Assembly: GCA_001972305.1 (NCBI GenBank)
Contig: BDDD01000023.1
Location: forward strand, 293,707 to 357,706
Source: Cephalotus follicularis
Taxonomy: Eukaryota; Streptophyta; Magnoliopsida; Oxalidales; Cephalotaceae
DNA: 64,000 bases
Direction of reading: 5' to 3'
Position 1 is the first letter of the stretch, and the number at the start of each line of letters is the position of its first letter. The notes below the pieces were generated by a model. That model searched no databases and had not been told where the DNA came from. It was given only the letters and a program-made list of their open reading frames with translations. This document shows positions 1 to 64,000 of the stretch, in pieces. Position numbers and translations under genes: made by a program.

Positions 1-1868
1 CTTCCTCAGCTCCGTGATAACGCCACAACACTTTGACCATAGGGATGGTCTTGTTCCTCAGAACTTTATCCATTCGATCCCCAATCCTTGTCGACCTTTC
101 TTCATATGTTAATCTCGGACTAATGAATCCAGGGTCGTAGCTCAAAATGTGAGATGGGTCGGGTACGTATTTCCATAACATGGAAACATGAAATACGTTA
201 TGCACGTCCAACAAGCTAGGCGGTAGTGCAATCTGATATGCTACCTCCCCCACTCTCTCCAGTATCTCGTAAGGTCCAATGTACCTTGGAGCCAATTTCC
301 CTTTAAGGCCAAAACGATATATCCCCTTCGAAGGTGAGATTTTCAAGAAAACATGATCTCCCTTCTCGAACTCCAGTTTCCTTCTCTTGGTATCGGCGTA
401 ACTCTTCTGCCGACTCTGTGCAGCTAGCAGTCTTCTCTTGATCATCTCCACTTTATCAGTGGTCTCTTGAACCAAGTCCGGTCCCAATACTTGTCTCTCA
501 CCTACTTCGTCCCAGCAAATAGGTGATCCGCATTTCCTTCCATATAAAGCCTCATATGGAGCCATCCCAATACTGGTATGAAAACTGTTGTTGTAAGAGA
601 ACTCAATCAATGCCAGATGATCCTCCCAACTCCCAGCAAAATCACAGTATCTCGTAAGGTCCAATGTACCTTGGAGCCAATTTCCCTTTAAGGCCAAAAC
701 GATATATCCCCTTCGAAGGTGAGATTTTCAAGAAAACATGATCTCCCTTCTCGAACTCCAGTTTCCTTCTCTTGGTATCGGCGTAACTCTTCTGCCGACT
801 CTGTGCAGCTAGCAGTCTTCTCTTGATCATCTCCACTTTATCAGTGGTCTCTTGAACCAAGTCCGGTCCCAATACTTGTCTCTCACCTACTTCGTCCCAG
901 CAAATAGGTGATCCGCATTTCCTTCCATATAAAGCCTCATATGGAGCCATCCCAATACTGGTATGAAAACTGTTGTTGTAAGAGAACTCAATCAATGCCA
1001 GATGATCCTCCCAACTCCCAGCAAAATCAATCATACAAGCCCGTAACATATCCTCCAGAGTCTGGATAGTACGCTCGGACTGTCCGTCAGTCTGTGGATG
1101 AAATGCAGTGCTGAAGTTCAAGGTCGTTCCCATGGCTGCTTGGAACTTCTTCCAGAACCTTGAAGTAAATCTCGCATCACAGTCACAGACAATACTGACT
1201 GGTACTCCATGCAATCTCACTATCTCCCGGATATACAATCGAGCAAGCTTCTCGATAGAATATGTCATGTTCATCGGAAGAAAGTGTGCGGACTTAGTGA
1301 GTCTGTCCACAACAACCCACACTGCTTCGTAATGATTCCGTGACCTCGGCAATCCTGACACAAAGTCCATGGTCACGTGCTCCCATTTTCATTCCACCAA
1401 TGGTAGCGATTGTAGCAGTCCCGCAGGTATCTGATGTTCAGCCTTCACTCTCTGACAGGTCAAATATCTTGCCACGTATTCGGTAATTTCTCTCTTCATG
1501 CCACTCCACCGGTAGTTCTTCTTCAGGTCGTGCCACATCTTGGAACTTCCTGGGTGTACACTGTATCTCGATTTATGAGCTTGTTGTAGTAACTCATTCT
1601 TGATACTCTCATCATCCGGAACACATATTCTTCCTTGGAACCTCAATATGCCATCAGTATGTACGGAGAACTCAGAATCAGTGTCCAGGTTCTCACGAAT
1701 ACTCCACAATTCAGCATCACTATACTGAGCAGTCAAAATACGCTCGAGAAGTTCCGGTTGTGCTCTTATACATGCCACAATCACTCCTCGGGAAACCATG
1801 AATGGATTCCATCTCTGAAATTCTTCCAATAGCTTCCACTGTGAAACCATAGCTCCAGCAATCATCGC
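1..1868 (-). pseudogene. E1 integrase with C-terminal chromodomain-like tail (broken)
   Basis: On the minus strand this encodes the integrase zinc-binding region (H..H, then C-x2-C in the stretch LTCQRVKAEH), the DDE core and a C-terminal domain. Visible catalytic positions are Asp in MDFVSGLP, Asp in the stretch CDCDARF, and Glu in ALIEFSYNN. The GPYEIL block and the VLWRYHG-type segment near the left edge fit the gypsy integrase C-terminal and chromodomain-like region. A TGA stands in the Trp-like position just before the core (near 1387), and a 385-bp tandem duplication (261-1030) shifts the frame inside the post-core region. The end of the gene is off the window. Function would be insertion of the cDNA into the nucleus genome; it is not functional here. 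Confidence 0.9.
261..1030 (-). repeat. Perfect 385-bp tandem duplication inside E1 integrase
   Basis: Bases 261-645 and 646-1030 read as the same sequence by eye with a constant offset of 385. The unit is not a multiple of three, so the duplication breaks the integrase frame. Absence of any difference means the event is very recent or is an assembly artefact. Confidence 0.93.
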
Positions 1869-2452
1869 CTTGTGACTCAGCGCATCAGCCACTACATTTG
1901 CTTTCCCCGGGTGGTATTGAATATTGCAATTGTAATCATTGAAGAATTCCACCCATTTCCGTTGTCTCATGTTGAGTTCCTTCTGGGAAAACAAATACTT
2001 CAAGCTCTTATGATCAGTGAAGATTTCAAACTGAGCACCATAGAGAAAGTGCCTTCACTTCTGTAAAGCAAACACTATGGCTGCCAGCTGAAGATCGTGT
2101 ACAGGATAATTCTCCTCGTACGGCTTCAACTTCCTTGATGCGTATGCAATCACTCTTCCATGTTGCATGAGTAGGCATCCCAATCCTTTCCCAGAAGCAT
2201 CTGTGTAAACAGTAAATCCCTCATTACCCTCCGGTAATGCCAACACTGGAGCCGAAATCAACCGACTCTTCAATTCTTGGAAACTCGCTTCACAGGAATC
2301 ATCCCACACTAAATTGGACTTCTTCTGAGTCAACTGTGTCAGTGGTGTAGCAAGTTTCGAGAATCCCTCGATGAATCTCCGATAATAGCCAGCCAAACCC
2401 AAGAAACTATGAACCTCCGTCACGTTCTTCGGTTGGGGCCAATCAACAATGC
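1869..2452 (-). pseudogene. E1 reverse transcriptase C-terminal part and RNase H (broken)
   Basis: The segment begins with the end of RT ([12 protein letters not shown]) and continues through RNase H, with [14 protein letters not shown], the [18 protein letters not shown] block and FTDHKSLKYL, ending at the linker HPGKANVVADALSHK. The fingers and palm of RT are missing. A TGA near 2052 falls where a Trp is expected in the family, and reading continues in frame after it. RNase H would remove the RNA strand during cDNA synthesis. This is a remnant. Confidence 0.9.
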
Positions 2453-2612
2453 TTCCGTTTCAAGCTTTTAACATACACATTCCATTTCCAAAGCCATAAG
2501 TAGGGTTTGCAAGCATCTCTTGAGTTCAAAAACTCGACATTCTCATTAAATCAAGTTTAACGATTACATCACAAATGGAAATATTACATTCAAGAAAATA
2601 CCGGGTGTTACA
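2453..2612 (-). repeat. Short LTR-like fragment replacing protease/RT of E1
   Basis: This non-coding stretch separates gag from RT. On the minus strand it starts TGTAACACCCGG, the typical beginning of a gypsy LTR, and that TGTAA supplies the stop codon that ends the gag frame (2608-2610). On its other side the pol frame resumes in the [10 protein letters not shown] region. I infer a deletion and insertion event that left only about 160 bp of an LTR. No TSD is visible. Confidence 0.55.
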
Positions 2613-3402
2613 GTTCTGCTCTCCTTTCATTCGCATCAGCTTCCAGAATCATTGCTCTCTCAGCAACATCAACAAAAGTGGTCAGTTGTAACAACAACAA
2701 TTTGGATCTGATATCTGGTCGAAGGCCCTTCAAGAACCTTCTGATCATCCGAGACTCACCCTCAACAAGATAAGGCATGTGCCGAGCTAACTCCACGAAA
2801 CGGGTCTGGTATTGGGCTACCGTCATCTCTCCTTGACGTAACTCCATCAGCTCTGTCTCCCGACGATCTCGTTCAATCAGCGGCACATAAGTACCAAGAA
2901 ACTCAGACTGGAATCTGTCCCAAGTCCTGTCAAGCCCACGGTTTTCCCATTTCGTTTCAGTTCTCTCCCACCAATAGGTTGCCTCGCCCCATAAGCGGTA
3001 TACAGCAAAATTAAGCTTTTGGTCATCAGTGCATTCTAGGGCAGCAAATATCTTTTCCAGGTCTCTGATCCACCGTTCAGCTATGATAGCATTAAATTCT
3101 CCATTAAAGGTTGGAGGATTCTGTCGCATTAATCGCTCCAGGTCTCTGCCAAAAGCACCGACATGATTGACTTCTGGAACACACTGTCGGGCTTGAGTAG
3201 CTTCGTACATCTATCTCATCTGTTCCATGTTTGCTGCATTGGCTTGGATCTGCTATTGGAAAAGATCAGCCATGCGATCAAAGTTACTCTTCTCATCATG
3301 TGCTGGAGGGACATTCTCTTCTGGAACATTTTTGTGAACAGGCGGGGCATCGTTCACCTCGTCAGTTCTACGCCTCCCACGCCTACCCCTTCCTCGGTCC
3401 AT
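2608..3402 (-). pseudogene. E1 gag (retrotransposon gag domain), two nonsense codons
   Basis: The start is the ATG at 3402-3400, followed by a basic N-terminus rich in Arg and Gly. The retrotransposon gag domain follows, with FGRDLERLMRQNPPTFNG, the LWGEATYWWE block and GEMTVAQYQTRFVELARH. Two TAG codons (3255-3253 and 3213-3211) stand in Gln-like positions in the N-terminal part. The C-terminal zinc knuckle is absent because the frame runs into the inserted LTR fragment. Gag would form the cytoplasmic virus-like particle. The nearest relative in the window is the E8 gag. Confidence 0.9.
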
Positions 3403-3492
3403 TATGTCTCCTATATGAAATGACAAAAATCATTAGGAAACAATTCACTTAATTTCTGAGAAACTTATCCCAGCTTAGCATATATGGAATAT

Positions 3493-3504
3493 GCTATGAT
3501 ACCA
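3493..3504 (-). other. E1 primer-binding site, Met-tRNA type
   Basis: On the minus strand TGGTATCATAGC lies four bases after the LTR end. It differs at one position from TGGTATCAGAGC, the complement of the initiator-Met tRNA 3' end. Confidence 0.8.
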
Positions 3505-4379
3505 TGCCTGTCACACCCCGTATTTCCATACACGTACAATGGACAAGCATATGTGGTGATATCAGAAAATAAGCATAAAATAATATTCCAGCATCTTAAT
3601 TATAAACCATAATTAAATTGCGGAAGCATTCTATCAACCGGAATATAAAATACAACCCGTCTGCACGCATCCCATACTACGTGCGGGTAGTCCAACCATT
3701 ATCCTTACAAAAGGAAAATACAACACTACGAGGTATGAACCGTTCAATTTCAATACCAAATACAGTACATCAACAACATTAAAATAACAACCTTAAATAA
3801 CAAAAGGAAGAAGCTCTCCTAGCTTCAGTGGCAATCTCCAAGGTCCTCGCTTAATCTGAAATTGTAGGGGTTAGCCGTTGTCCTCACGTGGCTAAGTAGA
3901 ATGATAATGTATGATACAGAATATATGAATGCAATATGTATGACAGTTTATATCAAAATAACATTTGAATGGGCCTCACATAGGAGGAAATCAGTAGTTT
4001 CTTCAACAATAAGTGTTCTTTTGAAAAGGATAGTAAATATCAAAGTTTTGGGTTCAAGTCCCTTAAATAGTTTTCAATCTTTAAACCATCAGTAGTAGTG
4101 GCGTTAATAGCACCAAACAGTATATATGCTAACATAAATAGTATATGCAGCAACATTTAATTAAAACAGTAGTTCTTGTAAAAATGGTAATTTTTATTGA
4201 AGGTGGTATTTAAACCATAATTTGTGTATTTAGCACCAACTCATTCGATCGATGCAATACCAGTAGTTGTGATGTTAGATAACATCAAACAGTGTGTACT
4301 ATATGGTGGTAACATGTACAATTCAATAACAATATCAAGCAGTAACAATTCAATCCATGTGTGAGTTTTCTGCCCAGAA

Positions 4380-4450
4380 CAGTCGACTGTCATGAAGAAC
4401 CAGTCGGCTGTTGGGTTGAGTAGTCGACTGCTTTGGGTGACAGTCGACTG
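4380..4450. promoter_or_regulatory. Palindrome array in E1 LTR: 4 sites
   Basis: Ten-bp sites of the CAGTCGACTG type start at 4380, 4401, 4421 and 4441 (steps 21, 20, 20). Spacers are unrelated to each other. A regulatory role is inferred only from the pattern. Confidence 0.75.
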
Positions 4451-5616
4451 CCTCTGCCCAGAAAATGCAGAAATTGCAAGTCATGTGATGCCAATTTAAT
4501 TCCCAATCAATTCAATACATGCAATTATGCAGAAAATAACATACATAATATGCATACTCATATTTTCCATAACATATCATTACCCCTACCTCAATTCGCT
4601 ATCCCAAGATCAATTGAGTTTGATCTTTCTCTTTGAGTTCCAAGTCACTTCCACAAACAATTCTTTCAGTTCAGTAGTATTGATCTATGCATGTTTGTTT
4701 ATGAACATATGCATCAATATCATTAGGTTTCAATAACTTTAACAAGCTTAACACTAGCTCATTTATCATCACTTTCATCATTTCACCACTTTTCCTTTTG
4801 AACTCTATGTCAACAATCATTCAATCTCGAATTCATTGATTTTTTCTTGTTTGACAGTAGATACATAAATGAAATCAGTATGTATATATATTCCAATCAA
4901 TTATAATCATTATCTAGTTGCATCAAGAATTACTAGAACTCTTAAGTCTCTAGTTCCATTTAAACATTCTCCATACTCCAAGTAATTTATACAATCCATC
5001 TACTGATTTTGAATATTTTAACAATAGGAATATACATACTTAGGAGTCATTAAGCATATCCTAACATTAACATCAATCACAATTCATTCTAGAGGCTATA
5101 TCACCAATTCCTCTTGATTTCAATATTACTTTCCATTTCAATTCTAAAGATTGCTATTCCAATCTATTAACAGAAGATATATAACATTTTTCCTAGTCAT
5201 TTAATCATCAAAATAACAAGGATTTCGGATCAAGGACTTACCAAATCTATAAAGCTTCAAAGTCCTCCTTTTGAGCTTTCTAACACCTCTAATGCAAGCC
5301 TTCAATGATTCCTCTCTTCACTTAGTGTTTTCTAACACTCTAACACCATTTCATCAGCAGATATAACTCTCAAAATCCTCTGAATTCGTCAGATTTGTTA
5401 CCTACTCACATGCACTCACCTTCCACTCTTTCTTTCCACCTACATGCCTTGTTCTCTTTCACTTTTCCTTCATAAATTATCATTTACAGGTAGTAGATAT
5501 GCAGAGAACATGCAAAACATTCTCTTTTTGCATGTTCTAGCAGGTGGTGAGACATAAGTGCCATTCCCACCTGTCATTCCTGTCTTGCACATGCCAGAAA
5601 CCTGTTCTGGCAATTC

Positions 5617-5696
5617 CAGTCGACTGGATTTAGTGGGCAGTCGACTGCCTTCTTCACGTGGCAAACAGTCGGCTGTTCCCCTGTGACAGTCAGCTG
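5617..5696. promoter_or_regulatory. Palindrome array in E1 LTR: 4 sites near the LTR start
   Basis: Sites of the CAGTCGACTG type start at 5617, 5638, 5666 and 5687 (steps 21, 28, 21). The cluster is 175-254 bp from the LTR 5' end, the same place as the cluster at 58851-58929 in E11. Confidence 0.75.
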
Positions 5697-5870
5697 TTTG
5701 GGTTAAAATTAGGGTTTCTAACCTTTGATACTTTACCAATTGCATATCAATTCACCCCAAACATTTACCAATCATAGAAATTAGTATAATTGGACAAATA
5801 ACTCAATTAAAATGTATATTTTATTTCAAATTTGGGTCAATATACATTTATTGAAGTTGCGGTTATTACA

Positions 5871-6063
5871 GGTTCACTCTTTAATCGATCGTTGACTTCA
5901 AACCACTTTAACTCGAAAAGAAACGTTTTAGCTTCATTTTCTCTTTTTTCGCAATAATCAACATAATACCTGAAAATCAGATAAACACCACCACAGTAGT
6001 CTATTCCAAGCATAAAAATATAATAAATAAATCATTAAAATAACACATTTTTATGTTTATCAA
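5871..6063. other. AT-rich spacer between E1 and E2
   Basis: About 190 bp of AT-rich sequence with no coding frame or recognisable repeat end. It separates the E1 LTR from the truncated copia E2. Confidence 0.5.
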
Positions 6064-6657
6064 CCTGATATTTTGTTTGCTGCGTGTTTGTGTGCACATT
6101 TTCAGTCACACCCTAAAGAGTCACATGTTTTGGAAGCAAAACGTATTTTTAAATATCTTGAGTGTACACCTACACTAGGCTTATGGTATTCTAGGGAGTC
6201 TAGTTTTTAATTGCATACCTATTATGATGTGGACTTTGGCGGATACAAGGTTGAAAGAAAGGCCACAAGTGGTTGTTGTCAATTCTTAGGTAGCATGTTA
6301 GTATCATGGTTTAGTAAAATGCAGAATTATGTTGCACTTTCCACTACTGAGGCTAAATATATTGTGGCTGGAAGTTGTTGTGCCCAAGCACTTTGGAAGA
6401 AACAACAACTAGTGGATTATGGTTATAGGTTTAGTAAAATACCAATTAAATGTGATAACACTAGTAGTATTTGTTTATTAAAAACTCATGTTAAACATTA
6501 TAGGACAAATCATATAGATATTAGACATCATTTTATTAGAGATCACATTGAAAAAGAAGATGTCATTCTTACATACATTCTCACACAAGAACATATTGCA
6601 TATATTTTCACCAAATCACTGGATGAAAATACATTCTCACATCTTGAAGGGAACTAG
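6064..6657 (+). pseudogene. E2 copia RT end and RNase H, 5'-truncated
   Basis: The frame opens in the PDILF block at 6064 and runs through HPKESHVLEAKRIFKYLE into RNase H, with the DVDFGG, KATSGCCQFLG and LSTTEAKYIVAG motifs. It ends near 6657. It matches the end of the E3 pol in order and spacing but is clearly more diverged, with a TAA near 6210 and decayed residues near the C-terminus. Everything upstream of the RT end is missing. It is the older SIRE-type copia into whose 3' LTR E3 inserted. Confidence 0.9.
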
Positions 6658-7041
6658 GTTTAAGTGAAATAGAATAGTTTCATATGCATCTTTGTTATTG
6701 TTTAAGGGGGAGAAATTATTTTATCTATTTTGATGATTTCCAAAAAGGGGGAGAGTGTTTAATAAAAAAAAAAATTCTATTGATGTTTAAAAAGGGGAGT
6801 ATGTTTTATGTTTTGAATTTCTTGATATGAATTGTTTGTGTTTTTCAATTTTTTGATATATCGATATCATATTAAGGGGGAGTTGACATTTATTTGAGTT
6901 GGTATATGTATGCATAATTTGTCTTGATATAATGATGTTAACTTCTTGCACAAGTCAATTTTTACATATGTTAAAAGTTTGTTTTAAATGCTTTATACCT
7001 TCCTATTGTAAATGTTTTGTCATCATCAAAAAGGGGGAGAT
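6658..7041 (+). other. E2 3' untranslated tract with repeated polypurine tracts
   Basis: Non-coding and T-rich, with at least five AAGGGGGAGA-like purine tracts (near 6703, 6745, 6791, 6873 and 7030). The last one abuts the LTR start at 7042. Multiple PPT-like tracts are a known habit of SIRE-type copia elements and recur in E3. Confidence 0.75.
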
Positions 7042-7091
7042 TGTTGACATTTATGTGTTACAATCTTTGTTTTGATGATTACAAAACACTT
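7042..7091 (+). repeat. E2 3' LTR, left piece
   Basis: Starts TGTTGACATT directly after a polypurine tract. It is cut after 50 bp by E3; the CACTT at 7087-7091 is the left TSD copy. The LTR resumes at 16008. Confidence 0.8.
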
Positions 7092-7256
7092 TGTTGGCCT
7101 TTGCCACCCCGTTTAATTGCATTACCATATGTTATTTTGATGATTAACAAACATAGATTACTTGTATGCATAATTCCTTGAGTTATAACTTCATATACTC
7201 ACTTGATTTTATGTCCAAAGTTGTGCCAAGAACATTTTTGCAGATACAGGCCAATC

Positions 7257-7766
7257 CAGCCGACTGGTAAGCAATCCAGTCGACTGCCCAAGGTTGTGTA
7301 GTCGACTGCCAAGGGTTGTGTAGCCGACTGGTTCTTCAACCAAACTCAGCATTTGCAAGAACACCAATCCAGTCGACTGCCACAAGGGTCCAGTCGACTT
7401 CCAGGCTGATCCAGTCGACTGCAACAGGACACCAGTCAACTGCCATGGGTGCACATTTCAGGCAGAAGCTTCTGTATCTTTTTAACACCCAATCCAGCCG
7501 ACTGAAGCAGGGGGCCAGTCGACTGCCAGGGGGTCCAGTCGACTGCCAGTGAATCCAGCCGACTGTTTTCAATTGTGCAATTTCAGGCAGTAGCATTTGT
7601 AATCTCCAATTTCAGCTCAACAGCCGACTGGAACAGAGCATCCAGTCGACTGCCAGCTTCACCAGTCGACTGCCTAGTGAAGACAGCCGACTGCCCAACA
7701 CCAACGGCTATATTCAAATGTACGCGCCATCAATCCAGCTGACTATCGTCCAAATCCAGCCGATTG
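7257..7766. promoter_or_regulatory. 4x4 palindrome array upstream of the E3 TATA box
   Basis: Sites of the CAGTCGACTG/CAGCCGACTG type start at 7257, 7277, 7299, 7321; 7370, 7391, 7412, 7433; 7495, 7516, 7536, 7556; 7621, 7643, 7663, 7684, with two weaker sites near 7737 and 7757. This is four groups of four with 20-22-bp steps, and groups repeat every 113-126 bp. The gaps between groups are weakly similar (a TTTCAGGCAG block), so a ~125-bp higher-order repeat is likely. It ends about 45 bp before TATATA. A promoter role is inferred. Confidence 0.8.
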
Positions 7767-7810
7767 GATTTGTAACAGGCAGTTAAAAATAGATCCGTTG
7801 GAGGCACACC

Positions 7811-7816
7811 TATATA
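7811..7816 (+). promoter_or_regulatory. Candidate TATA box of E3 5' LTR
   Basis: TATATA lies just downstream of the palindrome array and upstream of the rest of the LTR (R/U5 by position). The motif is short, so the call rests mainly on its place. Confidence 0.5.
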
Positions 7817-8366
7817 TGGAAATTTGGAGCTCTTGCACAAGTGATCAAGCATTCAAGTTGCATATTCATTCAAGTTATCTCAAGTACAATTCCAAGCTTT
7901 CAAACAATCAAAAGAGATCATTTCAAAGCAATCTTATACTTTACAAAGCTCACATTTTACATTCCATATTTACTAGAAGCTTTGTTAGAGTTGAGCTTTA
8001 TTGTAAACAAATTCATTATGAATTTGTAACCATTTAAACACTTATTTCACACATATAAGAGAGGTTGTCTCTTGTATTGCTCGGTTGGAGCATATTTGTA
8101 ATTCGCTTGGTTTGAGCGAAGTTTGTTGAAGCTCGGTTGGAGTTTCAAGCCCGGATTGGGGCATACCTAGAGAAATACTCAAGGGGAGGCCTTGGGGAGT
8201 GGACGTAGGCGGTTTGCCGAACCACTATACATCCGTTTGCAATTCTCTCAACCCTACACTCTTTACATTTCCGCAATTGTGTGTTTGTGTTAATTGAATT
8301 ATTTGTGGTATAATTGCTAGTTAATTTTTATAAGTCTATTCACCCCCCCTCTAGACTTCCTACAAT

Positions 8367-8378
8367 TGGTATCAGAGC
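8367..8378 (+). other. E3 primer-binding site, Met-tRNA
   Basis: TGGTATCAGAGC begins two bases after the LTR end and matches the initiator-Met tRNA 3' end complement exactly. Confidence 0.95.
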
Positions 8379-8419
8379 GGGTTACTCTTCATTAAAGATT
8401 AACATCTTGAGTTTTGATC

Positions 8420-10207
8420 ATGGCCTCTACTAGCATGAACAACCAATCCTGACACAATGACGATGTCTCCGAATTTAAGGTACCATTCTTTAGTGGTGAC
8501 GATTTTCCTTATTGGAAAAGTCGTATGGAGATATACCTTAAGTCTAGAGACTTTAGGAATTGGCTTAGTGTGAAAAATGGCCCTCACACCCCTATGATGC
8601 TAAATGATAAAAACGAGCTCGTTTCCAAACCGGAAGACGAATGGGATGAGGATGACTTTAGAAAATTGACTATGGATAACAAGGCCTTGAATATATTACT
8701 TGTATCTTTAGACAAGACCAAATACAATCTCGTTAGGAGATGTACTTCCGCATATGAGGTGTGGAAATTGCTCATCCTTACCCATGAGGGTACCGATCAA
8801 GTTAAGAATGCTAAACTTGCTTTGTTAAATAGAGATTACAAATTATTTAAAATGCAACCGAACGAATCCATTAAGAATTTGTATAATCGGTTGCTTGACA
8901 TTACTAATGGTTTGCTTAGTCTTGGAAAGGTGTTTGGACAGGACGAACTCGTGAGGAAATTGCTAGGGTGTCACAACGATGAATGGGAACCCAATGTGAC
9001 GGCAATTGAAGAATCGAAAGACTTGAAGACCATGGAAATTGAAGAACTTCTTGGCTCCCTCATGACTCATGAGGTAAAATTGAGCAAGAAATCGGCAAAT
9101 CTTGTGGAGACAAAGCCACAAGAGGAGAGAAGAAAGGACATTACTCTTAAAAGCACACACAAAGAAGAAATGTCAAGTGAAGATGAGCTAGAGGAAGAGG
9201 ACTATGATCTCTTTGCGAAAAGGTTCACAAAATTCGCAAAGATGAACAAAGCAAGAAGGTTCCAAAGAAAGAACTTCAACAAGGGAGAGGGAAGCAAGAT
9301 GGATCCTCCCACATGCTTCGAATGTAATAAACCGGGGCACATCAAAGTTGATTGTCCACAATTGAAGAAAAAGAGGTTATTCAAGAAGAAAGCACTCAAG
9401 GCATGGCACCTTAGTGATGACGAATCCTCCGATGATGAAGTCCCCGAGAAAGTGGCAAACCTTTGCTTCATGGCATTGAGTGACGATGAGGATAGCGAAA
9501 ATGAGGTAGGTGATTCTTACACATTTGGTGAATTGCAATTTGCTTTTGATGAATTGCTTGTAGAGTTTAAGAAGAAATGTTCACAATGCACTTTACTTAA
9601 GAAAAACATGACTAGTGTAGAAAAAGAAAAAGAGTTACTAGTTGTTGAAAATGAACATTTGAAAAATGACATTGCCATTTTAGAACATGAACTAGCTAAA
9701 AGGGATAATGACATAGCTAAACCTACTTCATCTAGTGACATTGCATTAGAAAAAGAAGTAGAATCACTTAAAGAGAAAAATGTGAATTTAGAAAAATCCT
9801 TTAGCAAATTCACTATAGGTAGCAAAAAGTTAGAAGAAATGCTAGGTAGTCAAAGATCATACCTAGATAAAACCGGTATAGGCTATGCTCCCCTAAAGGC
9901 TAAGGCTAAGTTAAAGAAGACTAGAATTAGACCTCATTGTACTTATTGCAATAAAATGGGACATACTAGAAATAAATACTTTAGAAGGATTGCACACTCA
10001 CATCACTCACACACTAGACAATCACCTAATCATAATCCAATTACTTTTAGACAAGTGTGGGTTCCAAAGGGAACTATTAGTCCTAAAAGTAACAATAAAG
10101 GACCCAATAAACAATGGGTACCAAGATCAAATTCCTTTAACACTTTTGTAGGTGGAACAATGCTTGCGGGCAAACCACAAAGAGGAGCAACCGTGGTATG
10201 TGGATAG
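8420..10207 (+). pseudogene. E3 gag with coiled coil and zinc knuckles
   Basis: The frame opens at ATG 8420, 42 bases after the PBS, with a TGA at 8450-8452 (codon 11); the next ATG in the same frame is 8525. Near the N-terminus is the copia gag segment (YWKSRMEIYLKS), then the UBN2-like gag domain, an acidic segment, a CCHC zinc knuckle (CFECNKPGHIKVDC, from 9314), and a long Lys/Glu-rich coiled-coil stretch (about 9560-9870). A second knuckle-like motif near 9940 has Tyr in place of its last Cys. A frameshift near 10160-10200 separates gag from protease. Gag would build the particle and bind RNA. It is long, as expected for SIRE-type elements. Confidence 0.93.
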
Positions 10208-11930
10208 CGGGTGCTCGAAGCACATGACGGGTGACAAAAGCCTCTTCATTAATCTCAAGGAAGTTGATGGAGGAAAGGTCACCTTTGGGGACAACAACAA
10301 GGCCAAAATTTGTGGCATTGGTTCAATTGGTAACAAATTCTCTACTCTATTTGAAAATGTATCTTATGTTGTAGGCCTTAAGCATAACTTGCTTAGTGTT
10401 AGCCAATTGTGTGACAAAGGGTATAAAATTAATTTTGAATCCTCTTGTTGTCACACAATTGACATTAGCAACAATGTCGTAAAGTTTATTAGTCATAGAC
10501 AAGGCAATGTGTATGTTGTTTATCTTAAAGAAATGTTTTCAAAAGATGTTTGTTTTAATGCAAATACAAATGATAAATGGCTTTGGCATAGAAGATTAGG
10601 CCATGCTAGCATGGATGTTCTTGCCAAACTTTGAAGAAAAGATTTAGTAATTGGTTTTCCTAAAATGAAATTTGAAAATGATAAATTGTGTGATGCTTGT
10701 GCACACGGCAAACAAACAAGAACATCTTTCAAGGCTAAAAATGTTGTTTCTACTTCTCGTATTTTACAAGTACTACACATTGATTTGTTTGGACCAACTA
10801 GAACTTTAAGTCTTGGTGGTAAACAATATGGCTTAGTTATTGTAGATGATTATTCTAGGTTCACTTGGGTTATTTTCTTAGCTTTAAAGAGTGATGCCTT
10901 AGATTCCTTTGTTAATTTTGGTAGACGTATTCAAAATGAAAAGAGTCTATCTATTGTTAGCATACGTAGTGATCACGGCAAAGAATTTGAAAACCTTGGT
11001 TTTGACAATTTTTGTAATGAACTAGGTATTCACCATAACTTCTCGGCTCCTAGAACTCCTCAACAAAATGGTGTTGTTGAGAGGAGGAATAGAACCCTAG
11101 AAGAAATGGGGAGAACCATGTTATGTGAAAATAATTTGCCAAAATATCTTTGGGCGGAAACCGTGAACACCGCATGCTATATAATAAATAGAGTCATGGT
11201 TAGATCTATTTTAAAGAAAACTCCTTATGAACTTTTCAATGAAAGAAAACCAAGTGTTAGTCACTTGAGACCTTTTGGTTGCAAAGTTTTCATTTTAAAC
11301 AATGGAAAAGATAATCTTCGAAAATTTGATGCCAAGAGTGATGAAGGAATCTTTCTAGGCTACTCTTTAAATTCTAAGGCATATAGGGTGTTTAATAAAA
11401 GAACTTTGATTATTGAAGAGTCTATTCATGTTTTGTTTGAAGAGTCTAATAGTGCACCGAGAAAGGGAGATATTGTTGATGATGTAGGTTTATTGGAGCA
11501 AATGGAAAGCTTGGACATCAACAAAGAAGATGGTGATGTTGACAAAGTTGAAGAAGGAGGAGGACATGAAGAAGAAATTCAACAAATTCAAGTCACCAAG
11601 GAGCCAATTGCTAAAAGAGAAAGAGAGTACGTAAAGGACAACGAGGTAATCGGTAATCCTACCGAGGGGGTAAGAACTTGTTCCGCTCTTAGGGAGTATT
11701 GCGATAATGTAGCTTTCATTTCAAATATCGAACCCAAAAATGTTTTAGATGCTTTAAATGATGATTGTTGGATTGTGGCTATGCAAGAGGAACTAAACCA
11801 ATTTGACAATAGCAATGTTTGGTCATTAGTTCCTAGGCCTAAAAATCAATCCATCATTGGAACCAAATGGATTTTTAGAAACAAAATGAATGAAAATGCG
11901 TTAGTTATTCGGAATAAAGCTAGACTATGA
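10152..11930 (+). pseudogene. E3 protease, integrase and RT N-terminus
   Basis: The protease carries the catalytic DSG (WYVDSGCSKHMTGD, near 10195). The GAG-pre-integrase segment LWHRRLGHAS follows and the zinc-binding part has CDACAHGKQ. A TGA at 10632-10634 interrupts the frame between them. The integrase core shows Asp in HIDLFGP, Asp in RSDHGKEF and Glu in NGVVERRN. After an acidic linker the RT begins (CWIVAMQEELNQF, GTKWIFRNK) and the frame stops at 11930 because a short segment is deleted. The domain order PR-IN-RT is diagnostic of Ty1/copia. Confidence 0.94.
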
Positions 11931-13218
11931 TGAAACCTTTGCTTCGGTAGCTAGACTAGAAGCTATTAGATTGTTAATGGCCTTTACTTGTTTTAAAGGT
12001 TTTAAATTGCATCAAATGGTTGTTAAAAGTGTATTTTTAAATGGAATTATAAATGAGGAAGTTTATGTTAAACAACCTCCGGGTTTTGAAAATGTGCATT
12101 TTCCCGATCATGTTTTTAAACTATCTAAAGCACTTTATGGTTTGAAGCAAGCACCAAGAGCTTGGTATGAAAGACTTTCAAAATTTATCTTGGAAAATGA
12201 TTTCAAAAGAGGTTTAGTGGATAAAACACTCTTTGTTAAAACTAAACTTAATGATATTCTCATTGTTCAAATTTATGTAGATGACATTATATTTGGTTCT
12301 ACTAACGATTCTCTTTGTGTTGAGTTTGCTAATACTATGCAAGGTGAATTCGAGATAAGTATGATGGGGGAACTCAAGTATTTCCTTGGATTTCAAATCC
12401 AACAAGGAAATGAAGGGACTTTCATCAACCAATCCAAATACACCAAGGATCTACTCAAAAGATTTGGAATGGAACACTCAAAGCCTTGTAAGACACCAAT
12501 GAGCATTACAACAAAACTTGACAAGGATGAGAATGGTAAAGAAGTAGATCAAAAATTATATAAAAGCATGATAGGATCTCTACTTTACCTTACCGCTAGT
12601 AGACCGGACATAATGTTTAGTGTATGTCTTTGTGCTAGGTATCAATCCTCACCTAAAGAATCTCACTTAACCGCGGTTAAGAGAATCTTTAGATATCTTG
12701 CATACACACCATTATTAGGATTGTTTTATTCGCATGATTCTTTGTTTAATTTGCATGCTTATTCTGATGCCGACTATGGTGGTTGCAAACTAGATAGAAA
12801 GAGCACTAGTGGCGGTTGCCAATTTCTAGGAAATTCTTTGGTGTCTTGGTTCTCCAAGAAACAAAATAGTGTTGCTCTTTCTACCACCGAAGCCGAATAT
12901 GTAGCGGCGGGAAGTTGTTGTGCTCAAGTCTTGTGGCTTAGGCAACAACTTTGTGACTTCGGAATTAGCATTAGCAATGTATGTAAAAAATGTGATAATA
13001 CTAGTGCTATAAATTTGAGTAGAAATCCCGTTCAACACTCTAAGTCTAAGCATATTGAAATTAGGCATCATTTTCTTAGAGATCATGTTGAAAAGGGTGA
13101 TATTTTCCTTGAATATATTGACACTTTAAACCAAGTTGCAGATATATTCACGAAGCTGCTGGACAACGAAAGATTCTGCACCTTGCGGAGAGAGCTAGGT
13201 ATGGAAAATCCTTCCTAA
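11923..13218 (+). pseudogene. E3 reverse transcriptase and RNase H
   Basis: The frame resumes at the DYDETF block, overlapping the previous frame by a few bases, which indicates a small internal deletion of the conserved segment just before it. RT motifs include LYGLKQAPRAWY and the catalytic YVDD (near 12276). The first catalytic Asp region reads MVVKSVFLNG, with Val where Asp is usual, so polymerase activity is probably lost. RNase H follows (SDADYGG, STSGGCQFLG, LSTTEAEYVAAG). It ends in a TAA after NPS. Confidence 0.94.
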
Positions 13219-13433
13219 CTCATTATATGTGTAATTGTGGTGCTTTATGAATTTTTGATTGATTTGATTGAAAAATGTTTTCAAAATTCATCATGCATTT
13301 AAACATTGATATTTCAACTCAATAACACAAATTAGCTCATGTACCTAGGTTGCTATTAGTCCATAATACTTAACCAAAGTGTTACAAATCTACTTGGATT
13401 GGCATTTTCTGCACTTTCTTTTTCTGCAGAAAA

Positions 13434-13505
13434 CAGCCGACTGGACAAATTGTCCAGTCGACTGCCTGCCATCCAGTCGACTGCCATTAGTGGGCCAGTC
13501 GACTG
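13434..13505. promoter_or_regulatory. Internal palindrome array upstream of the E3 extra ORF
   Basis: Sites of the CAGTCGACTG type start at 13434, 13455, 13474 and 13496 (steps 21, 19, 22). They lie 216 bp after the pol stop and 115 bp before the ATG of the extra ORF. The intervening sequence is pyrimidine-rich like a plant 5' leader. I infer a possible internal promoter. Confidence 0.6.
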
Positions 13506-13619
13506 GACTCGCGATAATTAGGGCCTTATACCCGATTTCTCTCCTGTCTTTCTCACTTTGCTCAAAACAAAATACGCCCAAACACCCTTCTCTTCCAAAA
13601 TCCGAACCTGCAATCTTCA

Positions 13620-14749
13620 ATGGCACCCAAGAGACAAAGAGGAACTACTTCAAGGCAACCAAGGGGCTCACAAGCGGAGTTAGACTTCGACAATACACTC
13701 TTTCTCTCCAAAGAGAAAGAGATGAGGTATAACTCACATTTTAGCTCCGTTAAGTTACATTTGGAAAAGTGGATGTGTTAATTAGCAATCTTGCTGTTGT
13801 GATAACATGGTTGGAAGGAATGGGATGGTTTGATTACATTTGCTCATCTCATGTCATTTTTCCTAGATTAGTGAAGCTATTCTATGCAAATTTAGAGTCC
13901 TCCGCCACTTGTATTGCAAATTCCTTTGTTTTAGGCACTCCTATTTCAATAACTCCTGATTTCATTGCCGAAACCTTAGGAATTCCTAATGAGGGAATTG
14001 CTCATTTTAATGACATTGGAAAAACAGAGGCCTTAGGAATTTGTTTAGACCAGCCAAATGTCAATCCTCTCATGAATGTGACTAGTGGTCATTTGCCTAT
14101 TGCCTCTAGGATCATTCTCCTACTTATAACAAACACATTCCTCCCAAGAGAAGGCTCGCACACTCTTCCTTCCGAGCGAGACCTTAAATTCGTTGCATGT
14201 GTCAAAAATGGAACCCTTATTAACCTTCCTTATCTCATTGTCAACCACATGTTATCTCAACCAAATCACACACCTTATCCTATGCTTCTCAGTAGGATCG
14301 TTATGGTTGTCCTTGCATCACTTAACATTGATATACCTGATGATGAGCAAAGTGTTAAACCTTCCCATAAGCAGTTGGTGAATAAGGCAGGGCTTAGACT
14401 GTGTAACATTATATTTGAGGATGATGAGTGGGTCAAGTTACAAGGCAGAGGTAGAGAGCAAATAAGAGAGCAAGTCAATGTAAGAGGAGGAGATGAGGAC
14501 GATCCTCAGCAGTTTGAGGTGCGTCTGAGTGTTGACCAGAGCAGCAGCAGCAGCAGGCCTACCCTGGAGTCACTTTAGGCTAGGATGGATCTTGCCCAAG
14601 CCGACATCGAATATCTTAAAGGGCAAATGAACCAGTTCAGCGAAGGTCAAGCCAATATTCTTCAAGGTCAAGCCGATCTCCGTCAGGGACAAGAAAACAT
14701 CATTCAGATGCTTCAAAATGCTTTCCCACAGCACCCTCCTCCCGCTTGA
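13620..14749 (+). pseudogene. E3 additional ORF (env-like position), plant-transposon domain plus coiled coil
   Basis: The likely start is ATG 13620 with a basic N-terminus (MAPKRQRGTTSRQPRGSQ). A one-base frame change near 13767 leads into the main frame. That frame holds the plant-specific domain found in extra ORFs of large plant retroelements (GMGWFDYICSSHVIFPRLV, TPDFIAETLGIP). A TAG at 14576-14578 interrupts it, and the same frame then continues through a coiled-coil-like repeat (QANILQGQADLRQGQENI) to a TGA at 14747-14749. The position after pol matches the env-like ORF of SIRE elements, but I see no clear signal peptide or membrane anchor. Its role is unknown. Confidence 0.8.
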
Positions 14750-15387
14750 GCTACATTTACATCTCATGTGTTTTCTATTGTATTTTGGAACTTTGCTTGT
14801 GTAATATCTTTCTATGTTTTGAATTGTAAAAGACAATGTGGTTTTTGTACTTGATGTTTTTAAGTACTCAATGTTAAAATGCTTTGATCTTTAATGTTTT
14901 GGGTTACATGGATGTGGTTAATGTGACGTTTTATGAGTTGGATTATAATGTGTTTAAATTTTTATTGCTTTGTGTTAAATGAATATGGTTTCTCTTATTG
15001 CATTGATCTTATTGATAAAATTTGAATGTGAATGCATATATTGAGGGGGAGCTCTTCAATCCATGCTTTGATTGAGGGGGAGCTTCCATTTATCTTTTTG
15101 TTGTTTGACAAAAAGGGGGAGAGAATTATATTTTGCTTTGCACATTGCATTGAAGTTGCTTTTGGGGAATATATTGCTAACATGAAGTTGCTTTTGGGGA
15201 ATATATTGCTAACATTGCATATTGGTGAGATGAGTTGTAATCTTGCATTGAGCAAGTGTATTTTGATATGACATATGCTTTGGATATGCCAAATTGATAA
15301 AATTAGACTTTGAACTAAAAATGGTTAAGTTTGTCAAGAATTTATGCAAAATATGCATGTTTTGTCAATCATCAAAAAGGGGGAGAT
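14750..15387 (+). other. E3 3' untranslated tract with repeated polypurine tracts
   Basis: Non-coding. Purine tracts of the GAGGGGGAG/AAAAAGGGGGAGA type occur near 15042, 15073, 15111 and 15374; the last directly precedes the 3' LTR and is the probable plus-strand primer. A 32-bp unit is duplicated in tandem at 15151-15214. Confidence 0.8.
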
Positions 15388-16002
15388 TGTTGGCCTTTGC
15401 CACCCCGTTTAGTTGCATTACCATATGTTATTTTGATGATTAACAAACATAGATTACTTGTATGCATAATTCCTTGAGTTATAACTTCATATACTCACTT
15501 GATTTTATGTCCTATCTCAAGTACAATTCCAAGCTTTCAAACAATCAAAAGAGATCATTTCAAAGCAATCTTATACTTTACAAAGCTCACATTTTACATT
15601 CCACATTTACTCGAAGCTTTGTTAGAGTTGAGCTTTATTGTAAACAAATTCATTACGAATTTATAACCATTTAAACACTTATTTCACACATACAAGAGAG
15701 GTTGTCTCTTGTATTTCTCGGTTGGAGCATATTTGTAATTCGCTTGGTTGGAGCAAAGTTTGTTGAAGCTCGGTTGGAGTTTCAAGCCCGGATTGGGGCA
15801 TACCTAGAGAAATACTCAAGGGGAGGCCTTGGGGAGTGGACGTAGGCGGTTTGCCGAACCACTATACATCCGTTTGCAATTCTCTCAACCCTACACTCTT
15901 TACATTTCCGCAATTGTGTGTTTGTGTTAATTGAATTATTTGTGGTATAATTGCTAGTTAATTTTTATAAGTCTATTCACCCCCCCCTCTAGACTTCCTA
16001 CA
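15388..16002 (+). repeat. E3 3' LTR (615 bp, internally deleted)
   Basis: It matches both ends of the 5' LTR but lacks the 659 bp equivalent to 7217-7875, which hold the palindrome array and TATA box. It ends TTCCTACA and is followed by the TSD CACTT. Confidence 0.95.
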
Positions 16003-16112
16003 CACTTAATCTATGTGTTTGATGTGATGGAATCTCTAACAAAGATAACTTGCAATGTAAGAAAGCTAAAACTTACATATCAGCCTTTTTGGCATAAACG
16101 ACTAAGTTTTAG

Positions 16113-16337
16113 GCGTCAACGTACTGGGAATAAGTACATGTTCTGGGCTTGGAAAGATGATCCTCATCGACTTGATCTTTATCCTAGTCAACGTGCTGGA
16201 AAACTGATGATTTATGTCAATGTCATGAGGAAATACGTCAACGTCAAAAGGTAATAGTGGCTTGGATGTTAACGGAAAAAACAAGCAATGTCAACACCTT
16301 TTCTATAAACGGCAACGCCATATCAAGACATCAACAC
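16113..16337. promoter_or_regulatory. Degenerate phased array in E2 LTR
   Basis: Sites like ACGTCAACGT start near 16113, 16164, 16185, 16214, 16235, 16266, 16288, 16309 and 16328 (steps mainly 19-22, one 29). The core is GTCAAC, GTTAAC or GCAAC rather than GTCGAC, as expected if CpG was lost by deamination. The array continues more loosely to ~16520 and lies upstream of TATAAATA. Confidence 0.6.
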
Positions 16338-16652
16338 AAATTGTGCACATTTCGGACAGTGAGTTTCGATGTTAACGCAAAGCCATTATGGCATCAACAT
16401 CTTGTCTCTATACGTCAATGCCATGGATGCGTGTCAACATAAATAGAACTGAAGATGAATAAGAGCTTGGAGTATCAACGCAGAAAGCCACATGAGTTAA
16501 TGCATAAGGGGATAGACGTCAACGCCAATGACAGCCAGAAATGAAATCTGCAAAATTTGAAGGTGCTGAAATGGTGAAGCCTTTCCATACTTGATTGAAA
16601 CGGCTCTTTGACTATTCCTGAACTCTAGCCATGGCTATATTCATCTGAAAGC

Positions 16653-16660
16653 TATAAATA
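16653..16660 (+). promoter_or_regulatory. TATA box of E2 LTR
   Basis: TATAAATA preceded by C and followed by GAGACCC, a good plant TATA context, downstream of the array. Confidence 0.65.
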
Positions 16661-17205
16661 GAGACCCAAGCCATGAAGAAATCATCAACTACTCACACAA
16701 GCAATACCCAAGCTATACAAGAGCAAGAAAGAATAGTTTTGAGCTATAGTTTACAAAGTTCTTTTCTAAGATCCTTTGAGCAATTACTATTTTTGTTATC
16801 CAACCTTTTGAGAGGTTTTTAAACATTACAAACACTTAGAAATCCATTGTATACCCAATGTCATTATTACCATACCCAAAGTTATGATTTAGCTCGCAAA
16901 AATCCGAGTTAGGATTTAGCTCGCAAAAATCCGAGTTAGGACTCAGCTTGTAAAAATCCAGAATCGCTGTTTATGATCGAGGGATTACATTCTAGTGGAA
17001 CCTCAAGCGCGACTTTGGAGAGTGGACGTAAGCACAGTTTGCCGTACCATTATAAACTCATTTGCATTTCTCTATCTCTTACTCTTTACTTAATTTGCTA
17101 TTTAATTTACTGTTTAGAGTAAGTAGTTTGTTTTTATCATTATTGTTTTTCTTCTTTAAAAACGGTGGTTATTTTCCGCATAACCAATTCACCCCCTCTT
17201 GGTTG

Positions 17206-17480
17206 CCTTTGTGGACCCTTTAGTGCCTTTTTTGTGGGGTCAGATTTGAGTTGTGCTAGCTAATGCATCAGCTCCAGGTTGTGACACTTTGCATTAATTG
17301 TTGTGGAGTAGACCTGTTCTTTGTAGAGTATACCTTGTTAAGCAGACCTAGAGACTAGGGAGAGCAGACCTGGTGGAGCAGAGCTGTGGTAATTGTTGCT
17401 AAGCAGAGCTAGTTTAGCATACCTAGGAACAGTTGGGAGCCGACCAGAAATTTCCTAGTTTGAGTGGACCTGGGATGGGC
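17206..17480. other. Unassigned spacer left of E4
   Basis: No coding frame. Short direct repeats of the type GAGCAGACCTG/GAGTAGACCTG occur. It ends in TGGGC, the left TSD copy of E4 (17476-17480). Confidence 0.5.
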
Positions 17481-18263
17481 TGTAAGCCCCAGATATTTTA
17501 TATGTACGGAATGATATGCATTATTATTTGTACTTATATGGTATTGTACAATATTGCATTAATTGATGGTATGGATTGTATGTGATATATGCTATTTTCC
17601 ATTTCTATGTCTGTTTATGGGTAGTGGAGGTTCAGTAGAGGCTGATCGTAGCTTATATGATTTTCACCTAAAGGGGTCCTATTTCTATATATAGGCAGTT
17701 CAGTTCTTTCTATTCTCATTCTCATTTGTCATTCCATTCTAGATAGAGAGTGAGCTAGAGAGAGAAAGTAGGCGAAATCAAGCAAACAATGTGTCTCTGG
17801 GATCGTGGTAGTGTATAGAACATGAAGGGAGAAGCAGAACGAAGATTTAAACAACATATTCTTCGTTCTCAACCAATTTGAGGTAGCTTCTACATATGCT
17901 TTCATCTCCACATTCTGATGGTTTTGCATGATGGTATGGTTATGGACGGTTGCATACATGTTAGATGGATGGTTTATGGTACCAGGCATGGTTGATAACT
18001 GATTGAAATGGAGATTGAAGAGAAATTGAGGGTTGGGGTGTTTTACCCAATTTCCATTTTCTCTCAATCTATGGGTTATGGAAATGGATTTAAACGGTTT
18101 AGAAGCTATTTTTGGGTTTTAATCGATGTTTGGAGCTTATAGCTTCCTTTGAATTGAATTTTAAACGGTTTAAATGAGTTTTTGATCGATTTTGCAATGT
18201 TGATAGTAGGCCAGGGCATCGGCATGTTCTTCGTACGCATAGACGTCTTCTTCAGTTCGAAAA

Positions 18264-18504
18264 GCGTCGACGCTTTATGTGTTTCATCTCCTTTTTATAC
18301 GCAACGCGTTAACGCGAGAAAGGAAAATGGGCATAAGCGTCGCCGCTTTCTGCTAAAGCATCGACACCTTATGTATTGTAAGCTGTTGATGCTTAGTGGC
18401 ACGCGTTGTGGCTTAAGGTATACAGCTTTCACCATCGACGGCTAGCGCAAAGCGTTGACGCTTAGACGTTAAGCGTCGATGCCTAAGCGTTAATGTGTTG
18501 ATGC
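18264..18504. promoter_or_regulatory. Palindrome array in E4 5' LTR (GCGTCGACGC type)
   Basis: Sites include GCGTCGACGC at 18264, GCGTTAACGC at 18306, then 18338, 18358, 18383, 18452, 18473 and 18495. Steps of 20-22 bp dominate where sites are well preserved. The decamer differs from the E1/E3/E9 one in its outer bases but has the same core. Confidence 0.65.
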
Positions 18505-19508
18505 CTAAACCCCCTGTCTTAGTCAAACTTCATTGTTTTCAACAGGTTTCAATCCCAAATGATTTTCTCTTCCAATGGATTCCATAGGATGCCACCCTAA
18601 GGCATTGCAGCCTATGGAAATCCTCCTTTAACACCTTTGATTTCTATATCAACTTTCAAAGTGAAATTTTAAAGAAAATCAAACAAACGGGTTTTATACA
18701 AAAGGTTTTCAAAAATGGTTAGGATAGCTCAAGTGGGACATCTAGACACGGATATCCTTGTTGGACTTCCTCTCCATTGTTTTCAAATTTCGACAGGGAC
18801 CAAGAAAATGGTTATGGAAAATAGTCATGGAAATTTGATTATGGAAAATGGTTTTTAAATGGTTTTAACGGATGGATTCTATGTTATCCTTTATGGTTAG
18901 GTCCCTATCTTTTAAATGGAAATATGGTTATGGGTTACGGGTATGGTACATCTATGATTGATGGATTGTTATGGTTGAGACCTTACGAGATAACCCATTC
19001 ATAATCTTCATTTCTGTCATGAAGAATTATGGATGTAGGCCACATATTATATGGATATGGATTCCTCCCTTTTGGGTGACCTACGAGCATCACTGCATTG
19101 TGGAGTGACATAACATGGATATGGCATGGTTATGGTATGGGCTAGGACCATTGAGGACTAGCATTATGGGATGGATTATATGGCCGGTGTTATCCTGTGC
19201 TCGATACGGCTATGGCATGAAGAGTGTATAGATGATGGAGGTTTTATCTAGGGCAGAAGTGGCAGAGAAGTACCTGACCCTATGGATTGATTATCCCCAT
19301 GGATGGTTATGGATTTCTTTTATGCATTGTCTATACGCCTATTTCCTTTGATGTGTTTAGGGCTAGCCAAGTATACCACAGCTAAGGAACAGTTGGTATA
19401 CTAAAGCTGTCCACAATATGCATTCATGCATATAACATGTCATGCATATATATCTGTTATATATGTTGAATGCATAGCATATAGTGTACCCTACACAACC
19501 ATGGGTTG

Positions 19509-19533
19509 CTGACCCATTCTCGTAATGGGTCAG
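19509..19533. other. Perfect hairpin in E4 5' LTR
   Basis: Arms CTGACCCATT and AATGGGTCAG (10 bp) enclose a 5-nt loop. The same arms recur at 39104-39128 with a changed loop, and a longer imperfect version at 32704-32740 in E7. Confidence 0.75.
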
Positions 19534-19898
19534 GTTCAGGTTCAAGTACAGGTGGTGCACCGCAGTGAAGCAGCTCGAGATGGATCAGACTTTCCATACA
19601 GATCTTGGTCAGCGGTTTAGATTTTGTTATCTACCTTGTGTATAAGATTGGATGTATAGTAGACATTTGTATTTCAGGTTTTGACCAGCCGGCTTGTGGC
19701 AGCGCTTAAGATATGTATCTTGATGTTATGGATATGGTTGGGCTTGTCTTTGAATATTGATGATTATCTTCCGCATACATATAGTATTTAAAGTTTTAAT
19801 TTATAGCACTTTTGGAGTATGATATGTATGGATTGTTTGAATGGATGGTATATCACGCATCGAACCTTGGGGATTTCCTAGTGGTTCGGAGAGTGACA

Positions 19899-20026
19899 GT
19901 TTTGTATCAGAGCCCGCTATGTTGGCTACGCTAGGATAGGATACTAGGATATGGGAATTAAGTGATATGGATAAGATTATTGTTATTGGAGTTGAGTGAT
20001 ATCGATAAGTTGTTGGGTGTTATATC
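19899..20026 (+). other. E4 PBS and leader, left piece
   Basis: Begins with a Met-tRNA-type PBS differing slightly from TGGTATCAGAGC. It is non-coding and cut by E5; ATATC at 20022-20026 is the left TSD of E5. The leader resumes at 28974. Confidence 0.7.
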
Positions 20027-20159
20027 TGTGACACCCCGTGTCACTTTTACGAGGTCGTTGTGCATCACGTAAGCATAGTATTATTTGTGATTGTTATTAT
20101 CATTATTATAATAATATATTATTATAATTGTTATTAAAAAAAATGAAAACACCCGGCGT

Positions 20160-20330
20160 TTCTAGATGAAACGTCGGGCGCCTCAAATAGAAAAGAGAGG
20201 AGACAGAGAGATGAGCGGGAGAGATGCAGAGAGTGGCAGAGAGAGAGAACGCCGGGAGGAGACGACGTCGGACGAAGGCGTCGGACTGGGAGATGGCGCG
20301 CGGGTCTTCCTCCAGCCGCCGGTAAGCCTT
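20160..20330 (+). promoter_or_regulatory. Leader-like purine/GC-rich segment with splice-donor-like site (E5)
   Basis: A GA-rich stretch leads into GC-rich sequence ending CCGCCGGTAAGCC, with GGTAAG at 20321-20326, followed by a long pyrimidine tract. The same arrangement occurs in E7 (GGTAAT at 30364) and near 47349. A transcribed leader ending in a 5' splice site is inferred. The open frames here are by-products of base composition. Confidence 0.5.
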
Positions 20331-20994
20331 CCTTCTCCCTCTTTCTTTTTTTTCTCTTCTTCTTCTCTTCTTCTGGGCCACTGTCGTTGCTCCTCCGCCG
20401 CCGATACCATCACGGGTGGGGCTGGTCTTCATCGTGGGGATCACCTACACCCATTTCGACGGTGGCTATGGTGTCATTTGGCCGGAATCGACCGGATTCT
20501 ATACACTGAGTCAACCCAGTCGCTGCCGCCTCTGCCGCCACTTTTGGCGGCGATTCCCGGTGAGTCTCGGCCACCAATGAGTAGCCGAGACACTGTAGAG
20601 GCTAGGGGTGGCGTGACCGGTGCAATGGCGACTCGGCCAGAGCTTCGGCACGGCGACAGCCGCCGAGTCTGACCGAGTTTCGGGTGGAGATGTGTAGGCC
20701 TGGTGGTTTTGTGACTTTTTTGTAAAGCGGCCTAAATTGTTGGACGACCGGCAAGTTGACTCAGTGAGTCAACTCACTGCCAGTGGTGGCTGCCCGTTCT
20801 CGGGCGTGTCGCCGTGAGTTTCGATCAGTAATGTGAGTTGATCAGTGGTTTTAGGGGTTGTTTTAGGTGTCGTCAGAACTTTGGCAAGTTGACTGGAAAT
20901 TGGCCAAAGCTGCGGTGACTCACAATGTTAGTTACGTATGTGTAAGAGGTAACGGATATGTGTTTTTTATGCAGAGTGACGGTTGATAGAGTTT

Positions 20995-21422
20995 CGAAAC
21001 GATGACGAGAACCCGATAGTCGATTCAAAGCTTCGAGGGGTTAGTTCGTGGAAGTATCGGCTCTGATATTGTGAGTAGAACATCTCCTTCCTTTATCTTA
21101 TTGATTTTGAAAATCGTTGATGATTAATATGTGCCTTTATTGCCTCTATTGTGATTTTTAAATGCCATAGCTTGTCGATTCATATGATTTGTTGATAGCC
21201 TATTTGTCCGAAACGATGACGAGAACCTGATAGTCGATTCAAAGCTTCGAGGGGTTAGTTCGTGGAAGTATCGGCTATGATATTGTGAGTAGAACATCTC
21301 CTTCCTTTATCTTATTGATTTTGAAAATCGTTGATGATTAATATGTGCCTTTATTGCCTCTATTGTGATTTTTAAATGCCATAGCTTGTCGATTCATATG
21401 ATTTGTTGATAGCCTATTTGTC
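20995..21422. repeat. 214-bp tandem duplication in E5
   Basis: 20995-21208 and 21209-21422 match with about two differences, so the duplication is recent compared with E5's nesting. Confidence 0.9.
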
Positions 21423-22183
21423 GATTCTGAATTGTTGATATCCTAAGCTTGTTGATATCCTGTTTGTTGACTTTTATGGCTTGTGATATGCTGATTCCAT
21501 AATTTCTCTTGGAATCCCTTATTGATAGTTTAATTTGAATCGATTTCCGAATCGTTTGCTTGAACCCTTTATCGGTATATTTCGATTGATTGTATATTCA
21601 TCTTGTCTACTTGTTGTTATATCCGCGTTGGCTCCTGTGAACATATATCATTATTGTTATTGTTATATCCGTTTGGGCTCTTGCGGAGATATATTTGTTT
21701 CTTCTATCTCCATATTGTTATACTTGAGCTACTGCTCTTGACATTCTTGATTTATACCTAATGATTGTTGGAAAGTACGATAATGTGATTGTGACATCAT
21801 TGTTGTGAACTAAATGATTATTTTCGGCTCTGGTGACAATGTCACTTTCTCTGTGTTTTGTTGAGATATCCGTGAGTGGGACATTTCCTCCCTATCTTTA
21901 TTTATCCTTAAGATTCTTATACATTCATGTGCCTATTATTGTAATGACCCGAATTTCCATTAAAGATATTAATTATGGAAAGACAATTGCTATTGTGTAG
22001 TTAACAAAAATTTCAAGGGATCCGTTCTATAACCCTAACGCTCGGGGGTTCGGGCAGGGGCTCAGGGGCAGCGCCCCCGAAAGAAAATTTAATTTGGATA
22101 TTTATTTTGGACCCGGAATGGATCTGTACTTACTCCAAGATGGTGTTGTGTGCACACTGTCGTTGTGCGTTTTGTACCACAAA

Positions 22184-22438
22184 GTGTCAACTGCCAATTT
22201 TAAAGTGTCAACAGTTTGGTGAAATACCATAAAGAGTCGACACTTATTTTAAAGTGTCGACAGTTTGGTGAAATACTATAAAGAGTCGACACTTATTTTA
22301 AAGTGTCGAAAGTTTGGTGAAATACCATAAAGAGTCGACACTTATTTTAAAGTGTAGACAGTTTGGAGAAATGACATAAAGTGTCGACAGTTATTTTAAG
22401 GCGTCGACCATCAGAAATTTGACTTAAAGCGTCGACAG
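22184..22438. promoter_or_regulatory. Palindrome array in E6 LTR (GTGTCGACAC/AG type)
   Basis: Sites start at 22184, 22205, 22234, 22254, 22283, 22303, 22332, 22352, 22381, 22401 and 22429. Steps alternate 20 and 29 (after an initial 21), a 49-bp two-site unit. Outer bases differ from other families; the core TCGAC is the same. Confidence 0.75.
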
Positions 22439-22592
22439 TTTGGGATAGTGTAATGGTGAAAGCGGCGACGCTTTCAAGAGTTAATTTTCCATTGTACGCG
22501 TCAAGCGGCAGCTCTTAGAGGACGAAACGGCAGCAGTTTAGGGCTTAAGCGGCGACGCTTAGTTCTTAACCGCCGACCCTTTTTAGGATGAG

Positions 22593-22686
22593 GACACGTG
22601 TCGAGCAACGGATGATAGAAGAGGACACGTGGCGACTTGATGGAGAAAACGACAAATTTGAGACGGCTGAAGACTCCCTATAAATA
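22593..22686 (+). promoter_or_regulatory. E6 LTR core promoter: two G-boxes and TATA
   Basis: GACACGTGTC (22593-22602) and GACACGTGGC (22623-22632), both ABRE/G-box type with CACGTG, lie 30 bp apart. TATAAATA follows at 22679-22686. GCCGAC, a DRE/CRT-type core, is near 22572. Motif meaning comes from known plant cis-elements; activity is inferred. Confidence 0.6.
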
Positions 22687-23233
22687 CTGCTCCTTTGCTC
22701 AGTGCATTCGGCAGAAGAGAGGAAGAAAGGGAGAGAAAGAAGAAGAGAGGAAGAGAAAGAGAGAAAGAAGAAAGAGAGAGAAAGAAGAAGAGAGAAAGGA
22801 GAAGGAGAGAAGGAGAGAAAGAGAAAGAGAGAAGAGAAAGGAAGGGAAATTTTGTGGAGATTTCGGTGTAGAAATTTCTTCAACGTTGTGAAAGAAGGAA
22901 GGAGAATAAAGCAAAGTAAGGATTCCTATTCTTTTTCTAAAAAGTATTTTACGTTGTAAGGAAACTCTATTCTTGCATTCAAAAGTATTTTACCTACCTT
23001 CCTAAAATATTTTATGATGATATTTTACAACTCAATTTAATTTAACTTCCCCATCGACATGATCGGTATATCCACTGATCTGATTTCTTTTGATGTCATT
23101 AAAGATTGAGTCAGATCATTTGGAGACTAGTACATGATTTAATGGTTAGGAATGAAGAACTTCGCAAAGGGAAAGAAATTTAAGAGGGATCATAGCGAAG
23201 AACAGAAAGGAATTTTATACTTGTATATATTAA

Positions 23234-24330
23234 ATGGAAGAAGCGTATAGACAAAAGTTAGCAACAAATGTTGAATGCTTTAGAGAAGTTAAGTTAAGTC
23301 TGAAAATTCTTTTGAGAAATGCTTGGGGAATGGATGGAACAACTATAGGAGAAATTAGAGAAAACTTGCAAATGATGATAAAGCGAATCCTAGAGGAGAT
23401 ACCCGATGACGACGAGTCGAGTGATGAAAACTAAGAATAGTTATAAGGAAACTTTTGAGACATAAGAAAAGTATAGTGAGTGTTAGAGATGTACAAGGAG
23501 GCGTAGATGTTAGTAAGGTTTTGTCTAGAGTTAAAGGTTAACTCGCGAATAGTAACGAGATGACTAACGCAAGAGGAGATTGCGATCAAAGAAGAAAATG
23601 GGAATGCACAAGACGATGGAGAAGATAATTATCTAAACGTGGTGATGAATCGATCGGCTCGAGCTATTGCTGATAACAACGGTAGTAACCACCAAGCACC
23701 TTCGTCAGTAAACCCTAGAGCGGTATACAAGAAATTGAAAGACCTTTTCAGAAATGGTAGATCCTATGGAAGTAAAAGCATGGATTCAAGGAAATGAAAA
23801 GATCTTCAGAACCTTGAATTGCATGGATCGTCAGAAAGAAGTGTTTTCGATCTGTACGTTGGAAGGATAAGCGGATCAATGGTGAAGCATGATCGAGAGG
23901 ATAAAGACACGTATGAAAGTAGAAACGATGACGTGGGAAATGTTTAAAGAAATATTTATGGACGAATATTCTCTTCAAACGATGAAAGACAAGAAGGAAA
24001 AAGGATTTCCTTAGATTGGAACAAGGTAAGTCCGCATCGATAGCTCTATACGAGGCAAAGTCGTGAGATTGTCTCGATAAGCGGCTCACCTGGTATCAAA
24101 AGGAGAAAAGAAGAACGAATAAGTTTTCAAAGGTTTAAAACCCAACATTCAAAGATTATGGATAACGTAGGAGCCGCAAACCTATGAAGCAGTGTTGAAG
24201 GATACGATAATCTGAAGTACCAATCAAAAGCAAATGAACCAAGGGCAAGGAAAGAGAACTACAACAACAAGAAAGGAAATTCGATTGAGAAAGAAAAGAT
24301 GGAGCTCAATGACCTAGAGCATCAGTTAGA
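23234..24330 (+). pseudogene. E6 gag remnant
   Basis: An open stretch at 23234-23434 ends in an acidic tail (EEIPDDDESSDEN) and may be the N-terminal region. From about 23745 a frame that shifts repeatedly shows a gypsy gag domain: PMEVKAWIQGNEKIF, ADQWWSMIERI and TWEMFKEIFMDEYS. Stops and frameshifts follow to the Lys-rich tail near 24300. Gag type is clear; the start is not. Confidence 0.65.
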
Positions 24331-24507
24331 ACATACTCCATAGATGTGAAAGATTCTAATGATGTTGTGACAAGACATGGATTGACTTTCGGCGAATCAT
24401 GCTAATATGGATTGAAAGAAGGTTAAGTTTTCTATAACCAATCAACTGGAGTTTGGTTACCAAAACGCAAAAGTCAGTGAACCTCAGCAATCGCAGCTAG
24501 ACGATTA

Positions 24508-25690
24508 TTGAAAAGCGCATATGAAGGTTATCTCACTTATATAGCGAACACTAAGGAAGAAAAGATGGAAATAAAGGATGTTCGTAAGGATCTTATGGAA
24601 ATGTTTCCTGGAGATCTACAGGGTACACCACTTGATCGAAAGATAAAGGTTGCAATGGACATAGTAACCGGAATGACTCCGATTTCAACGAGTCCATATC
24701 AAGTGGCGCCGACCAAGTCAAGAGGAGTTAAGAATCAGTTGCAAGAGCTTTTGGATGAAGTATTTTTTTTTTCCTGATTGAGTGTATCATTATGGGATGC
24801 ACCAATGTTGTTTAAGAAGAAAGACGGGACAATGAGACTTTGTATCGATTGCTAAGGATTAACAATTTGTTTAATCATCTTAAGAATATTGGAGAATCGA
24901 TTTTCAATCAGGTTATCATCAAGTAAAGGTCAAGAAGTGAGATGTACCGAAAACTGCTTTTCAGACAAGATATGAACACCTCAAGTTTTGGTAATGTCAT
25001 TTGGATTGACAAATACTACAGTTGCTTTCATGGATTTGATAAATAAAGTATTCAGAAAATTGTTGGATCAATTCGAGGTAGTTTTTATTGACGGTACTTT
25101 GGTATACTCCAAAAGTCAATCGGAGCATAAAAGGACGTTTAATCAATGTGCTGCAAACATTGAGGAGGGAACAACTATATGCTAAGTTCAACAAGTGCCA
25201 ACTTTGAATAAAGAAGGTAGCCTTCTTGAGTCACGAGATTTCACGAGAACGCATTTTCAGTGGACTCTGCTAAAACTATGACGATAAGAGAATCGCAAGG
25301 ACCAACGTCAGTAGTAGAAATACGAAGTTTTCTTGGATTGGTAAGCTACTACCGAAGGTTCGTTGAATATTTCTATCGCAATAAGAAATCTCTTGCAAAG
25401 GATGACACGGAAGAAAGTTAAGTTCGAATGGTCTGAATAATTTCTTAAGGATTATGATTGTACCATCCGAGAAAAGCGAACGCCTTGGCGAATCTTTTGG
25501 TAGTAATGATTACCATACAACAGAAGTTATTAAGGAATTTCCAAAGATTGGAATTGGAAGATAGAAAGCAAGAAGGAGTAATTTTCCTATCTCAAGTTAT
25601 AATTCGATCGTCTTTAGTTAAACGAATCAAGCAGTGTCAGTTTGATGACCTGAAGTTTAAAGAAGATAGTGAACAGAGGTGTTGAATGAC
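24508..25690 (+). pseudogene. E6 RT and RNase H remnants
   Basis: The stretch MFPGDLQGTP...STSPYQVAP is the usual lead-in to gypsy RT. RT follows in pieces: KKDGTMRLCID near 24820 and VMSFGLTNTTVAFMDLINKV near 24990. The catalytic box reads FIDGTLVYSKS, Gly replacing the second Asp of FIDD. The SFLGLVSYYRRFVE block is near 25330 and a decayed YHPRKANALANLL linker near 25460. At least five frame changes are needed. Confidence 0.8.
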
Positions 25691-25849
25691 TACATGTTGG
25701 GAGAAAGCAAAGAGAAAGGAAATTGTTGGGAATAGAAGTGGTACAAATGACAACTGAGAAGGTAAGGTTAATTCAGAAGCATCATTAACAACCCAAAGTG
25801 AATAAAGGAGTTATATGGATAAGAGATAAAGGGAATTACAGTTGGAAAT

Positions 25850-26290
25850 GAGAGATCATGTTTTTCTTAAAGGTTTTACCTTGGAAAGAAGTAAATAGAT
25901 TTGGCGAAAGGAAAAAGCTTAATCCATAATACATTGGACCATTTGAGATTTTGGAAAAAGTTGGAGATGTTGTGTTAGGCTTACATTGCTACCAAGTCTC
26001 TTTTGCGTTCACAATGTGTTTCATGTATTTCATCTTCAAATATATATGGCGGACCCCTATCATATTATGAGAGCTAAAACGATACAATTGCATGAGAAGT
26101 TTTCATACAACGAACAACCGGTGAAATTTTCGGTTTATAAAGAAGTTTTGTAGACTAAGATCATTCTGTTAATAAAGGTTTTATGGAGAAATCATGCAGT
26201 CTATGAAGTCACTTGGAGATTGCAGGAAGTAATAAGACATGAATACCCTCGTCTTTTGAGTATAAGGTACAACGAATTTTGAGGACAAAA
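25850..26290 (+). pseudogene. E6 integrase C-terminal remnant
   Basis: Pieces such as [30 protein letters not shown] and the FEDKIF tail fit the integrase C-terminal region just before the 3' LTR. The DDE core is absent, so a deletion between about 25690 and 25850 removed most of integrase. Confidence 0.7.
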
Positions 26291-26310
26291 TTTTTGTAAG
26301 GAGGGTAGAT

Positions 26311-26583
26311 TGTAAAGACCCGAATTTCCATTAAAGATATTAATTATGGAAAGACGATTGCTATTGTGTAGTTAGAAAAAATTTCAAGGGACCCGTTCTA
26401 TAACCCTAACGCTCGGGCTTCGGGCAGGGGCTCAGGGGCAGCGCCCCCGAAAGAAAATTTAATTTGGATATTTATTTTGGACTCGGAATGGATCTGTACT
26501 TACTCTAAGATGGTGTTGTGTGCACACTGTCGTTGTGCGTTTTGTACCACAAAGTGTCAACTGCCAATTTTAAAGTGTCAACT
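26311..26583 (+). repeat. E6 3' LTR fragment (273 bp)
   Basis: It matches 21940-22213 closely and ends inside the second palindrome site of the array, where E5 sequence resumes. Confidence 0.85.
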
Positions 26584-26709
26584 GTAAGCATATGTGATCC
26601 TGTGAAGTTATTAAGTAATAATGTTAGGTTTTAAATCTAAGCCAAGATTATATGACATGAAATGGATCGTTAAATGATTAAACAATTTGATGATTAAGGT
26701 TTCACCCCA

Positions 26710-26774
26710 TGTAACGCACCGGATCCCCGAGGCTCCCTTTGAGCATAAAGTGGACTCGGATCGGGGGCGTTACA
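26710..26774. repeat. 65-bp inverted-repeat unit with TGTAAC...GTTACA ends
   Basis: The left arm starts TGTAACGCACCGGATC and the right arm ends GATCGGGGGCGTTACA; they pair over about 20 bp with few mismatches around a ~22-bp centre. No TSD is visible. It may be a collapsed LTR or a small hairpin insertion. Confidence 0.6.
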
Positions 26775-27176
26775 ATTATGTTCCATGATGTGTTGTGATT
26801 CGATTGGGATTTGCAATCCCGTATGTCCTGTGTTGAGCATGTTATTTGTGATATGATTTCCGAGCGGTTGTATGCTCGATGTTCTGGGTGACTTGGTCAC
26901 CTTCTCACATTTGTGATATTGTGACATGTCATGACACCGTGTTATATTCTGATGCTGGGTACCGAGATTTCTGATATGTAGTACCGGTCAATGGTGAGGG
27001 TACGTTCGACGATCAACTCTCCTAAGTATGCCCATTGGTCTGAGATGGGGTGCTATGTGGGAACTGCCCCCGGGTTCCATACCTGGATCTGCGGCATACT
27101 ATTGTCTATGATGGTATGCTGAGTGTGAGTGCAGCCGACGCTCCGTCCCTGATCCATTTGACCGTATTGGCTATGT

Positions 27177-27352
27177 GATTCCGACGAGGGAAGATCCGTG
27201 TGGTACACAACGTCCCCTCGGTCGAGGTTATGATGCATGATTTCCGACGAGGGCAGATCTGTGTGGTACACGACGTCCCCTCGGTCGAGGTTCAGTGATG
27301 TGATTCCGACGAGGACAGATCCGTGAAATAACGACGTCCCCTCGGTCGAGGT
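27177..27352. repeat. Three ~60-bp tandem repeats with internal dyads
   Basis: Each unit has TCCGACGAGG at its start and GTCCCCTCGGTCGAGG at its end, so each could fold on itself. Unit starts are near 27179, 27241 and 27302. Confidence 0.85.
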
Positions 27353-28973
27353 ATGTATGTTATGTTTACCATAGGCACTCTGTACTGGTGTATGAAGGAT
27401 GATGTACACATCTTGTAGCCTATTGGCCTATATTATTGCTGCAGCAGTTGTATTATGACGCCATGGGATTTGGCGGTGATATGATATGATGCCATGTGAT
27501 TTGGTGGCAGAGCAGATTGTTTATTTCCATGTGATTTGGCGGCAGGTATGAGACTGTGCTATGATTGGTACCAGCATCCTCTCATATTATTATTACTTCT
27601 GGGCACATATTTGATTTTGATGTTTGATATTTGTATTACGATTGTATCTTCGAGTTTTGATATCTTGATACTTTGATTATTGAGACTCTCATGTATTTGA
27701 TTTGGTGTCTTGAGCATGATATTTGTTCAATGGACTTCCTTGTTGAGCCATTGGTTATTTCATTGAAGTCGTGCTATCGAACTTTTCATGATTGTTGATC
27801 ATATTCGTATTCATGATATTTTATTGTACTTGGGAAGTCCCGAGCTTTGAGCTTGTTCAACGGGAATTTTATCCTTAACTTCCGAGTTTCTTTTATGGAG
27901 CTTCGTTAATGTCTATGTTCATATCTGTGGAACTTAATTGTTGGATATTGAGATGGTCTTGATCTCTGTTGAGGATTTTGTTCTTATTCTTGACTCATGT
28001 TTATATTGTGGGGTCATTTGTTGAGCATTGAGATTTCCTTCTCGGATTTCGTTTATACTTCTGTATATCACTTCCTGTTTATGAATTAACGTTTGTGGAA
28101 AATTGATATCCTTTGAGGATCTCGATGTTCTTTTGGTTATCTTGATATTCCCTGTTGATTTTGATACCCTTTGTAGATTTTGATGTACTTTATGAATATG
28201 GATATATTCCTTGTGGATTTTGATAAGGTTTGTTGATCTTATTGAGCCTTTAGTTTGTTCATGATTTACTTACCCTTATTCTTGTACATATTTTTGATTA
28301 TATGATCCTCTGTTTTATTCTGCACATCCAATTCTTTGATGGATGTACCGGAGATGTTTTGTTCTACTCACTTAGTCATTTGGACTAACCCCCTCCCAGT
28401 GTTTCCATTTCAGATGATGGCAAGGAGTTGCTAGTTGTTGCTGTAGATGGACCACGAGGGCAGGGCATGCTTCCAAGATTTCAACACATGCACAACATAA
28501 CTACATTAGCATTTAAATTCATGCATTTACTTATGTTTTTATATAAAAGTTTTCTTTTATAGTTTTTCTTTTAAAAGGGGCGAGCCCTATAGATTTACTT
28601 TTATTGCTTGTTGAAATGGTTGAGGCTGAGCCCAACCCATGTTTACTGCTTTAAAATGTGGTTTGCTGAGGGCTGAGCCCCATTATAAACTGTTGATTCC
28701 TCCTTCGAGAGTGTGTTTATAAAATGTGTTTTTCTTTACAGGGGGCATAGTCCGATAAACGGATACTACATGCCCGATTTTCGTAAAAATTTAAGAGTTA
28801 GAAAAAATTTCAAAGTTTTGGAAAAGTCAAATTTTATGAATGATTTTGGAAAGTCTTGAAGCGATTTTTAAGTTATAAAAATCCATATGGTGACTTCCGA
28901 AAGGAAGTTGTCATGTGGAACGTCATATCCGTTCTCGGTAGGATATTGGTTATTACAGGGAACGGGTGTGACA

Positions 28974-29038
28974 ATATCTGATTTGGAATTATGGTTATGA
29001 ATTGGATAGCTGACTTTTGTCTGTTATACAAGGTAGAT
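28974..29038 (+). other. E4 leader, right piece
   Basis: Begins with ATATC, the right TSD of E5, and runs to the gag start of E4 at 29039. Confidence 0.7.
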
Positions 29039-30147
29039 ATGGAATGTCGAAGGAGGGGAGCAGCAGGAAAATATAAGGCAGGGCCGTCGACTAGACATAC
29101 CAGAGTCGGTAGAGATGTGGAAGAACAAGAGGAACATAATGTGAACGAAGAAATAGATTTTGATGCTCCTGACCAAAGGGAACCTAGGGGTTTTGTGAGA
29201 AAGATGTATAATATGGTGAACTAGATGAATGAGTTTATGAAATGGCAAGCAACTACAGTTAAGCAAACCCCAGCTGCAAGGCCTGTGAGGCATACAGCAG
29301 AGGCACCAGAGGAGTCCCTAGTCGTAAGGCCCAACAAGGAGATCAGTTGACCTGCCTGCAACCAGGGAAGATCCTTTAGTCTGGTTTTTGAGGTTAAACC
29401 CTCCAGCTTTCATAGGGGACCCTTATGCTGTTACTGCTGAGAGATGGCTGATGCAAATGGAGAAAATCTTCTGAGTCTTGAGATGTTCAGACTCTAATAA
29501 ATTGGTTTTCACCACTTATATGCTACATGGTGAAGCAGAACATTGATGGAACATGGTTGCTGCCTCTTGAGTGGAAAATGGGATACCAAATTCATGAGAC
29601 ATGCTCAGAACAGAGTTCAATGAGAAATATTATCCATAGGCTGAGGTTGATAGTAGGGAGGCTGAATTTCTTTCCTTAACCCAAGGTAACATGTCTGTAG
29701 CCCAGTACGAGGCCAAATTTGTAAAATTATCAAGGATAGCTGCACATGTGGTTGGCACGAAAATAAGAAAGGCTAATAATTTTCTTGGTTGCCTCCGACC
29801 AGATATCAGACAGGGGCTGGTACCACTCAGGCTGAGATCTTTCTTGGAGTTGGCTAGCAGAGAGAGAGATTTTGAGGCAGTATCTGAAGAGCTATGTAAT
29901 TTACGGATTCAAGCTGATCGCAGCAGACCTGCTTCTTCAGGCTGACAATCAAGGAGGAGTTCTGGGAGCAGTAACAAGTCCCAAAAATCAGGGAACAGTA
30001 GTCCAGGTCAGGGTGGCTCGCCTAAGAGTGTCAACAGTCTGCTTGGTTTTTCTGGTCAAGGAGGACAGTCCATAGGGTCACAACAGAGGGGTAGAAGCCA
30101 TGGTTCCCAACAGAGGGAGCATAGGAGGACATCTTCTTGGGAAGATT
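29039..30147 (+). pseudogene. E4 gag, main part (many stops)
   Basis: The start is ATG 29039 (MECRRRGAAGK). A TAG at 29222-29224 and several later stops and frameshifts break it. Recognisable blocks are ATREDPLVWFLRLNPPAF, ERWLMQMEKIF, then MSVAQYEAKFVKLSRIA, LRPDIRQGLVPLRLRSF and a Ser/Gln/Gly-rich tail. E7 inserts at 30148, cutting off the zinc-knuckle region, which resumes at 33318. Confidence 0.85.
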
Positions 30148-30160
30148 TGTAATACCCCAA

Positions 30161-30191
<31 letters not shown>

Positions 30192-33100
30192 AAAAAAGAG
30201 AACACACACGAGCGCTTTTATGCGCCCGTATGAAAGAAAGAAAGAAAGAGGGAGGTGTGAGGGCAGAGAGAGAGACCAGGTTGCGGTAGAGAGAGCTCGA
30301 CGCCGGCGAGCGAGCGGCCGTACCCGGAGGAGATGGCATGACACGGGTTGTCCACCACCGACCGGTAATCTCCCTTCCCCCTTCTTCTCTTTACTCTTTC
30401 TTTTCTCTCCGTCACTGTCGCCTCCATCACGCACTGCCGTGCGTTCCACCGCCGGAAACCATCACGGGTAGAGCGGGTTTTGGTCGTGACGACTAGCTCT
30501 TCCCCTTTTGGTGGCTGTTGAGGCATTGTTTGGTCTAAAATGGCCGGGAATGGTTGACTGAGTTAGCTTGACTCGCTGCCTACTGTGACTACCGGTTCCT
30601 TGGCGAGTCTCGGCGAGTTTAAGGCAGGGATGTGTTAATATGAAGATGGTGTAGGGTTTTTGGGTGGTGGCCGGAGCTGTTGAACATCTGTCGAGTCAAC
30701 TCAGTGAGTTGACTCACTTTCGGCTATGACTGTGCGATTCACGGAGTGTCACGGCTACCAGTGCATAGATTGGCCAATTTGGAGCCTGTTTATGGCATGG
30801 TCGGAGTTTCGATGTGTTGGCCAGAATTTGGCCTGAACTCCGATGATGACAAGGTGTATTTGCTACATGTGTGTAAGTCGTAAAGGAATGTGTGATGGTT
30901 ATTGCAGTGATACAAGGAGAGAAAGAGAACTCTGTTGACAAAAGATGGAGCTGTGCTCGTGATCGCGAGTGAAGCTTAGAGGAGGAGGCACTTCATCGAT
31001 TCTGCTGCAAGCCCTCCCAACTCACAAGCTCAATTGGTAACAGGTAGGTGTACATATGCTCCAATGGTACGTGCCCAGATGATTATTGGCTTGATCCCAT
31101 TTGTATACGCTGGTATGGGACGGTAGTATACGAATGGTAGATCACTAGAGTACGGTTATACTACTTTACTTGCATTCATGTATTTTGAATGGATTGTATG
31201 GACATGACTGTTCATTGATGATTGTATGCTAAATTGATTGTTATGGTTATGCATGATTACTGATTACATGGTTTAATGAACTGTATACGGGCATAATGGA
31301 CTAAATGGAGAATTGAGAGAAGCTGAGCTTCTGCTTTCTCTCAATTCAAGGGTTACGACACTGGAAATGGTTTATGGGTTATGGCTATTGTATGGATTGA
31401 TTGATTGTATTGCATGAGGCTAAATGAGATAACCCATTCATGACCCTCATATCTGTCATGAAGGTCATGAATGTTAGACCATATCATATAATGTTTATCC
31501 CACATCGTGGGAGGACCGATATGGATAATGTTACCCCACATCGTGGGAGGATCGATATGGATAGTGCTTGCCCCACATCGTGGGAGGACAGATATGGACG
31601 GTATGGTATGGATATGGTATGCATGGACCTAAGGTATGCACGGTGTGGTCAGTGTTATCTCGACCTATTCGTCTACGACACGGAGAGTGCGTAGATAATG
31701 GAATGGACTTTATGGATCGTATCGTTATCGAATCGTATCGTTATCATTATCGTATTGCACAGTTATAGATCGTATCGGTATCGTTATCGGACCCGGACCT
31801 TTGGGAAATGGGTAATCGTATCGTTATTGGACCAGCACCTTCATAAAACTGGGTAATCGTATCATTATCGGACTAGGACCTTTAGGAACTGGGTAATCGT
31901 ATCGTTATCGGACCAGGACCTTTGGGAACTGGTAATCAGACCAGGACCTTCGAGGAACTGGGAATCGTATCAAATTGTTATCGAATCGTATCGTATCATT
32001 ATCAAACCGTATTGTAGTGTTATAGATTGTATCGTATTGTTATCGAATTGTTATGAATTGAATTGTCATGGATTGTAAATGGTTATGGACCGTTATCAGA
32101 TATGGACCCTAAGCGGTTATGGACCGTTATCAGATATGGACCATCAATGGATGTGAATTGTAAATGGATATGGACCGTAAACGATTGTGGTTATCGAGGG
32201 CAACGGTTATTGCTATGGATGGATACGATATGGTTATGGACTGTATCGTTATGGATCGTGATGGTCCTGATTGTTATGGTATGGCTATGATATTGTTACG
32301 GTAGGACCATGGTATGTATCCCTAGATGGTTGTTGTTGATCCTATTCTTATACGCTGGTATGGGACGGTTGTATACGAATGGTAAATCACTAGTGTATGT
32401 GAATTGAGTGGTATGGTTATAGTGGGCTAGAACCTTTGGGGTCTGGTGATTGGCCTGTTAAAGAGTGATGATTGATTTGATCCTATTCCTATACACCGGT
32501 ATGGGACGGTTGTATACGAATGGTAGATCACATATTCTATTGGTCTCTAGGTTATGGTGCATGACCTTTATATTATCAGTTACATTGCTATGAATTAGCA
32601 TTCATGCATCTCTTGTCATGCATATATCTCACATATTGTACACATATCTGCTGCACTTCTATATGTTCATTGCATATGTATATCCTACACAACCTTCGGG
32701 TTGCTGACCCAATGCATTGTATTGTAATGTAATGGGTCAGGTTCAGGTCCAGGTGGCGTGCAACAATGATCATCCGGGCTAAATCGCAGAGTACGGATCT
32801 ACATTTACTCCGACCTGTCTTATATAAATGTTATTAATGTAAATGTACAAATGTTATATAAGAGACATGTTTTCCCTCTGTATTGACCTGCCTGCATGTG
32901 GCAGTGCTTGATTTATGTGTTGATGTATTGAATATGGACAGGCCCATCATGTTGAGGAGTGGAGTAATTATCCTCGTATGTGAATGATATAGTTATGAGT
33001 TAAGTTGTGGTTTTGAGGGCTGAGCCCATATATATACATAAACTGTTGATTCCTCCTTCGGGAGGGTGAATATATAAAAATGTGTTTTCCTTTACAAGGG

Positions 33101-33317
33101 GCTAAGTCCGATAAACGAATACATCATGCCCAATTTTTGGGAGATTTTAAGAGTTAGTTTTTATTCCAATTGACTATTCCGCTAATGTATATGACTTTGA
33201 CTTAAAGATTTATATGTATAGCACTTTGGAATATGAATATAATGATGAAGTGACAGAACGGATTGGTATCTCACTGTCGGATCGTAGGGGTTTACACTCG
33301 TGGTTTGGGGCGTGACA
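30148..33317 (+). mobile_element. E7: solo LTR (3170 bp) in E4 gag
   Basis: Starts TGTAATACCCC and ends GGGGCGTGACA, with TSD AGATT at 30143-30147 and 33318-33322. There is no internal region. It contains an AT microsatellite (30164-30184), a leader-like GA/GC-rich segment ending in GGTAAT (30364), three ~36-bp repeats with CCCACATCGTGGG (about 31490-31600), ~58-bp repeats (about 31780-31965), and the conserved hairpin near 32704-32740. Confidence 0.92.
31490..31965. repeat. Two short tandem arrays in E7
   Basis: First, three units each containing CCCACATCGTGGG (5-bp arms, 3-nt centre) spaced about 36 bp. Then four to five units of ~58 bp built around GGACCAGGACCTTTGGGAAC and GGTAATCGTATCG. 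Confidence 0.75.
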
Positions 33318-33690
33318 AGATTGTTCTGGGTTTTCCAGTGGTGGTGGACTGGCTTCTATTGAGCCGTACGCGCACTGTGGAAAGACAAACCACACATTGG
33401 ATGATTGTTGGTGGAGAGCTGGTAAATGCATGGTATGTGGAGCTTCTAATCCCATAGAAAGGGAGTGCCCTTGTGATAGATGTGGATTGGGCAGTCAGTT
33501 AGGGTAGAGTTCAGGCCGATCTCAAGGAGGTTCTTACTAGAACCAAGGTATTGGTCATGAGCAGGGCTGTGGTTCTAGACAGCAGTATCTGGACCGTCCT
33601 AGTACCAGTTCGCCTTCTATGGCAGGGAGAAATCCTGGGAAGCAGCCTAGGGGATCAACGCTTATCGTACAGGGTAGGGTATATGGTATG
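33318..33690 (+). pseudogene. E4 gag C-terminus (zinc knuckles)
   Basis: In one frame the knuckle pattern AHCGKTNHTLDDCWW is followed by KCMVCGASNPIERECPCDRCG. It corresponds to the paired Cys motifs of related gypsy gags (compare E8, CPHCDRKGHQPEDCWW). It ends in a Gln/Ser/Gly-rich linker leading to protease, with stops. Confidence 0.75.
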
Positions 33691-34086
33691 GATCAGAGTG
33701 TTGTATGAGGATCTATATCAGTGATTGGATGTACTATTTGTATCTCTCAGCACGTGGCACGAACTCTTATAGATCCGGGCTCATCCCATTCATACGTTGC
33801 ATCAAATTTTATATGCCATAATAATGTGAAGCCCGAGCCTTTTCCTTTTGTGATGGAAGTTAGTACCCCAGTGGGGGAGTCTGTCATTTCAGAATGGGTA
33901 TGCAGGTCTTGTCTTTTAGAGATCGTCGGCTATGTTTTGCTAGCAGATCTTATAATGTTGCCGATGGGTGATCTGGATGTGATCTTTGCGATGGATTGGT
34001 TAGCGGCACATTATACCCATGTGGATTGTAACGGGAAGGTCGCGACCTTCAGTATGTCTGGACAGTCTCGATTTCAGTTTGTTTGA
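33691..34086 (+). pseudogene. E4 aspartic protease
   Basis: The retropepsin active-site region reads TLIDPGSSHSYVA (33760s), and the later DVIFAMDWLAAHY block is the usual second conserved part. The frame is open from 33721 to 34086 and ends in TGA. Pro replaces the Ser/Thr of the D-S/T-G triad, so activity is doubtful. Confidence 0.85.
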
Positions 34087-34990
34087 ACTTTAGAGCACCA
34101 GTCGGTTCAGAGATATCAGCTCTTCATGCTGACAGGCTTATGAGACAGGGTTGCAGTGGTTTCCTGGCTCATGTGACAGATAGCAGGAAACGGTACCAAG
34201 GTTAGAGGATGTTTTGGTATTTTGTGAGCATCTGGATCTGTTTCCGGATGAGTTGACATCCTTACCGCCCAAAAGGGGTGCGGAGTTTGTGATTGATTTG
34301 CTTCCATGGACATCACCGATATCGAGAGCTCCTTATCGTATGTCCCCTCTTGAGTTGAAAGAGTTGAAAGTTTAGTTGCAGGAGTTGCTCGATAGAGGTT
34401 TTATCCTGGCGAGCGTTTCCCCTTAGGGAGCACCTATTTTGTTTGTGAAGAAAAAGGATGGATCCCTTCGGATGTGTATCCATTATCGGCAACTCAACAG
34501 GGTTACAATTAAGAATAAGTATGCACTGCCGTATATCAATGAGTTGTTTGATCAATTGAAAGGTTCTTCAGTGTTCTCTAAATTGGATTTGAGATCAAGA
34601 TATCATCAACTTAGGGTTAGAGCTTTAAACATTCCAAAGATAGCTTTTAGGTCAAGGTATTGGCATTATGAGTTCGTGGTGATGTCATTTGGGGTGACCG
34701 ATGCCGCTGCCGCATTCATGAGTTTGATAAACAGGGTATTCAGCCCGTATCTTGACCAGTTTATCGTGGTCTTCATTGATGATATCTTAGTATATTCCAG
34801 GAGTATGGAGGATCATGGGGAACATTTGTGCTTGGCATTGCAGACTCTGAGAGATCATCAGTTGTATCCAAGTTCAGCAAATGTCCGTTTTGTTTATCGG
34901 AGGTGGCTTTTCTGGGTCATGTCATTTCCAGTGTTGGATTGTCAGTGGATCCCACAAAGGTAGAAGAAGTTAAGGACTAGAAATGACCAA
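34087..34990 (+). pseudogene. E4 reverse transcriptase
   Basis: The lead-in (FPDELTSLPPKRGAEFVIDL) is followed by RT with [28 protein letters not shown] and the intact catalytic [11 protein letters not shown] (near 34770). TAG codons in Gln-like (about 34372) and Trp-like (about 34424) positions and a frame change near 34880 break it. The usual length and order of a gypsy RT are kept. Confidence 0.9.
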
Positions 34991-35530
34991 CAAATGTGTC
35001 TGAAATCCATAGTTTCTTAGGCTTAGCGGGTTATTACCATTGCTTTGTCGAAGGATTCTCATGGATTGCTACACCATTGACCAGATTGACACAGAAGAAG
35101 ACAGCATTTGTTTGGGATAACAACAGTGAGCAGAGCTTCCAGGAGTTGAAGAATCACTTGATTTCTGCTCCGATCTTGTCCTTACCAGAGGGTAATGAAG
35201 GTTTCACGGTATACAGTGATGCGTCGGGAAATGGTTTGGGCTGTGTTTTGTTGCATAATAGAACGGTAATTGCATATGCCTTAAGGAAGTTGAAGCCTCA
35301 TGAGGAGAGCTATCCCGCTCATAATCTTTGTGCTACGAAGTGGAGACATTATTTGTATGGCACAAAGTAAGATGTTTTCACATATCACAAGAGCTTGAAG
35401 CATCTTTTCTTTCAAAAATATCTGAATTTGAGGCAGAGAAGGTGGATGGAGCTGCTCAATTATTACAACTATGAGATACAGTACCATCTAGGCAAGGCTA
35501 ATGTTGTGGTATATGCTTTGAGTCACTGAT
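34991..35530 (+). pseudogene. E4 RNase H
   Basis: Begins with [19 protein letters not shown], then FTVYSDASGNGLGC, ALRKLKPHEESYPAHN and, after a stop near 35370, [22 protein letters not shown] and YHLGKANVV. It ends in a TGA near 35529. Confidence 0.88.
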
Positions 35531-36995
35531 TTGCTTACTTGACGGTTTTCCAGATTCAGACACGGCAATGGTTGATGGACAAGATCAAGGAGCCTCAGGG
35601 GATTGATGGAGGTTTGCTTAAGGCTGCTCTAGATGGTCAAGGTGGATTGAAGCCCCAATTCTTGATTCATGGTGATCGTTTGATCAGATTCTAGGGCAGG
35701 GTTTGTGTTCCTGACAATAAGGAACTAAAGAATGAGTTATTGTCTTAGGCTCATCGCTCTAGTTCTTCATGCATCAGGGGAGTACCAAAATTTACAGAGA
35801 CCTGAAGCTTATCTATTGGTGGAACAATATGAAGAGGGATATAGCAGAGTATGTTGCTTCCTGCTTGGTATGTCAGCAACTCAAGGCAGAACACCAGAGG
35901 CCAACCGGATTGCTACAGCCGTTGTCAATGGCACAATGGAAATGGGAGCGTATCACGATGGATTTTATATCGAGATTGCCACGGACGAGAGCTAACCATG
36001 ATGCCATATGGGTTATTGTTGATCCCTTCACCAAATCTACACACTTTCTAGCGATCAAGATGACTTATTCTCTGGAATGGTTAGCATTTCTATATGTTGG
36101 GGAGATTATGAGACCGCATGGAGTACCAATCAGCATTGTTTTTGACAGAGACCCACGGTTTACCTCGCGGTTTTGGAGGAAACTGCATACAACTCTTGGT
36201 ACTCAGCTGAGTTTTACTACGGCTTTTTGCCCCCATACATATCGTTAGTCTAAACGGACGATTAGACTCTAAAGGATATGCTCTGAGCATGTGTGATGGA
36301 TTGGGGTGGCAGTTGGGATCAGCATCTGCCTTTAGTGGAGTTCTCTTATAATAACAGTATTCATGCTAGCATCGGTATGGCACCATTTCAGGCCCTTTAT
36401 GGACGAAAATGCAAAACTCCAATCTGTTGGTTTGAGTTAGGTGACCAGAGTCTCCTAGGGCCAAAGCTCGTGCAAGAAACGACAGAGAAGTCCAGGGTTA
36501 TCAGGGAAAGGCTTCTAACGGCTCAGAGTCAACAGAAGAGTTATGCCGACCATCAACTACGGGATCTAGAGTTCTCAGAGGGTGATCATGTTTTCCTTAA
36601 AAATCTCTCTGACTAAATGAATTATGAGGTTCGGCAAGAGAAGGAAATTGGCTCCACGGTTTATTGGGCCTTTTGAGATCCTTGAGAGAGTAGGTGCAGT
36701 CGCCTATAGACTTGCCCTACCTCCCAGCCTAACAGTGGTGCACAGTGTGTTTCATGTGTTGATGCCAAGGAAGTATCACCCAGATCCTTCACATGTATTG
36801 CAGTATGAGCCGTGGGATCTGAGGACGAATATGGGTTTTGAGGAGATGCCTGTTCAGATTCTTGATTGCCGAGTCAAGCAGCTAAGGAACAAGGAGATTA
36901 CTTTGGTTAAGGTTTTATGGCAGTATAACGGGCTCGAGGAAGCAACATGGGAGTGTGAGGATGACATGAGTGCTTTGTATCCTCATTTGTTTTGA
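35531..36995 (+). pseudogene. E4 integrase with chromodomain-like C-terminus
   Basis: The zinc-binding part is in two frames (VCVPDNKELKNELL; CLVCQQLKAEHQRP). The core shows Asp in MDFISRLP, Asp in FDRDPRF and Glu in LVEFSYNN; stops lie near 36248 and between core and C-terminal parts. The tail ([18 protein letters not shown], then [19 protein letters not shown]) resembles a chromodomain-like end and stops at 36993-36995. Confidence 0.9.
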
Positions 36996-37026
36996 TCCTA
37001 GGTAATCTCATGACGAGATTTCTCTC

Positions 37027-37038
37027 AGGAGGGGAGGA
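37027..37038 (+). other. E4 polypurine tract
   Basis: AGGAGGGGAGGA directly before the 3' LTR; the plus-strand priming site by position. Confidence 0.85.
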
Positions 37039-39465
37039 TGTAAGTCCTAGACATTTTATATGTACGGAATGGTATGCATTATTGTTTGTACATATATGGT
37101 ATTGTACACTATTATATTGATGGATGGTATGGATTGTATATGATATATACTATTTTCCATTTCTATGTCTGTTAATGGGTAGTGGAGGTTCAGTAGAACC
37201 TGATCGTAGCTTATATGATTTTCGCCTAAAGGGAACCTATTTCTATATATAGGCGGTCCAGTTCTTTCTATTCTCATTCCATTCTAGAGAGAGACTGAGC
37301 TAGAGAGAGGAAGTAGGCGAAATTAAGCAAACAAGGTGTCTCTGGGATTGTGGCAATGTATAGAACCTAAAGGGAGAAGCAGAACGAAGATTTAAACAAC
37401 ATATTCTCCGTTCTCAACAAATTTGAGGTAGGTTCTACATATGCTTTGATCTCCACATTGTGATGGTTTTGCATGATGTTATGGTTATGGATGGTTGTAT
37501 ACATGTTAGATGGATGGTTTATGGAACCGAATATGGTTAATAACGGATTGAAATGGAGATTGGAGAGAAATTTGAGAGTTGAGACTTTTTGCCCAATTTC
37601 CGTTTTCTCTCAAACTATTGGTTATGGAAATGGATTTAAACGGTTTAAAAGTTGTTTTTTGAGTTTTAATCGATCTTTGGAGCTTATAGCTTCCTTTGAA
37701 TCCAATTTTAAACTGTTTAAATGAGTTTCTGATCGATTTTGTAGTGTTGACAGCAGCCTGGCTGTTGACGTGTTCTTCGTACGCGTCGACGTGTTCTTTA
37801 GTGCACAAAGCGATGACATCTAGGTTTGAGCGTCAACGCCTTTTGTGTTTCTTCCCGTTTTTATGCGCAACGCGTTAACGGAATAAAGGAAAATGGGCAT
37901 AAGCATCGACGCTTTTGGCTTAAGCATCGACGCCTTATGTACTGTAAGTGGTTGACGCTTAGTGGCACGTGTTGACGGTTAAGGCCTACTGCTTTAACCG
38001 TCGACACCTAGCGCAAAGCGGCGATGTTAAGCGTCGACGCCTAAGCATTAAGGCGTTGATGCCTAAACCCCCTCTCTTATCCAAACCTCATTGTTTTCAA
38101 CAGGTTTCAATCCCAAATGATTTTCTCTTCAAAGGGATTCCATAGGAAGCCTCCCTAACGCCTTATAGCCTATGGAAATCCTCCTTTAACACCTTTGATT
38201 TCCAAATAAACTTTCAAAGTGAAAATTTAAAGGAAATCAAACAAAATGGTTTTATACCAAAGGTTTTTAAAAATGGTTAGGATAGCTCAATTACGACATT
38301 TGGACGCTTATATCCTAGTTGGACTTCCTCTCCATTATTTTCAAATTCGATAGGGACCAAGAAATTTGTTATGGAAATATGGTTATGGAAAATGTTTTTT
38401 AAATAGTTTTGATAGATGGATCCTATTTGATCCTTTATGGTTAGGTCCTTATGTTTTAAATGGAAATATGGTTATGGGCTACGGGTATGGTACGACTATG
38501 ATTGATGGATTGTTATGGTTGAGACCTTATGGGATAACCCATTCATAATCTTCATTTTCATCATGAAGAATTATGGATGCAGGCCACATATTATATAGAT
38601 ATGGATTCCTCCCTTTTTGGGTGACCTACGAGCATCATCGCATTGTGGACTGACATGGTGTGGATATGGCATGGTTATGGTATAGGCTAAGACCGTTGAG
38701 GACTAGCATTATGGTATGGGCTAGGACCATTGAGGACTAGCATTATGGTATGGATAATGTCACCGATGTTATCCTATGCTCCATACGGCTATGGCACGAA
38801 TAGTGTATAGACGATGGAGTTATTATCTCACCCCGGAGTGGCAGAGAAGTACTTGACCGTATGGATTGATTGTCCCCATGGATGGTTATGGATTGCTTTT
38901 ATGGATTGTCTGTAGGCCTATGGCCTTTGATGTGTTTAGGTCTAGCCAAGTATACCACCGCTTTGGGCCGGTTGGTATACTGAACCTGTCCACAATATGC
39001 ATTCATGCATATAATATGTCATGCATATATATATATATATATATATATATGTTATATCTGTTGCATGCATAGCATATAGTGTAGCCTACACAGCCATGGG
39101 TTGCTGACCCATTCATGTAATGGGTCAGGTTCAGGTGCAGGTACAGGTGATGCACCGCAGTGAAGCAGCTCGAGACGGATCAGACTTTCCAGACAGATCA
39201 TGGTCATAAGTTTAGATTTTTTTATCTACCTTGTGTATAAGATTGGATGTATAAGAGACATTTGTATTTCATCTTTTGACTGGCCGGCTTGTGGCAGCGC
39301 TTAAGATATGTATGTTGATGTTATGGATATGGTTTGGCCGCATGCATATGGTATTTAATGTTTTAATTTGTAGCACTTTTGAAGTATGATGTGTATGGAT
39401 TGCTTGAATGGATGGAATATCACGCGTCAAACCTTGGGGATTTCCCCACGGTTCGGGGTGTGACA
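37039..39465 (+). repeat. E4 3' LTR (2427 bp)
   Basis: Starts TGTAAGTCCT and ends GGGTGTGACA, followed by TSD TGGGC. It has the palindrome array (37744-38062), a 34-bp tandem duplication (38681-38748), an AT microsatellite (39027-39050) and the conserved hairpin (39104-39128). Confidence 0.94.
37744..38062. promoter_or_regulatory. Palindrome array in E4 3' LTR
   Basis: Sites start at 37744, 37762, 37783, 37810, 37830, 37872, 37903, 37924, 37949, 37969, 37998, 38018, 38031 and 38053. Most steps are 18-21 or 27-29. The core is GTCGAC, often GTTGAC after C-to-T change. Confidence 0.65.
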
Positions 39466-39872
39466 TGGGCCATGTTTTTCTTAAGCCCAACTTTCGGCCC
39501 ATTACATCCCAAATTCTCCAGAATTCTAGAGGGCTCTTCACATTGACCCATTATATCTTAAATTCTTCAGAATTCTAGAAGGCTCTTTACACTCATATAA
39601 ATACGCAGATGGTACAAAAATTTAAAAAAGGAAGGTGACGGGCCACTTTTCATTCTTGTGTTGATCAAATTCCACCTTCTTCTGTTCTCCTTATTCTCTT
39701 GGCCGGAGTTTCATCATCAAGAAAGCATAGACGTGAATTCTCTCCCATATTCTAACTTGGATCCATTAGTTGATCCGAAGCATTCAAGGGGTTAGTCCAT
39801 GATGGTGGACCGAATAAATCTGTGAGTGGGATATTCCCTTCCTTCTATGATCTTGAGACTTATATATATATA
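39466..39872. promoter_or_regulatory. Unassigned segment with a promoter-like repeat
   Basis: Begins with the right TSD of E4. A 49-bp unit is repeated (39498-39546, 39547-39595), each copy with GAATTCTAGA; the second has TTCTAGAA, a heat-shock-element-like inverted module. TATAAATA at 39596-39603 directly follows. No coding region. It ends where the truncated E8 LTR begins. It could be part of another, unrecognised LTR. Confidence 0.5.
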
Positions 39873-42832
39873 TCGACGTCTTTAAAAAGGATATCAGTCA
39901 CGTTATGAACTGACAGAATAACGTGCAAGGGGAGGGAATCCAAGGCCTTTGCAGGCACCAGATGCAACATGTTGTGCATGCTGGGATGCTACCAGGCATG
40001 CACCAGAACGTGTCCTCAACTTTGTGCATGCAAAGGGTACACATCTTCATCTGCAAGTGCAGAAAACAAAGAGGAAAATAACAAAAAAAAAAGAAAGAAG
40101 AAAACGGGGAGAGAAGGGAATGGGGAAATGGAACCTGTAAATGCATGCAACAGGAATAGTGAAGAGGGGAGAGAGTCCCCTAGCATAAATGCTCTCTCTT
40201 CCCCGCTAGTTTGGTTAAACACCTGAGTGTTAACAAGGAAAGGTAAAATAGTGAGGAGAGATAAACAACTTCCACCATTGTTAAACCAGTGGAGCTTGGG
40301 AAAACTTCGAGCTGGAAGCTTGTAGCAATGGGACAACCTTGGAGCTGCTGTGGACAATTCTTGGAACACAAAGAGGTGGACTTTCAAGGTTTCTAACTTG
40401 AAACCAGAGGTAGGGGAAGTATATGTGCACTTTTGAGTTCAAAACAAATGTCTTGCCATGAATAAAATGCATGAATTGCATGCCTGTTTGGGAGTTGATT
40501 AGGATGTTTGTTTCATAATATGAACACCTGGTTGAGCGGACTATGCATGCATGTTGAATTCTGTATGAATCCCATGTTAGACTGTGTGTATAACTGGATT
40601 TTATGTCCCTGTTTGGTTGTTGTATGGAAGAGACAGTGTTCTGGACTCTTGAACGTCGATGCTTTTGTGATAAGCAGCGATGTCTTTATGCGATGAGGCA
40701 ATAGATGTCGATGTCTTGGTTAAGCGTCGATGTCTATTTCAACCATTTGCAGAACTGCAATGTTTGCTTCTGGACTTGTGGACTCTGATAGATTAACGAT
40801 TTTGTTATACATATAAATAACCTGTTGTGCGTGTTACGCCATAAGTGGTGTACCTGGGAAGCGCATGCGTGGATGGAGGATGGATTCTTCCTTGACATGG
40901 AGTTTGGTCAAAGTGATACCTCCTGGTACCATTTAAACATCGACGTCTATGGATGGCATCGACGTCTTTGGTTGCTATGCATTGGGTCTTGTAGATAACG
41001 CGAGGACGTGTTAAGGTTCCTACCTTAAACGTCGATGCGTTGTGATGAACATCGATGTCTAAGGGTTTTGGCTTGAAGGCATCGACGCCTACAGGAAACA
41101 TCGACGCGATTCGTACTGTTGTAAGCACTGACCTTGAAGATAAACCTTGACGCTTTTGGGGCAATGAACATCGACGCGTTGAGGAAAGACATCGACGTCT
41201 TTCCTCCTGGTTTGTGCAGTTTGACCCATTTTGGGCCTGTTAGCTCCGGAACGATTCTAGAAATAACTCTAGGCATGTTTTAGCATATGATTGCATTGCA
41301 TACTACTGAGAATTGATTTGTTGTAATACCGCGTGATTTCTTAAATGAATTTAATTTAAGAAATGTGTATATGATGGTTGTGTGGAAATATGTTTATATA
41401 TATTTTCCGAAAAGGATTGTAAAATGATATCAAATGTTTGAAATTATGCATACGGAAATAAGTAATTTCAAAGGACTAAATACTGTGCAAAGACTAGTTA
41501 TACATTTTGAACAAATGTAATATTGTCAAGTACTTTATACATAATAAATTACTTGGAAAATGGTTCGTGACGGAAATGCATATTTTCCCAAAAGGATTGC
41601 GAAACGGTTTCACATAAATAAAATAATGTTATATGGACATGAGTATTTTGAAGGATCAGAGTACATGTTTTTAATATATGTTTCAAGAATTTATCCTTAT
41701 AAATTACTCGAAAAGGACTGCGAAATTTTGATAACTACTAAACCCTGTTGGGTGGGTAGCTGAAACGGTTAACTGTGTTAAAAAGGACTGATGCCCATTT
41801 GGGATGTTTTGATTGGAAGTATTCTTTTGTTAATTACTTGTGATGGCTTGTTTGGGTTACTAAGCTCTGTTGGGTTAGTAGCCAGGAATTCCACTATTGA
41901 GCTCTGTTGGGAAAGTAGTTGGAAGTTCCGCATACGGTAGCCACTAAGCTCTGTTGAGTAAGTAGCTAGGGTTTCCCATGAATGGTTACTGAGCCCTGTT
42001 GAGCAAGTAACCAGGGATTCCCTCTTGGGTTGCTAAGCACTATTGTGTAAGTAACCGGTTGTTGAGCCTGGGTGTCAGCAACTTTGATCTGGCTTGATGG
42101 GTCCTTAGTGACCTGATCGTTGTATCTGGCCCTATGGGGACAGTCTTGTACTTGTGTTATTGTGACCCTCGGGTGATACCTGCTTGTGGATATATATATA
42201 TTCATGTATATCCTGTGTTATTCACGTACTGCATCATGAATATATATATATATATATATTCATGTATATCCTGTGTTATTCACGTACTGCATCATGAATG
42301 CATTCATTTCATGTCATTCATTGTTTGATCCCAAATGTATTTATACTTAGCCGAGTGAGGACAAAGGCTAACCCCCTACTATTTCAGATTGACGGAGACA
42401 GTCGGATAGGTGCGGTTAAGGACATTTGGGAGCTGCTATCTAAAGGTTGTTGAAGCTAATCTTGTATTATGATAATCCTACTCGTGTTGGAGAGGATGAC
42501 AATTGTACTTGTTCAATTTGGATATTGTAATTGGGGTTTTGAAACAATGATTCACTATTTGATTTATATATGTGAACTTCTCCATGGGAGATATTTATGG
42601 TTAAAATGCAGGTTATATCACGCTCCGTTTCGTGAGCATTTAACAATGATGTTGTTTTGTTGTAACACGTAGTATGGGGTGCGTGTTACATTGTTAATTC
42701 GGCTTATATTAAAGGCTTCCGCAACTGATGTATCTGTTTTAAAAAGGTTCAAATTTATCGTAAAATTTGATAAGCCGGATTATTATGTTAATTGCTACCA
42801 CTTATATGTCGTTTGGAAAACGGGGTGTGACA
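39873..42832 (+). repeat. E8 5' LTR, 5'-truncated
   Basis: It starts inside the LTR at the point equal to 44771 and ends GGGGTGTGACA at 42832. It contains the array (40653-41198), a duplicated ~56-bp unit with AT repeats (42188-42297), and the CTAAC...ATTTCAG block (42368-42387). The paired open frames on both strands at 39900-40480 are non-coding LTR sequence. Confidence 0.9.
40653..41198. promoter_or_regulatory. Palindrome array in E8 5' LTR (ACATCGACGT/ACGTCGATGC type)
   Basis: Sites start at 40653, 40675, 40705, 40724; 40937, 40956; 41029, 41049, 41079, 41098, 41144, 41168, 41189. Steps of 19-22 and 30 dominate. The matching arrays in the 3' LTR lie at 44630-44790 and 45550-46100. Confidence 0.7.
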
Positions 42833-42835
42833 AGA

Positions 42836-42847
42836 TGGTATCAGAGC
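42836..42847 (+). other. E8 primer-binding site, Met-tRNA
   Basis: TGGTATCAGAGC, exact, three bases after the LTR end. Confidence 0.95.
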
Positions 42848-42924
42848 ATATATCCATTTCCTTGGCAATTAACAGATTGTTTCCTTGAGATGACTAATAA
42901 TGACATCTGTTCCATATAGGAACA

Positions 42925-44106
42925 GTGGACAGAAGGAGAACACGTGCGAGAGCTAGAGCTGCTGAGGCCAATGCCCCCAGGGCGGCGAATGCCCCGCGAG
43001 GAGTAAATGTTCCCCATGATGACAGAGATCCGTTGGTGCGTATTGCGGATTACTTTCAGCAACAGATGGCCTTCAATATGGCTAATGCGGAGGAGATGCG
43101 CCAATACTACGCGCAAGCTCAACCCCGACATAGAGCTCCTGCTCAGTGTGACCATGAAGATGGGAACTCTTTTGGGAAAGACTTAGAGAGATTCATGAGG
43201 CAGAATCCTCCTAGCTTTCGAGGAGAGCTATATGCCACTATTGCAGAAAGATGGTTACAAGATCTGGAGAAGATCTTTGAAGTTATGGATTGTACCGAAA
43301 ACCAGAAGCTGAAATTTGCTGTCTACCAGTTATGGGGCGAGGCCATCCACTGGTGGGAGATGGTCAAGGCAAAGTGGGAGTCAACCAGACTCGATAGTAC
43401 ATGGGAGAGATTCCAGAGAGAGTTTCTTGATACCTATGTTCCTCGTATTGAGCAAGAACGAAGAGAGACAGAACTTCTAGCCCAGGTTTATGGAGCTTGC
43501 CAGACACCCCGCCTATCTGGTGGCGAATGAGGAAAAGAAAATTCAGAGATTCCTGAGGGGTCTACGACCGGACCTTCGATCAAGGATTAGAGCTATGGAG
43601 TTGGGAACTTTTGTAGAGGTTGCCCAAAAGCAAGGTTGCTGGAAAGCATCGCAAGTGAGGACCGCACCGAGAGAGCTCGTACACAGCAGAGCAACCAAAC
43701 TTCCAAGCAATCTAGGCCAGCTTCATCTATGTGGAAAAGTAGTGGTTCTCCAACAAAGTCGACAAAGAATGAATCTCAGCAAACTGCTAATCAGGGCACT
43801 CCTAGTCAGGGGAGTAATGCTAGGACGGGAGTCTGTCCCCATTGTGACCGCAAGGGCCATCAACCGGAGGACTGCTGGTGGAAAAATGGGTCATGTATGA
43901 GGTGTGGAGCACCTAACCATTGAAGGAGGGATTGTCCGATGAAGCAAGTGATAGTGCCCCCTGGACCTGCCGGTGATGGTGGCGCTATAGCTGGACCTTC
44001 ACAACGGAGAGATACCGGCAAAGGCATCATGAGAGGTACTTTTGCTGTCTATGATGCATTCTTTTATCATGTATCAAAATTGTACTTGATTTACTGGACG
44101 ACCTAA
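42925..44106 (+). pseudogene. E8 gag with zinc knuckles (frameshifted)
   Basis: The frame opens at 42925, 77 bases after the PBS, with a basic N-terminus (MDRRRTRARARAAEAN). The gag domain follows: FGKDLERFMRQNPPSF, AVYQLWGEAIHWWE and FLDTYVPRIEQERRETELL. Near 43480 a deletion and frame change remove a conserved piece; the frame resumes as ELARHPAYLVANEEKK. A further frame change precedes the knuckles CPHCDRKGHQPEDCWW and CMRCGAPNH, with a stop at 43921 inside the second. It is the closest relative of E1 gag. Confidence 0.88.
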
Positions 44107-44423
44107 AGTCGTGATTGAGTGAACGTTATGGGTGTTAAGCTAGAACCTTCGAAGGCTAAGCTAGTAAGTGCAAGGATAAATGAACGTTGACATCACAGTC
44201 TAATGAATGATCGAACGGTGGTTTGAACGATCGAGAGAATGAACGACCAACGCTTAGGTCAAATCTCGTGAATGAACTTCGAGAGGAGTCAAGATCGTTA
44301 AGAAGAAGTTACTTGTGGCATGAAGCTGACGGAAGGGTTATGAGATGACTAAGGATGATACCCTTAATCATCCAGAGTATACTAAGTAAATTCGAGGACG
44401 AATTTCTTTGAAGGAGGGTGGAT
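44107..44423 (+). other. E8 3' untranslated tract and polypurine tract
   Basis: No pol. The last part (AAATTCGAGGACGAATTTC) resembles the usual end of gypsy pol before the LTR, so the internal deletion joined the gag end to the pol end. GAAGGAGGGTGGA just before 44424 is the polypurine tract. Confidence 0.7.
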
Positions 44424-46565
44424 TGTAACACCCGAGATTTTTACACGATGTAACATTTCAATTTTATTGAAATATTATTACTGAGTGAATGAGAATGGCA
44501 TAAATTTTGACTTAAATGATGCTTTCCAAAATTTAAGAGGCTAGATTTTGGAAGAAGGAATGATGGGGATGTTAAAGAAATTCTAATTGATGCAACTAGA
44601 GGCAAAATGGTACAGTTTTGGACTAAACGCATCGACGTCTTTGTAAAGACGTCGATGCCTATGAGAACAAGGGGCGCACGCAAATGCATGAACATGCACG
44701 TCGATGCAGACAAGGGCATCCACGCCCTTGTACAAAAAGCGGAGAAGACATCGATGTCTAATAAAGACATCGACGTCTTTAAAAAGGATATCAGTCACGT
44801 TATGAACTGACAGAATAACGTGCAAGGGGAGGGAATCCAAGGCCTTTGCAGGCACCAGATGCAACGTGTTGTGCATGTTGGGATGTTACAAGGCTATCAC
44901 CAAAACGTGTCATCAACTTTGTGCATGCAAAGGGCACACATCTTCATCTGCAAGTGCAGAAAACAAAGAGGAAAAGAACAAAAAAAAAGAAAGAAAGAAG
45001 AAAACGGGGAGAGAAGGGAATGGGGAAATGGAACCTGTAAATGCATGCAACGGAAATAGTGAAAAGGGGAGAGAGTCCCCTAGCATAAATGCTCTCTCTT
45101 CCCTGCTAGTTTGGTTAAACACCTGAGTGTTGACAAGGAAAGGGAAAACAGTGAGGAGAGATAAACAACTTCCACCATTGATAAACCAGTGGAGCTTGGG
45201 AAAACATGGAGCTGGAAGCTTGCAGCAACGGGACAACCTTGGAGCTGCTGTGGACAATTCTTGGAACACAAAGAGGTGGACTTTCAAGGTTTCTAACTTG
45301 AAACCAGAGGTAGGGGAAGTATATGTGCACTTTTAAGTTCAAAACAAATGTCTTTCCATGAATAAAATGCATGAATTGCATGCCTGTTTTGGAGTTGATT
45401 AGGATGTTTGTTTGATAATATGAACAACTGGTTGAGTGGACTATGCATGCAAGTTGAATTCTGTATGAATCCCATGTTAGACTGTGTGTATAATTGGATT
45501 TTATGTCCCTGTTTGGTTGTTGTATGGAAGAGACGGTGTTCTAGACTCTTGAACGTCGATACTTTTGTGATAAGCATCGATGTCTTTATGCGATGAGGCA
45601 ATAGACGTCGTCGTCCTTGTTAAGCGTCGATGTCTATTTCAACCATTTGCAGAACTGCAATGTTTGCTTCTGGACTTGTGGACTCTGATGGATTAACGAT
45701 TTGGTTATACATATAAATAACCTGTTGTGCGTGTTACGCCGTAAGTGGTGTACCTGGGAAGTGCATGCGTGGATGGAGGATGGATTATTCCTTGACATGG
45801 AGTTTGGTTGAAGTGATACCTCCTGGTACCACTTAAACATTGACGTCTATGGAAGGGATCGACGTCTTTGGTTGCTATGCATTGGGTCTTGTACAAAATG
45901 CGAGGACGTGTTAAGGTTCCTACCTTAAACGTTGATGCGTTGTGATGAACATCGACGTCTAAGGGTTTTGGCTTGAAGGCATTGACGCCTACAGGAAACG
46001 TCGACGCGATTCGTACTGTTGTAAGCACTGACCTTGAAGATAAACCTCGACGCTTTTGGAGCAATGAACATCAACGCGTTGAGGAAAGACATCGACGTCT
46101 TTCCTCCTGGTTTGTGTGGTTTGACCCATTTGGGGCCCGTTAGCTCCGGAACGATTCTAGAAATAACTCTAGGCATGTTTGAGCATATGATTGCATTGCA
46201 TACTACTGAGAATTGATTTGTTGTAATACTTCAAGATTTATTAAATGAATTTAATTTAAGAAATGTGTATATGATGGTTCTGTGGAAATATGTTTATATA
46301 TATTTTCCGAAAAGGATTGTAAAATGATTTCAAATGTTTGAAATTATGTATACGGAAATAAGTAATTTCAAAGGACTAAATACTGTGCAGAGACTAGTTA
46401 TACATTTTAAAAAAATGTAATATTGTCAAGTACTTTATACATAATAAATTACTTGGAAAATGGTTCGTGACGGAAATGCATATTTTCCCAAAATGATTGC
46501 GAAACGGTTTCTCATAAATAAAATAATGTTATACGGACATGAGTATTTTTAAGGATCGGAGTACA
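44424..46565 (+). repeat. E8 3' LTR, 3'-truncated
   Basis: Starts TGTAACACCCGAG after the PPT and matches the 5' LTR from 44771 (=39873) to about 46565 (=41670), then departs. Palindrome sites lie at 44630-44790 and 45550-46100. Confidence 0.88.
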
Positions 46566-48360
46566 TTTTTTTTTTAAATGTATTGTTTTGAAGTATTTTA
46601 TGATACACTAAAATACTTGAAAAGGATTGGAAACGACTCTTGTATATTTGAGCAATGGTTTTTGAAAAAGTATGCCGAAAGTCTTAATGTGTTTACGGAT
46701 TTATAAATACCGGGAAATACTAGGTTTGACACGTATCATTACCCTAGGCCGTGGTTAGGGCTGATGATGACAGAAGATTATAGTACATGGTAACCATCGA
46801 CAGGACAAAGTACCGAGTGAATCAGACACGGACGTTTATTGTGAAAATTAATTTATAATTAATTTTTCACACTCGGATAATATTGGATGTTATTCGGGGG
46901 TCATTAAAATAGTCTGGGTACTATTATAATGACTTTACCAGATCCTATGGTGTTTCGATAATTTATTGTCGTTACTGACTTTGATCCGGACTTTCAGGTC
47001 CCACATGATTATTGGAATTTTGACATGTGGTGGACACATGGCTCTTGGTGGTAAAACTAGTTGATAAACTAATGTATATTAATTTGACATTAGTGGGACA
47101 CTTGGCACCATATGGAAGTGGCAACTTGTACCTTACCCCACTAAGTGCCTTGTTAATACATAAAGTGAAGTGAAACGGGGGAGAGAGAGGGCCAGCTATT
47201 TTCATTAAAAATAAAAAAAAGACAAAGACGTCGGGTGATAAAAAAGAAAAGAAAAGAGAAGCAGAGAGTGAGATAGGCGCTACAGGCCACAGAGAGGCGC
47301 GGGCAGCCGAAAAAGAAAGAGAGAGAAAGCGGCTCATTGCCGTTACACGGTAATCCCTTTTTCCTTCCTCTCTTTCTCCTTCCTTCTCCCCAACGGCAAA
47401 TCTTGGAGCTTTGTTGTCACACCACTTCTCTTTCCATCACTGAAATCATTGTTGGTGGAGATAGTCTTTGTATTGAAGATTAGCTTTACAGATTTTGATT
47501 CAATCTAGTTTGTTTCGGTGTGGTTTTGTGCTGGGAGAGTCAACTCAGGTTTTTTGACACGCTGTGGGTAGTGCGTGTGCATTGAGCGGCGAATCTCAGG
47601 AAAGAACATGCAGATCAGAGGTTTTGGGGGCCAGTAATGGCGCGGCCGGAATCACGGCGATCTGACTGAAACTCGCTGAGTCAACTCAGTGAATTTCCTT
47701 AGGCGTCGGCTGTACCTATGCGTTTCATGGTGAGTCACGGTAAGACTCCAACAAAAGGTGTAGATCGGGAGATTTGGGGGCCAACAGTGGTGTGGCCGGA
47801 GCTCGACAAGGTAACCAGAATTCCGGTTGGAGCGCCGATGATAAACAGTTTTTCTATCATGCCAAGGATGCAACTGAAGTATGGTGTAGCCTCCAAACGA
47901 TGGTATGAATTCCATCCTTTACTTGTTGCCTAATTGGATTCGGTTTTGTATTTTTATTGTTTGTTTTTTGGTTTAATTGAATATTAATCGGAGATCCTTG
48001 AGACTTTGATTTTGGTATTAGGATGTTAGTATGATTCTTGACTTGGAGTCTTGAATGTTTTGAAAGTTAAAATTACACCTACTAGCAACCTAGGCCCAAA
48101 ATTGTTGGGAAACCTAATGGTTTTCATACAAAAACAACCAAGTTTGGAGATGTTATACTCTTAGTTAGTTTCTTTAATGCTCTTAGCAAATGACAAGCCT
48201 TAGTCATTCACCCATCCAACTTACTATATATACTAAGTCATTAAGTGAGTTACTAACTTTGACAATAACAAGTCAAAGGTAGATAATTTAAGTGAATGTC
48301 ACATGTAATTAATCACATTAACCTTATCTCATAAGCTTATTCAATTAAACTAATCACATT
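46566..48360. other. Unassigned region, probably LTR-derived
   Basis: No coding frame I can support. A GA-rich then GC-rich leader-like stretch (47170-47352) ends in GGTAAT (47349-47354) with pyrimidine-rich sequence after, and a TGAGTCAACTCAGT motif lies near 47678-47691. Both are shared with E5 and E7, so this is probably part of a related LTR. ACATT at 48356-48360 would be the left TSD of E9; the right copy is outside the window. Confidence 0.5.
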
Positions 48361-49517
48361 TGTAGTACCCTACTTGTTCGTATATGTGTTTTACGGACTT
48401 TTTATATGTTTGTGTTCAGGCTTTTTTTTTAAATTTGTTTTATTTTAAAGTCCGGTTGCCCTAAGTTTTGGGCCTATGTGTTTTGTGCTGACTGATACCA
48501 GCCTGAATTTTGGATATGTGGTATGTTAATGTTGTTGGGTTGGGCTTATGTTTATATCTTTTTATTTTTTTTATCAAACTTAATTTTACAACTTTGAAAA
48601 TTATTAAAACAATTCCCTTTTTATTTTAAAATTCTTTTATTTATTTTATTTATTTTTCTTTCTTTTCTTTCCTCTTTTCTTCTTTCTTTCCTTTCCTTCT
48701 CTCCCGTAACTCTCTCTCTCTCCCTATTTTCTCACATGCTTTCAATCTAAATTTGCATTCTAATCTCCTGAAAATCCTCACTTTTTCCATATGAAATCAG
48801 ATTATGTCTCCTATTTTCGTTTTGAGAGTGAGATTGCCATTGTTATATGTCATTCTTTCTCTCTTTGCTAAGCCTGCCGAATTCTACATTGTTGAAGTCT
48901 GTTTGGTTCTTGTGGAGTTGTTTCATCAGGTTTATAGAGGTAATTTCAATCTTTGCTCTTTTGGTTGGGTTTCCTTGGGCTTGCTTAAGGCTATATAATT
49001 TGTCTTTGTTTTCTTCTCTTTGATTTCCTGCAAACAGCCGAGTAATCCTTGAACTGTGGTGTTCTTCTGCAATAATATGTGTTCTCAATACCATTACAGG
49101 TTAGTGAATCCTGCTGTGATGGTTTATATCACTTTGTTATGTTGTATTCATGCCAAATAGGTTGTTAGAAGTTGTTTTGGTTCCCTGTCAATTCATGTCA
49201 TGTTGGCATTGTCGTTCTAAGTCAGTTGGTCTGCCTTTAGACACCTCACATAAACTGTAATCTGGTTTTTATAAGTAATGGCAAATAACTTGACAGAAAA
49301 TATGAATTGTATGTATGCATATATTTAAAAAGTTCTTTCTTTCTCTTGAAGTAACAACTGCCTATATACTATTCCATGCCAATTCTGTGTTTTTGTGTCA
49401 TCTAAACATCATACAATGTCTCGTGTATATGTTCATATGTCTCTGGTATGATGTCTTTCATGTTTAGGTAGTTTATGTATTGAAAAATGTCAAGTTCTGT
49501 TGTTCTGTCATCCAGAA

Positions 49518-49769
49518 TAGTCAGCTGTTCTTATTGACAATCGGTTGGTTTGGTTGTGTAGTCGACTGCCTTATGAAAATAGTCGACTGTCTTGTGTTGT
49601 GTAGTCGGCTGTTTGTATGAATCAGTCGACTGCCTTGTTATGCACAATCGGCTGGACCACTGTCACAATCGGCTGGACCACTTGGCATGTTTGTATAGTC
49701 GACTGGCCCTATCGCATAAGCGGTTTCCAAGCATCCAACAGTCGACTGGAGCTCTGTAACAGTTAGTCG
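49518..49769. promoter_or_regulatory. Palindrome array in E9 LTR segment A
   Basis: Sites start at 49518, 49538, 49559, 49580, 49602, 49623, 49645, 49666, 49696, ~49717 (weak), 49739 and 49760. Steps are 20-22 except one of 30. The consensus is YAGTCGACTG with variants TCGGCTG. Confidence 0.8.
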
Positions 49770-50370
49770 TTTTGTCCAGAGAATTCCTATTTTCAACTGT
49801 TTTGATTCGTTTGTTCCTCGAATCAAACCGGGTCTTTTCTAAACACTGTAACGAGTTTGTTTTATGTCTCCAATGTTTCTTAGACCCTTATATGAATAGT
49901 TTTGTGTCTTTTAGATTGTCATGCTTCAAAGGGGAGTTTGAGTTAACAATGTTTCCGTAAGTGCTTTTGTGAACGCAAAAAGGTACGGATGTCCTTCTTT
50001 CTTTGGCTATCTGGTTTTTATAGAACTAAAATCAGTTTTGTTTTATGCTATGTTTCTTCGTTTTATGGGCTTGGTTATGTTTTATGGTGTGTTTCAAAAA
50101 CAAAGTCGGTTTTTTACGTTTTTTGAATTTAAATGTTCATGACTTTATTCTTATGCTATGATATGTTACGATATGAAATGATCATCTCTTTATATCGAAA
50201 AATAAATGAGTTGATATTCTGAATACGAAATGTATGTTATCGTTGTAACGACCCGATCCTTAACCACATAAGAAATTGTCCGCTTTTGTCCCACGCAGAA
50301 CATACAGAGCCCATACATCTGTGTTTCCACATGGCCCATCACGGTTATATCCTATTTGATGGATTGGTCA

Positions 50371-50436
50371 GACTTCCCAGGAGGTCACCCATCCTGGTTT
50401 TGCCCTTAGCGTAGCATGCTTAACTTTGGAGTTTCC
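50371..50436 (-). ncRNA. 5S rRNA-derived segment in Cassandra LTR (left)
   Basis: On the minus strand ACTCCAAAGTTAAGCATGCT resembles the 5S box A region, and GGATGGGTGACCTCCTGGGA with AAGTC matches the 5S box C region. Only part of 5S is recognisable, so this is a captured Pol III promoter region and not a 5S gene. Confidence 0.85.
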
Positions 50437-50883
50437 ACTAACTCCTCAGCCAATCCATCAAAAGACGCCTCAGGTAATTAGGTTCAAGGATAATTTCTTA
50501 TATAGCACAGCCATACTTTCCCCCATTTCGATGGATCCGGTTCATTCCTGTCACAAGGGCGGCTCCATCTCATGGATAGCCCTTTCCTCTTGGTGGCTTC
50601 ATCTCATGGATAGCCCTTTCCTCTTGGTGGCTTCATCTCATGGATAGCCCTTTCCTCTTGCCCACTCTTAAGTGGGGTGTCACAGGCCCACCAGCTTCCG
50701 CCTGGTTCGTCCCCGAACCACATCTACTAGAGGGGGTCCGTCTCTGATACCAATCTTGTAACGACCCGATCCTTAACCACATGAGAAATTGTCCGCTTTT
50801 GTCCCACGTAGAACATACAGATCCCATACATCTGTGTTTCCACGTGGCCCATCACGGTTTTGTCATAATTGTTGGATTGGTCA

Positions 50884-50948
50884 GACTTCCCAGGAGGTCA
50901 CCCATCCTGGTTTTCCCCTGAGCACAACACACTTAACCTTGGAGTTTC
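50884..50948 (-). ncRNA. 5S rRNA-derived segment in Cassandra LTR (right)
   Basis: Second LTR copy of the 5S-like segment. Box C is intact; the middle region (GTTAAGTGTGTTG) differs from the left copy at several CpG-type positions. Confidence 0.85.
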
Positions 50949-52298
50949 CACTAACTCCTCAGCCAATCCATCAAAAGACGCCTCATGTAATTGGGTTCAA
51001 GGATCATTTCATATATAGCACATCCATACTTTCCCCCATTTCGATAGATCCGGTTCATTCCTGTCACAAGGGTGGCTCCATCTCATGGATAGCCCTTTCC
51101 TCTTGGTGGCTTCATCTCATGGATAGCCCTTTCCTCTTGCCCACTCTTAAGTGGGGTGTCACAATCACTGTGAACGATTTTCAAATATGTTTTGAGAAAG
51201 CATATTTATCTGTTTTTAAAGTGATGTTTTCGAAATAATTGAATACTGAGTCTTGTACCCACCTATGGGGCGTACCATAGGCATGTCGTAGGCTGGCACG
51301 GGGACATGACACTTCCGTATCAGTGTGATTAGTCTACGGCGTCTCTCAATGTTATGAATAAATCCCATGAGGTTGATTTATGGATCCGCTATGTATGATA
51401 GAGGCGTATGAATCGATTCTAGTATATGAATATGTGATATGAAATGATATGTGAGAATTGACTTGTGTAGTGCCGTACACTTCACTTCTAATGGGCATGT
51501 GGAATTAGTTTATCACACGCTTTCAATCTAAATTCCCATTATTATCTCCTGAAAATCCTCTCTTTTTCCATATGAAATCAGATTATGTCTCCTATTTCTG
51601 TTTTGAGAGTGACATTACCATTGTTATATGTCATTCTTTCTCTCTTTGCTAAGCCAGCCGAATTCTGCATTGTTGAAGTCTGTTTGGTTCTTGTGGAGTT
51701 GTTTCATCGGGTTTATAGAGGTAATTTCAATCTTTGTTCTTTTGGTTGGGTTTCCTTGGGCTTGCTTAAGGCTATATAATTTGTCTTTATTTTCTTTTCT
51801 TTGATTTCCTGCAAACAGCCAAGTAATCCTTGAACTATGGTGTTCTTCTGTTGTTTTCTGTGTTTTCAATACCATTACAGGTTAGTGAATCCTGTTGTGA
51901 TAGTTTATTTCACTTTGTTATGTTATATTCATGCCAAATAGGTTGTTAGAAGTTGTTTTGGTTCCCTGTCAATTCATGTCATGTTGGCATTGTTGTTCTG
52001 AGTCAGTTGGTCAGCCTATAGACACCTCACATAAACTGTAATCTTGTTTTTATAAGTAATGGCAGATAACTTGACAGAAAATCTGAATTGTATGTATGCA
52101 TATGTTTAAAAAGTTCTTTCTTTCTCTTGAAGTAACCACTGCCTATATACTATTCCATGTCGATTTTGTGTTTTTGTGTCATCTAAACATCATACAATGT
52201 CTTCTGTATATGTTCATATGTCTCTGGTATGATGTCTTTCATGTTTAAGCAGTTTCTGTTTTGAAAAATTTCAAGTTCTACTATTATGTTGTCCAGCA

Positions 52299-52526
52299 CA
52301 GTCGGCTGTTCTTATTGACGGTCGGCTAGTTTGGTTGTGTAGTTCACTGCCTTATGAAAATAGTCGACTATCTTGTGTTGTGTAGTCAGCTGTTTGTATG
52401 AATCAGTCGGCTGGACCTCTGTCATAGTCGACTGCTTGTAGTCTTGTTTGTATGGTCGACTGGCCCAGTTGCATAGTCGGCTGCCAATCTTCCAACAGTC
52501 GACTGGAGCTTTGTAAAAGTCAGCTG
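52299..52526. promoter_or_regulatory. Palindrome array in E9 LTR segment B
   Basis: Sites start at 52299, 52319, 52340, 52361, 52383, 52404, 52425, 52453, 52474, 52496 and 52517 (steps 20-22, one of 28). It parallels the segment A array. Confidence 0.8.
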
Positions 52527-53967
52527 TTTTGTCCAGAGAATTCCTATTTTCAACTGTTTTGATTCGTTTGTTCCTCGAATCAAACCGGGTATTTTCTAAA
52601 CACTGTAAGGAGTCTGTTTTATGTCTCTAATGTTACTCAGACCCTTATTTGAATAGTTTTGTGTATTTTAGATTGTCGTGCTTCAAAAGGGAGTTTGAGT
52701 TAACAATCTTTCCGTAAGTGCTTTTGTGAACGCAAAAAGGTACGGATGTCCTTCTTTGTTTGGCTATCTGGTTTTTATCGAACTAAAATCAGTTTTGTTT
52801 TATGCTATGTTTCTTTGTTTTATGGACTTGGTTATGTTTTATGGCATGTTTCAAAAATAAAGTCAGTTTTTGACATTTTACGAATTTAAATGTTCATAAC
52901 TTTATTCTTATGCCATGATACGTTACGATATGAAATGATCATCTCTTTATATCAAAAAATAAATGAGTTGATGTTTTGACTATGAAATGTATGTTATCGT
53001 TGTGAACGTTTTCAAATATGTTTTGAGAAAGCATATTTATGTGTTTTTAAAGTGAAGTTTTTGAAATGATTGATACTGAGTCTTGTACCCACCTATGGGG
53101 CGTACCATCGGCATGTCGTAGGCCTGGCACTGGGACATGACACTTCTGTAGTCGTGTGATTAGTCTACGGCATCTCTCAATGTTATGAATAAATCCCATT
53201 AGGTGGATTTATGGATCCGCTATGTATGATAGAGGCGTATGAATCGATTCTAGTATATGGATATGTGATATGAAATGATATGTCAAAATTGACTTGTGTA
53301 GTGCCATACACTTCAATTCTAATGGGCGTGTGGAATTAGCGCCTCCCTTGCCAATCTATGTTATGAAATGTGATATGATTTGTGGCTCAGTATGACTTTA
53401 TCAATCATGAAATGATGTTTTTGAAATGTTTCGTAAATGTTTCGAAAGATATGAAATTGGTATTTTCTGGAAATTCGGATATGATTTCAAAGAATGTTTA
53501 AGTTGTTTTAATTGCTTAAGATTTTCTATTATGAATTTTATTGAGATCTTACTGCTTTTAAACTGATCGTTTACTGCTTTTACTTTCTTTATCCGGACTG
53601 AGGTTTGCTCAGCCGCGTTTTATTTTCCATGCGGCAGGTTATCAGGAGCAGCGGGGGAATGTGTGAATGACAGTTGGCCACTTTTATGTCGTGGATCCCT
53701 AGGAGTGTGATCCCTATATGTGTCTTCTATTCTGTTGGTCATGAACAATATGTTATTTTGGTTTATGTTTCGGTATTTGACTTTTGAAATATGTTAAGTT
53801 TTAAGTTTGGAACAGTTTTTCATTTATGCTATGACCGCCACGTTTTGACTAATAAAGAAATGTTTATGTTCAGTTAAAGTTATGGCTATGTTCAGATATG
53901 TTTTGTTAAGTTATGATATGTATTACGACCTACGACGACTGCCGACGTCCGGGGGTGTTACATATTG

Positions 53968-53979
53968 TGATATCAGAGA
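53968..53979 (+). other. E9 primer-binding site (degenerate)
   Basis: TGATATCAGAGA five bases after the LTR end, two mismatches from the Met-tRNA PBS. Confidence 0.7.
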
Positions 53980-54131
53980 ATAGGTTTTGTTTCCTTAGGA
54001 GACCTAACTAGGTTTGACTTGTGAGATTAGGTTGACACTAGGATAGGCTTTTCCGTTATGATCTTATGATATGTTTTTTGCCTCAGTTTTTGTTCTTTGT
54101 GATGTTTTATGTTTTGAGTGCCTTTTCATAG

Positions 54132-55190
54132 ATGGTACGTACAAGGAACGCTGCTCAGAGGACTGCACCCGCTGAGGCTCAGGAAGTCAGAAATGAGGCT
54201 TCTATGGAAGAGTTGGTACGTCAGGTAATCGCTCAAGAGGTACATCGCGTGTGGGTGAGCAGAATCAGGATCAGGGCCGTAGAGAGCCAGTCGCTTAGGA
54301 GAATGCTCCAGCCGATGTTCAGTTCGGAAGAGAAGCTGGGGACAGAATTGACACACCTATTTACATTTGGCTTGAGTGGTTCCAGAAACAGAGGCCACAG
54401 TCTTTCAGCTTAGCCATGACTCCTGTGGAGGCTGAGCACTGGATTGCTCATATGGACGAGATCTTCGATGTGCTTGGTTGTAGTGACGAGCAGAAGGTTA
54501 AGTTAACTGCTTACAAGCTTGAGGGTGATGCTCAAAAATGGTGGAAGGCTCTGGGTTTGGCTAAGGGTGTAACTATGTTGATGCTTTGACCTGGTCAGAG
54601 TTTTGCGAAGTCTTCTATTAGCAGTACTTTCCCGCTGCTGATCAGGAGGCTTACACCAGGGAGTTCATAAATACAAGACAGAAGGATGGGGAATCGGTCA
54701 TGGAGTTCTGACCCGTTTCACTAGGCTTGCTAGTTTTGCTGGGTCCGCGGCTGGGACAGCACTTGAGCAGACTGAGAAGTTCAAGTGGAAGTTGCACTAT
54801 CAGCTTAGGGGTAAGCTGATTAACACCAGGTTTGCTGATGTTTCTGAAGTGGCAAATGAAACAAAGAACATAGAACTGGAGAGGCTAGATTTCCAGGCAG
54901 CTTGTCAGGAAAGTGATAAGAAGAGAAACAGGGGAGATTCTCAAGGGCAAGGTTCTGGACAGAATAGTAAGAAAGGAAATGGAAAACGATGAAGGACGAA
55001 AGATAACCGGGGACAATAACATTCCGGTAATGATCAGAGGCAGCCACAGGGAGCCGCGGATGTTCAGATTTCCAAGTGTGATGTTTGCGATAGACAGCAT
55101 CCAGTGGCAGTGTGCTATAAGGCCATTGAGGCATGTTTTGTATATGGTCAGAAAGGGCATTTTGTGAAGGATTGTCCTGATCCTTGTGCA
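54132..55190 (+). pseudogene. E9 gag
   Basis: The start is ATG 54132 (MVRTRNAAQRTAPAEAQEV). Frame changes follow near 54260 and 54580. Gag motifs are MTPVEAEHWIAHMDEIFDVL, KVKLTAYKLEGDAQKWW, YTREFINTRQKDGESVMEF and YQLRGKLINTRFADVSEV. The end has a Gly/Gln/Lys-rich stretch and the Cys pattern CDVCDRQHPVAVC with a second knuckle FVYGQKGHFVKDCP, in which Tyr replaces one Cys. At least three breaks are needed. Confidence 0.87.
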
Positions 55191-55700
55191 AAGGAAAGGA
55201 CGGGAGACAATGCAGATCATGGACAGTGCAATGTGGGAGGTCGGGTTTTTGCTATCACGACACAGCAGGCTGCTAATGCACCAGGTACGGTTTCAGGTTT
55301 AGTTTCTGTTGGTAACCGTATTGCTTATTTTTTGTATGATACTAGATCGACCCACTCGGTTGTAGCGCGGTCTTTTGTTCGGCATCACAGTATGCCTTCA
55401 CAGTTACTTGATGCATCTTGGGTTCTTTCGACCCCTACGGGGACATTTGTTGTGATATCTGAGTGTTTTTATGCATGCCCTCTTGTTTCTGATTATCGGA
55501 GTTGTGATGCGGATCTTCTTCCTATCGATATGTATGACTTCGATGTGATTCTGGGTATGAACTGGTTGGATCGTCATCGGGATACGATTGACTGCTATGC
55601 TCGGAGGGTTCTGTTTGGGGATGTGAATAGACCTGATTTTATTTATCAGGGTTCACAGCCGAGAAAAGAAGTGAAAGTTATTTCTGCTTTGAAGGCTTGA
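55191..55700 (+). pseudogene. E9 aspartic protease
   Basis: Retropepsin-type domain with YFLYDTRSTHSVVARSFV, where Arg replaces the Gly of the D-T-G triad, and the later block DFDVILGMNWLDRHRDTIDC. The frame is open from within the gag end (55104) to TGA at 55698-55700. The changed triad makes activity unlikely. Confidence 0.88.
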
Positions 55701-55732
55701 AAGTCGGTGGCTAAGGGTGCTGAAGGTTTCTT

Positions 55733-57120
55733 AGCTGTTGTGAAGGATGTCTCAAAGGTTGAGCCTCGCCTTGAGGACTATCCTGTGGTTAGAGAATTTT
55801 CTGATGTGTTTCCGGAGGACTAATAGGGTTTGCCACCGTAACGGGAAGTGGAGTTTACCATCAAACTCATTCCTGGGGCGGCAACTTTGTCTAAAGCACC
55901 ATATAGGATGGCACTACTTGAATTGCAAGAATTGAAAGAGCAGTTGCAATAGCTGTTGGATCGGGGTTTCATTCGGCCTAGTGTTTCTCCGTGGGGTGCT
56001 CCGGTTCTTTTTATGAAGAAGAAAGACGGGTCTGTGAGGCTATGCATAGACTACAGAGAGTTGAATTGGCTTACCATTTGGAATAAATACCCTCTGCCTA
56101 GGATTGATGACTTGTTTGATCAACTCGAAGGTGGTTGGTATTTCTCTAAGATCGATTTGAGATCGGGATATCATCAGCTTTGTATATAGGATGAAGGTGT
56201 GCCTAAAACTTCTTTCCGTGCTCGGTATTGGCATTATGAGTTTCTGGTGATGCCGTTCAGACTTACTAATGCACCGACAGTTTTCATGGATCTGATGAAT
56301 AGGGTGTTTCATGAGTACTTGGACCAGTTTGTGATTGTGTTCATAGATGACATTCTTGTGTATTCCAAGTCGAAGGAAGAACATGAAGAACAGCTTCATA
56401 TAGTTCTTGGTATTCTGAGGAAGAATCAACTATACGCGGAGTTTTCAAAGTGTGAGTTATGGTTAGAACAGGTGGCATTTTTGGGTCATGTGGTTACAAC
56501 TGAAAGGATTTGTGTGGATCGTGCTAAAGTTGAGGCTATTACTAAATTGCCGAGACCTACCACAGTGACGGAGGTTAGGAGTTTCTTGGGTTTGGCTGGA
56601 TATTATAGGCGGTTTGTGGAAGGTTTTTCCTCTATAGCCTTACCACTAACTCAACTTATGAGAAAGGGAGCTAAGTTTGAATGGAATGAAGAGCGAGAAG
56701 CAAGCTTCGAGAAACTAAAGAATGGTCTTGTGTCGACACCGATTCTTCAAGTACCATCTGGGTCAGGTGGATACCAGATATATAGGGATGCTTCTAAGAA
56801 GGGTTTGGGGTGTGTTCTAATGCAGCACGGTCATGTGATAGCTTATGCTTCAAGCCAGTTGAAGCCTTATGAAGTAAACTATCCTACACATGATCTCGAG
56901 TTGGCAGCAGTGGTGTTTGCAATTAAGATTTAAAGGCACTACCTATATGGAAAACTTGTGACGTCTTTACCGATCATAAGAGTCTCAAGTACTCTTTAAG
57001 CAGAAAGAGTTGAACATGCGTCAAAGAAGGAGGTTAGAGCTTCTGAAGGAATACGATCTGAATATTCGGTACCATCATGGTAAAGCAAATGTGGTAGCTG
57101 ATGCTCTTTGTCGGAAGAGT
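55733..57120 (+). pseudogene. E9 reverse transcriptase and RNase H
   Basis: The lead-in EFSDVFPED is followed by [30 protein letters not shown], a TAG near 56189, then [14 protein letters not shown] and the catalytic [11 protein letters not shown] (near 56345). The thumb ([19 protein letters not shown]) and RNase H ([12 protein letters not shown], Arg for the usual Thr) follow. Stops near 55823, 55842, 55950 and 56932 break it; the linker HHGKANVVADALCRK closes the domain. Confidence 0.92.
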
Positions 57121-58670
57121 TCTTGTAGTGTAGCGGCTTTGCTTACTCAGGCTCAGTTGATAGCCGATATGGAGCGAATGGATTTGCATCTGTATGTTCA
57201 GGGTTCTGAAGGTTTTGTTGCTGTGATGAATGGAGAGCCTACTCTTACATCTCGGATTAAGACGGCTCAGAGTGATGATGGTGAACTTTGGACCTTAGTT
57301 CAGAATGTTGAAAAGGGTAAGCAATCAGAGTTTCGTATGGATGAGCATGGTGTGATATGGTTGGGTAATCGGTTGTGTGTTCCGGCAGATACTTCTATCA
57401 GAGATGCTGTTTTGTCTGAGGCACACAGTTCTCCATTTTCTATACATCTAGGTTCTATAAAAATGTATGAGACTTGAAGAAGAACTTCTGGTGGAATGTA
57501 ATGAAAAGGGATGTAGCGGAGTATGTTGGGAGGTGTTTGATCTGTCAGCAGGTAAAGATTGAGCACCAGCGTGCTAGTGGTTTGTTACAGCCCTTGGAAG
57601 TTCCAGTATGGAAATAGGAAAGCATTTCGATGGACTTTGTTACGAGTTTGCCGAGGACTTTTAGAAAACATGATACTATCTGGGTAGTGGTGGATCGATT
57701 GACTAAATCGGCTTACTTCTTGGCTATCCGAGAGGACTTTTCGGTGGATCGTCTGGCTGAGGTGTTTCAGCAGGAGATAGTGAGACTACATGGGACTCCG
57801 ATATCCATTGTTTCGGATAGGGATCCTCGTTTCACTTCGCGGTTTTGGAAAGGGTTTCAGAAAGCTTGGGGTACTAGGCTCCGTTACAGGACAGCTTTCC
57901 ATCCACAGACAAATGGGCAGACTGATAGGACCATCCAGACCTTGAAGGATATGTTGAGGTCTTGTGCATTGGAGTGGACTGGGAACTGGGAAGAGTATTT
58001 GAGCTTGGTGGAGTTCGCCTACAATAACAGTTGGCACGTAAGTATCGGTATGGCTCTATTTGAAGCTCTTTATGGAAGGAAGTGTCGAGCTCCGACATGT
58101 TGGAATTAGGTTGGAGAGCGAGTTATCAAGGGACCCGAGCTAGTGCAGATCACTACTGAAAAAGTGGCAATAGGAAGGGAGAGATTGAAGGAAGCTCAAT
58201 CTCGACAGAAGAGTTATGCGGACAGACATCGGAGGGACTTGGAGTTCAACGTAGGGGAACATGTGTTCTTGAAAGTTTCACCTTGGAAAGGAGTCTAACG
58301 TTTTGGGCTGAAGGGAAAGTTGAGTCCACGGTTTATCGAGCCTTTCAAAGTTCTGGAAAAGGTGGGCGCGGTTGCTTATTGGTTAGCTTTGCCTCCGCAG
58401 TTAGCACACGTCCATAACGTGTTCCACGTGTCATTGTAGATGGGTTATCAGTATCATCCCTTGCATGCAGTTCACTATCCGATGGACAGTATTCGGGAGG
58501 ACCTATCTTGTGACGAGGAGGCCGAGGCTATTGTGGATCGACGAGAACGGGTGACACGTAGCAAGACTGTTCCTTTTGTGAAAGTTCTGTGGAGGAATCA
58601 TCCCGAACGTGCGGCCACTTGGGAGCTGCATGAGCATATTCGGGAGCGATATCTGCACTTGTTTGCTTGA
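57121..58670 (+). pseudogene. E9 integrase with chromodomain-like C-terminus
   Basis: The zinc-binding part runs to CLICQQVKIEHQRA, with a frame break near 57475. The core has Asp in MDFVTSLP, Asp in SDRDPRF and Glu in LVEFAYNNS. Stops follow near 58109, 58300 and 58440. The C-terminal block ([24 protein letters not shown]) leads to VLWRNHPERAATWELHEHI and the end LHLFA at 58670, a chromodomain-like tail. Confidence 0.92.
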
Positions 58671-58850
58671 GGTATGTGTAATAACCGCAAATTCAATTAA
58701 TGTATATTGATTCCATTATTAAAATAAATATACATTTTAATTGAATTATTTATACAATTATAATAATTCCTGTGATTGGTAATTACTTGGGATGAATGGA
58801 TGTACAATTGGTGAAGTATCAAACTTAAGAAACCCTAAAACAGCCATCGA

Positions 58851-58929
58851 CAGCCGACTGTCACAGGGGAACAGTCGACTGTCTGAGGCGTGAGTGGACA
58901 GTCGACTGCCTGTTAACGACAGTCGACTG
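58851..58929. promoter_or_regulatory. Palindrome array in E11: 4 sites near LTR start
   Basis: Sites start at 58851, 58872, 58899 and 58920 (steps 21, 27, 21), matching E1's 5617-5696 cluster in position. Confidence 0.75.
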
Positions 58930-59978
58930 GAATGGTACAGAAAAGGCATCTGACAGGCGCAGAGACAGTGATGCCAAGTGTTCTAAATATGGCATGCATG
59001 CGAAATTGGTGTCACCAGCTGCCATAACATGCAAGGAGAGTGCCTTGCATGTCCTCTATTCCCTCTACAAGAATTGCAGACCTGCAACCTGCAGAATAGA
59101 AGAGAAAAGGTAAGAAAAGAGGTGCATGTGAGAGAGAGAAGAAAAGGAGAGAAGCTGAGCAATGGAGTCTGACGAATTCAAGATTCCTAACCCTTATATC
59201 AGCTGTTGATTGAGAGGTGTGTGTTAGAAAAACACTGAGTGAAGAGAGAACTTACTAAAGATTAATGGAGCTTGCATGTTGATGGAATTGTAGAGAGCTC
59301 AAAGAAGGAGACTTGGAAGCTTGGATTTTCTTGGTAAGTTCTCAAATTCAAACTCACTGCCATGTGATGATAATGTAACTAGGAGAATGGTAAGATGTCT
59401 TCGGTTAATACGGTTAAGATTAACAATTCTAGAATTGAAATTGAAATGGTAATAAAAGGAGAAAGAATTATGGACATGAAGCTTAGAGGAGTGTTAACAA
59501 CTCTAGTTCAAATGGTAATTGTGGTTAGTTTTCATAAGCTTACTGATATATACACATCTTCTGTCAACAAGTTAAGTGGAATATAATTGACATAGAGTTC
59601 AAAGGGAAGTTGAAAAAAGGGAAGTTTAAGACTTAATGAACTAGTGATTAACTACTATTGGAGTTGTAGTTATCGTGAGGAATTACTGAAACCTACTGGT
59701 ACTAATGCATGTGTCTGTAAACATGCATGCACTGTATAGATTATATTCTGCTGGAATTAAAGAAGTGATTGGTGAAAGAGGCTTGGAAACTCAAAGAGAA
59801 AGATCAATTACAATTGATCTTGGGATAGCAATTGAGGTAGGGGTAATGACATGTTTATATAAGATATTTTATGCATATCATGTATGTTATTTTCTGTATG
59901 ATTGCATGTGTGGAATTGGTTAGAAATTGAACATTGAAATATATACAACCTGCTACTGCCCGTATTTCTGGGCAGAAG

Positions 59979-60091
59979 CAGTCGACTGTTCTTCAGTACA
60001 ATCGACTACTCAATGCATCCAGTCGACTGTTAAGAGAAAACAGTCGACTGCTCAACCAAAATAGCCGACTGATCTTGAGAACAGCCGACTG
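59979..60091. promoter_or_regulatory. Palindrome array in E11: 6 sites
   Basis: Sites start at 59979, 59999, 60020, 60041, 60062 and 60082 (steps 20, 21, 21, 21, 20), the cleanest two-turn phasing in the window. Confidence 0.8.
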
Positions 60092-61267
60092 TCCTGGGTT
60101 AAAATTTTGCTATAGGTCCTGTTCGGGCCCAATTGAATTACTACTGTCCTTGTTACTGTTTCGGTATATGCTACTGTTAACTAGTATATACTAGTGACTG
60201 TGATAAACCCTATTGTTCCCACATTTTCAAAGATTGAACAAACTACGTGTTATATGCACGATTTATGATATCAACTATCATTTTCAAAATGAAAGATTAT
60301 TGCTAAATGAACTACTGATTTTCCTCCTATGAGAGGCACCTACTGTTTTGTTTCCCAAACTGGAAACCACTACTGTATTGATATCGTTTTCCTCTTAAGA
60401 GATGTACGATCACTGAATTGTTATATGTTTCTAAAGAAAACACTTTGATATTGCATATTATTTATAAATGTAATATTATTATTGAATTGCACTGATTGAA
60501 TTGATTGTCTATGTTTATTGCCGTTAGTCGAGTGATGGCAGAGGTCACCGGCCATGGTGGGGATCCTAGGTGCCAGGAGTTGGCTAGAGTATCACCCAAA
60601 CTTATCTGCATTGCAGATCTTATTGTTAACTACCCGCTAAACGCCGGTAGTAAATGTTACCTTTTCTATCATCCTCGGAGTGTAGGGTGATAGTTAGGTG
60701 ATGCACAGTTGGTGCTAGGAGTTAGCGACATGTGACACCCAAACCACTGTATGAATTGATTGTCCCCTTGAGCGGTATTCTTGCTTTGTATTGTCTATGG
60801 CCACTTGGCATGATTGCTTATATATTGGCACATTTAAATGTTATTTTAAATATAAACTGTCATACATGTTGCATTCATATATTCCTTAGCATGCATTATC
60901 TTCCTACTTAGCCAAGTGAGGACAACGGCTAACCCCTACAATTTCAGATTAAGCGAAGACGATCGGAGATTGCTGCTGAAGCTTGGAGAGCTTCTGTTAT
61001 TCATCTTAAGGTTGTTATTTTGTTATGATGTACTGTATTGTAATGAACGGTTCATACCCCGTGTTACTGTTGTATTTCCTTATGTATAAGGATATTTGTT
61101 GGTTGTACCCGCACGTAGTATGGGCTGTGTGCGGATGACTTATGTTTTATAATCCAGATGACTGCTTCCGCTTATGTATTTGAATTGTTATGAGAATGCT
61201 GGATTATTATGCTTATTCCTGATATCACCAATATGCTCGTGTAATGTATCGAAAGACGGGTGTGACA

Positions 61268-61333
61268 GTATGTACCACAAATACACCACCTCTGCGAAGA
61301 ACTGCCAGATTACCCGGGAAACCTGAGAGATAC
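61268..61333 (+). other. E9 sequence between E11 and the 3' LTR
   Basis: 66 bp of internal E9 sequence after the right TSD of E11. It lacks an obvious polypurine tract; GAGAGATAC just before the LTR is the nearest purine run. Confidence 0.7.
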
Positions 61334-62490
61334 TGTAATACCCTGCTTGATCGTATATGTGTTTTACGGACTTTTTAAATGTTTGTGTTCGAGCTTTTTT
61401 TTAATTTGTTTTATTTTAAAGTCCGGTTGCCCTATGTTTTGGGCCTATGTGTTTTGGGCTGCCTGATACCAGCCTGAATTTTGGATATGTGGTATGTTAA
61501 TGTAATGTTGGGTTGGGCTTATGTTTATATCTTTTTATTTTTTTTATCAAACTTAATTTTACAACTTTGAAAATTATTAAAACAATTCCCTTTTTATTTT
61601 AAAATTCTTTTATTTATTTTATTTATTTTTCTTTCTTTTCTTTCCTCTTTTCTTCTTTCTTTCCTTTCCTTCTCTCCCGTAACTCTCTCTCTCTCCCTAT
61701 TTTCTCACATGCTTTCAATCTAAATTTGCATTCTAATCTCCTGAAAATCCTCACTTTTTCCATATGAAATCAGATTATGTCTCCTATTTTCGTTTTGAGA
61801 GTGAGATTGCCATTGTTATATGTCATTCTTTCTCTCTTTGCTAAGCCTGCCGAATTCTACATTGTTGAAGTCTGTTTGGTTCTTGTGGAGTTGTTTCATC
61901 AGGTTTATAGAGGTAATTTCAATCTTTGCTCTTTTGGTTGGGTTTCCTTGGGCTTGCTTAAGGCTATATAATTTGTCTTTGTTTTCTTCTCTTTGATTTC
62001 CTGCAAACAGCCGAGTAATCCTTGAACTGTGGTGTTCTTCTGCAATAATATGTGTTCTCAATACCATTACAGGTTAGTGAATCCTGCTGTGATGGTTTAT
62101 ATCACTTTGTTATGTTGTATTCATGCCAAATAGGTTGTTAGAAGTTGTTTTGGTTCCCTGTCAATTCATGTCATGTTGGCATTGTCGTTCTAAGTCAGTT
62201 GGTCTGCCTTTAGACACCTCACATAAACTGTAATCTGGTTTTTATAAGTAATGGCAAATAACTTGACAGAAAATATGAATTGTATGTATGCATATATTTA
62301 AAAAGTTCTTTCTTTCTCTTGAAGTAACAACTGCCTATATACTATTCCATGCCAATTCTGTGTTTTTGTGTCATCTAAACATCATACAATGTCTCGTGTA
62401 TATGTTCATATGTCTCTGGTATGATGTCTTTCATGTTTAGGTAGTTTATGTATTGAAAAATGTCAAGTTCTGTTGTTCTGTCATCCAGAA

Positions 62491-62742
62491 TAGTCAGCTG
62501 TTCTTATTGACAATCGGTTGGTTTGGTTGTGTAGTCGACTGCCTTATGAAAATAGTCGACTGTCTTGTGTTGTGTAGTCGGCTGTTTGTATGAATCAGTC
62601 GACTGCCTTGTTATGCACAATCGGCTGGACCACTGTCACAATCGGCTGGACCACTTGGCATGTTTGTATAGTCGACTGGCCCTATCGCATAAGCGGTTTC
62701 CAAGCATCCAACAGTCGACTGGAGCTCTGTAACAGTTAGTCG
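62491..62742. promoter_or_regulatory. Palindrome array in E9 3' LTR
   Basis: Same sites and spacing as 49518-49769, shifted by 12973. Confidence 0.8.
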
Positions 62743-63216
62743 TTTTGTCCAGAGAATTCCTATTTTCAACTGTTTTGATTCGTTTGTTCCTCGAATCAAA
62801 CCGGGTCTTTTCTAAACACTGTAACGAGTTTGTTTTATGTCTCCAATGTTTCTTAGACCCTTATATGAATAGTTTTGTGTCTTTTAGATTGTCATGCTTC
62901 AAAGGGGAGTTTGAGTTAACAATGTTTCCGTAAGTGCTTTTGTGAACGCAAAAAGGTACGGATGTCCTTCTTTCTTTGGCTATCTGGTTTTTATAGAACT
63001 AAAATCAGTTTTGTTTTATGCTATGTTTCTTCGTTTTATGGGCTTGGTTATGTTTTATGGTGTGTTTCAAAAACAAAGTCGGTTTTTTACGTTTTTTGAA
63101 TTTAAATGTTCATGACTTTATTCTTATGCTATGATATGTTACGATATGAAATGATCATCTCTTTATATCGAAAAATAAATGAGTTGATATTCTGAATACG
63201 AAATGTATGTTATCGT

Positions 63217-64000
63217 TGTAACGACCCGATCCTTAACCACATAAGAAATTGTCCGCTTTTGTCCCACGCAGAACATACAGAGCCCATACATCTGTGTTTC
63301 CACATGGCCCATCACGGTTATATCCTATTTGATGGATTGGTCAGACTTCCCAGGAGGTCACCCATCCTGGTTTTGCCCTTAGCGTAGCATGCTTAACTTT
63401 GGAGTTTCCACTAACTCCTCAGCCAATCCATCAAAAGACGCCTCAGGTAATTAGGTTCAAGGATAATTTCTTATATAGCACAGCCATACTTTCCCCCATT
63501 TCGATGGATCCGGTTCATTCCTGTCACAAGGGCGGCTCCATCTCATGGATAGCCCTTTCCTCTTGGTGGCTTCATCTCATGGATAGCCCTTTCCTCTTGG
63601 TGGCTTCATCTCATGGATAGCCCTTTCCTCTTGCCCACTCTTAAGTGGGGTGTCACAGGCCCACCAGCTTCCGCCTGGTTCGTCCCCGAACCACATCTAC
63701 TAGAGGGGGTCCGTCTCTGATACCAATCTTGTAACGACCCGATCCTTAACCACATGAGAAATTGTCCGCTTTTGTCCCACGTAGAACATACAGATCCCAT
63801 ACATCTGTGTTTCCACGTGGCCCATCACGGTTTTGTCATAATTGTTGGATTGGTCAGACTTCCCAGGAGGTCACCCATCCTGGTTTTCCCCTGAGCACAA
63901 CACACTTAACCTTGGAGTTTCCACTAACTCCTCAGCCAATCCATCAAAAGACGCCTCATGTAATTGGGTTCAAGGATCATTTCATATATAGCACATCCAT
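63217..64000 (-). mobile_element. Cassandra TRIM copy in E9 3' LTR (cut by window end)
   Basis: Left LTR 63217-63657, internal region 63658-63729 with the PBS, and second LTR from 63730. It sits at the same site as E10 in the 5' LTR, so it was copied with the LTR. Confidence 0.92.

Follow-up and report, generated by a model that had tools for sequence, protein, structure and literature searches.

Phased arrays of GTCGAC-core palindromes in copia and gypsy LTR retrotransposons of Cephalotus as candidate cis-regulatory sites

The window, the whole 64-kb stretch of Cephalotus DNA that was analysed, carries a SIRE-like Ty1/copia element (E3; Pfam domains Retrotran_gag_2, rve and RVT_2) and elements of the lineages gypsyA (E1 and E11, the latter also called E10) and gypsyB, which is assigned to Ty3/gypsy because a related element, L065, has RVT_1 between its LTRs. 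Their LTRs contain 10-bp palindromes of class 1 (CAGTCGACTG, core CAG-TCGA-CTG) or class 2 (GCGTCGACGC), arranged as follows; arrays are given without strand.

2608-3210, minus-strand element: E1 Ty3_capsid/Retrotrans_gag ORF (Pfam), coming after the E1 5' LTR
3508-5871, minus strand: 5' LTR of the Ty3/gypsy element E1 (gypsyA), from homology to 58677-61268, an LTR end and a PBS-like sequence
4380-4450: E1 gypsyA array 2, four class-1 sites in a run with steps of 21, 20 and 20 bp
5617-5696: E1 gypsyA array 1, four class-1 sites in a run with steps of 21, 28 and 21 bp
7092-8364, plus strand: 5' LTR of E3, SIRE-like copia (homology, ATTGG junction, Pfam)
7257-7766: E3 LTR class-1 array, four quartets and a single site (site scan)
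7257-7330, 7370-7442, 7495-7565, 7621-7693: the class-1 quartets of this array
7757-7766: its single class-1 site (site scan)
7810-7819, plus strand: E3 LTR TATA box; the last array site starts 53 bp before it
8365-8378, plus strand: E3 PBS TATCAGAGC, after ATTGG (sequence)
13434-13505: E3 internal class-1 quartet in the pol-ORF3 interval (steps 21, 19, 22)
13620-14578, plus strand: E3 third ORF (ORF3; PF20167 by Pfam), ATG at 13620, frame interrupted before 13754 in this copy
15388-16002, plus strand: E3 3' LTR, without a counterpart of 7217-7875 (entire array and TATA box)
18264-18482: E4 LTR, scattered decayed class-2 sites
37783-38062: E6 LTR, scattered decayed class-2 sites
48361-51508, plus strand: gypsyB LTR (homology), with Cassandra-like insertions at 50243-51163
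49559-49748: gypsyB class-1 run in inverted polarity, with eight sites at up to two mismatches
52299-52505: gypsyB, LTR copy at 90% identity, with a class-1 run of seven sites (homology, site scan)
58677-61268, plus strand: 3' LTR of the Ty3/gypsy element E11 (gypsyA; homology, Pfam)
58851-58929: E11 gypsyA array 1, four class-1 sites in a run with steps of 21, 27 and 21 bp
59979-60091: E11 gypsyA array 2, class-1 run of 6 sites (site scan)
61334-64000: second gypsyB LTR, 99.5% identical
62532-62721: gypsyB, second LTR, class-1 run with eight sites (site scan)

The window contains 53 copies of GTCGAC, compared with 5.8 expected from trinucleotides; none of the other 63 six-base palindromes is as strongly over-represented. 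Sites matching CAGTCGACTG with at most one mismatch numbered 48, whereas 100 first-order Markov simulations gave a mean of 0.99 and a maximum of 3; steps of 19-22 bp between such sites were found 24 times in the window and not at all in the simulated sequences. The clustering of steps at 19-22 bp described in the initial annotation was borne out, as 40 of the 53 steps in nine runs of at least four sites were of this length, against a mean of 6.9 and a maximum of 18 when the run sites were placed at random with spans unchanged (5000 trials). The distance histogram showed the predicted sharp peak at about 21 bp across several families: genome-wide, 97.5% of site pairs 14-26 bp apart fell at 19-22 bp, and the first 100 genome matches, all on contig C1, had steps of 19-23 bp without exception, with a mode of 21 (n = 59).

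Arrays had been ascribed to the LTRs of several elements, and we recovered them in E1 and E11 (two arrays per LTR), in E3 (one array in the LTR, another internal) and in the family at 48-53 and 61-64 kb. E4 (17.5-19.9 kb) and E6 (37.0-39.5 kb), in contrast, carried no CAGTCGACTG run, only the scattered GCGTCGACGC sites listed above. Array-bearing LTRs are also found in elements whose domains include Ty3/gypsy gag, RVP_2 or RVT_1. The proposal that all sites lie on one DNA face could hold within runs of about two to eight sites, but not beyond; steps of 27-30 bp break the phase. Steps of 27-28 bp made up 10 of 27 in gypsyA array 1 and 16 of 204 (steps up to 60 bp) over the five lineages compared (SIRE LTR, SIRE internal, gypsyA1, gypsyA2 and gypsyB), so that strict helical phasing of whole arrays is unsupported. 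The gaps between the SIRE quartets (in E3, 49, 62, 65 and 73 bp) are likewise just partly near whole turns.

Spacers had been described as unconserved, and within families they do diverge faster than the sites; some copia and gypsy spacers, however, are significantly similar. When SIRE LTR spacers were compared with those of gypsyA array 1, 14 of 49 lay within three mismatches of a match (6.9 expected), a number reached in none of 300 column-permuted nulls, and a co-oriented spacer motif with a half-changed site is common to three lineages. Homologous spacers in different families, which the initial annotation had named among the findings that would count against its idea, are present in part, in SIRE LTR and gypsyA array 1 units. 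Because these units share homologous spacers, exchange of units contributed to the sharing. Exact spacer length was not conserved overall, and only the 19-22 bp range was retained: lengths were kept in 118 of 150 SIRE LTR comparisons (control windows, 229 of 260), 16 of 39 SIRE internal (211 of 268), 66 of 66 gypsyA1 (347 of 585), 69 of 108 gypsyA2 (543 of 961) and 114 of 153 gypsyB (787 of 1016).

In SIRE LTRs the array lies upstream of the TATA box, at 53 bp in E3, L029, L030 and L002 and 94 bp in L054/L055; L058, a class-2 locus of unchecked orientation whose TATA lies 102 bp beyond its final site, is excluded from this count. Arrays are also found upstream of the third ORF (E3, L029, L030, L036 and L064; 15 of 16 PF20167 loci), and the arrays of one SIRE element adjoin two different promoters. 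A conserved TATA was sought in gypsyA LTRs and none was found, and no PF20167-type third ORF was seen in the stretches of Ty3/gypsy elements examined. Both palindrome classes occur inside SIRE and also inside gypsyA, with one common step, and palindrome class tracks ORF3 clade.

Palindrome arrays have a precedent in the work of Bousios et al. 2010 (PMC2829016). That paper describes "repeated motif" (RM) arrays in Sirevirus LTRs, with many palindromic copies preceding both the TATA box of the LTR and an ENV-like third ORF, and leaves their role open (PMC2829016). The E3 LTR/PBS junction matches the form given there for Sireviruses, and the Vitis RM CGGTCGACCG has an identical GTCGAC core; at least eight palindromic copies per element are the RM standard, and E3 has 17 class-1 sites within two mismatches in its LTR, E1 8 and E11 10. 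The Cephalotus arrays differ from the published ones in several respects. The RM core is CGG-CCG in 12 of 13 cases, with Tnd-1 the published exception, whereas the Cephalotus cores are of the two classes above; RM arrays form CpG islands, but CpG observed/expected was 0.48 in the E3 array and 0.49 in the remaining E3 LTR (one element); the text, in the part available, gives no fixed step, as against about 21 bp here; and RM is called Sirevirus-specific relative to classic Ty1/copia, whereas our arrays are also in Ty3/gypsy LTRs (PMC2829016). Maize Sirevirus LTRs likewise have palindromes clustered in the cis-region, and their palindrome is also commonest in structured Helitron regions, a sharing across superfamilies; the motif is another one, however, and has been studied as RNA structure and a small-RNA hotspot (PMC5311732, PMC10760457).

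The function of the extra ORFs of Sireviruses has been called speculative (PMC6317226). In the SIRE third ORF the N-terminus is basic and the predicted fold may resemble that of VANC21; a first AlphaFold model for the class-1 ORF3 clade had a pLDDT of 40. VANC21 is a transposon-encoded anti-silencing protein, and VANC proteins bind short motif arrays in Arabidopsis VANDAL transposons; these motifs accumulate in non-coding transposon DNA, differ between related transposons, and are present in an unrelated one (AT9TSD1) too (PMC5735166, PMC10398659). The Cephalotus arrays share the difference between related elements, with classes 1 and 2 both represented among SIRE and among gypsyA copies. The parallel has limits: VANDALs are Mutator-type DNA transposons, whereas the elements examined here are LTR retrotransposons; the VANC21 motif YAGTATTAY is non-palindromic, unlike the Cephalotus sites; and VANC carries DUF1985, which was absent from the full Pfam lists of four ORF3 proteins and from the 25 families (of 29) listed for 70 ORF3 proteins. 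The MAIN/MAIL1 "DOWN" motif was weighed as another parallel and dropped, the accessible text of PMC7156037 giving no motif sequence.

Taking their role alone, the arrays are very probably regulatory elements acting at the DNA level, and of the roles offered in the initial annotation a protein array fits best. Our preferred reading, to which we give a probability of roughly 0.45, is that they are promoter-proximal cis-regulatory sites for SIRE ORF3, from which gypsy LTRs profit in trans. Each palindrome would be bound by a sequence-specific protein, and sites two helical turns apart may let adjacent molecules touch. The protein would most likely be ORF3 itself. Through the arrays that precede the TATA box of the LTR and the ORF3 promoter, it would keep the two active or free of silencing; clades of ORF3 would differ in whether they read CAGTCGACTG or GCGTCGACGC, and Ty3/gypsy LTRs, having gained array units by sequence exchange, would use the SIRE factor in trans. 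More tentatively, the "envelope-like" ORF3 could be a VANC-like sequence-specific anti-silencing factor rather than an envelope, with the arrays as its autoregulatory targets, class and ORF3 co-evolving, and gypsy families having captured arrays.

Alternatively, though we consider this unlikely, a host transcription factor, for example of the AP2/ERF-DREB type, binds the arrays, and LTR families converged on or exchanged the sites for expression. AP2/ERF-DREB proteins prefer RYCGAC-like sites, and the commonest SIRE LTR variant, CAGCCGACTG (35 of 81 sites), contains GCCGAC. One-sided changes also predominate, position 4 being C in 46 sites and position 7 also G in just 2 of these, and the promoter-proximal position and the evidence of selection fit a host factor equally well. 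A single host factor, however, hardly explains several palindrome classes with equal step, the tracking of ORF3 clade by class, or palindromy that reaches past the site core; and since CAGCCGGCTG, which lacks RYCGAC, is retained at the equivalent place in two copies, RYCGAC is not needed in every site. Also on the side of a host factor, PLACE gave mainly stress-related factor sites in PMC2829016, which also mentions Tnt1 box I.

Pairing at the RNA level, with palindrome hairpins in LTR transcripts feeding or evading small-RNA silencing or aiding packaging, is improbable. Five of seven stretches of array RNA folded better than shuffles with z below -2 (-2.6 to -8.2), the other two scoring -1.4 and -0.9, and maize Sirevirus palindromes are small-RNA hotspots (PMC5311732, PMC10760457); but any palindrome folds automatically, and arrays upstream of TATA fall outside the 5' transcript. 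Despite the good folding, this guess of the initial annotation is weakened because changes in neighbouring sites are non-compensatory and in the same orientation: duplexes of neighbours paired worse than randomly oriented sites in four of five lineages and better in gypsyB only. Pairing of spacer ends was slightly above chance, at the 0.05 level, in just two of five lineages, and self-complementary spacers were set aside. Least likely is the absence of any function, a minisatellite-like unit spread by tandem expansion and inter-family recombination, for although the spacers common to copia and gypsy, the co-oriented motif in three lineages and an internal duplication in the E3 LTR (7360-7565/7484-7693, 75% identity) would fit it, spacers diverge faster than sites, where a neutral minisatellite should show the opposite, and two flank classes with one step and arrays at two promoters of one element also speak against it.

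The shared phased array, its promoter position in SIRE and the possibly VANC21-like predicted fold of ORF3 join the role of the arrays and that of the extra ORFs in one testable hypothesis. If ORF3 does act on the arrays, retrotransposons would encode an anti-silencing system that other families exploit, plant LTR retrotransposons would join Arabidopsis DNA transposons as carriers of sequence-specific anti-silencing, and regulatory DNA would be traded between unrelated element families. Repeated factor sites in LTR promoters are familiar from the heat-shock element clusters of ONSEN and the promoter boxes of Tnt1 and Tto1, each of which, in contrast, concerns a single family, host stress factors and few sites. 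The sharing with gypsy seems to be unpublished, judging from literature searches outside which Bousios 2016 lies: they returned no paper joining GTCGAC palindromes with LTR retrotransposons and none on such arrays by title or abstract start, and matches to CAGTCGACTG, or to AGTCGACT plus retrotransposon, were unrelated by title among the matches listed. Among the papers listed by a further search, Bousios 2010 alone deals with RM arrays. A search of viral contigs for the motif pair gave no match. A random 200-kb genome sample was array-poor, with 15 sites at up to one mismatch (Markov mean 3.1) and site clusters in 2 of 20 stretches.

The window is part of contig C23 of the 1.577-Gb assembly of Cephalotus follicularis, the Australian pitcher plant (Oxalidales), and its content is mostly nested LTR retrotransposons. 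The elements considered here are as follows.

E3, a SIRE-like copia element: LTR at 7092-8364; copia gag, integrase and RT domains and a PF20167 third ORF
gypsyA, one Ty3/gypsy LTR family: E1 (minus strand) and an element ending at 61268 (plus strand; E10, called E11 in the initial annotation)
gypsyB, a second LTR family: LTRs at 48361-51508, 51506-53339 and 61334-64000; sense strand is the plus strand of the window

We assign gypsyB to Ty3/gypsy as well, because RVT_1 and RNase H domains were located between the LTRs of a related element on contig C1. Within the gypsyB LTRs of the window, minus-strand units at 50243-51163 and 63216-64000 carry a 5S rRNA-like stretch, a PBS-like TGGTATCAGAG and short internal repeats, and are Cassandra-like. 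The integrase-coding part of E1 holds an exact 385-bp tandem duplication (260-644/645-1029), and a 214-bp tandem duplication with 99% identity lies elsewhere in the window, at 20995-21208/21209-21422. The 3' LTR of E3 is without the whole array and the TATA box (7217-7875 of the 5' LTR, compared with 15512/15513), the rest of the LTRs being 98-99% identical. The 120 listed of 347 relatives of the ORF at 13754-14578 were all C. follicularis proteins. The E3 LTR/PBS junction, CA-ATTGG-TATCAGAGC, matches that given for Sireviruses in the available text of Bousios et al. (2010, PMC2829016).

GTCGAC occurred 53 times in the window, compared with 5.8 expected, and ranked first among the 64 six-base palindromes. 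The GTCGAC-core arrays that the initial annotation had claimed for both copia and gypsy LTRs are a strong and real observation. The exact site CAGTCGACTG was present 25 times, and 48 times with at most one mismatch (0.99 in simulations). Most variants had T changed to C in a single half of the site, giving CAGCCGACTG or the complementary form, or had C changed to T at the edges. Transitions made up 76-85% of the changes in site columns; their share was 18-61% for spacers and 45-54% for the remaining columns of the LTRs. A 49-bp tandem repeat at 22197-22441, near the LTR pair 21938-22215/26309-26585, carries AAAGAGTCGACACTT/AAAGTGTCGACAGTTT sites, a third flank class, at steps of 20 and 29 bp, and a locus on C1 (209500-210400) has AAGAAGTCGACGTTTT-like sites ~20 bp apart, possibly a fourth.

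Within runs of sites in the window, 40 of the 53 start-to-start steps were 19-22 bp long, compared with 6.9 by random placement. Genome-wide, GTCGAC pairs at steps of 14-26 bp numbered 179,339 (2,685 for the reversed control pattern); 1,443 were at 14-18 bp and 3,117 at 23-26 bp, which by subtraction leaves 174,779 (97.5% of this range) at 19-22 bp. Among the first 100 listed pairs, all from C1, there were 5, 24, 59, 11 and 1 at 19, 20, 21, 22 and 23 bp. These pairs comprised 85 distinct strings, 67 with AGTCGACT flanks and 18 with others (most GCGTCGACGC-like), and the step was equal in the two groups. The proposed minor class of 27-30 bp was also found, and it comes from particular lineages: steps of 27-28 bp accounted for 10 of 27 in the first gypsyA array and for six in gypsyB, which had one more of 30 bp. 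SIRE LTRs carried four runs of four sites in four of five copies (3, 4 and 4 sites in L002); the runs are ~49-65 bp apart, and therefore the spacing is regular only locally.

Sites of the GCGTCGACGC type, here class 2 (CAGTCGACTG-type sites being class 1), were carried by 12 C1 loci picked from genome hit lists. Among the 54 steps no longer than 60 bp in these loci and four window elements with such sites, 31 were 19-22 bp, a count that is not independent because of that selection and because L054 and L055 are near-copies. Those two are 99.5% identical and ~8 kb apart; otherwise the loci have only short stretches in common. Since copia gag, RVT_2 and PF20167 domains were located between L054 and L055, the whole (L064) is a SIRE-like element, and class-2 sites also precede its third ORF. 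The two flanks of another locus, L057, identify it as a gypsyA LTR (86% and 73%), and it has class-2 sites where its relatives have class 1. The class is therefore not fixed by superfamily.

To compare sites with spacers, one copy served to define the sites, and the scores were taken from the remaining copies.

Identity by lineage (site; spacer; other columns). Copies were chosen for holding sites, which gives some bias toward site conservation; L019 is excluded from both gypsyA arrays, and included in the transition and step counts.
SIRE LTR, 5 copies: 0.93; 0.67; 0.77
SIRE internal array, 4 copies: 0.91; 0.61; 0.64
gypsyA array 1, 7 copies: 0.95; 0.62; 0.63
gypsyA array 2, 8 copies: 0.84; 0.59; 0.70
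gypsyB, 8 copies: 0.88; 0.66; 0.65

CpG and CHG positions mutate fast when methylated, and the sites outlasted the spacers despite containing both. In three of the five lineages, control windows preserved their exact length at least as well as the spacers did; the constraint on spacing is a 19-22 bp window rather than an exact length.

In part, the arrays are one sequence copied between families. We permuted columns within each lineage (300 nulls, 20 lineage-pair/strand tests, 3-mismatch threshold), and three tests exceeded all 300 nulls: SIRE LTR spacers matched gypsyA array 1 in 14 of 49 cases (6.9 expected), gypsyB in reverse in 8 of 49 (1.3) and the SIRE internal array in reverse in 5 of 49 (0.3). 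The remaining tests were mostly null. A SIRE LTR array, that of L030, and a gypsyA array of L031 share CCAAGGCAAAG without any difference. A spacer motif chosen post hoc, after inspection (ACAGRG, CAGGGG or ACAGTGG), was always forward in the SIRE LTR (11 of 49 spacers) and gypsyA array 1 (6 of 26) and always reversed in gypsyB (6 of 39); there was none in SIRE internal or gypsyA array 2 spacers. Half-changed sites with C at position 4 or G at position 7 (46:2, 6:0 and 2:19) had the same polarity. Judged from these sequences, copia and gypsy elements have exchanged some array units, the gypsyB array being inverted; the sites were subsequently retained and the spacers drifted.

A TATA-type box lies 53 bp after the array end in the SIRE LTRs of E3, L029, L030 and L002, and 94 bp after it in L054/L055. 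Between array and box, CCAACGG, which resembles the MYB3R/MSA element, is conserved in E3 (7701-7710), L029, L030, L035, L002, L054 and L055, with a second copy on the opposite strand in several SIRE LTRs. The internal quartet of E3 ends ~115 bp before the third-ORF ATG, and no TATAWA was found between internal sites and third ORF in E3 or L064. From a list of 150 PF20167 matches, scored out of 13,073 candidates, we took the first 17 rows and, as one had no room upstream, examined the preceding 1 kb for 16. Fifteen, close relatives rather than independent events, had class-2 arrays within ~250-540 bp and TATAWA at −277 to −334; the sixteenth, L069, had a gypsyA LTR with class-1 sites upstream. 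Among 200 random 1-kb windows, at least three class-2 sites occurred in 15 and at least three class-1 sites in 4. A site started 22 bp before TATAWA in 14 of the 15 loci, and a second lay 15-21 bp after it in 11; the TATA box therefore fits the array rhythm. The first gypsyA array begins 172-175 bp from the LTR start, upstream of a CT-rich stretch, and no conserved TATA box was found. In the three gypsyA LTRs that extend far enough (E1, E10 and L031), array 2 lies past a conserved GGTAAGT ~630-700 bp into the LTR, which suggests a leader intron holding this array.

The available text of Bousios et al. (PMC2829016) describes palindromic repeated-motif arrays upstream of the TATA box in 13 Sireviruses, and upstream of the ENV-like gene where present (77 of 79 linker copies); it calls the motif Sirevirus-specific against classic Ty1/copia and could name no common binding factor. 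The SIRE arrays here are of the same type with a different core, so that this half of the initial observation, strong as the whole is, was anticipated in print. As far as the literature searched shows, the gypsy arrays, the step, the exchange and the link to the third ORF are new. In the accessible part of PMC5735166, VANC proteins bind short motifs in tandem repeats of VANDAL transposons, VANC6 motifs being present in an unrelated element too. Putative protein binding to promoter-proximal DNA is the most likely mechanism here, with the SIRE third ORF the best candidate for the binding protein. An extra 3' ORF is reported, in the text available of PMC6317226, for 74% of SIRE elements and is highly heterogeneous. 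In this genome, the 13,073 first-look candidates for PF20167 suggest that a SIRE accessory ORF has expanded to very high numbers.
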